Translations under genes and position numbers: made by a program | The notes under the pieces: model-generated | The model's input: the letters and a program-made list of their open reading frames with translations, nothing else | What the model was told of the DNA's origin: nothing | Databases searched by the model: none | Shown here: positions 1 through 64,000 of the stretch, one piece after another | How positions within the stretch are numbered: position 1 is the stretch's first letter | Layout of the letters: each line of letters begins with the position of its first letter | NCBI GenBank assembly: GCA_964017045.1 | Contig: OZ024804.1 | Coordinates: forward strand, 20,074,537 to 20,138,536 | Source: Omphiscola glabra | Taxonomy: Eukaryota > Mollusca > Gastropoda > Lymnaeidae | DNA: 64,000 bases | Reading direction: 5' to 3'

Positions 1-3000
1 AAAAGAAAATCGTAATTGTGTGTCGATATATGCGTGTGTTTTATTGCCGTTTTTTAAAAGATGTGGATTTACAGTTTTGAAATTATAGGAAACAATTTAT
101 TTGCCACTTTTCACAAAGAGATTTACTTGATTTTTGCTAAATGTCTACAGTCCTGTTGTAATAACAAGCCACTCTTGAAATTGTAATCTGCTTTTTGAGT
201 ACCCACCACATGATTTACAAGTCTGCATTTCCATATAAAACATCTTTTGAGTCAGGTACTGTCAATCAAAAATTATAAACTTATTTGGAGCGAGGCTCTT
301 TTCCAATAACGTTTTTTTCCTTTTTTTCAAATTATTTATTTAAATATTTGTATCACCTTTTTTAACATCAAAATTTTTTTTGCTAGGTAAAGAAAACGGC
401 GAAATATCATGCAGTCATATACTAACGTTTTTTTTTTGTAGTTTTTTTTTAGTTTTTTTGGTTTTTTTACGAAAGCAAGCAACATGTTGCCCATAAATAA
501 ATGTTAAAACGTATTTCGCTTAAATTATTATTTTGTGTTACTGATGCAGACTCTTAAAAATATTTTATTAGAATGGGTTATTGCTACTTAGAAACTGTTT
601 GTTTTTTAAAGCCTTTGGTTTGTCAAGAGTGGACCACATTCTTAGTTCTTGTACAATGTATGTAACCATTATAAAAATATATCAAAGTGACCCGGTGCTC
701 ACCCGTCTTCCATAGAATGTCCCCATCTTTCATGAGAACCTCTGCCAATTGCAAAATTTAACATAATCCCGAACAGCAGCGACTTGAACAAACCTTGCAA
801 CATTTTGATATCTTCTTTATGTGTCTTCTTCGTTATATCTGTTAATGCATTATGTATTTATATATATAAACGATGTAGGTTTTGGTTTCATTCAAATAGC
901 AAATCACATTTCATAAAGATGTTAAGGGACTCTTTGGTTTACAAAGCTTGAATTAATTATTTTTTTTAAAATTATATATATATATATAGTGATTATTTTT
1001 GTGTTAGTGTGAACTTAACAAATATTAACAGTGTATGGATATAAATAGATGATACCATTTTCTAAAAAAATAAGTGCTTGGGGATTTTTGATATTTCAGT
1101 TTTAATGTAACAAATGTAATTGAATGTATTTAATTATTTCAGCCTTCAATTTCTCCTTAGGAAAATGTTTTATGCTATTTTTTTACCTTGACCCCCCCCC
1201 ACCCCCTTAAAAAAAAGTGTATTTGTGATTGACTAGTTACTTTACATTTACATATGAGTGCTTCGGTAAGAACAAAACACTGATCCATTTAGGTTTATGT
1301 CAACTGCATTAAGTTTTACATCAACAAAATGTTTGGCAATGGTGCAGGGGAGGTAATGAGCTTTTAAATATTTAAAAAATGGCATTAATTTGTCTATTTC
1401 ATGAACCTAAAATTGCAGTAAAATTATATGGTTAAAACAAATTGATAAATTTGGAATAGGATCAAGCTACAAAGATGTTACCAAAACAAATATATTCATT
1501 AAAATGTTTCGAATAACATTGTATACAGATATCGACTGTTGAGTGTAGTTTCCATCTTATCACGTTAGAAATGTTTCTTTCTTTGACTACTTATACTCTA
1601 AAATGTATTATCAGAAATATGTGGAAAATATTTTCCGTGCGATGCTCATATAATTATAGAGATGTTTAAACAGTGGTGTCATTTACTTAACTAAAGTAAA
1701 AAAATATGTATGTTATTGTAAAAACTTCACTCCCCTATTTATAAATAATGATATATTAAAAACAGAACACAAATTCTTTAACGGTAAATCGTTGTTAAAT
1801 TCTCGTAAAACTGTTGGTACATATAATTATCCCCCTCATTATCTCTATGATAAGTCTGCTAACAGACTCTTTATTATTAATCATTACGATTAAATAAGAT
1901 GGAACTTGTAAAAATTTGTTATGTGGATTATACAATAAACATACCTTTCTAGAATGAATTAGTAACTACGCCAATAACAATGCCAACACTACCTGACTTA
2001 CCTCTAGGAGCCCTGTTTGTTTTAAATTGTAATAAATTATGTCCGGCAGTGACATAACATTGGCAGAACTACAAGACATGTAAGTTCTCTCAGTGTTCGT
2101 GAACTGTAACAGGGAGTCATTATGCTTGACTAACGGATGCCCAGCAGGTGAATTAATTGGTTAGTACCGTTTAAAGGGTCAACGTGATATGGTTACAGTT
2201 GTATACGCATATTTTATAGTATTCTTACAAAAGTTGTTGACATTACTAAATTAAACAGTGTTAGACGAAGAATGGCTCGCTTGCAAATATCTCAGAACCG
2301 CTGAGAATATGTCTCCGTGTTTATTGATGCGAGGCCACTGTGTGTGACGTACGTTGTGTAACTCCACGCTGTGTCATTGCGATCAATACTCCGAACCTTC
2401 GCTGCATAGTGCCTAGTACAGTGTAATGTCTCCAGTTAGGACTAAAAATAGATGAATGACTTCATAGGTGTTCTTAGTTAGCGCTCAAGTCGATCACAAT
2501 GTATTGTGTACTTTATTTTTAGAAAATGAAAACAAAATTATATTAGTCAATGTGTACCAGAACTGTAAACTAAAAAAGAATAATGAAAAACCCCACAACA
2601 AAAAATCCATGCAGTAATCTTATGAAGAGCCATATCAAACAACCATCCCTTGATGAGTGTATTGAAAGTACTCTCTTTAAAACTAGGCAGATATACTTTA
2701 TTAATAATAGCTAAAGTCTTAGAATTGATTTTGAAGTGGACGCAATTTATTTTATTAATGTTTGTGTAAACATTCATATAATTAGTAGAATCATTTTAAA
2801 GTGGTATCGTTTCATTTTATCAGCATGCACTAATAAGGGTTAACACTATTTTCTTTTCACGGCTCCATATGGCTCATACAAATTGTAAATAATACTATTT
2901 ATAAATAATAAATACTTATTTAGTATATGCTTTATCGCAATAAACTAAACGGCGCTTATTCAGATTTCCAGGAATAAAAAAAAACTATGTATCATTGTTA

Positions 3001-4408
3001 AAACTCTTGGATTTATATATTGCCGATGATATAACATCGTACCAGGTCTCAAACCTTAGAATACGCTACCAGGTCACCCACACTGCACTGTAAGTATTTC
3101 AAGATAGTTGAAATAGAAATATAGTATTTTACTTAGCTATCACCTATTTAATACAAACTATTTCACTTGACTAACTCTCAGCTATCTCGTAACAGGGCAT
3201 GCATAACTTGTATGTATTATTTGTAAAATGGCACAGTTGTAATGGCATTTATAGTTATAGTAAAATATAAGTCAAATACACATTGAGAAGCCTCTGTTAG
3301 TTAACTACGTAGAAGATGGCAACCGGCCAATTAGGAAAGGTCAAAAACAAATCTGTTGTGAGTCAGAATCTAGAGACAATGAGTCCCAGGTTAAGGTACT
3401 CCTCCACGCATTATAAACTAAAAAAAAAATAAAATAATAATAATAAAGGGAAACAAAAAAGAGGTGAAAGCTGGCCTCATCAACATAATTTAAGAGCCAA
3501 ATTAATTTTATAAATTGATATCTAGTAAAATAACTACCATTGAATAATAATTCAACAAATGTAGAATAGCAAATGAATACGTTTAAATTTGAAATATTAT
3601 TGTTATAACTATATTCTCAAAAAAAATAATTAATTACCATTTATAATGCTACAGAAAAGCGTTACTTTTAATAATCTACTTTTATGAATAGTAAATTATC
3701 AGTCAAAGATATCTTGTTTTTTGCACAAATTATTTCATCACCCTCAAATAATTCTATCCATCAAATTAAAAAAAAACCTCGTAAATGCAAAGTTGTGTTC
3801 AAACTATTTTATTAAAAATACATTTAGAAGAAGAATAATTGTATTTAAAAATGTTTGTATAGCATAAAAAGTATCTTGAATAGAGACGTATATAAGGTCT
3901 TTAGTTTGTAGTTAATTCAAAATATTTCTGCTGCTAAAGGCATTCCAAAAATAAATGTATAAAAATTGCTGAGTAAAATAAAAAAATATAAAATATTGAA
4001 ATGATAATGCTACAATAAAATACTTTGTATTGTATATACATGTAAAGCTGTGTAATAAAAATTACTTGGTGCAACTTAATCACTTATTTTTTTTTCCAAA
4101 TTTTGAACGTGTGTTAAACAATTTTGATTTTATAAACAATTTGTTAGATGTTGATCGTATGCTTAACATTAAACTTTGAAAAGGATTTACGATTATGAAT
4201 GCTTATGATAATATTTTGGCAAAGTGGCAAATACGAATTTATAAAATACAGCTGCACGTCTCTGTAGTTTAGTGCGTTCGTTTTCTTTAGCATTCTAGTT
4301 TGAAAAAGTTTGATTAAAAAATAGGTTACTTTTTTCATTGATAAACCCCTCAGAACAGTTACAGGATAAACACGCGTAAAGATATATTTCTGTTTCACCT
4401 CAGATCGA
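1..4408. other. AT-rich intergenic DNA, no recognised feature
   Basis: Both strands were read for long open frames, signal peptides, the cluster's exon signatures and repeat termini. Only short poly-A/T runs, a C-rich run near 1190 and a short TA run near 975 are seen. The small open frames here (for example minus 2547-2777 and 4144-4398) have no recognisable domain and no flanking splice pattern. Confidence 0.6.
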
Positions 4409-5844
4409 TTATATGTATGTCTGAGGAGCGGACTGTCCCAGATCGGTCTTGGCCTCCTCCACTTTCAGGGTTGGAGCCGTCTCGATCACCTCGGCGTACT
4501 TCGGTGGGTACTCCGCAGTTGAGATGGGTTTCTTCTCCGTCTCAGGGAACATCGCGTACGGCACTTCCAGACTCTTGCCGTTTTGCCTGCGCATCACACG
4601 TCTCAGCGCCACCACAAGGATGATGGCGACCACAAGCAAACACAAGACCCCTGCCCCCAGCACTGCACCGATGACAATGACGACCCGGGTGTCGACTCTG
4701 TGATCATCACGACCAAAGTCATCACGACCGGGATACCCGTCGAAATCATCATCCCTCGGAGGCCCCGTCGTAACTGGGGGGAGTCTAACCTCACACTGAG
4801 AGGTGCTCAGGTCTGCTTTCATGAAGTAGTCATTCTCGGGAATGTTGACGAGGTTCGCGTTGAAGCATATGCCTACGCACTGGCAGTCGGCTGGCGTCCG
4901 GTGAACGGATCGGAACTCAAAATACTGTTGTGTAGGGTAGCATCTTGTCTGGTTCATTCGCCTACACGACAGCGTGTACGTTTCTTTGATTTGGCAGGAG
5001 AAGATATTGTAATAAACTGTCGGGTCCTCAATGATTCGTTTAGTTTTAAAAGAGAGCGTTGTTCCTGTCCCGAAGTGGAATGTTCTGTTGTGCACCAATG
5101 TCCTTGCGTCACACATATCCTCATATGACCTGTCATTTGTGTACAGAGAAAAGAAAAAAATGACAATAATACGTTGTGCTAGGATATAAGCTCTTCTTTA
5201 TTATATGTGCTTGGGTAATTGTAATAATCATAATACAGCAACAAGGTTAAGACAAACACATCTTCTTATCAGGTTAATACATTTGTCTTGAATAAAATAC
5301 TTATTTACTTCTTTTCCTTTTTTTAAAAAAAATACTAATAATAAATAAAATGCGCAATGACAAGAAAATAACTAATTTGAATTTTAATAAATTCGGCAAA
5401 ATGAATTTTAAAGTAATTAAAGAGTTTTTAAACAGTTTATTTTAAGATTTAAATGTGTACAGTAAGCTACTTCCAACAAAAACCTTTATACTTTGGTTTT
5501 TATAAGAAAACTATGTGTAAATGTAGTACAAATGCATTAATTCATATGTATATACTTTTCTCTAATTGTAATCGTTTAAATGAATATATGTCAATGCCTA
5601 TATATTTCAATGCCTAACTTTAAAGGCCGGCGTATATCGTTTAACAAATGAATCCTAATAAATGAACTATGTTAGTGTATGAATCGTACACCATCAGATC
5701 AGCATCTTCGATCTTAATGTCATAAGGGTCAATCGCTCCGAGGTAGTACTGCATTGAGAAGCCATCTCCGGTAGGAGGTGAGACGGCCATGGTCACTTGC
5801 AGCACAACTAAAAAGGCCAACGCACAAAGTAAAGGAGATCCCAT
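4409..5844 (-). CDS. Gene A: divergent cluster member, type I membrane protein with Cys-rich ectodomain and PPxY tail
   Basis: Predicted two-exon gene, exon 1 5690-5844 and exon 2 4409-5129, giving 291 residues. Exon 1 starts at the ATG of MGSPLLCALAFLVVLQ, a clear signal peptide of about 20 residues. The donor is GTACGA and the acceptor follows a pyrimidine tract ending ACAG; the phase-2 junction keeps the frame open. The ectodomain has eight Cys (about residues 58, 97, 107, 115, 134, 136, 140, 164). The spacing DPTVYYNIFSC...LSCRRM mirrors the DPDLYL..YQC...FICQRM signature of genes B, C, E and G, so this is a distant relative with three extra Cys. An acidic Asp/Gly/Arg linker precedes a 27-residue transmembrane segment (about 201-227). 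The 64-residue tail contains YPPKYAEV, which holds a PPxY WW-domain-binding motif and a YxxV motif. Exon 2 is visibly more GC-rich than its surroundings. Function is unknown; membrane topology is well supported, ligand and pathway are not. Confidence 0.8.
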
Positions 5845-6520
5845 CTTGATCACCTCTTGAATTCCCTGTCGCAATAACATTGAGAGTAATATACATACAT
5901 ACACTTTGATCAATGCATATCAATAACTAATATGTATAGCACAAGTGGGTAAAAAAGCAACATATTTGTGAATAACAAACAACCACCTGGACGCTAGTAC
6001 ATCATAGATTTTAAAACAAATTTATCAACTAATTATATTGATTACTTGATCACACTTTATTATGTATCGATTTCAAATATTTTATAATCTTTTCCATTCA
6101 GTTGATGTCGTCTGGTTCTCAAGTCAAGATATTACACAATAATGTTTAAAACAAAATTGCTCTATATGTTAAGTTTAAATTACCATTTTAGCTTAAAAAG
6201 TATGCGTTTCTATGAAAACAAGGTAAAAGACCCGAATCATAGTTATCTAAATTATTCCATACCAGAAGTCAATCATTTATATTTGGTAAGTTATAATTTG
6301 AAATTGCCGACAAGAAAAATAAATGTTACCTTAGCTACTGAATAATAAAATAAATTTACTAAACTTTATGTATTTTCTCCAATCTTTACTATTTTCCTAA
6401 CAAATCTGGCACTTTGGAAATACGATGTATAGAAAGCGGTTTACCTGACATGCAGAAGTCTCACAAATGAGACCGAACTCTATCGTTATCCTGCACACTG
6501 ACATTGGTCTGTCCTTGACA
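5845..6520 (-). other. Possible upstream exon(s) of gene A
   Basis: A candidate exon at 6445-6520 is bounded by an acceptor after a nine-T tract (CAG) and a donor CAG|GTAAAC. It can splice to an acceptor (GCGACAG) just before 5865, leaving 21 nt before the gene A ATG. The candidate exon contains an ATG that would be in frame with gene A across this junction, adding about 27 residues ahead of the signal peptide. It may therefore be a 5' untranslated exon, or give an alternative N-terminus that buries the signal peptide. Splice signals are seen directly; use of the exon is inference. Confidence 0.4.
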
Positions 6521-7398
6521 CTGAAAAAAAAAGTCTTTATATTCAAAGTAGGCCACTGCCCGATGCAGTGGTTCTTTATTTGGGGGTCCAAAATCAATAT
6601 ACCCATTTGTGGTATTGTGGGACAATACATTTTAATACATTGATGAGGGATCCTTCGTAATTATTGTAATCGTTTCGCCTGCATAATCGATGACTACCCT
6701 GCTGCAAAACGTCAATATTTCAAATTCAAATTTCCCAATAACGCAGTGGTCGGCGAACCTTTTAAGCCATTACCCCAAAATCTATTCGTTTACCCCAACG
6801 CTACACAGATTTGTAAAGAAGCAAATCATGGACAACTCATTTTCAAAATGTTTCATTGGATCTATTTAATACCCAGAATACAATACAAATATACGAGAAT
6901 CACTAAATAAATATGATAACATTAATTAATAAAATCCTCATCGTAGAACAAAATGATTTTTTTGAAAGAAAAAAAAAAAGATGTTCTCTTTAAATTTGTA
7001 GAAATGATGTTTCATTTTGATGCAATGACGCCATCAAAATTGGGGCCTTTTTAAATCAGTAAATTTGATAATTGTCTTCGGGGTTAAATAATTGATTTCT
7101 ATACTTGTTCCTACGTTAATTAGAGTGAATAATCCTTGTCGCAAAATTATTTTTTTATGCAAAAGACAGCAGCTCTTTGACTGCCTTCTAATGAGCAATT
7201 TAGAAAGTCTTTGCAACATTTGGCTTTATGAGTATAAGCATAAGAGTCATTGTGGGTTGAGGACCACAAATAGTTACACCACCAGGAGGTGAACACTACA
7301 CCGAGGAACACTCTCAGGTGGAGAAAACCAAATAAAAATGGAAAAACAATTCATTGGGGTCCGATCAATCTCATTTGAATAAAACATCTACAATACAA
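6521..7398. other. Intergenic, no gene recognised
   Basis: No coding signature is seen. A stretch near 6742-6770 begins CAGTGGTCGGCGAACC, which resembles a hAT terminal sequence, but no partner terminus or 8-bp target duplication was found. Confidence 0.4.
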
Positions 7399-8975
7399 GA
7401 GCAGGTTGCCAGCATAGCACATAGCCATAAGGACAGGGTGCCACCAGAATATGTTGCCATAAGAGCAAGCTGCCACCAGAGAATGTGGCCAATAGAGCAG
7501 GGTGTCACCAGAGTGTGCAGCCATAAGAGCAATGTGCCACCAGAGTGTGCGGCCATAAGAGCAATGTGCCACCAGAGTGTGCGGCCATAAGAGCAATGTG
7601 CCACCAGAGTGTGCGGCCATAAGAGCAATGTGCCACCAGAGTGTGCGGCCATAAGAGCAATGTGCCACCAGAGTGTGCGGCCATAAGAGCAAGGTGCCAC
7701 CAGAGTGTGCGGCCATAAGAGCAATGTGCCACCAGAGTGTGCGGCCATAAGAGCAATGTGCCACCAGAGTGTGCAGCCATAAGAGTAAGGTGCCACCAGA
7801 GTGTGCAGCCTTAAGAGCAAGGTGCCACCAGAGTGTGCAGCCATAAGAGCAAGGTGCCACCAGAGTGTGCGGCCATAAGAGCAAGGTGCCACCAGAGAAT
7901 GTGGCCAATAGAGCAGGGTGTCACCAGAGTGTTCAGCCATAAGAGCAATGTGCCACTAGAGTGTGCAGCCATAAGAGCAATGTGCCACCAGAGTGTGCGG
8001 CCATAAGAGCAATGTGCCACCAGAGTGTGCAGCCATAAGAGTAAGGTGCCACCAGAGTGTGCAGCCTTAAGAGCAAGGTGCCACCAGAGTGTGTGGCCAT
8101 AAGAGCAAGGTGCCACCAGGGTGTGCAGCCATAAGAGCAAAGTGCCACCAGAGTGTGCGGCCATAAGAGCAAGGTGCCACCAGAGTGTGCAGCCATAAGA
8201 GCAAGGTGCCACCAAAGTGTGCAGCCATAAGAGCAATGTGCCACCAGAGTGTGCGGCCATAAGAGCAAGGTGCCACCAGAGTGTGCAGCCATAAGAGCAA
8301 GGTGCCACCAGAGTGTGCAGCCATAAGAGCAATGTGCCACCAGAGTGTGCAGCCATAAGAGCAAGGTGCCACCAGAGTGTGCAGCCATAAGAGCAATGTG
8401 CCACCAGAGTTGGCAGCCATAAGAGCAGGGTTCCGCCAGAGTGTGCAGCCATAAAAGCAAGGTGCCACCAGAGTGTGCGGCCATAAGAGCAAGGTGCCAC
8501 CAGAGTGTGCAGCCATAAGAGCAAGGTGCCACCAGAGTGTGCAGCCATAAGAGCAAGGTGCCACCAGAGTGTGCAGCCATAAGAGCAATGTGCCACCAGA
8601 GAATGTGGATATAAGAGCAGTGTGCCACTAGAGTGAGCGGTGATAAGAGCAAAGTGCCACCAGAGAATGTGGATATAAGAGCAGTGTGCCACTAGAGTGA
8701 GCGGTCATAAGAGCAAAGTGCCACCAGAGAATGTGGATATAAGAGCAGTGTGCCACTAGAGTGAGCGGTCATAAGAGCAAAGTGCCACCAGAGAATGTGG
8801 CTGTAAGAGCAGTGTGCCACTAGAGTGAGCGGTCATAAGAGCAAAGTGCCACCAGAGAATGTGGCTGTAAGAGCAGTGTGCCACTAGAGTGAGCGGTCAT
8901 AAGAGCAAAGTGCCACCAGAGAATGTGGATATAAGAGCAGTGTGCCACCAGAGTATGTTGCCATAAAACCAGGGT
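7399..8975. repeat. 32-bp minisatellite array (about 49 copies)
   Basis: Tandem units of 32 bp built on GCCATAAGAGCAAGGTGCCA plus CCAGAGTGTGCG or CCAGAGTGTGCA. Most units differ at a few sites (GCA/GCG, AAT/AAG, rare CTTAAG). From about 8590 to 8950 the array changes to a 64-bp higher-order unit in which a GAATGTGG-ATATAAGAGCAG unit alternates with a GTGAGCGGTCATAAGAGCAA unit. Because 32 is not a multiple of three, long open frames cycle through all three phases on the minus strand; these encode low-complexity Trp/His/Leu repeats and are not treated as genes. Confidence 0.95.
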
Positions 8976-9264
8976 GACATCAGAACACACGGACTCGGAG
9001 TAGGTCCATTGAAAAGTCTATATAACAATGACGCCAAGATTTTAACTCACTGGGTGAAACTCTAGTGAAACTCTAGTGGCGCAGGTGAGCATTAGATGAA
9101 ATAGGCCAGCATGGCGTATGTAACGCAAGAGGTGACCTTATGCTAGCGGCAAAGCCACTTTGTAAATCAATTGTAACCACAACATGTTGGTTGCCATTCT
9201 TAATTGCACTGTCAAAATGCAGTGGTGCCAGCAACAACAAAATCATTTAAAAACACGTTAAAAT

Positions 9265-9630
9265 ATGTATTATGTTTGTATGTGTTTATGAGTGCATGTG
9301 TGTGTTTGTGAATGGATGTGTGTATGCATGCATGTATGTATGTATGGTTGTGTTTATGAGTGTATGTGCGTCTTTGTAAGAGACTGTGTGTATGCCTGTA
9401 TGAATGTATGTATGTGTTTTCTAAGTGTATGTTTGTGTTTGTGAATGACTGTATATGCATGTATGTATGTATGTATGTGTTTATGAGTGTATGTGTGTGT
9501 TTGTGAGAGACTGTGTATATGCATGTATGTATGTATATATGCATATGTTTATGAGTGTATGTGTGTGCTTGTGAGAGACTGTGTATATGCATGTCTGCCT
9601 GTATACATTATGTATGTATATATAGAGTTA
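9265..9630. repeat. TGTATG-rich tandem repeat, about 60-66 bp units
   Basis: Degenerate tandem repeat combining ATGTATGT runs with the phrase GTGTTTATGAGTGTATGTG and GTTTGTGAGAGACTGTGTAT. About five to six units are visible. Open frames on either strand here are repeat artefacts. Confidence 0.9.
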
Positions 9631-10373
9631 GTGTCCGTGGCAAGTCATGCGCTTCTATCGTGCAAGACTTTTTTTTTTTTCATAATAGACATTCGAGGTG
9701 TGTTCCGCAAAGTTGAATCGTCACAACAAGTTCAAGGCCATTCGGCAAGCTGTTATTTTAAAAGTGCAACTTATCTTTTATTTAGAGCAGAGGATTCAAT
9801 CTTATGTTCAGTGGGAGCATTAAGGTCTACGGTGCTCTTCTCGGGGGCTCGACGGCCGCTCCGTGATATCAAACAAATATCTATTGAAATACAAGATTAA
9901 CACATTGGGTAGGCCTGAATGCAATTGTTGACTGGTGTTTCCAAGTGGCCCTGCATAATAAAAATGAATTGGACTTGTGGAATTAATTTTCTACCATGGT
10001 CTTATATTTAAGATGAGCCAGACATCCATAGCATGCACGATACATTGAACATATAATTCTTTTTTTTTTTTTTTTATGAAACAACATTAAGAGTACATTG
10101 ACAGTTGAGATCTATAAATCGATTTATCCGACCAGAACTCGCCCAACATGATCGTTCTTATATAAGCAACTTCTGTTAATGTGCATGGCACGTTTGGTCG
10201 CAACCATTTTGCCACCACCGGCTAATTCGCCCCCAAAGGACGTTTCACCAACGGTCGCTTCTTCGGCAAAGATTTAGAAATTATTCAAAACCCAAATTTA
10301 TAATAAAATTGATGCCAAGATTAAAATGGGATTTCAACAATGTATGATATTCAAGAACGTTTATTTAGATTAT
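9631..10373. other. Intergenic, no gene recognised
   Basis: No recognisable coding exon or mobile-element terminus. Long T runs near 9668 and 10061. Confidence 0.4.
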
Positions 10374-10577
10374 TTAAGAGCAGGGTGCCAGCAGAGCATG
10401 TAGCCATAAGGACAGGGTGCCACCAGAGTATGTTGCCATAAGAGCAGTGTGCCACCAGAGTGAGCGGTCATAAGAGCAAAGTGCCACCAGAGAATGTTGC
10501 CATAAAAGCAAAGTGACTATGTGTTTATAAGTGTATGTGTGTGTTTGTGAGAGACTGTGAGTATGCATGTATGTATG
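10374..10577. repeat. Outlying copy of the 32-bp array joined to the TGTATG repeat
   Basis: About 4.5 units of the 32-bp minisatellite (10374-10516) are directly followed by one unit of the TGTATG-type repeat (10517-10577). In the main locus the same two repeat types are separated by about 290 bp. This is therefore a rearranged secondary copy rather than a continuation. Confidence 0.85.
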
Positions 10578-10616
10578 ACAACATTAAACAAATATATGTT
10601 GACATATTTACAAGTG
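10577..10616 (+). repeat. 40-bp direct repeat, copy 1 (partner 12257-12296)
   Basis: GACAACATTAAACAAATA followed by ATGTTGACATATTTACAAGT recurs at 12257-12296 with one mismatch. At the partner site it is preceded by ATAAGAGCGCCAGCA, a decayed piece of the 32-bp minisatellite unit. The two sequences probably travelled together. Confidence 0.85.
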
Positions 10617-10851
10617 GCATATATAAGATGGGCCACGTAAAACCGGTATGTCTCTGTGGAATTGGAAGCGTGATGCTGACGTGATCGCCTGTTTACATCG
10701 ATGGTTTGCAAAATATTTCGACTGTGAAATCGGTATTATATGGCACACACTGTATTGCGTAGAGTTTGGTGACAATAGAAAGACAGGTTCAACGAACATT
10801 ATGTTTTTTTGATTAATAAGGACAAGGGGGTATCTGTGCAGTTCATTTATT

Positions 10852-11376
10852 TTAGACAATAATCGCTATTATTAAAAGACAGGAAAACAACAACAAACAA
10901 CATTCGAATGTAAATGTAACCTGACAAACTTCACCCCAGTCAAAGTAGGGGGTTTGTGTCACTGGGGCTTGTGTCACTGGGGCTTGTGTCACTGGGGTTT
11001 GTGTCACTGGGGCTTGTGTCACTGGGGCTTGTGTTACTGGGGCTTGTGTCACTGGGGCTTGTGTCACTGGGGTTTGTGTCACTGGGGCTTGTGTCACTGG
11101 GGCTTGTGTCACTGGGGCTTGTGTCACTGGGGCTTGTGTCACTGGGGCTTGTGTCACTGGGGCTTGTGTCACTGGGGCTTGTGTCACTGGGGCTTGTGTC
11201 ACCGGGGCTTGTGTCACTGGGGCTTGTGTCACTGGGGCTTGTGTCACCGGGGCTTGTGTCACTGGGGCTTGTGTCACTGGGGCTTGAGTCACTGGGGCTT
11301 TTGTTGCAGGAGGGTTTTTTATCGGAGGGGGAGCTTTGGTTGAACTTCCGTTTCAAAATGCTAAAAATATTAAAAT
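10852..11376 (-). CDS. Possible terminal exon: Thr/Pro repeat stalk with hydrophobic C-terminus (uncertain)
   Basis: Minus-strand frame made of about 23 copies of the pentapeptide TQAPV, then a short unique segment (PYFDWGEVCQVTFTFE) and the hydrophobic end CCLLLFSCLLIIAIIV before the stop at 10852. This layout fits a mucin-like, O-glycosylatable stalk with a GPI signal or terminal membrane anchor. Two observations favour coding. Most single-base variants among units are silent in this frame (GTG/GTA, CCA/CCG, ACA/ACT), with only Ala-to-Thr replacements recurring. The frame also ends in a plausible anchor. Against it, the 15-bp unit keeps all frames open, and the best upstream acceptor (TATTTTTAG before 11360) leads into another frame (SDTSP)n if entered in phase 2. 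No signal-peptide exon could be assigned; a candidate small exon is at 12589-12646. Confidence 0.35.
10950..11300. repeat. 15-bp minisatellite, about 23 copies
   Basis: Near-perfect tandem array of GGCTTGTGTCACTGG. Variants are few (GGTTTG, GTTACT, CACCGG, GAGTCA). The low divergence indicates recent expansion or maintenance. The array underlies the possible TQAPV coding repeat on the minus strand. Confidence 0.95.
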
Positions 11377-11956
11377 TTTAAAATAAAGTTTTAGTACACA
11401 TCATGTATGTTTCAGTCGGTGCTTATGTAGCACCACAAACAAACCATAAACGAACAAAAACCCAAACAAACTCTGACTGCGAAAAAAATGTATTATTCTA
11501 AAATTAGATTTATAAGATGTTAACTTAATATTTAAAATCTTTTTTTTTTTAAATGTAAAAACCCCACATTTTCGACCCTTTAATTAAAACGTGGATGTCT
11601 ATGGCCAAAAGCGTACATTTTTTTATAAGATTAACCTAAGAACACAGCCAAACAAGAATGAAGCAGTTCGATCAGGTCAAATTAAAGAAAGTCTTAGTTG
11701 GAGATGTAACACTTAGTCAAAGATTCAATACATGATCGCAGCCCCAGACATGAATTGGATAAGGTGAAAAGCGACCCTCAATCGATTTAAAACCCACAGT
11801 ACTCACCAACTTAATATTCAATTACAATGCTACAAACATTGATGTTTAATTTTGTTTAAAAAAATAAAAAAAAATAAAAAAAAATTTCATTTTACATTAG
11901 GAGAAATAAACTTTGCAATACAAGTTATTCGCCCTTCAACTTTATCTGTGACAATA

Positions 11957-11987
<31 letters not shown>

Positions 11988-11988
11988 G
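11957..11988. repeat. (ATT)n microsatellite
   Basis: About ten uninterrupted ATT units followed by GAG. Confidence 0.9.
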
Positions 11989-12099
11989 AGCTTCAACTTT
12001 ACGTGAAGCTTTAAATACCCAATTAATATTGTAAAGCAGAAGAGAATGAGGTGGACCAAATCGTATGGACAAAAGCAGCCCAGGTGGCTAGGAATAATC

Positions 12100-12191
12100 C
12101 ATCCATCGGGATATCACCACTGTCTAAGTGCCACACCAAATAATTGTATTCTCAAAAAGGTAGCGTGAGTCAAAACTTTTGGGAACCACTG
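12100..12191 (-). mobile_element. Possible hAT-type terminus fragment
   Basis: The right edge reads on the minus strand CAGTGGTTCCCAAAAGTTTT then GACTCACGCTACC, matching the general CAGTGGTTCCCAAA terminus of hAT elements. Only one end is recognised, and no 8-bp duplication of the flank ATCTTGAG was found to the left, so this is a truncated or decayed copy at best. Confidence 0.35.
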
Positions 12192-12256
12192 ATCTTGAGG
12201 ATCCATTTATAATAGATTCATTGCGCATGAAACTTGATGATAAGAGCGCCAGCAAT

Positions 12257-12296
12257 GACAACATTAAACAAATAGATGTTGACATATTTACAAGTG
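12257..12296 (+). repeat. 40-bp direct repeat, copy 2 (partner 10577-10616)
   Basis: One mismatch to the first copy. It is flanked on the left by a single decayed 32-bp-minisatellite unit (ATAAGAGCGCCAGCA). This may be the ancestral, unexpanded context of that minisatellite. Confidence 0.8.
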
Positions 12297-12588
12297 CATG
12301 GGCTGACGGTCAATAAAGTTATTCGGTGAAAGTTAAGAGAGAAACATATTTCATTTCTTAAATGTAAGGTTATGAAGGGAGCTCTTGTCAGGAGAAATGA
12401 TAACGCTATAAACTATAACTTTTTTAACACAAAAAAAATGTTGGTTTGCGCAGCGTCCTTACAAAATGAAAGTTGCTTTGAGATGTGGCGTAGTTAGGCT
12501 AGTGATAACAGGGGCAAGTCAAGTTTTTTGCGAAAAGTGCCACCCTTTCATTTAAAGAATGGGAAAAAAAGGGCCGTCTTGGTCTTAC

Positions 12589-12646
12589 CACCTCTTCATC
12601 TTCCCTGCTCCCAAGCCGCTGGTCTTGGGATAAGCTACTGATGGTG
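12589..12646 (-). other. Candidate small exon
   Basis: A 58-nt segment bounded by an acceptor (ATATTTTTAG) and a strong donor (GAGGTG|GTAAGA) on the minus strand, reading TISSLSQDQRLGSREDEEV in one frame. It could belong to the possible repeat-stalk gene at 10852-11376. Only splice-site quality supports it. Confidence 0.25.
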
Positions 12647-12785
12647 CTAAAAATATTATCGTATTCCTTCAGCTTATTTACAATGTGTACGCGCAACTTA
12701 TAAGTGATGTAAATCAAACATATTAATACTTTTAAGTCATAAATCAAAAATATATAGATTTGGAATTTTAGATTTCGCTAGATGG

Positions 12786-13476
12786 CAATTGCAAAGAGTT
12801 TAACATAGCTAGGTGAAAGAGGCAATGAGTTTAAAGTAGCAAGGTGAAAGAGGCAATGAGTTTAACATAGCTAGTTGAAAGAGGCAATGAGTTTAACGTG
12901 GCTAGGTGAAATAGACAATGAGTTTAACGTAGCTAGGTGAAAGAGACAATGAGTTTAAAGTAGCTAGGTGAAAGAGACAATGAGTTTAATGTAGCTAGGT
13001 GAAAGAGACAATGAGTTTAAAGTAGCTTGGTGAGAGAGGCAATGAGTTTAACGTAGCTAAGTGAAAGAGACAATGAGTTTAACGTAGCTAGGTGAAAGAG
13101 ACAATGAGTTTAACATAGCTAGGTGAAAGAGACAATGAGTTTAATGTAGCTAGGTGAAAGAGACAATGAGTTTAAAGTAGCTAGGTGAGAGAGGCAATGA
13201 GTTTAACGTAGCTAGGTGAGAGAGGCAATGAGTTTAACGTAGCTAGGTGTGAGGGGCAATGCGTTCAACGTAGCTAGGCGAGAGAGACAATGCGTTCAAC
13301 ATAGCTAGGTGAGAGAGACAATCCGCTAAACGTAGCTAGGTGAGAGAGGCAATGAGTTTAACGTAACTTAGTGAAAGATGCAATGAGCTTAATGTAGCGG
13401 GGTGAAATAGGCAATGCGTTCAACGTAGATATGTGAGAGAGGCAATGATTTTAACTTAGCTAATTGAGAGAGGCAA
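12786..13476. repeat. 31-bp minisatellite array (about 22 copies)
   Basis: Degenerate tandem units of the form TAGCTAGGTGAAAGAGACAA then TGAGTTTAACG. The middle copies are most alike and the right-hand copies (after about 13250) are most divergent, a typical array-edge decay pattern. Confidence 0.95.
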
Positions 13477-13623
13477 TTCGCATAGTTACGTATGCACTAA
13501 TTTTTACGAATAAATGAAGTTAAAATTTGACACCTTTTATAATAATTTTTTATTAAGATTCCAGTTACGTTTATGTTTTTTTTTATTTCTTGATGTTAAA
13601 TATTTAATACATATAATGTACAC

Positions 13624-13942
13624 AGCTGGCCAGATCTGAAAAGAAGCCACATTGGCTTTCAGGAAGTTGTTTTTGCTCAAGGTCACTGCGGGCGAAAATG
13701 TAGCGCACTGATCAAGATAGTCTCAGCATTGGGCAAGAGGAAAATATCTCAATAGTTGTCACAGGTTTGAAGATCGGTATGATTTCAAAGTGTTCCGTCA
13801 GTCCATTCATTGTCATCAGTGGGCCTCCTGCTTTGTAGACCTTGGCGTGGATTGCATCTTGTCCTGGGGATTTATTGAGGAAGGCAGCTGTATGACCTTT
13901 CTGACTTCATCTTTATCGGAACCGTTGTCAGAGATTGGTTTG
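13624..13942 (-). pseudogene. LINE (non-LTR) reverse transcriptase fragment
   Basis: Minus-strand translation contains KAAFLNKSPGQDAIHAKVYK followed by AGGPLMT and, after a frame change and stop codon, LEQKQLPESQCGFFSD. These match the conserved fingers region (GKAPGxDxIxxEVYKAGG) and the LPESQCGFR region of non-LTR reverse transcriptases. The segment between them is shortened. The fragment lacks the catalytic YADD-containing part and is disrupted, so it is a dead remnant. Confidence 0.75.
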
Positions 13943-14170
13943 TTTCACCCTGTTTTAAGTTAGCAATAGTTTATCTTAAATACATTCTAATTTGAGCGTA
14001 TATTACTTGAATAGTTTACAAGAAAAATAAATAAATACAACATGCATAATTCAATACAGATCTAAATTTACGGAAATGTATTGTTAGTCGCAGACAGTTC
14101 GTTAACTCTTTCGCTGTGGAATATTTGTATCGAAAAAAAATCTACATTTTTTACGAAGACCATGAAAGTT

Positions 14171-14575
14171 GCTGGGTGGCCGAGTGGTCTAAGCTGAGCA
14201 AATCTCAAGTTGATGGTCTGGAGTTCAATCCCCGTCAAAGCCAAGTGAAGCAAACGCACCACCAGCAGCCCGGGTGGATGGGACTCGTTACACCACCAGC
14301 ACCCCGGGTGGATGGGACTCGTTACACCACCAGCAGCCCGGGTGGATGGGACCTTGGACGGCAACTCATCTAAGAGAAGGAAACTCTGAATTCAAACCCG
14401 GAGATGGAGTCCCGATAGGCGGATAACATTGATACAATGAAACATTCCGGCAACTCCGGGTGAATGGGACTCGTTAGCCTTGGACTCATCTAAGAGAAGG
14501 CAAACTTTGAATTGAAACCAGGAGCCAGAATGATCAATAAATTGATCGTGGGCCCTCAAACATAAGAAGAAGAAA
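14171..14575 (+). mobile_element. tRNA-derived SINE
   Basis: The head GCTGGGTGGCCGAGTGGTCT AAGC contains a pol III A box, and GGTCTGGAGTTCAATCCCC further on is a B box, so the head derives from a tRNA of the Leu/Ser-like class. The body carries GGGTGGATGGGACTCGTTA and GGCAACTCATCTAAGAGAAGG phrases. The 3' end is an AAGAAGAAG simple tail. Related body sequence is found on the minus strand near 44985-45060 and 63330-63400. A 34-bp segment of the body is present in three tandem copies. Confidence 0.75.
14258..14352 (+). repeat. 34-bp triplication inside the SINE
   Basis: Three copies of a unit containing CACCACCAGCAGCCCGGGTG GATGGGACTCGTTA, with one AGC/ACC difference. Short internal expansion of the SINE body. 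Confidence 0.9.
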
Positions 14576-14769
14576 GAGTGAGAGGTAAATGTTTCTTCGC
14601 CTTTCTAAAAATCTGTGTCCTCACTGTTAGTCGGTTGTTTCATCTTTATTAATAACTGGCTTGCTGCCTGGTGACGGTTGTGTCACAATTGATATGATGC
14701 TCGCTAACTCAATGGAAATTGAAAAACGGAAAAGGAAACTCTCTTTGCCCAAGACTTTTAAGTATGCCT

Positions 14770-14905
14770 TTATGAGCCATTCTGAAAAACGTGTGAGAAA
14801 TGCTGAATAACGAATGAGCCATGCTCAATGACGAATGAGGCTTGATGAAAAAAGTATGAGCCATGCTGGATGACGTATAAGCCATGCTGAAATACGTATT
14901 GTAAC
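14770..14905. repeat. About 24-bp degenerate tandem repeat
   Basis: Five to six units related to ATGAGCCATGCTGAATAACG. One and a half further units lie at 15396-15440. Confidence 0.75.
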
Positions 14906-15444
14906 ACACTAAATTAACCATGATCTGTCAGATGACAATATTTTGTATTCTTACTGCACAATGGCGTAGGGATTCGACAATTATATCACGAGAAAATGCA
15001 AGGACTTGTTTTTCATAGCGGAGGGAGAACTCATGACTTTCTGAGTAGAGAGTGTACAAAATAATCTGAGCAGAGGGTAAACATGTTGGATGTTCCTATT
15101 GTTTTAATTTAGGATGGAATAGCATTATATTCTTTATATCTAACTATGTATGTTACAATGATGCACCAATGACACGTATTTATGTGTGGATTATTTATCA
15201 TGTAATAAAGTGCTGTGTAATTTATACAAATGAAGTATTTTCATTCATGAGAGAAAGAGAGGCAGTGATACTACAGTGATAGCTGCTTGTCATCCATCAT
15301 ATCACATAATTAGTTATCATTGTGGAATTGTAATAATTAATCCCAATTAATATCAGAAGTGTTACGTTTGGTACATACACATATTGTTACTCTTATGAGA
15401 TATGCTAAATTACGTATGAGCCATGCTGAATAACGCTACTATTG

Positions 15445-15895
15445 ACACTAATGAAGACATTTCTATAAGACACTTGACAGATGAAGGGTCTTTATGTCAT
15501 GAGATTCAAGGCTACGATAAATGTTGACAAAAAAATGCCCTACAATAGAAACATAATATAAGCTGATGAAAAGCTATGCTAAAAGCTAACTTGTCACCGA
15601 AGATGAACCTAAATCTAAATCACGATTCTGAGGCCAGTGACCTACATTCCTTCAGACATCTGCACGTTTTTTGGATTCAAAATTTATGGGGGGGGGGGTC
15701 TAATGCGCACAAAGTAGTGATTTTATTATAACTTTTTTTTACAGCACACAAAGATAAGAGTTTTCATGTTTACAAGGTGTCAAATGTAAAGCCGTATATA
15801 ATCTAGTGGGAGATGGTTGGGGTTAAAAGAAAGACTGAGACATCAGATTGTTTTAACTAAAACCTTAACAATTTGAATTGAATAGGGGTTTTGGG
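15445..15895. other. Intergenic, no gene recognised
   Basis: Only a nine-G run near 15691 and T runs are notable. Confidence 0.4.
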
Positions 15896-15924
15896 GATTT
15901 TTTTTTGAAGGAAGATAAGGGTAG

Positions 15925-16375
15925 TGGCAAGGGTTTGGCCTAGTAACAAGCTTGGGTCTTGTCGCAAAGGTTAGGCCTAGTGACAGGCTTAGGGCTTGTG
16001 GCAAGTGTTAGGCCCAGTGACAAGCCTGGGTCTTGTCGCAAAGGTTAGGCCTAGTGACAGGCTTAGGGCTTGTGGCAAGGGTTAGGCCTAGTGACAAGCT
16101 TGGGTCTTGTCGCAAAGGTTAGGCCTAGTGACAGGCTTAGGGCTTGTGGCAAGTGTTAGGCCCAGTGACAAGCCTGGATCTTGTCGAAAAGGTTAGGCCT
16201 AGTGACAAGGGTTAGGTCTAGTGACAAGCTTAGGGCTTGTGGCAAGGGTTATGGCGAGTGAGAAGGGTTAGGATAAGGATTATTAACAAGGATTTGAGTT
16301 AGGATTAGTGACATGGCTTAGGTTTAATGACAATGGTTAGGTTAAGTGCCAAGGGTTAGAGTTAGTGACAAGAGT
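15925..16375. repeat. 37-bp minisatellite with 74-bp higher-order unit
   Basis: Units contain GTTAGGCCTAGTGACAAGCT TGGGTCTTGTCGCAAAG alternating with a GACAGGCTTAGGGCTTGTGG-type unit, so the dominant period is 74 bp. Units become degenerate after about 16230. Confidence 0.9.
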
Positions 16376-16565
16376 TTTGGTTATGTTTGATGACCAGAGG
16401 TGCATGGATACGGGGGGAATCTGGGTGGGGAACGGGCTGGTAGAGTTTGAAAAAATCACAATGTGCACTACAACCCCTGCAAGTCGCAAAAGGCCTCTGA
16501 TATTTAAAGGTTCCAAAGTTGTGACGGGGAAAAGGTAACGATTTTGAAAATACATTTTATATATG

Positions 16566-16791
16566 CAGGGTGTCTCAAAAAAAAAAAAAAAAAAGGAAAT
16601 ACACCTCCTATCGAAGGGGTATTTAATATTATTGAATTGATTTACATTTTTGTCATTTACAGTTTTATATTAAGTATTACGCTATCCGAAAATATTTTGA
16701 ATATGCCCCCCAACCCACATTTTATTAGTGTCAAACAAGTCGTTTATGCTGTTGTCAATAAAGTGCTGTTGTCACTTTTAGGACCACCCTG
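16566..16791. mobile_element. Mariner-like MITE
   Basis: A 226-bp element with terminal inverted repeats CAGGGTGTCTCAAAA (left) and CAGGGTGGTCCTAAAA (right end read on the minus strand). Both sides are TA-rich, compatible with TA target sites. The short length and absence of a transposase frame make it non-autonomous. Assignment to Tc1/mariner rests on the CAGGGTG..CC..AAAA terminus and TA flanks. Confidence 0.6.
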
Positions 16792-16799
16792 TATATACA

Positions 16800-18299
16800 T
16801 TTATTTATTTATATAAATATAAAAACTATATTTTCAAATATAGTTTTAAAATAATTTTTTTAACCATCGAGTCTATTACAAAAGACCTATACTTTTAAAC
16901 CAGTTGTCAACATTTTAGTTCACTGAACGGAAAAAACCCACCTTACTAATGTTTTTTCCAAGTATTTACAACCGTAGTTATGGCATCGAAGCTATCCTGA
17001 AATTTTAATTATTTTGAGTGTATATCATTTCAAAGTTAAAGTGTGCCTATTTAATGTTCCTTTTATTTCAAGTCTAGTATCTTACATCATTATGAAAGAT
17101 AACCTGTTTAGTTTTTTTTTTTTATAACTGGGCAGTTCCTCTTTGTACTCTCCTCTGCTTTCCTCTTAATCTGTGCTAGATATTTTTGGTCGGGATCTGA
17201 GATGAACGATCATCTATGTAGTATCTATGTATATACGTTTACTTGTATAACATTATTGGGCTTTTATAAATGTTTATATTCTCCTGTATTTAGTCTTACT
17301 CAAAACTTTTTCACCTCCATGGACTATAGGAAAACTGTTTCTAAAAGTGTTATAGACATGCCCTAATATTTAATACAAAAAGAAAAAAAAATAATAATGT
17401 ACTATTTTGAATATGTGTAAGATGAACCGATTTTGATATATTGGTATCACCATTAAAATTTAACCAAGACCTTGACACGCTCCTAGAATATATACATTCG
17501 GAAAAATCGTTGGGGATAACACAGTGATATTATTATATCTAAAGTAGAATTTATTAACAACATTTCATGTCTCTGGTAGGCTTGCTTTATTAGAAAGAAA
17601 TATGTATGCAGCTCATAAAATTGTACTTGCACTTTTCCATGAAATGTATTTTGCGACAATTGGAAAGACGATTATGTTTTCTTGTGTATAAAGAACATCT
17701 TAACCGATCGTTGTTTCCGCCCCCCAAATGTTTTTTAAATACACATTTTAGATTTGTATATTAAACTTTTAATAAGTTTTAATAATTTTTTATTTGGGAA
17801 ATATACTTTAAAAAAAAAAATAATGTAATACACACTTAACGTTTTAGAATACTTTTGATAAGTTAATTATCCCAGTGAACATTCAGAGCCAAAAAGCACC
17901 CACTAATTAACTGATCATTTATCCAAATAAGAACAAAGTATATAAAGGTCCAATTGGCTCAATTTAATATCAATATCTCAAACTTTAGTTGTGCTACATA
18001 TTGTGACATTGTTATAGTTTTAATTGATAAAATAAAAAGCCATAATATTTCAATGTACGAAAATATGCGTAGAATTTGTTAGAAGAGATCTGAGACTATT
18101 TAGCAGATGTCGTTAATTAAAAAAGTACTTGCCGCGTTCATACGAGAGTAATCTCAGACCCTCATTAGAATATGTGCGTTAGTTAGGAGTAAATACTTAG
18201 GCGTTATTTTATTGATAATATAAAGAAAATCTTGACTTATAAAAGGAAACAAATGTGGAAGTATTATTTTAATTGTTATTTTAAAGTTATTTACAATGT
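16800..18299. other. Intergenic, no gene recognised
   Basis: AT-rich, with no domain-bearing frame and no repeat terminus recognised. Confidence 0.45.
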
Positions 18300-19580
18300 T
18301 CTCTCTTTATATCTATAAATGAATGTTTGTATGTATGTATATCCCGTATGCACTCCTACACCATTCATGCCATAGCGATAAAGCCTTAGTGAGTTGTCTA
18401 CCAGCCCGCGCATTTTTCTGAGTCATTACAACTCCTTTAAATTATTCCGTTTTCGGCCCTCTGCCTTAAATTCTTTTTTTTTTTTCCTTTTTATGAGAAA
18501 TGTAAAAAATTGTTCCGTATGCGCCCCTTATTAATAACATCTAAGCGATGGCGATATAACGTTGTTGAATAACTTTTCGCACGCCCGCAAAGATTTCTGA
18601 ATTATTACAACCATTTTAAAATATTCCATTTTGAGCCAGGGGCCCTAATTTCCTTTCTTCTAATATGCGCTACAAAAATTTAATTTAAAAAAGAGCTAAT
18701 GAGTGGATATAATTTTAATCAAATACAAATAGCAACATTTAATTTTGTTTGTGACATATTAAGTAAGTTTCTGAAGTAATACAACCATTCTACAATATTC
18801 CGTTGTGGGAGGGGGCCCTACATTTTTTTTTTTTTATAATATGAGCAATAAAACTATAAATTTGAACAGAGCTAATGAATGAGTTGATGAAATTTAATCA
18901 AATAGAAACAGCGATATTTCCATTTGTGACATAATTTTGTAGGTTTCTGAATTTGTACAACCATTTTTTCAGCAAATCAGTTTTGGATCGGAGGCCCTAA
19001 CTTAGTTTTTTTTCCCTTATATGAGCTTTTTAAATATAATTTCCGTATGCATTCCTATACCATTCATCTGATTGCGATAAAACTTTGGTGAGTTGTTGTG
19101 TGCACGCCCGCAAAAGTTTTCTGAATAAGTGCAGTTTTGGGGCTATATAAATATAACTTCAAACAGCTATTGCATGGGTGGATGGCATTGAATCAAATAC
19201 AAACTGCGACATTTCAGTTTGTATGTGACATAAAAAGTACGTTTCTGAATACGTATATCCATATTATAATTATCCGTTTGGGGCATGGGGCCCTAAGTTT
19301 GTTATATGTACTAAATTAGCTATATGAATATCAATTCAAACATAGCTATTGCATAGGTGGATCAATCGCTACAAATGTGTGGACTAAATTTTGAAAATCC
19401 ATGCTTCTCACATGAATAACTGTGTTAGGATTTAGGATTGCTCACGCTTCGAAAACTTAATTCACCAGACGACAAAAACAAAACAAAAATGTTATGTAAA
19501 TAAAATGTATTTCAAAAAAACATAATTAAAACACTTTATTTCTTTGAGTGGCATTGCAACGCATGCCGGGTACTCCCTAG
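18300..19580 (+). mobile_element. Non-autonomous Helitron-like element
   Basis: The left end is TC-rich (TCTCTCTTTATATCTATAAA) followed by GAATGTTTGTATGTATGTAT. The interior consists of about four to five degenerate units built on CCGTATGCACTCCTAYACCATTCAT, GCGATAAAACTTTGGTGAGTTG, GCACGCCCGCAAAG and CAACCATTTTAAAATATTCC. The right end GGCATTGCAACGCATGCCGG GTACTCCCTAG|T has a stem-loop (GGCAT/ATGCC) nine bases before CTAG followed by T, the hallmark 3' end of Helitrons (CTRR, insertion before T). No Rep/helicase frame is present. Confidence 0.65.
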
Positions 19581-19838
19581 TTAACAATAATACTATTTAA
19601 GCAAACACTTTAAAATATCAGCAGAAATATTATCATCTTTAACATATTTAAATTCTTTCGATTTTGATAAAATAAAATATAATTGCCTTCATTTTTTTTT
19701 TAAGAATCCAAACTATTTAAATTGATTTAGCTCTTTAAGCGTTTTATTTCTAGCCTAGCTCATTCGCATATAAATTACGCAAAGTCTTTGCTGTGTCGTA
19801 ATTTTTTGTTGTTGTTTTTTTTGATTAATGAGTATTAC
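19581..19838. other. 3' flank of gene B
   Basis: AT-rich spacer between the Helitron-like end and the gene B stop codon. Nothing else recognised. Confidence 0.4.
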
Positions 19839-22296
19839 TTATATTGTATTCTCTGGTCCACTTAAAGTATCGTTAGCATGCAGATCAGTATATTCGTTTG
19901 AGTACGTAACTTCGTCTGTGTTTCTCCGGTTGACTTTACTTTGTGAAAATGTCCGGGGCCCAGTATATTTGCGCTGTTTGAAAATCAAACAACACGTCAG
20001 TACTGACAAGACAACGGTGGAGGTCGAAAGTATCCCTATCACAGCCAGTACGTAGACAGGAACGCCTGGTTGACCTTGGCCTCTGTCGGTACCAGCTACT
20101 TCTATCGCGGGATTTTGACTTGTTGCTGCACCAACGGAAAGTAACGGCGTCATGATAGGAATAGGACTAGATTCCCGCGAAGTCGAATCTGATTTAAACA
20201 TGAACTGTGACCCGGAAGCTGTTCTGGTTGGGATTTCTAACAAGGAACTCGTATGTGATCCTGAAACTGGTGTCAAAAGCGGATTTTCTGATATTTTTGA
20301 AGAATATATTCTTGCAGATATCGTGCGGAACACTGAGTTGGAAACAAATTCTGGTATCGAGGACATCATTGGTTGAGACGAAGATGTAACAGAATGAGCC
20401 AACACTAATGAGTGACGGGAATGGGAATCTTTCGTTGTCTTCGATCCACTCGCTTGTCTCTCGCACTCTATAACTGAATCCAGCGTAATGTCTGTGAAGT
20501 GTTTGTTTTTGAGAACCTGGTCGACGCCGGACAGTATCTTGATGCCATCCCCGTGACACGACGTGTTGTCCAAACGCAGCATGTACCAGCGTTGCGCCTT
20601 CTCTGGAATGTACGTCTTCAGCATACGCTGACATATAAAATAATGAACGGCATTTCTTTCGCATTGGTATGATGTCAGGTAAAGGTCAGGGTCGTAGTCT
20701 GGTGGGAAGGTGCCGACTGATATATCAAGTTTGTTGAAATTAACCAAGGTGAAGGTGTACGTTAGTGTGGATTCGTTGCACAGGCTCAAGTAAAAACTGT
20801 TTAAAAAGAAGTAAAGGTTTTAGGAAATAAAAATCTCGTCAGATAAAAATGAAAAAGATGGGCTAAAAAATAAACTATTATGGAATATTGTATATTTTTG
20901 TGGGTTTTTTAATATTGACATTTAAATGTGTTTCCATAGTTAAAATTTAAGAACTTTTTTTTTCCACACGAAAGAGCGTATTTTAAAAAATAAAATTGTG
21001 TTTACCTCATACTGCAATGATTTCAGCGTCTATCAAACATGTGTCTTTAAGTCCTACTTTCTTTTATATATTTAGTGAATCGGTTTTATCCCAAGCTTTA
21101 GTCTATTGACTATAGGTTTAAAACGATACTTAACGATTGACAATGATTTATAAAATGCAGTATCATCTACATTGACTGTGTGGCTAGCCATTGATCCAAA
21201 AAACTAGAATTGTATCAGCTTAAACAACCTGATTGTTTTTCTAATAAGTATATTATTTTGTTTTCGACATAAATAAAGATGAATCCGGAATATTTAGACA
21301 TTCAATGTTGTAAAGAATGGAATGGTTTTAGTACACATTTTAAAATATGTATTTTACAAATATTTTCAGATGTAGGTCTACTCCCATCTTACTACTGCCA
21401 CCCTACTAATCCCATCGTACTCCTCCCATCGTACTACTCCCATCCTACTACTCTCATCCTACTAATCCCATCGTACTCCTCCCATCGTACTACTCTCATC
21501 CTACTACTCTCATCATACTACTCCCATCGTACTACTCCCATCGTACTACTCCCATCCTACTACTCTCATCCTACTACTCCCATCCTACTACTCCCATCCT
21601 ACTACTCCCATCCTACTACTCCCATCGTACTACTCCCACCATTTACTCCCATCCTACCACTCCCATCCTACTACTCACATCCTACTACTCCCACCCCACT
21701 ACTCCCATCCTACTACTCCCATCCTACTACTCCCATCCTACCACTCACATCCTACTAATCCCATCCTACAATTCCAATTTTCCTAAGTCATCTCTCAGTC
21801 ATGGTGCACGTACTAATAGAATGAAGATTAAGCTATTGTGGTAACGCCCATTGATACCGTGCAGCGTGGTGTGCCAAGCCCTAGGCTGGGGTACCACGCT
21901 TTGGAAAACTACCAATTATAATAATACAAATAACTTTGAGCTAAGTGAAATGAATCTACCGTTGCTTCTAAATCATGCTAAATTGTAAACGTAAACCTAT
22001 ATATGAATGGATGTATTGTAATGTATGGCAATAGTTTATAAAAAAAATAATATATTAATTGTACATGCAGAGTTAAATAAAAACATTTAAATTCGGTGCT
22101 AATGAATTTTCTTTTAAAACTTAAAACAAAATAAAAAACAATCTTACTTTTGTATGTCGTTAAAATTGACACCACCATAACTGGTTCTTGAATATGAAAT
22201 CTTATGAAAGTGTAACGTATTGTCGACGTCGTCCTGTCCTCGTGTCGGCTGCGAACAGAAACACACAAGTAGCCCCAACGTTAGAGACAGCGACAT
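19839..22296 (-). CDS. Gene B: cluster member, type I membrane protein with YTDL tail
   Basis: Exon 1 22148-22296 (149 nt) and exon 2 19839-20796; 368 residues. Exon 1 begins MSLSLTLGLLVCFCSQPTRG, a signal peptide, and ends with the family phrase YGGVNFND; donor GTAAGA, acceptor AAACAG, phase 2. Mature ectodomain Cys are at about 56, 95, 105, 130 and 161, within FYLSLCNEST, DPDLYLTSYQCERN, YFICQRMLKTY, LDNTSC and VIECE. Two sequons (CNES, NTS) are shared with paralogues. Residues about 163-294 are a Ser/Thr-rich stalk. The transmembrane segment is about 295-322 (VPVYVLAVIGILSTSTVVLS...). The 46-residue tail carries SNEYTDL, a YxxL-type motif. The 1.35-kb intron holds a 14-bp minisatellite. 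The domain family is not recognised; surface receptor is the likeliest role by layout. Confidence 0.88.
21379..21778. repeat. 14-bp minisatellite in the gene B intron
   Basis: About 28 tandem copies of CTACTACTCCCATC with CCTAC/CGTAC variation. The plus-strand open frame (Ser-Tyr-Tyr-Ser-His-Pro repeats) is a by-product of the unit and lies antisense within the intron of gene B. Confidence 0.95.
21845..21925 (+). repeat. Interspersed repeat fragment (partner 30460-30530)
   Basis: The phrase CCTAGGCTGGGGTACC(A/G)CGCT followed by an AATAATA-rich tail occurs here and at 30460-30530 in the same orientation. This is likely the 3' end of a dispersed SINE or LINE family; no complete copy is in the window. 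Confidence 0.6.
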
Positions 22297-22328
22297 TTCC
22301 CTTCTTCTTTTCTTCCTAATAGCGAAAC
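22297..22328 (-). promoter_or_regulatory. Gene B 5' UTR with conserved upstream splice acceptor
   Basis: TTATTTTAAG|GT lies 32 nt before the ATG. The same TT(T/A)AAG|GT acceptor occurs 22, 31 and 32 nt before the ATG of genes C, E and G. This suggests a non-coding first exon further upstream in the family. Confidence 0.5.
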
Positions 22329-22498
22329 CTTAAAATAAAATTTAAAAAAAAAAATGATAACTAGTTTTAAAGCTTCATATACGCATTATTACTTTATTAT
22401 ATATAACAATTATCTGCTTTATATACAAAAATGATATAACAACATAATAAAGACAAATTAAGAGAGGGGAAAAAATAAAGACTTAGGGTTGGAATTAA

Positions 22499-22675
22499 AC
22501 AGAGTGAGAGAAAGAGAGAGATAGAAAAAGAGAAAGAGTTATAAGGAGCGAGAGTGAAAGAGAGAGATAACGAATGTGTGTATGAGAGAGAGAAAGGGAG
22601 AGAGAGAAAGAGAGAGAGAAAGAGGGGTGAGGATAGAGAAAGACGGACAGCGAGAGACAGAGAGAGAAAAGAAAC
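22499..22675. repeat. GA-rich low-complexity tract upstream of gene B
   Basis: A run of GAGAGAAAGAGAGAGA type sequence about 200-380 bp upstream of the gene B start. It reads as a CT-rich polypyrimidine tract in the gene's orientation. Confidence 0.85.
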
Positions 22676-22689
22676 GGATCCTTTTTTCC

Positions 22690-23940
22690 TTACGTCTTAA
22701 GAATACTGTAACAGTTTTCTGTTTCTTTCAAAATGCATACATTAATTTTAGTGTAAAAAATAGTAAACAACATATTACAACACTTATACTTAACGTTAGG
22801 CCCAGGTGCACGTTTTTTACACACGGTCCGCGTTCGGTTATTTTTACATTACACCCGGCGTGTCCGAGTCCATGTCGGGTGTAAAAAAAAAAACGAGATC
22901 TCTTCCGTTTTCTATAATTTTCTCCACACAAGTGGGTGAAGGGCAAGGTTCAATATTTAGTTACTAATTTTTTTACATTTAAACTGAGAAGCATGTGTTG
23001 AGAAGTATGTGGGGGGTGGGGGGAGGTAAGTTGTAACGAAACTCCTGTGTAAATAAAATGATGTTTGTTTCATGTAACTCTCATACCAGAACAGAGGGAG
23101 GCAGAAAAAGAAAAGAATTAGAAGGCATGTCGGATACTAATGTATAAAGGGGGGCTTTTTAAGGCAATCCTTAGAAATTGTGGACACATCCACACCCCTT
23201 TTATATTTTTGGGTACAAGCTGCAAACTTTGCAGTTAGAGGCCACAAACAATGAACCCAAAGAGTAAACGAAAGATCATAATATATAATTTATGTTGTTA
23301 ATAAAAAGAAACTGCCAACATAATTTTCATTCAGTTAAGTTTTAAGTTAGCTTCTGACATCAGGAATGGGTCACAGTTCTGATTTATTTCATTTTTTTAA
23401 AAATTGTTTTATTTTGTTTTATTTTTTATTTTATTGTTTCATTTATTGTTTTATTTTAAAATTGTAAGTCGCTGTATTGTAGTTAGAGTTTGATAACAAT
23501 GACACAATATTCCGATCATTGTTAACAGTATTCAAATGCTAAAACTAACCAAAAAAAAAACAACAACATGTGTTAGAAAAACCGCACATTTGACACACAA
23601 AAGGCCCGGCTCAGCCCTACTAAACAAGTAGTTGAATTACCAAGTATTGGTAGAAATAGATTTTAAGATATTGTAATTGAATGGTCATTTATAATGAAGA
23701 CATAACTTCAAGAATTAAAAGCAACATTTGAGGCAGATTTGCGTAATAAAATTGAAATATGGTACAATTTTAAAAAGTTAAGATACTAAAACTATACTAA
23801 ATAGTAATCAAGTACAAACCAAAAGTCAAAATCACATCGTTATCAACCTTTTCCTGCAGGATGTAGATTATACATAGTGTTTTTGAGAACTTCAATGATT
23901 TAGACAGTTAAGTACAATATGTCATTTAATGAAATACTAA
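22690..23940. other. Intergenic, gene B upstream region
   Basis: No gene recognised. There are GGGG and AAAA runs and a (TTTTATT)n-like tract near 23405-23460. Confidence 0.4.
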
Positions 23941-24240
23941 TGGTGACACGTTTATCAACGCTGTCTGTGACCCTCATTACTCCCACTTGTTCACGGGAAG
24001 TTAATGTGCTTCACACCGGAAGCAGAACCCAAAATAACCAGCCGAACACAACAAGTGGAGTTGTTGTTTGACTGCTGTTGGATAATTGCAAACTTAAAGT
24101 GCTTTTAACTAACCTTTGCTCCCAGTGTTAACCGAAATCAAATATGTTGACGGGACTCTTCTTTTGAAAGAAATTTTAAGTTGTTATTTCCTATCATCCT
24201 AGGAATGATCATGGCTGTTCCATGCTACTATCATTGGCTT
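23890..24240 (-). promoter_or_regulatory. Conserved upstream block of gene B with paired ETS-like sites
   Basis: Plus-strand GGGAAGT at 23995-24001 and CCGGAAGC at 24016-24023. The two GGAAG cores are 22 bp apart. The surrounding sequence (TTAGACAGTTAAG..., CTTCACACCGGAAGCAGAAC, TAACCTTTGCTCCC, ATCATCCTAGGAATGATC) aligns by eye to the relic D block at 31735-32060 and more loosely to the C, E and G blocks. It lies about 1.7 kb upstream of the ATG, so it may be the promoter of a 5' untranslated exon. Confidence 0.55.
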
Positions 24241-24419
24241 CATTTGGGGGGGGGGGGGGGTTGCGTGGTGAGGGGCAAGCCGCATCGAGTGACACCCTTC
24301 AGGGTGATGAGACCAAATGTTAAAAACTCAACAAAATAATAAATCTACGGACACATTTTTAAATCTTCGGGATTTTTAAGGACGAACACATTTTTAAGGA
24401 CTTTCTAGAATTTATTTTG

Positions 24420-25673
24420 TTGAACGTATGTAACTAAAAAAATGAAATATTCGTTAGCAGTGCGTGTGCACACAAAGCAGTTTCCAAGAGCGTCTCACGC
24501 TTGTAGAGGCTTCCCGTTTCTGAAGTAACCCATATTGTAAATTAATAACAATCAGAGAAAAGAAACAATAGCGAATAAATATATATATATATATTTTATT
24601 TGTATTTACTTTTAATTGATACAGTGTAATAAAGAAAATACTTTGAATATACGTTGAAAAAATACAATTCCAATCTTGTAACAAACTGCAGAAGAAATAA
24701 TTGAGAGCAGAAAATGTTATTAACAGGAAACGCAGTAACGTAACTCTAGAAACAATTATACATGTGAAGAATGGAAAGAATCAAATGTGTGTCTTGCGCA
24801 CTGCAAATAACATGTGCTTAAACATTCACGGCTTAGAGAAACTCTAGTCAGATTACTTAAATGGTTTATTTATGACAATGTACAGTACCATTGTTGTTTT
24901 GTTTTACTATTCCCTCCATCCCGACCCCCACACAACTCATTTGTGCGATTATATATGTTAGGTACATCATAAAGAGTCATATGAGATAAAGTAATTCTTT
25001 GAGATACCTATTCCAAGTAAGTACCTTGTATAAGTTTCCATTTTACACAAGGTTAAAAAAAAAAAGGGGGGGGGGGGAATAAAATGAAGATAAATTTAAG
25101 TAATCTGTACACATCAAAAGTAAAAATTTATATAATGGTTGATAAAAGAATGATGTTCATTAAAACGGAAATGATATTGAGGGAAATACCAAACAGTAAA
25201 CAAAAAAAAAAGTTCAATTAAAGGAATGCAAATTGAGGAAATGGTAAAAGATAAAAATAAAATGATCTTAGTACAAATAAGATATATAAAGACAAGGTAA
25301 AAGAGACATTTAAAAAAAAAGGTAAAAAAGAATATTACTATCAAGTATTCATTTTGTTCAGACCATTGTGACATGTTCCAGCGTGTGACAATTGTGACAT
25401 TTTCCAGTGTCTGACCGTTGTGACATATTTGAGCGTCTGACGATGTTGACATGTTCCAGCGTCTGACCAATGTGACATTTTCCTGCGTCTGAACATTGTG
25501 ACATGTTCCAGCGTCTAACACTTTTGACATTTTAAGTGTCTGACTATTGTGAGTTACTTAATGTGTATTTATTAAGTTACTTAATGTGTATTTCTGAGTT
25601 ACTTAATGTGTATGTTCTGAGTTACTTAATGATTTTCTTTCCTGTTTTAATTTGTGTGTGAAAGATCAATTAT
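24420..25673 (-). repeat. 3' flank of gene C, duplicated downstream of gene G
   Basis: Segments such as AATCAGAGAAAAGAAACAAT, ACAAACTGCAGAAGAAATAA and AAGTAATTCTTTGAGATACC align to 51667-52870 downstream of gene G with many small differences. The gene duplication therefore included at least 1.2 kb past the stop codon. Whether the conserved part is 3' UTR or simply shared ancestry is unknown. Confidence 0.6.
25364..25553. repeat. 26-bp tandem repeat (about 7 copies)
   Basis: Degenerate units of GACCATTGTGACATGTTCCA GCGTCT. Followed at 25551-25632 by four copies of a 22-24 bp GAGTTACTTAATGTGTAT unit. Weak, single-copy counterparts exist at the matching place below gene G (53230-53400). Confidence 0.85.
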
Positions 25674-27238
25674 CTATTGCGTGTGTATTGTATTTGGTAT
25701 CACATCATCTGCTGGTAAGTTTGTATATACGTTTAAGTCCGAAGTTTCATCCAAATTCTTTCCATGCTGTTCTTGTTGCAAAAAACCCCATGGCCAGTTG
25801 TGCTGACGTCGTTTGAAAATCAAGCAACATGCTACAGCAGACGACACTACTGTGGAGATTGAGAGTGTCCCAATAATGACATGGATGTAAACAGGAATGT
25901 GTCCATGGCATTTGATAGGATATGTTCCGGTTTCTTCCATTCTGGGACTTTGACTGGACACAACATCAGCAGATGACGATGACGTCGTGATTTGTGTAGC
26001 ATCTGTTTCAGAGGAGAAGACTGACATCGACTGTGATTCCAACAATGAAGCTCTAGTTAAAGTTGTCACTGATGTCAAAAGAAGAATGTCTTTTGGTTTT
26101 AATGTATCTTTTTTCGAAGATGACGTTGTCAGCATAGAGCTGGTAATAGATGATGAAGTCGATGGCAGCCTTGCAGATGATGGCAACTTTGATGTTTGAT
26201 CAAGACAAGAATTAGAATCTGATTTTGTGTCGGGCTTCGGTTTGTCGGCTTGTTTGTCCCTCGGTAACACTAAATCCACAGTTATGTCAAACAAATGTTT
26301 ATTTTCAAGAATCTGATCGACGCCGGACAGTATTGTAATGCTATCATGGTTACACGACGTGTTGGCCATATGAAATTTGTACCACGTTTGTCCCTTTTGT
26401 CGTTTATAGGTCTTTAACATGCGTTGACAGATAAAAAAATAAACGTAATTTCTTTCGCATTGGAATGACCTCAGATATAGGTCAGTGTCGTCGTTTGTGA
26501 AATAATCAATGACTGAACTCAGCTTGTTACCAGGAATTAAGGTGCTCCTTTTCGCTTTAGTAGTATCATTGCACAAGGTCATATACAACCTGTTAAGCAT
26601 AAAAAAAATATTTTTAATAGACTTTAAGTTGCCGAGAAACATATTTTAAATGTGTGTAGTTAATATAAATGAATTCAAGCCATGCAACTAACTGCAATCA
26701 TAATACATTTTGCAATACGAAACAACTAGAAACATTTAGACATTAGAGTCCGGTTGGCGGTATGACACTGACACGCTAAAAAAAAAGTCCGGCAACTCCT
26801 GCGATACCTTTGGTGTCCAACTGTATCATACACATGACGTATCACTGTATTTCCAGTTGAGTTGATAAAGGACATCTTCTGACTGTAAGCCACCGTTTTC
26901 AGCTCATAAAATCCCAGGCTGGTGATGTCACCAAGTGAAAATATCACCATCACCCCCACCCCACACCCCCCTACACACACACACATTTTTTTATACTGAC
27001 GGATGCCAGAATTAAAACCAACCATTTTTTTTTATTATAACAATTTTTTTTTAAAAATATGTTTAAACGCTGCTTACAATCTCAAGTCTCCAAAATTGAT
27101 TCCACTGTAACTTTTTTTAGTATATGAAATGTTAAAGAAGTTTATAGTTTTGCTGTCGACAACTTCTTGTCCTCCCCTTCCACGCGTGCAGCAGCCGATG
27201 AGTAGCCAGAAGATAACAGACAGCAACGCGTTGCCCAT
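25674..27238 (-). CDS. Gene C: cluster member, type I membrane protein with YTNL tail
   Basis: Exon 1 27078-27238 (161 nt, 12 nt longer than in B, E, F and G) and exon 2 25674-26589; 358 residues. Exon 1 starts MGNALLSVIFWLLIGCCTRG, a signal peptide, and contains SYSGINFGD matching the family YGGVKFG phrase. Donor GTAAGC, acceptor CTTAACAG, phase 2. The ectodomain has LYMTLCND, TDLYLRSFQCERN, FFICQRMLKTY, MANTSC and ILSGVDQILENKHL. The fifth conserved Cys (in LQC/IECE of B and G) is absent here, while extra Cys occur in the stalk. The stalk is rich in Ser/Thr/Lys. Transmembrane segment about 286-312 ends ACCLIF before KRRQ. The 46-residue tail has NVYTNLPADDVIPNT; YTN is a YxN (Grb2-type SH2) consensus as well as YxxL. 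Function unknown. Confidence 0.87.
26700..27025. other. Gene C intron, part
   Basis: Intron 26590-27077 contains CA/AC and C runs. The open frame seen on the minus strand here is not flanked by splice signals and is treated as spurious. Confidence 0.5.
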
Positions 27239-27889
27239 ATTTGCCTTCGTAAATGATCACCTTAATTTAAAGCTAGTAAGCACCAGTAAGGCGAACTTGG
27301 CTTGGCTACCACGTTAACTAGTTAGATGTTTGTTCCTAAGAAAAACACACATATATCTAAAGTTAGAGAGATGATTGTAAAACGCCTGGAAATGTTTCAG
27401 AGAGTTAATGATTTAACGTTTCAATTTATATATATTATATATATATACATATATGTACACATACACACACATATATATATTAAACTATTAAGTAAGCATA
27501 ATGCTTCAAGTAGCAAAAATCATTAAATATTCTTTACAATTTGACGTAAAAAACAGATGCAAATAATATTAAAAATCTCTTTTGTTTTCCTCTGTTCAGG
27601 AAAAGAACCGAGAAGTAACTATTAACAAAGACTTGATCTTAGTTAATTACAAATATTGATATTTTTTTAGTTTTTTTTTGTTTTGTTTGTTTGTTTACTA
27701 TAAAATTTAATGAGTGTGTAAAATAAATTAGATTTTTTTCATATATCGTGTATGCATCGGTTTCCAGTATATTCAACATTTCATGTCTATGATTAAAAGC
27801 AATCCTTGACTAAGTTTAAAAAAAAAAAAAAAGGTTTTTGTTAGTGCTGTAAAATTTTTGCACGCCGCCTGTTTAATATCAGTTAGTAA

Positions 27890-28052
27890 ATGCTTAAAAA
27901 GAATATTAAATACTGTTACTATATTATACTTAGTTTAGAAACACATGGCTACAATGATTTTAAAGAAACTGATGTTTTTTTTATATTTTTTTAACGTCTA
28001 ACTAAGTATAACACAGTAACAGTATTTAATATTATTTTTAAGCATTTAGAAA
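27890..28052. repeat. Inverted repeat with flanking direct repeat
   Basis: An arm of about 46 bp at 27890-27937 (ATGCTTAAAAAGAATATTAA ...) is repeated inverted at about 28003-28050 with roughly three mismatches. Each arm is followed by the same direct sequence TTAGAAACACATGGCTACAA TGATTT (27940-27965 and about 28051-28076). A decayed version of that phrase occurs upstream of gene E near 40657. Confidence 0.7.
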
Positions 28053-28329
28053 CACATGGCTACAATGATTTGAAAGTTACTGTTGATTATTATTTCTTTT
28101 TTTTTTAACGTCAAACTCGTAATTAATCTCGAGAATTAAAAATATATAAAAGGTAACACGTATACAGTGCAAACTATCCCATATAGTCAAATCACACAAC
28201 TACATTTTTACAAAAATAGTTTCATTAAATAGTCAACCTTAAACAGTTCTCAAAATAGTATATGTATAAGAAGTTTTAAAAAAAAATAGACCAGCATAAT
28301 AATGTAGTACATTCGGATAGGCTGATGCC

Positions 28330-28710
28330 CCCTTAGGTGATATATTTTGGAGACTACTGATGCAAGCCTAGTTGCGCCCTCATATAGGTACAGGAAGTTC
28401 ATCAGCTTTACAACGGAAGCATTACGATATGATCAAATAGAGATTAAACGTTTTGCTGGCGTTTGATCTCGTTTCGGTAACCATAAGCTCAAAGTGTTTT
28501 CATGTCGATAGTGTACTGAAGTGTGCTATAAAACCAAAATTTACAGTTTGATTCAACTGTTACATTTTTTATTTATTTATTTTTAATTTTTTTTTTTTAC
28601 ATATCGTGTCATTTTCTATGCACGATCCCAGATACTCAAGTTTTAAATGTTAACATTTAGATGTAACAAAAGTAAAAGGAAATGAAGCATTGAACCCAGA
28701 CAGATGTATG
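28330..28710 (-). promoter_or_regulatory. Conserved upstream block of gene C with paired ETS-like sites
   Basis: Plus-strand AGGAAGTT at 28392-28399 and CGGAAGC at 28414-28420; GGAAG cores are 22 bp apart, as in B and G. Neighbouring TTTGATCTCGTTTCGGTAAC and AATGTTAACATTTAGATGTA phrases recur upstream of E and G. About 1.16 kb upstream of the ATG. Confidence 0.55.
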
Positions 28711-29340
28711 TAATGTTTATATTGTCCATAATAATTTTAATATTTTTAAGCATTTTTTTTTTGGAAACAAATTAAAATTTTAGGACACTATTTAAAAAAA
28801 ATAATAATCGCTCAATATTTCTAGCCTATGGTTACATATACAGCGACATGGTAACGATTCTGAAATATGTTTCCACGTAATCAAGAATAATTGACCTACT
28901 TACTAGTTGATAGTTCTTGTAAAAGGCATTTTTATGGAAAATTCGTCACACATTTTAAAAGTGAAATATAACTACGTCAACTCAAGAGTTTCTGAAAAAA
29001 ATATGTTTGCGGAGATTCAATACTAACTTTTATCTTATTTTTTTCAATAATAATTATAATTTATTATTGACTACATTTCAATATGTCTTTTTTTTTTCTT
29101 TATTCAGACCCCTAGCGCTCAGTTGCGTTGATTCTATGATTCGTTGGTTATCAAGAACACAAAACTTGACACTTAATAGTCTATTATCTTTAATGCAAGA
29201 ATCGTCCAACCGATAACAGTAGAGATGTTTTTAAACAAATCTCAACAAACCCTTTAAAAAAGCCTATTATACAAATGCCTCTATACAGAAGCTCTACAAA
29301 CAGAGTAACGTTTTCAACGTCTACGGGCGCTTATAAAAAG

Positions 29341-29622
29341 GACACACCCAGATGAGCCCGGCATGTTGTGAGATTGCCAGATAGAAGATATCTTGAACAA
29401 CTAATGTCTTGTGAACTTTTCAGAGGACGACGCTCAGCAAATGGGCAGAAAAAAAACTTCAATGTCCGTCTAAAAGCTTCCCTTAATACAGGGAAATCGA
29501 CTTTCATTTGCGGGAAATACTTGATTTGGATCGTACACGCTGGAAAGGCTGTCTCACTGTTGGAGCATAATGCAAAGAAAGCGCACGGAAAGGAACAGCA
29601 GAATCGATTCAAGTCCACTTAG
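29341..29622 (+). pseudogene. LINE C-terminal domain fragment
   Basis: The plus frame reads ARHVVRLPDRRYLEQL then MSCELFRGRRSANGQKKNF and NVRLKASL, ending with KAHGKEQQNRFKS. This matches the region after the reverse transcriptase of non-LTR elements (WAGHVxRMPDxRLPxxLxYGEL, GKRxxGGQKKRYKDxLKxSL). The expected Trp before ARHVV is a TGA here. Eighty-four codons are otherwise open, so this remnant is younger than the one at 13.6 kb. Confidence 0.7.
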
Positions 29623-29639
29623 GATCCTTAATAACGTGA

Positions 29640-31339
29640 GTCCTACATACAGACAAAAGCTTTCCAGGCACAAAGATGACTTGCAAGACAGCTGACTACT
29701 CATCGTTGAAAATAGCTTGGGTCATCTTTGCATGCCACAAAAAATAAGAACAACTCTAAATAAACAATACTGTAACATCGGGCAGTCTTTGTCCAAATGC
29801 TATCTTGACTATAATCCGGTGCATTTATGTGTAATGCATGACTCATAACATTTTATTCGTAAAATACAACAACTGGTTCATTTAAAAGTGGCATACACTT
29901 TACAAATGTTTGTAGGATAAAAGAAATGTAAGTATGGGCGATTTTTTTCCTGACATACTCCTTCACCCTTTGATGCTCATAAGAAACGTACACATAATGT
30001 GGTATTAATTTGTGGCGAAAATCCATGATAACAAGCTAATAGAGTCCATGTATGCCATTTGTGTGTGTTTGCTGTTTAAGATAAACAATTAAAACACTTT
30101 AAACAGTGCTAAGATGTTCAGAAAGAAAATGTAATAAAACCTGAACATAATGAGGAAAACGTTAGAAAAAAGAAAACAAATATTATGGAATATGTTAAAA
30201 AGTTTCATTGCAAATTTTTTCAGTGTATTATTTAAATTTCATAACAAATAAAAATGTTAATACCCCGACTGATTCCCCACATCTGACCGATAAACGATGC
30301 TGCTGGCCGCCATCCATGGCTTGTCATGTAAAAGTTCTGGGGTGGGTGGGGTGAATAAGCATTAGTTTTTGTTTTGTCTCTATACAGCTGTTCTCTTTTA
30401 CATAAATGTATTATATTTCATTGTCACGATTATATCTCTTTTTCTAAAATTTTTATGTACAGCGCTGTGAGCCCAGTCCTAGGCTGGGGTACCGCGCTAT
30501 ATACGACAACTAATAATACTAATTAAACAATATATATGTTTTTGTAATGTGTCAACCTTATAGCACAATTATATTAGAGTTTATTCCAAATAGTCAAAAT
30601 AGTTCCACAGTACTCATATATTTAATGAAAATCATCAGTATACGTTTTTCGTAAATCGTAAATTGTATTTAAAAAATTTGCTATCAGAAGTCATACTGTC
30701 ATGCATTGTTTTTAACCTTTTAAATATTGTAGCACGTACTTAAATGGTGGTAATTTAGATGGTCGGTGTGACAAAGAGCATGACACTGTCACCGAAATAG
30801 TCATATGTAATTGCTACTAAACACAGTGTTACGAACTATTACTTGCATTAAATAGGTCAATGGCTTCGTATAGTCTAGTGGTAATTAGTAACACCCTCAA
30901 GATCAAATATTTGATGTGGTTATTTTTGCAGCAACTCATCCGATTGCATTCTTCCTCCCACAAACTGTCTGTAACTCAATAACTACTTAAACTATAATAA
31001 AGACAAACGTCACCACTCGTTCCCAAAACGTCACCAATACAAACCATATAACAACAGCCACACATATAATCTCTTCACCAAATGTGCTCAGTAAAAAATA
31101 AATTATACAAGCCACAAAGCATAGCCAACACTCATTGAACACAGCATTAAAACTCAGCAAAATACCAAAAAGAACATGGTTGTGTGTTTGCGTAAGGTTA
31201 CACAATGTATCTTGTTGATTACTATATTTGACCTAAAGCATACTTTTCGGTTTAAATTTCCTGCATAACAACGACGTAACCTTTGGCAATCTTGAAAAGT
31301 TTATTAATTTTTTTTAAATAGTTTACTTTTTATCTCATT
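29640..31339. other. Intergenic with SINE-like scraps
   Basis: A tRNA-like A-box phrase (TATAGTCTAGTGGTAA) near 30870 and GCAACTCATCCG near 30933 resemble a decayed SINE. The repeat fragment at 30460-30530 also lies here. The hydrophobic minus frame at 30987-31205 has no supporting gene context. Confidence 0.35.
30460..30530 (+). repeat. Interspersed repeat fragment (partner 21845-21925)
   Basis: Shares CCTAGGCTGGGGTACCGCGC T and an ACTAATAATACTAAT tail with the copy in the gene B intron. Confidence 0.6.
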
Positions 31340-31465
31340 TAAACTGACCTAACCATAAACGGTTCTGGAATATGAAAACTTATAAATATGAAAAAAATGT
31401 TAAATTATTATCGACATCGCCCAGTCCTCGAGTTTGGCTGTGTACAGAGACGCACAAAATTAATA
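31340..31465 (-). pseudogene. Relic D: orphan exon 1 of the cluster family
   Basis: Minus-strand sequence aligns to exon 1 of gene B: CVSVHSQTRG followed by GDVDNNL and, after a frame change, KFSYSRTVYG. The initiator ATG is lost (ATTAATTTTGTG in its place), there are in-frame stops, and the frame shifts between the two halves. No exon 2 is found downstream. The upstream promoter-like block is still recognisable at 31735-32060, so this is the remnant of a whole duplicated gene that lost its main exon. Confidence 0.75.
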
Positions 31466-31734
31466 TTTATACGAAATATATTACTTCAAGAACTAAAAAT
31501 CTAAATTTGCTTCCTTTTTTTTTTTTTTTTTTCGTTGCTGTTTTTATGGTGTCTTTATTTAATTTCAAGAATTAAAACTATACTAAAGTAAGGTAAAGTG
31601 TAAGTTACGAAGACACTTCGAAACAAATACAAACTGAACCTCAAATTTTTGTCTAATATCAAATGGTTCCTGGAAAAAAAAAAGATAATGTAAGAAATTA
31701 AAAGCTTTAAACGGACGCGAAGTTAGTTCATGAG

Positions 31735-32060
31735 AATTTCATCGATATAGACAGTAATATGGGTTATTTTTTTTTTAATGTAATAAAGAAGGCGACATGT
31801 TTTGGACACTGCCGAATCACTGTTATTTGTGTCCTCTCTATTCCTGACGCTGATATGCTTCACAACGGAAACAGAATCCACTCGACCAGGCGATTGGAAC
31901 ATGTAAAGTCATTATTCCAAATCGCTCTGATAATTTGCCAGTTTTAAGTGTCTTCAAGTTAACCTTTGACCCTACGGAAGTCTAAAACCATCTTTGTTAA
32001 CATGCCTCCGTTATTTTTAAATGTTAGCTTTCCTGTCATCCCATGAGCGATGGTAGCGAA
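31735..32060 (-). promoter_or_regulatory. Decayed upstream block of relic D
   Basis: Contains ATATAGACAGTAATATG, ATGCTTCACAACGGAAACAG and CTGTCATCCCATGAGCGATG, matching the gene B block in order. Only the second GGAA core (31867) remains; the first ETS-like core is lost. Confidence 0.5.
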
Positions 32061-32064
32061 TGAT

Positions 32065-35040
32065 TCAAGGTCAACATTTGGACATAACAAAGTATTACAA
32101 TAACAGTCTAATGTTGAAATGTCGGTTACACGTTCTCAAGTTTTTTAAGAGCTCTTGAACAACGTGAATAACCAAAATAACTCATAACATAACTTGTATA
32201 ATATTGAAAGACATAAACCAAACAACAGTAGATCATTCAAAAGCAACAGAAAGTACGACACACACTTATAGGATCTAATAATATGCAGTTTTTAATTTTG
32301 TTTACAAACACTTTGTAATGTATTTTAACAAATTAAAATGAAACAACGAACACACACTAACGCGTTTCAATAAACATTGTGCTTAACACTTTTAATATTT
32401 TTTTCCTTATACTAGTAAATATGGTAATAAGGTAACACATAATGTGCTCCATTCTATTACAAAATCGCAACATCCATAAGCGCAATATTTACAAATTTAA
32501 ATGATTAAGGTTTTTTGATATATTGCTTTTTATTTTATTATTTTTTTAAAGTATATTTAAAACATAAGACTTTTGATCTCCTTTTAAACATTATATTTGG
32601 GAAATAGCTAATAATAAAACTGGCCTAATTTAAAAAAAAAATATATTATAGATAATTATAATATACAAAAAGCAATATTCATTAAAAGAGTTGCTGTACT
32701 ACATATTTATCATATATATATATATATAATAGTTTTACGAAACCCTTTTAAACAAATTTTAAAAAATGAGTCATGCTCTTTTTTTTATATTGTAAAAGAC
32801 ATATATGTCTCTAATTTAAGAAACATATTTATACTTTTATTTAAATATCTATAACATTAGCAAATTTGATGTATTGGTGAATTCGTTAAAATTTAGCCCA
32901 AATCTTGCCTCGCTATTGAAATATATGTTCGTAAAATTGTAAATAAAATCTTCGTATGTCTAAAGAAGTAAAATCTGAAATAACCTTTTTGTTATTTAAA
33001 GAATATGGTTATTTATTTACATTTAAATCTTTCTTTGAGTTCTAATCTGACGCATAATTAGGTTTGGAGATATTAATATTAGAATGTGACCTCACCCACG
33101 AAACACAATTTTCCTTATTCTTTAAATTGTAATTCATTTTATTTTTTAAAGTTCACAATTTTTTTTTAATTTGTCAATTCACTAAAAATTACGTGTCTAA
33201 TAATTTTGTGTTTGGAAATACTACGACATAAACGAGTTCCCGCAAGTTCTCAAAATCTGTTCAAAACTAATTCCACTCCCAGTTTTTTGTAACTTTAAAT
33301 GTACAAAACTGAATACGGTAAAATTGAGATTTGACATTTTTTTTTAAAATTATCAAATTTCATTGCGTTTTGAGCCAAGAATGTAAAATTTCTCACAATC
33401 TGTCAAAGCCAATTAATTGCAATTTATATGATTGTTATATAACATTTTATTATTAAAAAGCAAATTAAGCCCCACATTTCAATAAATGTAATATTCCTGG
33501 TTGTAATGATATTCCCATTCACATAAATATGTACAATCCCTTACATTTGTTTTCTATAGAAGGTAAAAAAAAAATTATATAAAATTCACCCAAACAATCT
33601 GAGGTGTATCGTGTACCAGGTGAACAAATCACATCACCCTCTCCGTTACATATATTATTTAATATTTAGTTAACATTAATAAAAGCATCCAATGTATGAT
33701 ATCCCCCTACGCACACTTTTGACAAGTCTCCGACCTATAGCAATATTATTTTTTCCCTCCCCCATTTAAAACGCACTTTACTGAAATTTGTGGGAGTGGG
33801 GGGTAATAATATAATATAGTTCCATATATTACCTATAAATTATGTTGTTCTTTTTTTTATAAATTAAAATATACACCAACGTTAAAAAGTGTAAAAGTAA
33901 TTGAGGAACTAGAGATGATGATATCAACATTTACCACTTTCAAATAGGCCATGCCTTTGCACACCCTGAATTATATTATATTATAATGTCCCACATGCAG
34001 TTTGCCATATTGTACTGCATTTTAAAACAAAGAAATGGTTATAGATCTATTTTATATTTTGAAACTTAAATTTGTTAATTGTTATATTAAAATTTTTCTA
34101 TATCTTATTATTTTCGGGTTTGATTAAAAAATAAACCAATTTCAATTTCATAGATTGTGTTGATATTGAGATGAAGGATGAGTGAGTCAGTGAGTTGTTT
34201 TTGGCAATGACTTTCATGGAACTTTTAATGCCGTAAACAGCATTTTCTTAATTACAATATTTTAAACGTTAATTTCCTTTAGTCTCCTAAAAAAACTTTA
34301 TAAATTCACATTTTGGGAGTTTAAAATAAGTAAAACATATTACACATTTTAAAAGGACAATAATAACGTCATTGTGGTTTTTAAAAACTTTATTTTACAA
34401 TTTAAAAATGAAAGCAATTTTATATATTTCTTTTAGATGTCGGGAAAAAAGTATAATCTGTTTTGTTATTGTCTTGCTTTCTCGAAGACTAAGGCTAAAT
34501 CAATATAAGAATAAAGAATGCCAAATCATGTTACAACACATTTAGCTAAAATACTTAAAATAATTATTTCATCAATATATTAAAGTTATTTCTCATATTT
34601 AATAATAATCGTGAAGTGATTAAGATGAGGTATACTTACATATCGGTCAGAACATTTTTTTTTTAAAATATCAGATTTATTCAATCAGAAAACCGTTAAA
34701 ATGATAACAAAAATCTAAATATCAAGATTTTTTTTAAAATCCCACTTCGAAATATACATTGTTTTAAATGATTCAAATATTAAAATATGACATTTAATAA
34801 ATTGTATAACTGTAAGACGATGCAGTTATTATATGACAGAAAATATACCATTATTTGTTTTCTAATTTCAATATCGTAACTCCTTCTTTCTACAATACTT
34901 TAAAAAAAAAATTAACAATATTTGTAAATACAACTTGTCACTTTGAAGAACTAAACTTGGTCAGGAAATACGGAGTAGAAAATACATCTGACGAGATGTT
35001 CAGTGGCACGAACTTTTCTAAAAACAATTTGCCACCATTA
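32065..35040. other. Very AT-rich intergenic DNA
   Basis: No gene, exon signature or repeat terminus recognised. Confidence 0.5.
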
Positions 35041-35045
35041 CTCCA

Positions 35046-36165
35046 TAATATATATATATATATATAAATATATATATAAACGAATGTCTGTATGTATGTA
35101 TGTCCCGCATACGCCACTATACCGATTGCGCTAAAACTTTTATTAGTTGACATCCACAAGCCCTCGGATTTTTCTGAGTTATTTCAATCCTTTTCAAACA
35201 TTCCGCTTTTTGCCGTTGGCACTAAAGTATTTTTTTTTTTTTTAATGAGCTTTGTAAAAAAAAAAAATTCCCTATGCGCTCCTATACAATTTATCCGAAT
35301 GCGATAAAATGTTGGTGACATTTTGTGTGCACGTCAAAAACGTTTTAAAATTATTGCAACCATTTTAAAATATTCCGTTTTGTCGCATCGCCTTATGTTC
35401 GTTTTTCATGTAAACTATATAAATACAATTTCATATCATATGAGCTCCTAAACCATTCATGCGATTGCGATAAAACTTTTGTTAATCTTGTTCACGAGCC
35501 CGCGCATTTTTCTAAGACATTACAACACTTTTGAAATATTCCGTTTTGGGCCATCGGCCCTAAATTCGCTTTCTTTCTTATCTATGTCTGTAGAAAAATA
35601 ATTTCCGTATGCGCTCCTATACCATTTATCAGAAAACGATACAACTTTAGTGAGATGTTGTGCGCACGCCCGCAAAGGTTTTTGAATTTTTACAACCATT
35701 CTAAAATATTCCGTTTTGAGCCACGGGCTCTATGTACCTCTTTTATTATTTGAGCTATATACATATAATTTCAAACTGTATGTGCTCTTACTTATTTGAT
35801 GCGATTGCAATAAAACGTTCTGAATTGTTGTTAGCAGGCCCGGGCACTTTTCGTAGTCTTAACAACTCTTTTAAAACATTTCGTTTGAGGCCGTTGGCCA
35901 TATATTCGCTTTTTTTTTCTCATTTGAGCTTTGTAAAACGTAATTTCCGTATTCACTCTTCTACCATAGATCCGAATATTGATAAAGTTTTGGTGATATG
36001 TTGTGCACACGCCCGTGGAGGTTTTTGATATATTACAACCATTTTAAAATATTCCAATTTTAAAATAAGGGCCCTATGTTCTTTTTTTTCTAATATGAGC
36101 TATAAATATATATATATATATATCAATATAAATATAATTTTAAACCATATGCCTTCTATAGCATT
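35046..36165 (+). mobile_element. Second Helitron-like repeat array, 3' end missing
   Basis: Begins in a TA run followed by AAACGAATGTCTGTATGTAT GTATGTCCC and contains about four to five of the same units as 18300-19580 (GCTCCTATACCATTTATCC, GATTGCGATAAAACTTT, CACGCCCGCAAAGG, CAACCATTTTAAAATATTCC GTTTT). No hairpin plus CTAG end is found before the similarity fades near 36165, so the copy is truncated. Confidence 0.6.
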
Positions 36166-36169
36166 TATG

Positions 36170-36940
36170 CGGCAATCAAAAAGAAAAAACAACAACAAAT
36201 AGTGCCAACAATTATTTGTCTTTATTTTTCTTTATCATTACTTTCTTTTTTATTGAAAAAGTGTAAAGAAGAATAAGTGGTATACTATTAAATGTGCTGT
36301 TGAAGAAACAATATGCCAAACATATAATAATACAATTTTAAATGAAACTTTAAAATAATAATTTGAAATTACAAAATGTTTATGGCATAAAACATTTAAC
36401 GTAACTAAAGTAACTAATGAACAACGCTAACATAAGTAATTTACTACAATATTTTGTGGTTGTTCATAATTTAAATCGAAACCAATTGCAATTTAATACT
36501 AAACAGTATAGAAAAAGAAATGTCTTCTAAACAAACAACATTTTACAACTAAAAAAAAATATTTTAAAAATATATGTAATATATTTCTCTGGGGGTCATG
36601 ATCAGCCAATCATAGACCGGAAACGTAACTCTCTTAGTGACAATAATTACTAAAATATTGATTATTTAGATCGTGTTACCTTTAGAGGACCTTTATAGGA
36701 CCTTTAGAGGACACGAATCTTAATTCTGACTGACTTGGTGAAAAAAAAAAAGAACATTCATATCTTTCAGTCCTAACTTTAAGGCATTTGTATTGTATTT
36801 TGAGAAATGATTCTTTCGTATTGTTCTTCATTGTACATGTTTCTTGTATATTATGATTTTTGACTATTTTAATCCAAGTAAAAAAAAATTTACGTCACAA
36901 TTATAATGTAGAAAAAAGATCAATGACGTCCAGATTTTAA
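36170..36940. other. Intergenic, no gene recognised
   Basis: AT-rich. A short GACCTTTATAGGACCTTTAG duplication near 36685-36710. Confidence 0.4.
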
Positions 36941-37500
36941 ACAGACGTTAAGATAAGCTGCCCAAAGTACCGTCAAGAAAACAGACGTTAAGACAAGTTG
37001 CCCAAAGTACCGTCAAGAAAACAGACGTTAAGATAAGTTGCCCAAAGTACCGTCAAGAAAACAGACGTTAAGATAAGTTGCCCAAAGTACCGTCAAGAAA
37101 GCAGACGTTAAGATAAGTTGCCCAAAGTACCGTCAAGAAAACAGACGTTAAGATAAGTTGCCCAAAGTACCGTCAAGAAAACAGACGTTAAGATAAGTTG
37201 CCCAAAGTACCGTCAAGAAAGCAGACGTTAAGATAAGTTGCCCAAAGTACCGTCAAGAAAACAGACGTTAAGATAAGTTGCCCAAAGTACCGTCAAGAAA
37301 ACAGACGTTAAGATAAGTTTCCCAAAGTACCGTCAAGAAAACAGACGTTAAGATAAGTTGCCCAAAGTACCGTCAAGAAAACAGACGTTAAGATAAGTTG
37401 CCCAAAGTACCGTCAAGAAAACAGACGTTAAGATAAGTTGCCCAAAGTACCGTCAAGAAAACAGACGTTAAGATAAGTTGCCCAAAGTACCGTCAAGAAA
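36941..37500. repeat. 40-bp minisatellite, 14 almost identical copies
   Basis: Exactly 560 bp made of 14 units of ACAGACGTTAAGATAAGTTG CCCAAAGTACCGTCAAGAAA. Only a few single-base variants occur (GCAGAC in two units, AGACAAG in one, AGCTG in the first, AGTTT in one). The array ends 163 bp past the stop codon of gene E, so it is in or just beyond its 3' UTR. The homogeneity implies a very recent expansion. Confidence 0.97.
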
Positions 37501-37662
37501 GCTTTGCTATGATTTCCAAACCTTTGATCAATAAAAAAATATGCATGCTATGTAATTTTATCGTTGCTACTGTTATTTACACAAAGCGTACATTTAATAA
37601 TATGATGCTTTGAGCTAAGTAAAGAAAAACGTGCGCTTATTCCTTCCACACGCACACATCTA

Positions 37663-39302
37663 CTAGATACAGATTGTAATACAAATAAATAACAGAAGAC
37701 ACCGGGAGATGGATACAAATAATGGTGTCAATGCTGAAGTAGAAGATGACTGAAAATCAGGTGATTGATTAATAGATTTCGGATTATTGGCCCTTGATTC
37801 ATTGACCCGTGACACATTGGCCCATGATTCATTGGACCACGATTCGATGTCTCTCCTCTCACGCTGCAACACACTACCAACTGTTATTTCGAAGAAGTGC
37901 TTATTTTCAAGTATCTGGCCCACGCCGGACAGTATTGTAATGCCTTCAAAGCTACACGGCGTGTTGTCCACACGAAATGTGTACCAGCGTTGCTCCTTGT
38001 GTGGAACTTGGGTCTTAAACATGCGTTCGCAGATGAAATAAAAAGCGTCATTTCTTTCGCATTGGTATGATGGCAGGTAAAGGTCAGGGTCGTAGTCTGG
38101 TGGGAAACTCCGAATGAATTCATTCAGCTTGTCACCAGCAGCTGAGGTGAGCGCATACGTTCGGGTAGTATAGTTGCATAACGACTTGTAGAATCTATAA
38201 ATATAACTAAAATTGTTAGATAAGATTCCGCTGGGTTGATGCTTAAAAAAATCATAAACTTAAAACTAATTATTTTTTTAGTTTTCAAAATTTTTTTAAA
38301 TTCACTTTCATTTTTAACTCATTGTTCAATACGGAGCAGTTATAAACATTTGGGAAATACCTATTGCAATGATTATTATTATAATTTATTTCATGTGTGA
38401 TTATGACATTTTATAAAATATAATTAGTAGATTATTTATTGTATATGTGCAGATATGCAACAGTTTTAATATAGATAAATCATCCTGCAACGTTAGTAAA
38501 TGTGTTGTAAGAAATGTGCAGTCGTGGGAGGATTAAACACAGCTTAGGTGCAGTCGTGGGATGATTACACACAGCGTAGTATGAGCAGACATCCTAGGTT
38601 GGCGAGTCTTTCCTACCATACGTTTCTGCTTGTCGTTGGCTTGTTTTTTTTTTTGTTGTTTTTTTGTGTGTGTTATGTCTCACAATATTTTATTTAAAAC
38701 TTGAAAATGTTGTTTTAATTATGGGCCACACATGTCATATGAGGGAATCACATATTCTCTAACAATCCAATGTTCTATGTGTCTGATCAGGGCGTAATGT
38801 TCTACAGCAACGTAAGTAAAGATGGTTCTACAACGTACGGAAGCCTTAGTTTTTATAATAGGGATTATGACATAGTATACTAAATTGACTTGTTGTTGTG
38901 AAAGCAGACCGTGCTGCATTCGAACTCTAATAAAATATATATGTTGTAATTGCTCAGAGAAATACGTATACCAGGCAATGACGCAGGCCAGTGCGTCTAA
39001 GAATATGTATTGATTAGAGGTTAAAAATAACTACATTTTTGTTATAAGGTATAATTATATTTTGCTAACAACATAATTAAAAACCGTACACATACATTAA
39101 ACTAAAGCAATATGCATTTTAATGATCTATTTTTTAAAAAAAATTTTGCTTACTTTTTCATGTTTCCAAATTTGACTCCACCGTAAACTGTTTTATTGTA
39201 TGATGTCTTAAAGAAGTCTAAATTCTTGTCAATATCTTCGAGTCCCTCTGTTATTTGTATGCAGCAACCGACAGTTAGCAGTAGGATCATGCACAGCAAC
39301 AT
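37663..39302 (-). CDS. Gene E: short cluster member with hydrophobic C-terminus, possible GPI-anchored form
   Basis: Exon 1 39154-39302 (149 nt) and exon 2 37663-38194; 226 residues. Signal peptide MLLCMILLLTVGCCIQITEG; exon 1 also has KTVYGGVKFGN. Donor GTAAGC, acceptor TTTATAG, phase 2. The ectodomain is intact and closest to gene G: RTYALTS, LNEFIRSFPPDYDPDLYLPS, YQCERNDAFYFICERM, VDNTPC, ILSGVGQILENKHF. The fifth Cys is replaced (SVLQRERR). The stalk is cut short: where gene G continues TSLPMTSS into a long stalk, gene E reads TPLFVSISRCLLLFICITIC I and stops. Four N-x-S/T sequons (NES, NVS, NES, NQS) lie just before. There is no cytoplasmic tail. The Ser-rich stretch followed by a terminal hydrophobic run fits a GPI-attachment signal, although an Arg precedes the run. 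It could alternatively be a tail-inserted or poorly anchored secreted form. Confidence 0.82.
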
Positions 39303-39333
39303 TGTGGCAGCAGTTAACTTGGTGAAAGATTAC
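39303..39333 (-). promoter_or_regulatory. Gene E 5' UTR with conserved acceptor
   Basis: CTGTTCAACTTTAAG|GTAA lies 31 nt before the ATG, almost identical to the gene G sequence CTGTTCAATTTTAAG|GTAG. Confidence 0.5.
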
Positions 39334-40109
39334 CTTAAAGTTGAACAGATATAATAATATATCCTTGGGACAGAAAAAAAAATTGTGAGCTATATATTGC
39401 ACATTAAAAACAAAATTTGAGAGACAGTTAGATAGTAAAATAAAATGTTCTCTTGAAACTTATTTGAAATTAAATGCTTCAAAGGACCAAAAAAAACATA
39501 AACATTGTTTCATGCTCATGACATACAATTTTTCTTAAAATATTTTACACAAACTTGAAAGTTGAAACAAAAATTAGAGTAAATGCCTCCGTTTTTCATC
39601 CTTTCAACAAATAGAACTTGAAAAGTTAAATGCGCACACTTTCAAAGTAAAACAATTAGATAGGTGCAATAGTTCTTTATTTCTTCTTTTGATTACATTA
39701 ATTTATTGAAAGATTTTGTTATATATTTTAAAATGTTTTATTTATTTTTTCCCTCTGAGCTGAATATTTAATGTTTAAATTAACATTAACATTCTATAAA
39801 TGGTAAATTTTATCTGAAACCCTTTTGAATTTTAGTTAGATTTATGCTGAACTTTTATTTAAAATAAATAAATAAGTAGTTTATTTTGTTAGAAACCTTC
39901 AACTTCAATAATTTTCAAAATGATTTTAGTTTCCTCTTTAAAACAAAAAAATAGACAGTTCAAGACTGGAGTAAAAGCAACACAAGTGATAAACTGTATA
40001 CTACAAACTATTATAAAACATTACACATGGAAATTGTGCACAAAAAAAAAAAGAATTAAAAAAAAATGTTCTCAAACTAGTATATAAGAAATTTCTCATA
40101 TTTTCCGAT

Positions 40110-40510
40110 AGAGACAATCTATGTAAATTCGTATTAATTTCGGTACCATACGATTTCATTTGGACACCACCGTAAAGATGTTTGTGCTATCACTAATCTT
40201 CAGACACTTAACTCTTTTTATCACAACGGAAACAAAACAAGCTTATCGAATATACTATACACGTTTTGTTAATGTTGTTGTTGTTTTGATCTCGTTATGA
40301 CAATGTCAACTTTAAAATGTATTAAAACGGACTGTTGATAAAAGTGTCAATTAAAATACACTTTTTAACGATGTTCGAATATTTTTTTTTTTTTTTTAAA
40401 TGCATAGAGTTATCATTGTAGACACGATGAAAAAGCACATAAGTTTGAAATGTTAACATTTCAAAGTTAAAACAGCAACATATTAGCATTGTTAACGAGT
40501 ATACATTCAA
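40110..40510 (-). promoter_or_regulatory. Conserved upstream block of gene E
   Basis: Aligns to the gene G block (56820-57200): GACAATCTATGTAAATT, GACACCACCGTAAAGATGTT, ATCACAACGGAAACAAAAC, GATCTCGTTATGACAATGTC. Only the second GGAA core (40228) is kept; the first position reads ACACTTAA instead of AGGAAGTG. It lies about 0.93 kb upstream of the ATG. Confidence 0.5.
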
Positions 40511-41689
40511 GAATCGGAACAAAATCTCCTGTTATTATTTTTATGTTTTGATCTCAGATAACAATTTCCGACTCTAGAAGGTAATTAATACACGATGAGT
40601 CGATGAGTTATAATACAAGTACAAGTCTTAGTTTGTAAAATATGTTTTTACGCATTTAGAAGCACTGCAGCTACGCATTTTAAAATCATTTAACTTAACA
40701 TTTCAGAACCCTTAACTAAGCATTTGAGAAACCTTCAACTAAGCATTTAGGAACACATCAATGTGGAATTTGAGAACAATTCATCTACTTCTTGTACTTA
40801 AAATGATTACAACAGAAGGCTTGTTTTTTATAGAAATTTTGTTATAAATTGCAAAGGAAATATAATGTCATCAACACTAAAGGTTCTAATAATTGGATTT
40901 TTAAAAATCATTAAACTATAATTTTTACATTGTCTAAAAAAAAATATTTCAGATAGATTTGTAAATTGTTTATTGGGGTTGGGGGGGCGTGGTGTTGAGG
41001 GGGTGATACAGTTTGAGATGTGGCGTCACGCTTAGGCTAGATGAATGTGGTGTCCTTAACACAGTCGATCCGCCACCACCAAGGTCATCCTCTTGCCCTG
41101 AAACCGTAGTGTCTGTTACAGAGAGCCTGCAGTGCTGGTTGGTTGACAGAGATTACGAACAAATTACAAAACCCTTAATTTGCCTCATCTTTCATTTTTT
41201 TAAAAACCAGATACTAGTTAATTGATAATTATACTAACACTTTGTCTTATATCAGTGTTCCAAATCAAGGTCACATCTTGTTTTACCACCTGCTCGCACT
41301 GTCATCTAACAGGTCAAAAATGTGTTTCCACTTATAATTTTATTCAGATCGCCGGTTTAACACCAGTAAGTAAGTTTTAAAATAAAGACTGTGTCAATTA
41401 GTCAGGCGTTTGTGTCCAACTTTATTTATGGGCGTCTTAGTAGAAGGGGCTTTTTGATAGCTGACTGCATTTGCCGTTGGCTCTCTCTCTCTGTATCTGT
41501 ATTTCTCGAATATTTGTCTACACCATTGTCTGTACGACACACCAAATGGCATATCTAGGTGAAATTGTACGGCATCTCTCGGACAGGTGGACTTAAAACT
41601 TTGAAATGTGCGCAAGATAAGCAGTGTCTCATCTCAAAACAGGTCAGTGGAAGTGACCACAAGTCATCAAAGAATTTGCTATTACAACA

Positions 41690-41850
41690 TTATGTCTTGG
41701 GCCAACACTCAAAAATCGGATGAACTTACTGGTAAACATAATGTTAAACATTTTGACCGCCCCGTCCGTGTTACTACTAATCGCAGTGGAATTAATTTTG
41801 ATTACATCACATGTCTCTTGTCAAACTCTCGTAAACAACATTGATGGATT
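41690..41850 (+). other. Duplicated possible coding relic (partner 60460-60620)
   Basis: Both copies keep an open plus frame reading WANTQKSxELTGKHxVKHF and RPVRVxTNRxG. Differences between copies are mainly replacement changes, so there is no sign of purifying selection. Not recognised; probably a relic of a mobile or host gene. Confidence 0.3.
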
Positions 41851-42543
41851 GTATTTTTTAAAAATTATTTTTGTTTAAAACTGTTGTTTGTTCGCTGAAG
41901 CAGGCTTCTTGCCGACACTCTTGTTGTTTTGTTGCGTTAATTTTTTTAAAAATTGTTTTCGCTCATTTTGTTTTCCACATGTATTTAAACACTCCAAGCT
42001 GTTGAATCAGATTTCTTGTCTAGTTTTATGGGGTACGTCATACTGACATACCGTAAGTCTTTTTTTTTTTTAGGCTGCATTACATTCCCTAAAATAATAA
42101 AATGCTATCATTATTTTGCAAATATCGTTATACAAGATACGATAAGATTATTTTATTGATTCAAACAAATGAAAATGTTGTTTTTTTATTGCATTGTACA
42201 TTTTTAGCACATACATATAACAATTTGAACTCAAGACATCTACATTAAACTATTTCACTAGTGAAAAAAAAAACAACAACCATTCAGTTAATTCTCTTAG
42301 CCATATCAGAAACTGATCAGTTCTCATTACGATTTTTGACTTCAGATTGATATTAATTTATATTTATACTTATGGCCCTTAATATACATTTTTTTTCTCT
42401 CTATACGGCCGTTCATTTAATGATTATACAAAGAGTAAAACATTCCCACTGGTTGCAAAAAAAAAACAACTGTCGAGATTAATGTTGACTACGTTTCTTA
42501 TCATAGACGATTGTAGTTGTTTTTTTTTCTCTTCCAAATTTTG

Positions 42544-42957
42544 TTTTGTTCAATTTAAGGGTGATTGATGAAAATTTCGCACGTTCATAAGGGCTCGACA
42601 CGAGGGAACCACTACCGGGGCAACTTGAGCGGACGTAAGTCACGTGCATTTGAAGGTCCGGAAGACAGGAAAATAGTGATAAGCGAATACGAAGTGACTG
42701 AACTGGTAGAGCTTGATGACGTCGGAAAAGGAACAACGCGAAACAAGGGGAACGAAGAAGGAAGAAGAAAAAAGATCCGGAAACCCTTCAGAGAAAAGGC
42801 CAAGGACATGGATGCCATGGCGACCGTTGCACCGGATACCATAGTAGGTGGAGACAAACCGTCGTTGGGGCTTAAACGACAAGATACTGAGAATTCAGGC
42901 GTATCCGCATATGAGCATTGTTTGGATAAAGACATTCTATTCAGATGCAAGTCTTGA
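42544..42957 (+). pseudogene. Duplicated coding relic (partner 61300-61716)
   Basis: The plus frame reads MMKISHVHKGSTRGNHYRGN, then EDRKIVISEYEVTELVEL and DMDAMATVAPDTIVGGDKPS. The partner copy at 61.3 kb has the same MKIAHINKGSKRGNHYRGN and MDAMATVAPDAIVGGDKPT phrases but a stop after VISEY. Compared with the partner, this copy lacks about 220 bp after DKPS and joins directly to ACAAGATACTGAGAATTC. A GTAAGT donor-like site follows LSGR/LSRR in both. Family not recognised. Confidence 0.4.
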
Positions 42958-42971
42958 TAAACGAATCATTA

Positions 42972-42986
42972 ATTGAGTGTGGGAAA
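42972..42986. repeat. Left 15-bp target-site duplication of the GC-rich insert
   Basis: ATTGAGTGTGGGAAA, repeated exactly at 43581-43595. The empty site is seen once in the duplicate block at about 61910 (ATTGAGTATTTGAAAG). Confidence 0.8.
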
Positions 42987-43580
42987 AAAAAAAAAAAAAA
43001 AAAAGGGTTGCGTAAGCGACCGCGTCCTCGAAGAAATTCGGGGGCGTCCACATGGGGTTTTGCCTCTTCGCGGCGTGGCGGACTAGTAGGGGGGACTTGT
43101 CCACCCGAAGCTAAAAAACCCCGGCCAAACGCATGACTCCCAACGCAACGGGAGCTGCCACTAACATGATTACTAGTTGCTGTTAATGGGTATGAGGCTT
43201 GGGTGGCCCTCAAAAACCCATGCCGATGATTTTAACTACGCGGCCGTGAGAAAGCCGCCCCTAGGCAACCGTTTCGTCCCGCCACTACCAACGTCCCGAC
43301 CGAAAGACTCCTTGGGCGGTGGGGGTTGGTAACGCAACACCAAACCACCGGAGTGGAAGCAAAGCCGTCCTGACCCACAGAGAGTTAACTGCGGACGCTT
43401 TAAACGCAGCGTCCTCGGTCGACCGGGCCTCCCCTAGGTCAAGGGGGATGTTCCCGGCGCCCTCCCGCACGGGCTGGAGTCGGGTTAAGTCCTTCAGTGC
43501 TCTGGTTTGTGTGGGGGAGCGCCGGGGGGGGCATTAAGAGCTCACGCTCGACGGCCCACCGATTCCATCTCTTATGCGAC
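42987..43580. mobile_element. 594-bp GC-rich insertion of unknown class
   Basis: Far richer in G+C than anything nearby. Flanked by exact 15-bp repeats and absent from the duplicate block, so it is a genuine insertion. It starts with an A run (to about 43004) then GGGTTGCGTAAGCGACCGCG and ends CCATCTCTTATGCGAC. The two ends share an imperfect inverted repeat (GTTGCGTAAGCGA versus GTCGCATAAGAGA, 10 of 13). A plus frame near the left (LRKRPRPRRNSGASTWGF) and a minus frame near the right are open, but neither matches a protein I recognise. An internal hairpin GGACGC...GCGTCC lies at about 43395-43416. The A run on the left is unlike a normal 3' poly-A tail of a plus-strand retroposon. Confidence 0.65.
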
Positions 43581-43595
43581 ATTGAGTGTGGGAAA
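43581..43595. repeat. Right 15-bp target-site duplication of the GC-rich insert
   Basis: ATTGAGTGTGGGAAA, identical to 42972-42986. Confidence 0.8.
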
Positions 43596-43599
43596 GAAA

Positions 43600-46400
43600 A
43601 CTAATTCTCAAATATTTCTTATCTAAAAAAAAAAAATAAGAAACATTTGCCCAGTTCGTCAGACGGGTATCAGAGCATGCGTTGTTACAGTACTCTATCA
43701 ATAAAGTTAAGGACGTCTTTTTTCATAATCGCTTTAGACCACTGGCTCTTCAAAGAGTTTGAGATACACATCCCCATTGGTGTTATTAAATCTTCGACAT
43801 ATTCTCATTGTCTTATCTATATAAAAACAAATTTTAACCATTTTTAAAATAAAAATAAATAAATACAAACTATGTTGTTGTTTTGTCTCCAAATTATTAC
43901 ATTTTATTTGCTCAGTAATAATCAGTTGGGCTTTTTAAAGTAGGATGATTTAGAATTTTAAAACAAACAAAATAGAAATACCAATTTGTAAAAATAATTT
44001 TTAAAAAATACTTATTTGAGATGTTAATATGTTTAATACTTTTTTGTGTTCTAGTGACGAAAACCAGTTCTTAATGTCAGGTTAAGAATAACTAAGCATG
44101 ACTCTTAAATGAACAATTTTGGAACTCGGAAATAGACGTCTCTGCTTTGGATAAAAATGAACGACCACAATAGACCAAGTTGTACCATATATCGTATTGA
44201 CAGTTAAACAAGACTTGTGTAAACTCCTCTACAAAGCGCAGAACAATAATATGACGTTTCATTCTTCCTCATAATTTTTGTTCTGAGCTCTTAGTAGTTG
44301 TTTTAATGCGATGTAACACACGATATGCCTTTTCCACCAGTCTAGGATCACAAAGTCTCTGTGAAATATGGTTATGCATTTTTTTTTTAAAGTTTTAAAA
44401 TAATTCCTTAAAGGAGGATGCCCCTTTTTTACTGAATGTTGTACTTCATTTAATTGAATATAGCACATATTAAAATTTCTAAAAACAATTATGCCTTCTG
44501 ATGTTATGTGTTCAATACATAGTATTTAATTTGTATCTTCAAAGTTCAACATCAGTATGGTACAGCTCAGAACAGCATGACATTTTAAAAACCATATTAA
44601 ATTTAGCGTGAAGTGTCATGCGTGCAAAATCTTAATCGCTCCAAACACTAATGTTCTAACATATAATGCGTCAGCTTTCATTCAAATTTCTACTATTGTT
44701 ACGATGTTGAATTACTTGTACAGCAACAACAGCGTGCTTAGAAAAAAGCAGATAACAATGAATGGCAGCATGAAAAGTAATCAGAGTTCATGTACATTTT
44801 GAATTAGCAAGAGAACCACGGTTCTAACAATGTGAAATGTTTGTTCAAAACATAAACTCAGTTAGACTATAGGCTCTCAGTAAAATATTATAGTATAAGT
44901 TTAGGTAAATGTGTATTCTGAATACATGTTTTGAGAAACATTCTCGTAAAAATTAGGTATTTAGGGATTACAACTCTTGGTTTGAATTCAGATTGTCCTT
45001 CTCTTAGTCTAGTCACCATCCAAGGTTAGCGAGTTGCATCCACCCGGGTGCTGTTTGTGTTTTTTTGTTGTTGTTTCTTGTCAAAGCTTAAGCTCCAATA
45101 AACATTCTTAAAATGTATTTGATTTAGACCCGTACAATGAAACAGCCACCACATTTTTTTTAAAACGACACGTTTAGGGTTCTATTTGGTGTGTAATTAA
45201 AATGTAAGATTTATTTATGCAACATAAAATTCAATTAGTATTTTATTACCTTATTTAATAAGGGAAGCAAATCATGTCAAACAATACAATGTTTGTGTTC
45301 TAAATGATTTACTTCTCTTAGCAGACCATGGTGCAAATATTTTTTTTTTCCCCATTCATAACTGTGTCGCATCCAAATCTGAAGCACGAATATACTTACT
45401 GGAACACTAAACATTTTTACCTGATAGAATTTGTTAAAAGGACGCTGAAGTAAATTTTAATCATTATTACAACAAATTAATCTTCAGATTCAACATATTC
45501 TGAATAAACTCGTTTGTATTCCACTTACAGTAAACAAGTTTATTAGAAAATTGTATTTTCAAAATGTTAATTGTTTTTATATTTTTTTTTTTTTGGTGTG
45601 TGTGGGGGGGGGGGCTGGAAATCACCCGATGCATTATTTTCTATATAAATCGAAGACGCTAAAACGTAACTTAAAGATTGGACTATATAATTTGTTCAGC
45701 TATCCAATTAATTATTTAAATTATTATGGTTTAATTATATATTTTACCCCCCCAATATATACAAATGTTTGTTTTAACAGGCTGATGTGGTATTTTTAAG
45801 CAATTGTTTTAAAGAAACTAGTTAAAAGGTTCTATTCTTTTCATGGATTAAAAAAAAAACACAATAGTGCACTACACACGACCCACGCGCCAAATGCAGA
45901 CCGCCATCACCCACTCTGTTGCCCGCAAAGAAACGAACTATTTTTTATTATTATAGGTGCCCCCCCCCCCTTTGATCTATTATCTTTTGGCCCGAAAACT
46001 TTTTTTCATAAAGTATTACGCCCCCCCCCCCCTTTTTCCCCCCTTACATTTGAGTTGTAAGGCATTAAATAAAATAATAATTCTTATTTTATATTTAGAA
46101 GGCCCTCGATCAATGTTTTTATCATTCTGGCTCCTTATAAGTGAAAATAAAACACAGGTAATTTTATTACAAATAATGCACATATTAAATGTTTTAAAAT
46201 GAAACATTGGAGTTTTTGTTTTAAATTGTAAAGCTAATAAATAATTAAGCACATCAAATGAAGTCTCATTGATCAAATTAATTAAAATTACTATTGATTT
46301 GGCGGAACTTAAATCTTAAAGCATGCATTGCGTGTATGAATTAAACACAAATAAATTGGACAAGCATTAAAAACAAATAACTGAAAGACGTTTTTTTATA
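43600..46400. other. Non-coding part of the E block and spacer to F
   Basis: Up to about 45790 it matches 61920-64000. It contains a minus-strand SINE-body scrap at about 44985-45060 (CACCCGGGTGGATGCAACTC GC when read on minus), poly-C runs at 45960 and 46021, and a G run at 45605. No gene recognised. Confidence 0.5.
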
Positions 46401-46407
46401 TGTCGTT

Positions 46408-48035
46408 TTAATTTGGTTCATCTTTTGCCATCCCTTCACTGATCTCGATATTTTCTGATATATTTTTACTGTTGTCGACAGAGATTTCTTCCAGCATCAA
46501 AGATCCAGTGTTACATTTTCTTCGTCTCTTCATAAACAACCCACAGACGGTGGCTGACCAGCCGACAATCGTCACTCCTAACGCCACTGTAAGAATTATG
46601 ACCACGTACAGGTCAACCTTTTTTCTTGTATCAGTAGCCGAGGATGTTACATTGCCAGTGGTAGCGCAGGTAGACGAAAAACAAGACCTAACTTCAGGTG
46701 ATGGATTTGTTGGATATTTGTTAACGTTTTTTGTTGAAATAGATGCAAAGAGTGACGTCACTTTCGATGTTGATTCTGGTAAAGAAGACGTTTCACATTC
46801 AGATTTGGAATCAAAACTTGATCCTGATATGGCTTTGAATGTGAATTTTGAATTTGTGTTCAAAGATGATCGTTGAATTGTGGTTGTAGTAGAGGCTGAT
46901 TGTGTCGACTTTTTTGTTTGCGATGAACTTAATATGTCAGTTGATCTCTTGGTTGCTGAGGTGTCGCTGCTCAATCTCTCGCAGGTTTTACCTAATTCTA
47001 ATGTTATGTCAATAAAATGTTCATTTTCCAGCGACTGATCAACACCGGACAATACATTAATGCATTTCATATGACATAAATCATTGTCTAGTTGAAATCT
47101 GTACCAGCGCTGAACGTAATGAGGTGTGTAATTCTTTGAAATTCTTTGGCATATAAAATAATAATTGTGTTTCTTTTCACACAGGAAAAAAGACTGAACA
47201 TTCTTGGGGTCCAAGTTTTTAGGAAACTCGTTAATTTTGGTTGAAGTTGTGTTTAATGAAGTTCATGTTACCGTGTAATTCAAATGTCGAATCTGTGCAC
47301 AGGGCAGTGTGCAGTCTGTATGGAGGACATAAAGAAATCAATAAACATTATTGTTACGTGTAACACATGTTTCCTGTCAAAAGATTGAATACAAGTAAAT
47401 TGTTTAAATGAAAAGCTATGTACGAACATATCCGTCACAAAATAGTTTGATGTGCACCTATTTGAAGGGAGTAGCTGACGCTAAAAAAGTAAAAATTATG
47501 CAACATGAAATGCCACACTTAGACAAACATTTAACTTTTCAGCATAAAATATTAGCACATTTAATTATGTAAATGTCCCAATCAAATCTTGATCTCACTG
47601 AACTAATTTTTTTTTTAAATAGATGTTTCTAGATTTAGCAATGGTTTTCAATAATCACTAAACTTACATACATTTTCCTTATTTGAGATCGCTTTACTAT
47701 GAAGCATATTTTAAAATTGGTGACATTAAGTGTATAAATGTCTTTTGACCTTTTGACTGTTTAAATTACTCAGTAATTGTATGTTATGTGAGTCGTCGAA
47801 GATTAATTCAAAGATCTAAACATTTTAAATTATGATTTTATTTAATTTAAAAAAAAAAAGTATAATACATTACGGAATCACTTTACTTTTTGATATCTCC
47901 AAATTTTACTGATCCATACAGAGCAGTCTGGTAACTTCATTTCTTGATGTACATTCTTGGGTAAAGAGATGTTTGAGACTCGGCCTGCACAATGAATCTG
48001 GCAGCAATCAAACAAATGAAGCGGGGTTGAAACAT
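46408..48035 (-). pseudogene. Gene F: disrupted cluster member
   Basis: Exon 1 47887-48035 has the same 149-nt length as in B, E and G, with start MFQPRFICLIAARFIVQAES and the family end YGSVKFGDIKK and a GTAAAG donor. Codon 33 is TGA, at the place where gene E has Thr (FFKTSY). Exon 2 46408-47315 begins after acceptor CCATACAG with LHTALCTDSTFEL and carries a net +1 shift before KINEFPKNLDPKN, since the intervening stretch is 37 nt rather than a multiple of three. After that the frame is open for 268 codons: CEKKHNYYFICQRISKNYTP, RWYRFQLDNDLC, LSGVDQSLENEHFIDIT, CERL, a Ser/Thr stalk, a transmembrane segment (DLYVVIILTVALGVTIVGWS) and a tail without any tyrosine. Two independent lesions argue for a pseudogene; the intact remainder suggests it is recent, or that an alternative splice form bypasses the lesions. 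Confidence 0.75.
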
Positions 48036-48039
48036 TTTT

Positions 48040-50515
48040 CTCATCTAAACCAAGATTTTGTCTGTTCGACTATCTGTACAAATAAAAGTGACGTAATAAC
48101 ATGATCCAGATATGTTGAGATATAGCATTATTTTGTGATGTAAACTATGCCGGATGTGTGAGCCAGTCATCACATCATAACAAAGTAGTCCAAATATATG
48201 TAAAGTCAGGTTTTTGACATCTCATCCAACTGTTTCATTCACCTATGTTTAATTCTTCCAAAAAAATGTCGTGATGATTTTATTTTTCATTCGTAATAAG
48301 AACATTTTAAATAAATGAAGGTTGATTTACTTTGATACAAATGAGGTTGATTTAACCGTTAGTTGCTAAAATCAATTGACATTATCGTTTTGATGATTAA
48401 TCACTTAACTCCAGACACTATTAATAGTAATTAAATAAGACCATGAATTCGTCCAGCCTTCAAATGTACCATCCTGTTATTAAGTGACTGTCTCATTGTG
48501 CATTTGTAATAATATATATATATATATACATTTAAACGAAGACATTGATGGAAAGATACGGGATCGTACTACTTGACTTATATACAGTTTTAGACTTGAC
48601 AATTGACGTAACTATTACGGTCATTGTTTATTTTTACTAGAACATTTTTATTTGTAATGCAAATGAGGCAAAAAGCCAACAAACCTAAGTTAGTGAACTT
48701 TAGTTCATATCATGAATTAAGTTTTTGAAAAAGAGATTTACTTTTGAGCTCCGAGTATAAAATTTCGATATCGATTACTTTTTAAATGTAGATCTATATC
48801 TCAAATGTGTGGCATTGCATTGATATTTTTTAAAAGAAACATAAAATCATAAAAAAGAATGGGAACAAAAAGAGCCAAGGATAATAAATACCATTTTCCC
48901 ACACTAGTACTTGGCAATTTTGGAGTCAGTGTCCACTTGAGGCTTTTAAGTTCAGGATGTTATACTCGACTGTTATGTCGATGTTAAGTGTTGAAGTGAT
49001 TTAAAACCCGATAGCCAGCGTAGTGAGTATCCCTTTTTAAAAAAAAATGCGTTTTAAGCAAGAAGAATAGTTTAGTACTAGAATATATTTTAGAGCAGGC
49101 GCTTGTTTCATGCAATACAATATCTTGCATTTATTTTTTTTTTTTTTTGTGTTAAATGTTGACTACTAATCGACTTTAAATGAACAATCATATTTTAACT
49201 TTAAAAAAGTTGTTGCAATAAAACTTTAATTAACATTCGTTTTCTAAACCAATCGCATTTGAACAATAAAGTTCTGATTAGTTTTTTTGCAAATTAGTAA
49301 GATAATTATAATTTATTAAAAATATAAAGGCTGTCTCTAGTGGTCCAAACCATAACTACTAGTGAATTGTATCTAATTTTGCATTACACGTTGTCTATAT
49401 TAATAGAATGTAATACATATTGTTTAATAAAATATTAAAACGCAAAAAGAGAGCGTTTAACGCGACTCTGCTGATCAAAACAAACCATAAAGGAAACATT
49501 GAAAAAAACATCATCGGTTATGATGTTAGTGGAAAACCGAGTACCTTTGTAAAATACATTACCTATTAAATAGGCCAAGCCTAAAATAGACCTTTTCTAA
49601 CAAAAATAGTTCGTGCTCTATTTTAATGCTTTTAAGACTTGGAATTATATACATTTTAAATACAGTTAAAAAAAAAAATTCTGTTATTCTTTTTCTTGTG
49701 TTATTGTTTTCGTTGACATGTATTATGATGTTACGAGTGTTTTTTAAAATTTTGTTTTAAATTAAATTAATACTTTTTTTAATTTAATATTCTTAAACTT
49801 ATGTAATGTTTCCAAACACTTGAACACAATGGGATGCTAGACATTCCAATACGGGGTGTTCTGTATACTGAGAGTACACACGAACAGATTTTTATATTTA
49901 AAAAAAAGTAATTAAACGTTTTGTTAGGATAAACATACAATTAATTGAATAAATTCACAATTTAGTTTAACAGCGATATTGTTTCCTATATGCTTTTGTA
50001 ATTTTAATATATAATTCTTATTTTATGGTTTATATCCTTCTCTTCCCGTTGTTGTCCAGGACTTTTGTCCACCCTTTTAATGATTTAAAATACAGGATGT
50101 TAAAAATACTAAATGTGTAAAATAGTTCAATTTTACTACATGCAATATTTATTTTACTATGCAGGCATTAGCTGAAACGTTTAAAAATGTATGTAATTCA
50201 TTCATTAACGTTGAATAATATTATTTTAATTACACACAGTTTTCTTTTCTTTTACTTTAGGCATTATACCAAAATACATATATACATATATAATTTTACC
50301 CTTATATTAAAGTTTGTTTGTTGTACTGATGTGTAAAAATAATTAAAACTTTACCCATATTGTTTTATGTACACAAATTGGGTGTGCTAATTGTGTCTAC
50401 TTAACAGGTTTAAGCTTAATGGAACTTCATAGCGGCTGTATAATTAATTAATTTAATATTAAATACAGCCCATATTTTAAATTCTAAACGTACATTGTTA
50501 TTATATTTTAGAGAC
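48040..50515. other. AT-rich intergenic DNA upstream of F
   Basis: No convincing copy of the paired ETS-like block found here, and no other gene recognised. Confidence 0.45.
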
Positions 50516-50522
50516 AGAAATA

Positions 50523-50594
<72 letters not shown>
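50523..50594. repeat. (TA)n microsatellite
   Basis: About 36 nearly uninterrupted TA units, a likely length-polymorphic and hard-to-assemble site. Confidence 0.95.
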
Positions 50595-50595
<1 letters not shown>

Positions 50596-50836
50596 CATTA
50601 AAAGGCCTTAAAAGATGTACTTTTTCTGATATTTCTACTCCATTTAGTTATGATATTAAGCCTGGGTGCAGTTACTCTTTGCAATCTATAGTGATGCTAT
50701 TAGGACTGGGCTCACTTACATTTTACAATCATTATTTATACAATGTACATACAGGTGTGTGCGAGTCGGTATAAAAGAGCATAAATTGTGCACGTTTAAA
50801 ATGCCCAAAAGCGCCACTAGTTTGCAGTCTTTAATA

Positions 50837-50984
50837 CAGACACTCTAATTCAGTTCATCATGTTGTGGAGACCCCCCAAACATTCAATTAGTTTCGTTGC
50901 TACTTCATAAATATGTGTTATCCGATGATCTTAGGCGACCTCTGTGTAAGGGTCGATTCGAACCCAAAAGGTTGAGAACCGCTG
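50837..50984 (-). mobile_element. hAT-type non-autonomous element, internally deleted
   Basis: Read on the minus strand it starts CAGCGGTTCTCAACCTTTTG GG, continues with GTCGCCTAAGATCATCGG and ACACATATTTATGAAGTAGC AACGAAA, and ends with a CTG. It is flanked on both sides by the exact 8-bp duplication CTTTAATA (50829-50836 and 50985-50992), as expected of hAT transposition. The internal phrases match a widely distributed Charlie-like hAT MITE family known from vertebrates and invertebrates; I do not assign the subfamily. Only 148 bp, no coding capacity. Confidence 0.8.
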
Positions 50985-50999
50985 CTTTAATAGTATCCG

Positions 51000-53229
51000 A
51001 AATACGTTGTGGAAATCATATGAAATTAATAATTACCCTTTAGAAAATCAACACTATTTATTTGTATAAATTATTATTATTGCTATAAAAGTGTTACTTA
51101 ATGCCTAATGTTGATTGTTCCATATAGACCTTCACTAAAATGGAAGTAATGTAGATAAATATATATTATCATAAAATCAATTACGTCCCTTGTCCATGAA
51201 CCTAGCCTCCCCCAAATTCAAACAACGTGATGTAGCAAAGACTGAATTGTAAGAACTTATACTTCACAATTTTAGAAATAAATTATATTAAGAAAAAAAA
51301 AATAAGGACTTATCTGGGTATTAAGATCACAGTTGCAGAATAAATTACTCTTTTTTACCCAAACTTAAACTTATAAAATATAGATAATAGTGCAGGAAAA
51401 TGCGATGATCCATGTACTTGAATATCTGTTGTATCCAAATATTAATTGAGATACTTTGTTAAGAGTTTTAAAATTATATTTTTTATATGCACTTTGATTT
51501 TAAATAAATTACAGGGTGCGTTGACATAAAAAAGATAAAAAGGAATCAAGTAATTCAATCGTATATAATTGGTATAGTGCCAATTTTCTTCTTTGTGGTC
51601 GTATCTGATAAATACGTTTTTTTGAAATTCCACAAAATACGCAAATGAACGATATAACTTTAGTAAAAATCAGAGAAGAGAAACAATTGGGGAAAATAAT
51701 ATTTTGATTTAATTTTTATTGATAAAGTAAAATAAAAAATACGTTGTATATATGTTGAAAAAATAATATTCAAAATTTATAACAAACTGAAGAAGAAACT
51801 GAAAGCACAAAATGTTATTAAAATGAAACGCAGTAAGGTAAATCAAGAAACGATTATAAATGATGGCGACATTAATGATGTGCAACATTTCTTAGCTGTT
51901 CGCTACAGAAATTAAAATAACCGTAGTGTTACACTAAGCATGGACTAGAAACAGTGAAATATTATTAATTTGGATGCCGTGCACAGACAATACAATAAGA
52001 ACCACTAAAGTAAGTCCTCTTACCACTGTATATTAAAAAAAAACCTTTTTTAGGAGATACATACATACATAATATATATATATATATATGTATGTATATA
52101 TTTTTTTTTAATTCCATCTCTGCGGCGCTACAACACTTGTAGGGATTTTACTTGAATAACCACTTCCTTTCACTCAGACCTAACTGGTGCTTTTTCTTTT
52201 CCATATTTGAATTCCAAGCTGCTGTAGATTTTTTTCTTTACCACACATCACTCTAAGCCTAGGTCTGCAATTTAACCGTTTTCCATTGTGTTTCTTTTTT
52301 ATGTTGCACCTTCTTTACTCCTCTTTATCATGTGGCATTCTTAATCAATTATATTTTACTTTAAGCGAAAATTACTTTAAATTTATTTTATTTGCACATG
52401 TTGTTTGTTGAATGTACTATTTGAATATTTTAGATCTAAGTAAAAAGTATTGACGCAACCACTTTAAAGAAGAGAAGAATCGCATATGCATATTCTGAAC
52501 TGCAAATAACAGGCTGGCTGAGAAAGAAAATATACCACCTGATCCTTTAATAATTACTATTAATAAATTATAATACCATATCTAAATTGCTTATTTATGA
52601 CAATTTGCAGTCCCATTGTATTTTATACTATTCCCTTCTGCTCCCCCCCCCCCCAACCGCACACAAATAATGTTTGCGATAATGTATGAGCTTAGTAAAT
52701 TCTAGTAAGATATTTAAATGGTTTATGTATGACAATGTGAAGTGCCATTTTTTTTCCTATTCCATCCCTCCCGCCCAAAACACAGCACACTTGTCTGGTA
52801 ATGTCTGGTTGTTCCACCTTAAATAGTCATAACAGATAACGTAATTCTTTAAGGAACCTATTCCAAGTGCATACCTTGTTTCAATTTTGATTTCTCCACA
52901 GGGTTAAAATCAACTGGCATGAATAAAATGAAGATCAATGGAATTAATGTTCAAACATAAAAAGTAACTACTAATATGAATGGTTAATAAATTAACTAAA
53001 TTAATTAAAACTGAAATAACGAGGCAAAAAAAAAAAACAAGACGAGGAAATATCAAAAGTTAAATAAGAGGAATACAAATTTGGAAAAAATAAAAATGAG
53101 TTTTATACAAAAAATGTGTTTAGATAGAAGGCAAATAAGAGGTAAAATATGACTGTCTTTGATTTTTTTTCTTCTTGTTGTTGTTAAAGATAGGGAAAAG
53201 AAGACTATGAATAATCAATTAATCATTGT
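51000..53229. other. 3' flank of gene G and spacer
   Basis: From about 51660 to 52930 it aligns to the 3' flank of gene C (24540-25060). TA/CATA repeats near 52055-52100 and a C run at 52644. No gene recognised. Confidence 0.5.
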
Positions 53230-53515
53230 GTGTTGATCATTGTGATACTTTCTAGTTTCTAACCATTGCTACTGATGAGCTAATTGTGGTGTTTCTCTTT
53301 TTTTTTTTGGTATTATTTACCAAGTTATTTGATTGAATAATAAGTCCCGTATTACTGATTGAATGAGTTATCTTATTAATCACTTACCGAGTTATATATA
53401 CCGTTATGAGTGTTATGTGTACTACTCAAAGCGTAGGTTCTGTGCTACTTAATAAGTTAGCAGGGCATTATTTCATGTTTGTGTCCTGTTTCAGCTATTG
53501 TGCGTTATGTAAAGC

Positions 53516-56008
53516 TCAGTTATTTATTGCGTTTTCTGTATTAGGTATCACATCGCCTGTGGGTAAGTCAGTGTATTCGTTACAGTCCGAGGCTTCATCC
53601 ATGTCCTTCCCATGATGTTCTTTTAGCAAAAAACTTCCGGTACATTTGTGATGACGTCGTTTTAAAATCGAAGATAACCTTACGACGAATAACACTACTG
53701 TGGAGATTGCGAGTGTTCCAATGATGATATAGATGTAAACAGGAGTGTGTCCATGGCATGTATTATAATATGCTCCTGTTGTTTCCACGTCCAAAATTTG
53801 ACTGGACATAAATCCAATGGATAACGATGAGGTCAAGATTTGTATAGTATCTGTTTCAGAGGAGAAGAGGTCTGACATCGACATGGCCTGCGATCGTGAC
53901 AATGGACTGGTTGAAAAATCCAACAATGAAGTTGTGGGTAGGGATGCCATTGATGTCAAAAGAGGAATTTCCGTTGGTTTTGTTGTAATGTCTTTTGCAG
54001 ATGTAGTTGTGGGCCCAGAGCTTGTCATAGGTAATGATGTCAATGCTAAAGTAGCTTGTGACTGAAACTCTGATGCTTGATAACAAGAAGTCAATTCTTT
54101 GTTGGATTCTGTTTTAACGGCTTGTTTCTGACACTGCAACACTGAATCAACAGTAATGTCGACGAAATGTTTATTCTCAAGTATCTGATTAACGCCGGAC
54201 AGTATTGTAATGCCACCAAGGCTACACGACGTGTTGTCCACGTGAAATTTGTACCAGTTTTGTCCCTTTTGTGGAATGTGGGTCATTAACATGCGTTGAC
54301 AGATGAAATAAAAAGCGTCATTTCTTTCGCATTGGTATGACTGCAGGTAAAGGTCAGGGTCGTAGTCTGATGGGAAACTCCGAATGAATTCATTCAACTT
54401 GTCACCTTTGGCTAAGGTGAGCTCATACGTTCGGGTGGTATGGTTGCATAACGTCAGGTAGAATCTACAAATATAATAACATAAAATTATTAAAAATACC
54501 TATATAATACTGGTTTGTACTAATTTTTTACTTTTTTTTTTAAAATGTATAACTTTAAAAAAAATCACTGTCATTTTTAACGTCAAAAACACTAGTGAAA
54601 AGAAATACAAAGTTGGAAAATGCCTACTTCATTTGCTATTATTATCATTTAAATTAATGTGTGATTCTGACATTTTATAAAATATTATCTAATAGATTAT
54701 ATATTGTGTATGTTATTGGTGAGCAGCAAGTTCATATTCATAATTCACAAATAACGTTATCAAAAATCATTAGAAGACGTGTGCACTCATGGAATCATTA
54801 AACGCAGCTAAAGTGTTAACTTATAACTCTAAAGTAAGCAATGTTACAACCTTAACTGAAAATTTAGGGAGAATTGTTCATTTAGAGATTTTAGTATTTC
54901 TAAGCCAGCAAAGAACCCTCCTCACACGGCGTGTAAACACAAGAGAGGAACACATGTACGAAAGAGGTTTACAAAATAAAAAAGAAATTTGTTTGACGAT
55001 TACAAATAAGTGCCTTAAAAAGTGCTCAGGATGTTCTGTTGTGGTTTCCTACCACAGCATTTAACAACGGTCGTGGAGCCTTGTAATCAGAGTTTTCTGT
55101 CTTTTGTAGTATCAGACGCCAAACCTAGGTTGGCGAGTATTTTCTGATGTTTGTATTTTTTTGGTTATGTGGGGCTATGTTGTATTTACAACTAGATAAT
55201 ACAGTTTTAATTATAGGGTTAACATTTCCCGTGACTTGTTAAATGTTGTGTTATAACCCAATGTAAATAATGTTTCTGATCAATCGTATCCGGAAATTTC
55301 TTTGAAAGAATTGTTGTCGACGGAAAATTGATCGACGGAAGTTTGATCAAACTGTCGAATTTTATTTTCAGTTCACACGATCAAATTTTGCGTCAAATTG
55401 CCTTTTCAACGCATTCTTTTGTTTTACTATATAACAAATTGCGTTTTTAAAAAATGATGCAAAATTTGACTGCGTGAACTTAATTATAATTTGATAAATT
55501 CTCATTTCAACCAAACTTCCATCGAACTTCAAACAAATTTCCGGTATCCCTGATCAATGAGTCAGCAACGTTGGCTCTAAAACTTACGAGGCATTAGTTT
55601 CTATAATAGTGATTATAAAATAATAAAATTGTAATTATGAAAGAAGATAATTTTGCACTCGAACTCTATTGGCAATGACATCGGACAGTGCGTAGAAGAA
55701 TATTTATTGATTATACATTAAAACTAACTACATTTGTTGTACGATATAAATATATTTTGCTAAAACACATAAATAATTCCCTACACAAATATTATTCTGA
55801 AGCAGAATAAATAATAATAACGGCGAAATTTTCATAATCTATTTTTAAACTTTGTTTACTTTTTAACGTCTCCAAAAATAACTCCTCTGTAATTTGTTTT
55901 ACTACAAGATGTCTTAAAGAAGTTTAAATTCTTGTCAATATCTTCAAGTCCTTCTGTTATGTGTATGCAGCGACCGACAAGCAGCAGTAGTATCATGGAC
56001 AGCACCAT
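53516..56008 (-). CDS. Gene G: cluster member, type I membrane protein with YTDL tail
   Basis: Exon 1 55860-56008 (149 nt) and exon 2 53516-54464; 365 residues. Signal peptide MVLSMILLLLVGRCIHITEG is close to gene E; donor GTAAAC, acceptor TTTGTAG, phase 2. The ectodomain has FYLTLCNHTT, LNEFIRSFPSDYDPDLYLQS, YQCERNDAFYFICQRM, VDNTSC, ILSGVNQILENKHFVDIT and LQCQKQ, with all five conserved Cys. The stalk runs about 165-290 and resembles that of gene C in its end (CHGHTPVYI). Transmembrane segment about 292-311, followed by an Arg and a basic stop-transfer region. The tail ends NEYTDLPTGDVIPNTENAIN N, sharing DVIPNT with gene C. Gene G thus looks like E in its first half and like C in its second half. 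The 1.4-kb intron holds a MITE. Function unknown. Confidence 0.88.
55285..55549. mobile_element. MITE copy 1 (Mutator-like, 9-bp target duplication) in gene G intron
   Basis: Inverted ends CGTATCCGGAAATTTCTTTG and GGATACCGGAAATTTGTTTG (right end read on minus). Exact 9-bp duplication CTGATCAAT at 55276-55284 and 55550-55558. The corresponding place in the gene E intron (CTGATCAGGG at about 38785) has no insertion. Same family as 60146-60444, which it also matches internally (TTTTCAGTTCA, CGTCAAATT, TTCAACGCA). A 9-bp duplication and long terminal repeats suggest the Mutator superfamily. Confidence 0.8.
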
Positions 56009-56040
56009 TGTGGCAGTTGGTAAGCTTTGTGAATGACTAC
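56009..56040 (-). promoter_or_regulatory. Gene G 5' UTR with conserved acceptor
   Basis: CTGTTCAATTTTAAG|GTAG lies 32 nt before the ATG, as in gene E. Confidence 0.5.
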
Positions 56041-56819
56041 CTTAAAATTGAACAGCGATATTAATATATGTTTGCTCCATGAGAACATGGTGAGCTAAAT
56101 ATTACAAAGATAATTAGAAACAGCTGGATAAAAATTGAATAATTTCTCTGGAAACCTACAGGAAAAGTATTGCACCAGAAATAACTCCAAGAAAGAAACA
56201 GTTATTCAATAATTTTGAAACATATTGGAATAAAAATATTTCGACAATCTTAAACGTTTACAAATTTTTTTAAAAAATAAAAGAAAGACTTTTGAATTTC
56301 ATTCTCTCTACCTAAAAGAACAGAAAACATACATTAAAAAAACGTTCAAATTACTATTTTTTTCGTATAATATTTATATTGTGTTTACACTCAGAACTTG
56401 AACGTGTTTATTATAAATGAGACTTGTGCAAATGTATACGGCTATTTTTAATGAGATGGTTACTTAATTTTAAAAACTAACAATGGTCCCTATACAAGTT
56501 TATTAAATAACAATTATTATAGCAAACTCTATTATATTCTACTTAAATATTGCTGAAACATGATTAAAATAAAGCTAAAGTGTTCTCTTTTGTTGGAAAA
56601 TTTCGATTTCAAAACTTTGTAAGTTAATTTCTGTATCCGTTTCAAGACCGAAATAGTTAAATAAATAAGTAAACGAAGTCTCAACGCACTAGCTATAGCA
56701 TAATCTTATTTTCAAAAAGTCAACTTGCACATTGAATTAAAATACTGAAATATATATGTATATATCATTAAAAACATTTGAAGGTCCTCAAATTAGCTAA
56801 TATCTTCTTTGAAACATTT

Positions 56820-57200
56820 GCCAATATAGACAATGTATTTATGTTTAGATTAATTAATATATTAGGAGATATGATTTGGAAGCCACCGTAAACATGTTTC
56901 TGTTCTCACAGAGTCTACAGGAAGTGAATTATCTTCACTACGGAAGTTAATCTAGATTGTCAAATATAAAATATAAGTTTTGTTGTTTTTTTTTATCTCG
57001 TTATGATAATCGCAAGCTTTAAGTGCTTTATTTCGGATTGTTGACCCAAGTGTACAGTGAAAATAATTTTTCTAAGGATACTCGAATATTTTTTATTTTT
57101 TTTAAAGTGGCGTTGTCATTGTTAGATACGATGAAAAATAGTTATGTTTTACATTTTAACATGTTGACGTTACAAGAGTAGAAAATAAGCAATTTTAAAG
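56820..57200 (-). promoter_or_regulatory. Conserved upstream block of gene G with paired ETS-like sites
   Basis: Plus-strand AGGAAGTG at 56919-56926 and CGGAAGTT at 56941-56948; GGAAG cores 22 bp apart, as in B and C. Flanked by ATATAGACAATGTATTTATG, AAGCCACCGTAAACATG and TATCTCGTTATGATAATCG, shared with gene E. About 0.91 kb upstream of the ATG. Confidence 0.55.
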
Positions 57201-57541
57201 AGTTTATAATCAACAATCACAAGGATGAAAAACCTAGTGCTATTTGAATATTTAATTTACATCCAGTCGATTATTAATAAAACAGCGTTGCAGTCATATT
57301 TTTGAAAACATTTTCACAAGCCGTCAAGTATACTTCAACCTCTTCCTACTTGAAAACCATTGCATCCGAAATTTTAATTTAGAAATTGCATTATGAATTG
57401 AAAAAGAAATACGTTTTGCTTCTACACTAACAAATTTAAAAATTGAATTGGAAAATTGATTGAACTATACGTTTCCTTATTAGATTCTGATTTATTATTG
57501 ATTTTGTTCTTATTTTACGGGGGAATCTTTAAGTACATTTC

Positions 57542-57676
57542 AGATCCCATATCCGATAGTGGTAAGTAAGATTTCAGATCCAAATGTCCATCACTGGTAA
57601 GTAAGATTTCAGATCCCAATGTCTATCACTGGTAAGTAAGATTTCAGATCTCGTATATGACACCGGTAATTAAGAT
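57542..57676. repeat. 35-bp tandem repeat, four copies, each with GGTAAGTAAG
   Basis: Units resemble AGATCCCAATGTCTATCACT GGTAAGTAAGATTTC. The duplicate block has one copy only (41346-41378). Three of the four units keep GGTAAGT, a perfect 5' splice-site consensus on the plus strand. Confidence 0.85.
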
Positions 57677-58239
57677 TTTAAATAAAGACAACTTCATTCT
57701 GCCTGGCTTTGGAGTTCATCTTTATTTTTGTGTGGCTTAGTTGCGGGACTATTTTGCAGATGACTGCGTTTGCCACCTGCATTTTTTTATTCTTTTCACT
57801 TTCAGGAAAATTTCTTTTCGAGATATTTAAACTCATCAAGTTGTCGTAGCAGACCTTATTCTTATCTGTGCTGATTTTTATACATAAAATAAAATCATCC
57901 ATTCCCATTAATTGCTTGGTAAATATTTAGTTCTAAAAGGCTATCAATATTTTCTTCTTCTCTGTAATGCATTTCATTTGATTTAAACAAAAGAGAATCA
58001 GAACATTCTTACTAAAGAAAACAAAATGCGGTGAGTAATATTGATTATGTCTCCTCTGACAAAATTTTACATCACTTTTTTTCCAAATTTCTGTAGTTAT
58101 TGTAATATTATGTATGTACTTGATAATATATAAAGGACTGAGTAGAGCTATATAATATGTTCAATTTTAAAATAAATTAAGAAGCACGGTCTAAACAAAG
58201 TTTTGACAAGACAATTTCGTTGGCAGACAACAATGAAAC

Positions 58240-60136
58240 AAAAAAGTAGCAATACTTCAAGACTTAGCTCGAGAAATTAAAAGAAGACAGAGAGCCGAAG
58301 GAAACAGAATCGTATGTAATTCTGGACACAGTGGAGAGCAATCCAAATAAAGCTATCAACCGCAGTGAAAAATCTACTATGACTATGACAAACAAAGAGA
58401 GTGGACATGGTCAGATGGAGACGCCAAAATGTAGCAAAATAGGTCATTCGACGAACGAGGGCCACAGGTACAGTAGGGTCAGACAACGCGTGATATTTAA
58501 TACAGATACAGATAGAATTCACCTGACCAACAAGAAACACATGGCCTCAAACGTAGGTTGCCGGTATGGAAATAGTGGACGGGTGCACCAGCTACCCGTT
58601 ACAAGACATCACAATGTGAACAGCGAAAAGTACAATACAAATCAATAGATGTAGGGCAGCCTACTTTAAAGGTTACAGTAACAGACAGCATAGAAATGTT
58701 AATGAAACAAATTAAAAGTATTTTAATAGCAGAATATCCGGAGATACAGTTAGACATTCCCCAGGAACAGATAGAGTTAGAACTAGAAAATATAGTTTGT
58801 TTCAGGGGGAAGGGACATGGACATGTCATTAGTCAGTGTCCGACAGTGCGACGAATGAGAACAAGGTTTCTTATACAGATTAGGGACACCACGGTCAAAT
58901 AACTGGGACGACGCAACCGGCTGCGACAAAGACAGCGCTGCCATAGAAGGGAACGGACAAAGAGTAGATCAGCAGACTGTTACCTAGCGACGTTAGCATA
59001 CGACAATAGAACACTTGAACATTTTTTTTTAAATAGCCATGTTAATATTTTTTTAGTGAAGTAATTCCATTCCTAATTGTAATTTGTATATGTGTAGATT
59101 GATTTCATGTTTCTTTTGGGGAAATTTAATTATAAATTGGGTCAATCGTGTCTTGAAAATTTGTCTGCACCTATTTAGAACATTGATGGTTTATTTCCCT
59201 ACAATGGAATGCCCTTATTCCGGGCTCTTAGCGTAACGAAACAATGTTGGTCTAGAAGTAGGAAGATAATTTAAGTATTTTTTTAGTCTGGATACTATGT
59301 CGGAGGAATGTTGTATTTCCGAAAGATTATTTACAAAGATTATTGGGTGTGTGTTTGCTAGCTATTCATTCAATAAATGTGAGGGATGAGAGAGGTAAAC
59401 ACGTTATTATGTTTTGGCTCGGTTATAATTAATTGTTTAACATGGCATGGATTGATAAAAGTTGCAGTAGTTTTTTGATGTTAGTGTTAGTAAATGATAT
59501 TATAACTATCGCCATGTACGGTAACATATATTGTTATGTTTTAAATGTTGCCATGTACCAGTACCGTAATAGTACTATGTTATTATGTATTAAATAAAGA
59601 TTCAACATCTTGACTTTTAACTTTATATGTGACGATTCAACTTCCTTAGTTGAATCTTAAAGAAGGAAGAGGGGGATGTGTCAAGGTGTAAGAACCCCAG
59701 AGAGTCTGGGTTGTGCCTGAATGCGTATCGGACTAAAATAAATATAAGCGTATGGATACAAAAGGAAAAAAAAAGGGGGGGGGAGTCGAGAAAGATAGAG
59801 TAGTAGTAGTAGTAGGTAGTGTGCAAGTGGTCAGTTAGTCAGTAGAGCAGGGGGAGGAAGCGGGTAGGACACTGACCAGATCAGTGGACCAGTGTTATTG
59901 TTATTTTGAGTTAGTACTAGTAAACAATAGTGTTGCGATCCATATATGCGGTTCTTTGGCTAAGTTTGTTAGCACAACCCACATTACTAAAGTGAGAACT
60001 TATAAGATTGGAGAGTAGTGAAATAAAACGTTAGGATTAATAACTAAAAGAGCTCTTCGACTCTTGTGTCCAGTGTTTGTGTACGTTGACAGTGTGTTTA
60101 AAATATCGTAAATCTAGACAACACTCACACCACGTA
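58240..60136 (+). mobile_element. 5'-truncated LTR retrotransposon remnant
   Basis: A degenerate gag-like region (58331-58902) contains a C-x2-G-x4-H-x4-C pattern (CFRGKGHGHVISQC), that is a CCHC zinc knuckle with its second Cys replaced by Gly. Stops separate the gag-like frames and no protease, reverse transcriptase or integrase region is recognised. Downstream, a purine tract AGAAGGAAGAGGGGGA is followed by TGTGTCAAGGTGTAAG, which looks like a polypurine tract and the start of a 3' LTR (59677 to about 60130). It is absent from the duplicate block (between about 41640 and 41690), so it arrived after the duplication. No 5' LTR found. Confidence 0.55.
59677..60130 (+). repeat. Putative solo 3' LTR
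   Basis: Starts TGTGTCAAGG right after a polypurine tract and contains an AATAAA signal near 60020. The right boundary is uncertain because it adjoins MITE copy 2. Confidence 0.4.
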
Positions 60137-60145
60137 CAATTCCTG

Positions 60146-60444
60146 GGTTACCGGAAATTTGATCGAAAGAAATTTCATCGACGGAAAATTGATCGACGGT
60201 AATTTGATCGAACGGAAGTTTGGTCGAATCTTTTTTTCAGTTCAGACGTTAAAATGTTCGTCAAATTTCTTTTTGAACGCACTATACTATATAGTAAAAC
60301 AAAATAATGCTTTCAAAATAGAAAGTTGACGCACAATTTTAACGTATAAACTAAAAAAACGATTCGACCAAATGTCCGTTCGATCAAATTTCGTCGATCA
60401 ATTTTCCGTCGACGAAATTTCTTTCGATCAAATTTCCGGATACG
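60146..60444. mobile_element. MITE copy 2 (Mutator-like, 9-bp target duplication)
   Basis: Ends GGTTACCGGAAATTTGATCG and, on minus, CGTATCCGGAAATTTGATCG; the inverted arms extend about 90 bp and contain repeated GATCGACGGAAAATTGATCG motifs. Exact 9-bp duplication CAATTCCTG at 60137-60145 and 60445-60453. Better preserved than copy 1, so probably younger. Confidence 0.85.
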
Positions 60445-60459
60445 CAATTCCTGACATTG

Positions 60460-60620
60460 TGTTTTGGGCCAACACTCAAAAATCGTATGAACTTACTGGT
60501 AAACATACTGTTAAACATTTTCGCCGCCCCGTCCGTGTTATGACCAATCGCATTGGACTTAAAAAGTTTGATTACATCACATTTCTCTTGTTGTCCTCTT
60601 GGATACAACATTTTAGCTTT
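60460..60620 (+). other. Duplicated possible coding relic (partner 41690-41850)
   Basis: WANTQKSYELTGKHTVKHF and RPVRVMTNRIG frame, open but unrecognised; see the partner entry. Confidence 0.3.
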
Positions 60621-61299
60621 GTATTTTTTTTTTTTTTAAACTGTTGTTTGTTTGCTGAAGAAGGCTTCTTGCCGACACTTTAGTTGTTTTGTTGCGTTCA
60701 TTTTTTTTGTTTAGTATTTTGCCATCCTTTGTTTCGCTCATTTTGTTTCCCACATATATTTAAAAATTTCACGTTGTCGAAGCAGATGTGTTGTCTAGAT
60801 TTATATAGTACGGCATACTGACACGCCATCAGTCTTTTTTTTCAGGTTGCATTACATTCCATAAAATAATAAAATGTTATCATTATTTTCCAAATATTCT
60901 TTTATTGATCCAAATAAATGGAAATTTTTTTTTGATTGCATTGTATATTTTCAGCACATAAATAAAAAAAAATTTGAAATCAAAACATCTACATTAAATT
61001 ATTTCACTTGTGAAGAAAAACAGCAATTCAGTTAATTCTCTTAGCTATATCCAGTACTTATTAGTTCTCATTAAGATTTTTGACTTCAGATTGATATTAA
61101 TTTATATTTATACTTATGGCCCTTAATATATATTTTTTCCTCTCTATACGGCCGTTCATTTAATCATTATACAAAGAGTAAAACATTCCCACTGGTTGCA
61201 AAAAAAAAAAAAAAAACAGTCGAGATTAATGTTTACTACGTTTCATATTAAAGAAGATTTAAGGTGTTTTTTTTTCGTCCAAATTTTCTTTTGTTCATT

Positions 61300-61716
61300 T
61301 TAAGGTGATTGGATGAAAATTGCACACATTAATAAGGGCTCAAAACGAGGGAACCACTACCGGGGCAACTTGAGCAGACGTAAGTCAGGTGAATTTAAAG
61401 GACCGGAAGACAGGAAGAACGTGATAAGCGAATACTAAGCGACTTAACTGGTAGACCTTGCTGACGTCGCCAAAAGAAACCACGCGAAACAAGGGAAAAG
61501 AAGAAGAAAGAAGAACAAGATCCGGAAACCCTTCAGAGAAAAAGGTCAAGGACATGGATGCCATGGCGACCGTTGCACCCGATGCCATAGTAGGTGGAGA
61601 CAAACCGACGTTAAGCGTGGACAAGATAGTGAGAATTCTTCAGCCAATCTTCAAAGCCAATTCTCTCATATTTGACAGTCGTATCCGTGTAAAGTTAGAT
61701 GTCACTGACGATGTGT
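61300..61716 (+). pseudogene. Duplicated coding relic, longer copy (partner 42544-42957)
   Basis: After a stop following VISEY, the frame continues MDAMATVAPDAIVGGDKPTL, DKIVRILQPIFKANSLIF and RIRVKLDVTDDV, where a GTAAGC donor consensus lies just before the stop codon. The ending keeps a plausible exon border that the partner has lost through a 220-bp deletion. Protein family not recognised. Confidence 0.4.
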
Positions 61717-64000
61717 AAGCGGTGAAGTGACGTCCGTTCCTAACATATTGCAAAGAAACACGTTTTAGCTACTGAGCTTTGTTGATACCACATAGAAAGT
61801 AAGATCTGATGTGTACACAGAGCAGCAGCTTTATAAAGATCATTGTCTGATCATTGTTTGGAGAAGGACAAAGATATTCAAATGCAAGTCTTGATAAACG
61901 AATCATTTATTGAGTATTTGAAAGAAAACTAATTCTCAAATAGTTTTACCTAAAAAAAAAAAAAAGAAACATTTGCCCAGTTTGTCATACGGGTATTAGA
62001 GCATGCATTGTTACAGTACTCTATCAATGAAGTTAAAGACGTCTTTTTTCCTAATCGCTTTAGACCACTGGCTCTTTAAAGATTTTGAGATACACATCCC
62101 TATTGGTGTTATTAAATCGTTTGACACATAATCTCATTGTCGTATCTATTTAAAAACAAATTTAAATATTTTTTAAAATAAAAATAAAATATACAAAACA
62201 TGTTCTTTTTCTTCAAATTATTAAATTTTATTTTCTCAGTAATAATCAGTTGGGCTTTTGTAGGATGATTGAGAATATTAAAACAAAATAGAAACACCAA
62301 TTTGTAAAAATAATAAACTTCCTTACTTGAGATATTCATGTGTTTAATTCTTGTTTGTGTTTTATTGACGAAAACCAGTGTCTAATGGTAAGGTTTAAAA
62401 TAACTAAACATGACTCTTCAATGAACAATTTTGGAACTCTGAAATAGATGTCTTTGGTTTGGAGAAAAATGAACGACCAGAATAGACCAGGTTGTTCCAT
62501 ATATCATATTGACAGTTAAGCAAGATCTGTGTAAACTCTTTTACAAAGCGCAGAACAATAATATGACGTTTCCCTCTTCCTCTTAATTCTTGTTCTGAGC
62601 TCTTAATAGTTGGCTTTAATGAGATGTAACGCCCGATATGCCTTAACCACCTGTCTACGATCACAAAGTCTCACTAAAATATGGTTATGTATTTTTTTTA
62701 AAGTTTTAAAATGCGGTCGTTTAAATGAAATTGCCTTGCTTTTTTTTACTTAATGTGATAGTTCATTTAATTGAATATAGCACATATTAAAATTTCTAAA
62801 TACAATTATGCATTCTGATGTTATGTGTTCAATACATAGTAATTAATTGGTATCTTGAAAGTTCCACGTCGGTATGGTACAGCTCAGAAGAGCCTCAAAT
62901 TTTGTTTAAAAACTTATTAAATTTAGCGTGAAGTGTCATGCGTACAAAATCTTAATTGCTCCAAGCACGAATGTTCTAACATATGATTACGCCAGTGTTC
63001 ATTCAAATTTCTTTTGTTTTGTTACGGTGTTGAATTACTTGTACAGCAACAACAGCGTGCTTATAAATCAGTAGATAACGATGAATGGCAGCATGAAAAG
63101 TAAATAGAGTCCATGTGAATTTTAAATAAGCCAGAGAACCACGGTTCTAACAATGTGAAATGTTTGTTCAAAACTTAAACTCAGTTTGGTCATATCGTTT
63201 CAGTAAAATATTGTTGTATAAAGTTTAGGTAAATTTGTGTTCTGAAACCATATTTTGAGTAACATTCTCGTCAAAATTGAGTTTTTAGGGATTGCATCTC
63301 TAAGTTTGAACTCAGATTTTCCTTCTCTTATTCTAGTCACCACCCAAGATTAGGGAGTCACATCCACCTGGGGTGCTTGTTATGATTTTTCTGTGTTCTT
63401 TTTCTCATAAGCTTGAACTTCAATAAACATTCAGGAAATCGATGTGACTTAGACCGGTGCAATTTTTAGCGACACGTTTATGGTTCTACTTGTATTGCAA
63501 TGAAAAAATTTAAGATTTATTTAGTATTCAACAAGGGAGGTCAATCGTGTCAAACAATAAATATTTCTTTTCTAAACGGTTTACTTCTCTTAGCAGACCA
63601 CGGTGCAACATATTTTGTTCCCCATTCATAGCTGTGTCGCATCCAAAGCTTAGGCACGACCATACTTAACGGAAAACTAAACATTTTTTACCTGAAAGGG
63701 TTTGTTAACTGGACATTGAAGTAAATTTTAATCATTATAACAACAAATTAATCTTCACATTCACAATATTCTGAATAAACTCGTCTGTATTCCACTTACA
63801 GTTAAATAGTTTATTAATACGTTATCTTTTCAAAGTGTTAATTGCTTTTATATCTATTTATTTTTTTGTCTGCAATCACCCGAAGCATTATTTTCTATAT
63901 AAATCGAAGACGCTAAAATGTAAAACTTCAAAATGGGACTATATTATTTTTCCAGCTTTCAAATTAATAATTTACATCATTATGGTTTAATTGTTTATTT
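61717..64000. other. Non-coding part of the G block, running off the window
   Basis: Matches 42940-45790 except for the missing GC-rich insert. Contains a minus-strand SINE-body scrap at about 63330-63400. No gene recognised. Confidence 0.5.

What the first reader, a model, noticed from the sequence alone, without database searches (positions are those of the whole stretch)
4409..56008. Tandem cluster of an unrecognised two-exon membrane-protein family
Six genes plus one relic exon, all on the minus strand, share a short signal-peptide exon, a phase-2 intron, a 4-5 Cys ectodomain (CN(E/D/Y/H)(S/T)..., YQCERN, YFICQRM, NTSC, ILSGV-Q-LENKHF) and mostly a stalk plus transmembrane segment. I cannot match the ectodomain to a named domain. 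Constant ectodomain core with fast-changing stalk, anchor and tail is the pattern of lineage-specific surface receptors.
Basis: partly seen in the sequence, partly recalled or inferred. Interest (0 to 1): 0.85.

Follow-up and report, generated by a model that had tools for sequence, protein, structure and literature searches.

The report
Snail array of unknown surface receptors
A pond-snail chromosome carries a long row of related cell-surface protein genes with an outer domain that we could not match to any described family and inner tails rich in signalling-type motifs, which looks like a fast-changing set of recognition receptors, probably for defence.

Summary
The window (C12:20,074,537-20,138,536 of a 745 Mb genome; nearest proteins are Lymnaea stagnalis) holds six loci of one two-exon family on the minus strand: five open (A, B, C, D, F), one broken (E), plus one relic exon 1. 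Two unnamed L. stagnalis proteins match A and B across the predicted splice junction.

The window is only part of the array: an ectodomain profile finds 16 copies in 204 kb, all on the minus strand. No credible Pfam, PDB-sequence or fold match was obtained; three searches of 5.8 billion proteins returned only the two L. stagnalis proteins.

Two new facts point to signalling receptors. Tails are enriched in YxxL/V/I motifs (26 against a shuffle mean of 10; not in ectodomains or at other spacings). In the left flank, two gene pairs share ectodomains (96% and 82% identical) but carry different tails, while tail types match between pairs: a paired-receptor layout best explained by ectodomain gene conversion.

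Closest known kind: Biomphalaria GRC/PTC clusters, linked to schistosome resistance. Homology to those proteins could not be tested; two GRC marker domains lie on another chromosome. Immune function is inferred, not shown.

The parts
5690..5844 (-). gene A exon 1 (hydrophobic N-terminus, start of ectodomain)
   Evidence: matches L. stagnalis P0002
4409..5129 (-). gene A exon 2 (8-Cys ectodomain, short stalk, TM, tail with PPKYAEV)
   Evidence: 85% identical to P0002
22148..22296 (-). gene B exon 1
   Evidence: matches P0001
19839..20796 (-). gene B exon 2 (ectodomain, long Ser/Thr stalk, TM, tail with NEYTDL)
27078..27238 (-). gene C exon 1
25674..26589 (-). gene C exon 2 (ectodomain, stalk, TM, tail with NVYTNL)
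31325..31484 (-). relic exon 1 with stops
   Evidence: tblastn
39154..39302 (-). gene D exon 1
   Evidence: 74% identical to F exon 1; donor
37663..38194 (-). gene D exon 2 (ectodomain 85/115 identical to F; ends in a hydrophobic segment, no tail)
47887..48035 (-). locus E exon 1 remnant with in-frame stop; GT donor kept
46408..47315 (-). locus E exon 2 remnant, frame broken near its start; most of ectodomain, stalk and TM readable
55860..56008 (-). gene F exon 1
53516..54464 (-). gene F exon 2 (ectodomain, long stalk, TM, tail with NEYTDL)

Best explanation
The window is part of a head-to-tail array of single-pass surface receptors in a lymnaeid snail; the 16 profile-scored ectodomain copies span about 170 kb. 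Exon 1 gives a hydrophobic leader and the first part of the ectodomain; exon 2 gives the Cys-rich core, a Ser/Thr-rich stalk, one transmembrane segment and a tail. The ectodomain binds ligands (inferred). Binding leads to tyrosine phosphorylation of YxxL/V/I tail motifs and recruitment of SH2 proteins (inferred from motif enrichment). Copies arise by tandem duplication, some are broken (E, its right-flank copy, the relic), and stalks diverge fast (shown). In the left flank, neighbours with one ectodomain but different tails exist (shown), best explained by gene conversion of the ectodomain part as in vertebrate paired receptors, so that one specificity would feed two signals (inferred). The most likely role is recognition of parasites, microbes or altered self by blood cells, as proposed for the Biomphalaria GRC/PTC clusters (inferred).
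For: Family and intron phase; leader exons of flank genes. Array and strand. Junctions agree with L. stagnalis proteins. Tail motifs: 26 YxxL/V/I in 15 tails (D, without a tail, left out), shuffle mean 10.1, 0 of 2000 shuffles reach it; the reversed motif 9, spacing +2 6, +4 6, ectodomains plus stalks 18 against 18.1; 10 representatives 18 against 6.7. Paired layout: G5-G6 ectodomain 110/114 identical with tails 43/181, G1-G2 94/115 with tails 47/183, while G1-G5 tails are 131/238 and G2-G6 tails 71/189. Informative columns: exon 1 8 and ectodomain 32, all for G1G2|G5G6; stalk+TM 7 against 1 and tail 26 against 0 for G1G5|G2G6. A 372-bp tract of 98.1% identity covers the G5/G6 ectodomain part and 26 bp of intron; exon 1 with its surroundings is 78% alike, and no blastn match follows the ectodomain. 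Known analogues: PMC4361660, PMC7494358 (passages); paired receptors with ectodomain conversion: PMC12447643 (passages); YxxI/L/V 'core motif' in Botryllus receptors: PMC12065747 (passages).
Against: No expression, ligand, haplotype or infection data. dN is below dS in 13 of 14 ectodomain pairs (in the other dS could not be computed), so positive selection is not shown. YxxL/V/I is also an endocytosis-type motif (recalled). Tails of H, R2 and E have none. Shuffles do not fully control for relatedness of tails. The paired arrangement lies outside the window. A recent segmental copy, or an assembly error, could also give the near-identical G5/G6 tract.
Confidence: 0.6

Rival explanations
1. Self-recognition or gamete-recognition receptors: the array mediates sperm-egg, allo- or cell-cell recognition, not defence.
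For: Allorecognition loci in Botryllus and Hydractinia also carry ITIM/ITAM-type motifs in their receptors (PMC12065747 passages). Fast paralogue turnover and ectodomain homogenisation fit reproductive proteins too.
Against: None of the calls speaks to tissue. The snail TM1 clusters with a known phenotype affect parasite resistance (passages).
Confidence: 0.2
2. General surface or adhesion glycoproteins: tail motifs serve endocytosis and the array is ordinary tandem duplication.
For: Long Ser/Thr stalks; YxxL/V/I overlaps sorting motifs (recalled); D has no tail and H, R2 and E have no such motif.
Against: Long tails with 3-5 motifs (G1, G3, G4, G5) and 12 in the L048 tail exon; near-identical ectodomains joined to distinct tails.
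Confidence: 0.17
3. The locus is the lymnaeid copy of the Biomphalaria GRC (PTC1) or PTC2 itself.
For: Same kind of cluster and size range; weak sub-threshold TMEM154 matches around the TM in G4 and G5 (E 0.015, 0.024), a label also given to some PTC1/PTC2 genes (PMC10875847 passages).
Against: GRC holds a hyaluronidase and a paraspeckle-component gene; the matching Pfam domains PF01630 and PF08075 (choice of NOPS recalled) were found only on C5, at 42.9 and 7.9 Mb, not on C12. As they lie 35 Mb apart here, that neighbourhood is itself not kept, which weakens the test. No planorbid protein came up. PTC2 synteny was not tested.
Confidence: 0.1

Closest known systems
GRC/PTC1 (Grctm1-7) and PTC2 TM1 gene clusters of Biomphalaria
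   Same: Cluster of single-pass membrane protein genes with large extracellular parts and few or no named domains, with paralogues and gene gain or loss (passages).
   Different: GRC has FN3 domains in four of seven genes and neighbours whose marker domains lie on C5 here; both clusters are defined by haplotype divergence and association with resistance, untested here.
Vertebrate paired receptors such as CD300A/CD300C
   Same: Related genes with near-identical ectodomains, consistent with gene conversion, and different tails.
   Different: Ectodomain is not recognisably Ig; both tail types carry tyrosine motifs; opposing signals are not shown.
Botryllus FcoR and Hydractinia Alr allorecognition receptors
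   Same: Clustered invertebrate receptors with YxxI/L/V, ITIM or ITAM-like tail motifs (passages).
   Different: FcoR are Ig-domain proteins; no homology is claimed.

Membership tests
Biomphalaria GRC/PTC TM1 cluster | Several single-pass TM genes clustered, 166-530 codons, TM displaced from the N-terminus (PTC2 wording) | tested here: met
   Five open window genes of 226-368 aa with one TM-like segment in the C-terminal half besides the hydrophobic N-terminus (hydropathy only)
Biomphalaria GRC/PTC TM1 cluster | GRC neighbourhood with hyaluronidase and paraspeckle component | tested here: not met
   PF01630 only at C5:42.94 Mb, PF08075 only at C5:7.89 Mb; the array is on C12. The two are 35 Mb apart, so the test is weak
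Biomphalaria GRC/PTC TM1 cluster | Sequence homology to Grctm or PTC2 proteins | not testable with these tools
   Their sequences were not at hand; three protein searches returned no planorbid protein, weak evidence because of the word filter
Biomphalaria GRC/PTC TM1 cluster | Highly divergent haplotypes and effect on parasite resistance | not testable with these tools
   One assembly only; no phenotype data
Paired receptors (CD300A/C type) | Neighbouring genes, near-identical ectodomain, different cytoplasmic tail | tested here: met
   G5/G6 and G1/G2 in the left flank; not shown for A-F in the window
Paired receptors (CD300A/C type) | Ectodomain homogenised by gene conversion | tested here: met
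   372-bp 98.1% tract ending at the ectodomain border, exon 1 region 78%, opposite groupings of ectodomain and tail; no formal conversion test was run
Paired receptors (CD300A/C type) | One inhibitory (ITIM) and one activating partner | tested here: inconclusive
   Both tail types carry YxxL/V/I; tail I of G1 and G5 has SGYE(R/V)V, which fits the ITIM consensus as recalled, the listed tail II motifs do not; no signalling data
Ig, lectin or other known ectodomain fold | Fold or profile match | tested here: inconclusive

The most novel reading that the evidence does not exclude
A mollusc has its own paired-receptor system built on a non-Ig, so far undescribed ectodomain: genes come in neighbouring pairs whose ectodomains are kept alike by gene conversion while two older tail types give different signals, and tail-less copies such as D act as decoys or anchored partners.
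Probability: 0.4. Interest if true: 0.82.

Novelty: new variant of a known kind. Interest (0 to 1): 0.62.

Why it matters
Snail membrane-protein clusters are among the strongest known genetic determinants of parasite resistance, yet their ligands, folds and signalling are largely unknown. A second snail family with such an array, with a recognisable Cys core, tail motifs and paired genes, gives concrete handles (ectodomain, tail types I and II) for testing how molluscs combine recognition signals. It would also suggest that the paired-receptor solution arose outside the Ig and lectin families.

Tried and rejected

The alignment with exon-1 rows (A4) misaligned all exon-1 rows but A's; it was dropped and A5 made without the others. 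R2 was left out of the profile because it lacks the FxCxRM pattern. In the leader-exon search 12 starts were examined: 8 gave a convincing exon; R2, two lone tail exons and E did not.

GRC synteny was considered and not supported. PRIMA1, TMEM154, LapA and similar Pfam hits lie below cut-off around the TM. The DNA part printed no rows for any pair, apparently because of an unsupported scoring setting; it was rerun. Paper searches. In some searches no listed title treats a lymnaeid cluster of this kind; I saw 15 of 134, 10 of 10 and 10 of 26 papers as listings. Papers were read as passages only.
Full report
WHAT IS THERE. The window lies at C12:20,074,537-20,138,536 of a 744.8 Mb genome in 37 contigs. 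Its nearest proteins are from the pond snail Lymnaea stagnalis, so it is most likely a lymnaeid; gene A is 85% identical to P0002 over exon 2, so it is probably not L. stagnalis itself. Six loci of one family lie on the minus strand. Five splice into open proteins of 291, 368, 358, 226 and 365 aa with GT..AG phase-2 introns. The sixth, E, has an in-frame stop in exon 1 and a frame break in exon 2. One relic exon 1 lies near 31.4 kb.

OUTSIDE SUPPORT FOR THE MODELS. A profile search of 5.8 billion proteins gave 2 hits at E <= 0.01 among 6,815 candidates, both unnamed L. stagnalis proteins: P0001 (360 aa) and P0002 (291 aa). They match B and A through the predicted junctions. Two further searches, P0002 whole (987 candidates) and P0001 residues 20-166 (48 candidates), returned only the query at E <= 10. 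These searches need shared 5-residue words, so remote relatives may be missed.

THE ARRAY IS LARGER. A whole-genome search with F gave 7 matches at E <= 0.001, all on C12 between 20.094 and 20.150 Mb. Twelve 10-kb blocks on both sides held more copies. Window-relative exon-2 frames (names are mine): G1 -57638, G2 -51261, G3 -31480, G4 -27058, G5 -19885, G6 -11498, H 74325, R1 106441, and the divergent R2 122948. Leader exons ending in phase-2 donors were found for 8 of these 9 (not R2). A profile of the ectodomain, scored at E <= 1 against 4,741 reading frames of 204 kb, found 16 loci, all at E 7e-13 or better and all on the minus strand, C12:20,013,708-20,181,711; 14 of them were in the profile, two were not (-60828, E 7e-13; 65199, E 8.7e-33). 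Whole-genome searches with P0002, G2, R1 and G4 gave no match on another contig better than E 0.02. On C12 but outside the fetched region, a TM and tail frame at 20,445,414 on the plus strand (E 1.9e-7) suggests that the region goes further, and one at 23,572,173 is marginal (E 0.01).

ANATOMY. Exon 1 carries a hydrophobic leader and a stretch that the model shows as two strands, at low confidence (residues 21-40 at pLDDT 41-47). Exon 2 holds the Cys core: two cysteines 9-10 apart (YQC..FICQRM) are nearly invariant in A5, followed by W or F and, in A, R1, G1, G2, G4, G5 and G6, a CxxxC element such as CVGIC. The predicted structure of P0002 puts strands at 28-35, 38-46, 62-69, 76-83, 91-100, 104-111, 120-125 and 136-141 with a helix at 47-58, and the TM helix at 199-236. 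Overall confidence is moderate. No credible database match came out, which does not show that the fold is new.

TAILS. Fifteen tails (D has none) hold 26 YxxL/V/I motifs; 2,000 shuffles average 10.1 and never reach 26. The reversed motif (9) and the neighbouring spacings (6 and 6) are not enriched, nor are ectodomains plus stalks (18 against 18.1). With 10 representatives, 18 against 6.7. Twelve of 15 tails have at least one; H, R2 and E have none. Relatedness of tails is only partly controlled.

PAIRED GENES. In the left flank the order along the minus strand is G6, G5, then (after G4 and G3) G2, G1. G5 and G6 ectodomains are 110/114 identical and G1 and G2 94/115, but tails within each pair are only 24-26% alike; tails match across pairs, G1 with G5 (131/238) and G2 with G6 (71/189). 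Every informative column in exon 1 (8) and ectodomain (32) groups genes by neighbour; 26 of 26 in the tail and 7 of 8 in stalk+TM group them by tail type. The G5/G6 identity of 98.1% spans 372 bp, from 26 bp inside the intron to the end of the ectodomain; exon 1 and its surroundings are 78% alike and no blastn match follows the ectodomain. The simplest reading is an old pair with two tails, duplicated as a block, with ectodomains homogenised within each block by gene conversion. No formal conversion test was run. This is the pattern described for CD300A/CD300C (PMC12447643, passages). In the window, D and F may be a weaker analogue: ectodomains 85/115 identical, D without a tail.

EVOLUTION. 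Between species, A is conserved (ectodomain 131/147) and B less so (117/144; stalk 79/128 with 11 gaps; TM 27/30; tail 35/46). Between paralogues dN is below dS in 13 of 14 ectodomain pairs, dS not being computable in the other, so positive selection is not shown. E and a right-flank copy are 86.5% alike over 2 kb, and both are broken.

COMPARISON WITH KNOWN SYSTEMS. Biomphalaria GRC/PTC1 holds seven clustered single-pass proteins, four with FN3 domains (PMC4361660, passages); PTC2 holds eight, without known domains besides the TM and without homology outside gastropods or to GRC (PMC7494358, passages). A wider TM1-rich region surrounds PTC2 (PMC11426442, passages). This array works like such clusters as far as its anatomy goes, but membership is not established: domains marking two GRC genes are on C5 here, themselves 35 Mb apart, and the proteins could not be aligned.

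VERDICT. Function in defence is inferred.

Noticed in passing
10852-11352 (-): Open frame of about two dozen APVTQ repeats (15-bp unit, 23.7 copies) ending in a hydrophobic C-terminus; looks like a mucin-like stalk with anchor.
   Followed up: no
7423-8984: Minisatellite, 32-bp unit, 48.8 copies, open in several frames.
   Followed up: no
36939-37500: 40-bp tandem repeat, 14.1 copies, 98% matches, just downstream of gene D.
   Followed up: no
C12:20,004,920-20,006,368 (L048 384-1832, minus): 482-aa open frame with a TM-like segment and a 416-aa tail holding 12 YxxL/V/I motifs; not among the ectodomain hits.
   Followed up: partly
window-relative -283 to -573: TM and tail exon 45% identical to gene A over 97 aa just left of the window; no ectodomain hit between -10203 and 4412.
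   Followed up: partly
L013 8985-9512 and L049 8476-9195 (both minus): Two related frames (R2, R3) with a similar start (LYGLMC, FKSMC) and a TM, but another Cys layout; a possible sister subfamily.
   Followed up: partly
window-relative -44249 to -41251 and -14990 to -13125: Transposon-like open frames (reverse-transcriptase-like and transposase-like by eye) between array genes.
   Followed up: no
about 42.5-43.0 kb and 61.4-61.7 kb; 41.4-41.8 kb and 60.1-60.7 kb: Similar translated stretches in two places each (by eye), suggesting dispersed repeats.
   Followed up: no
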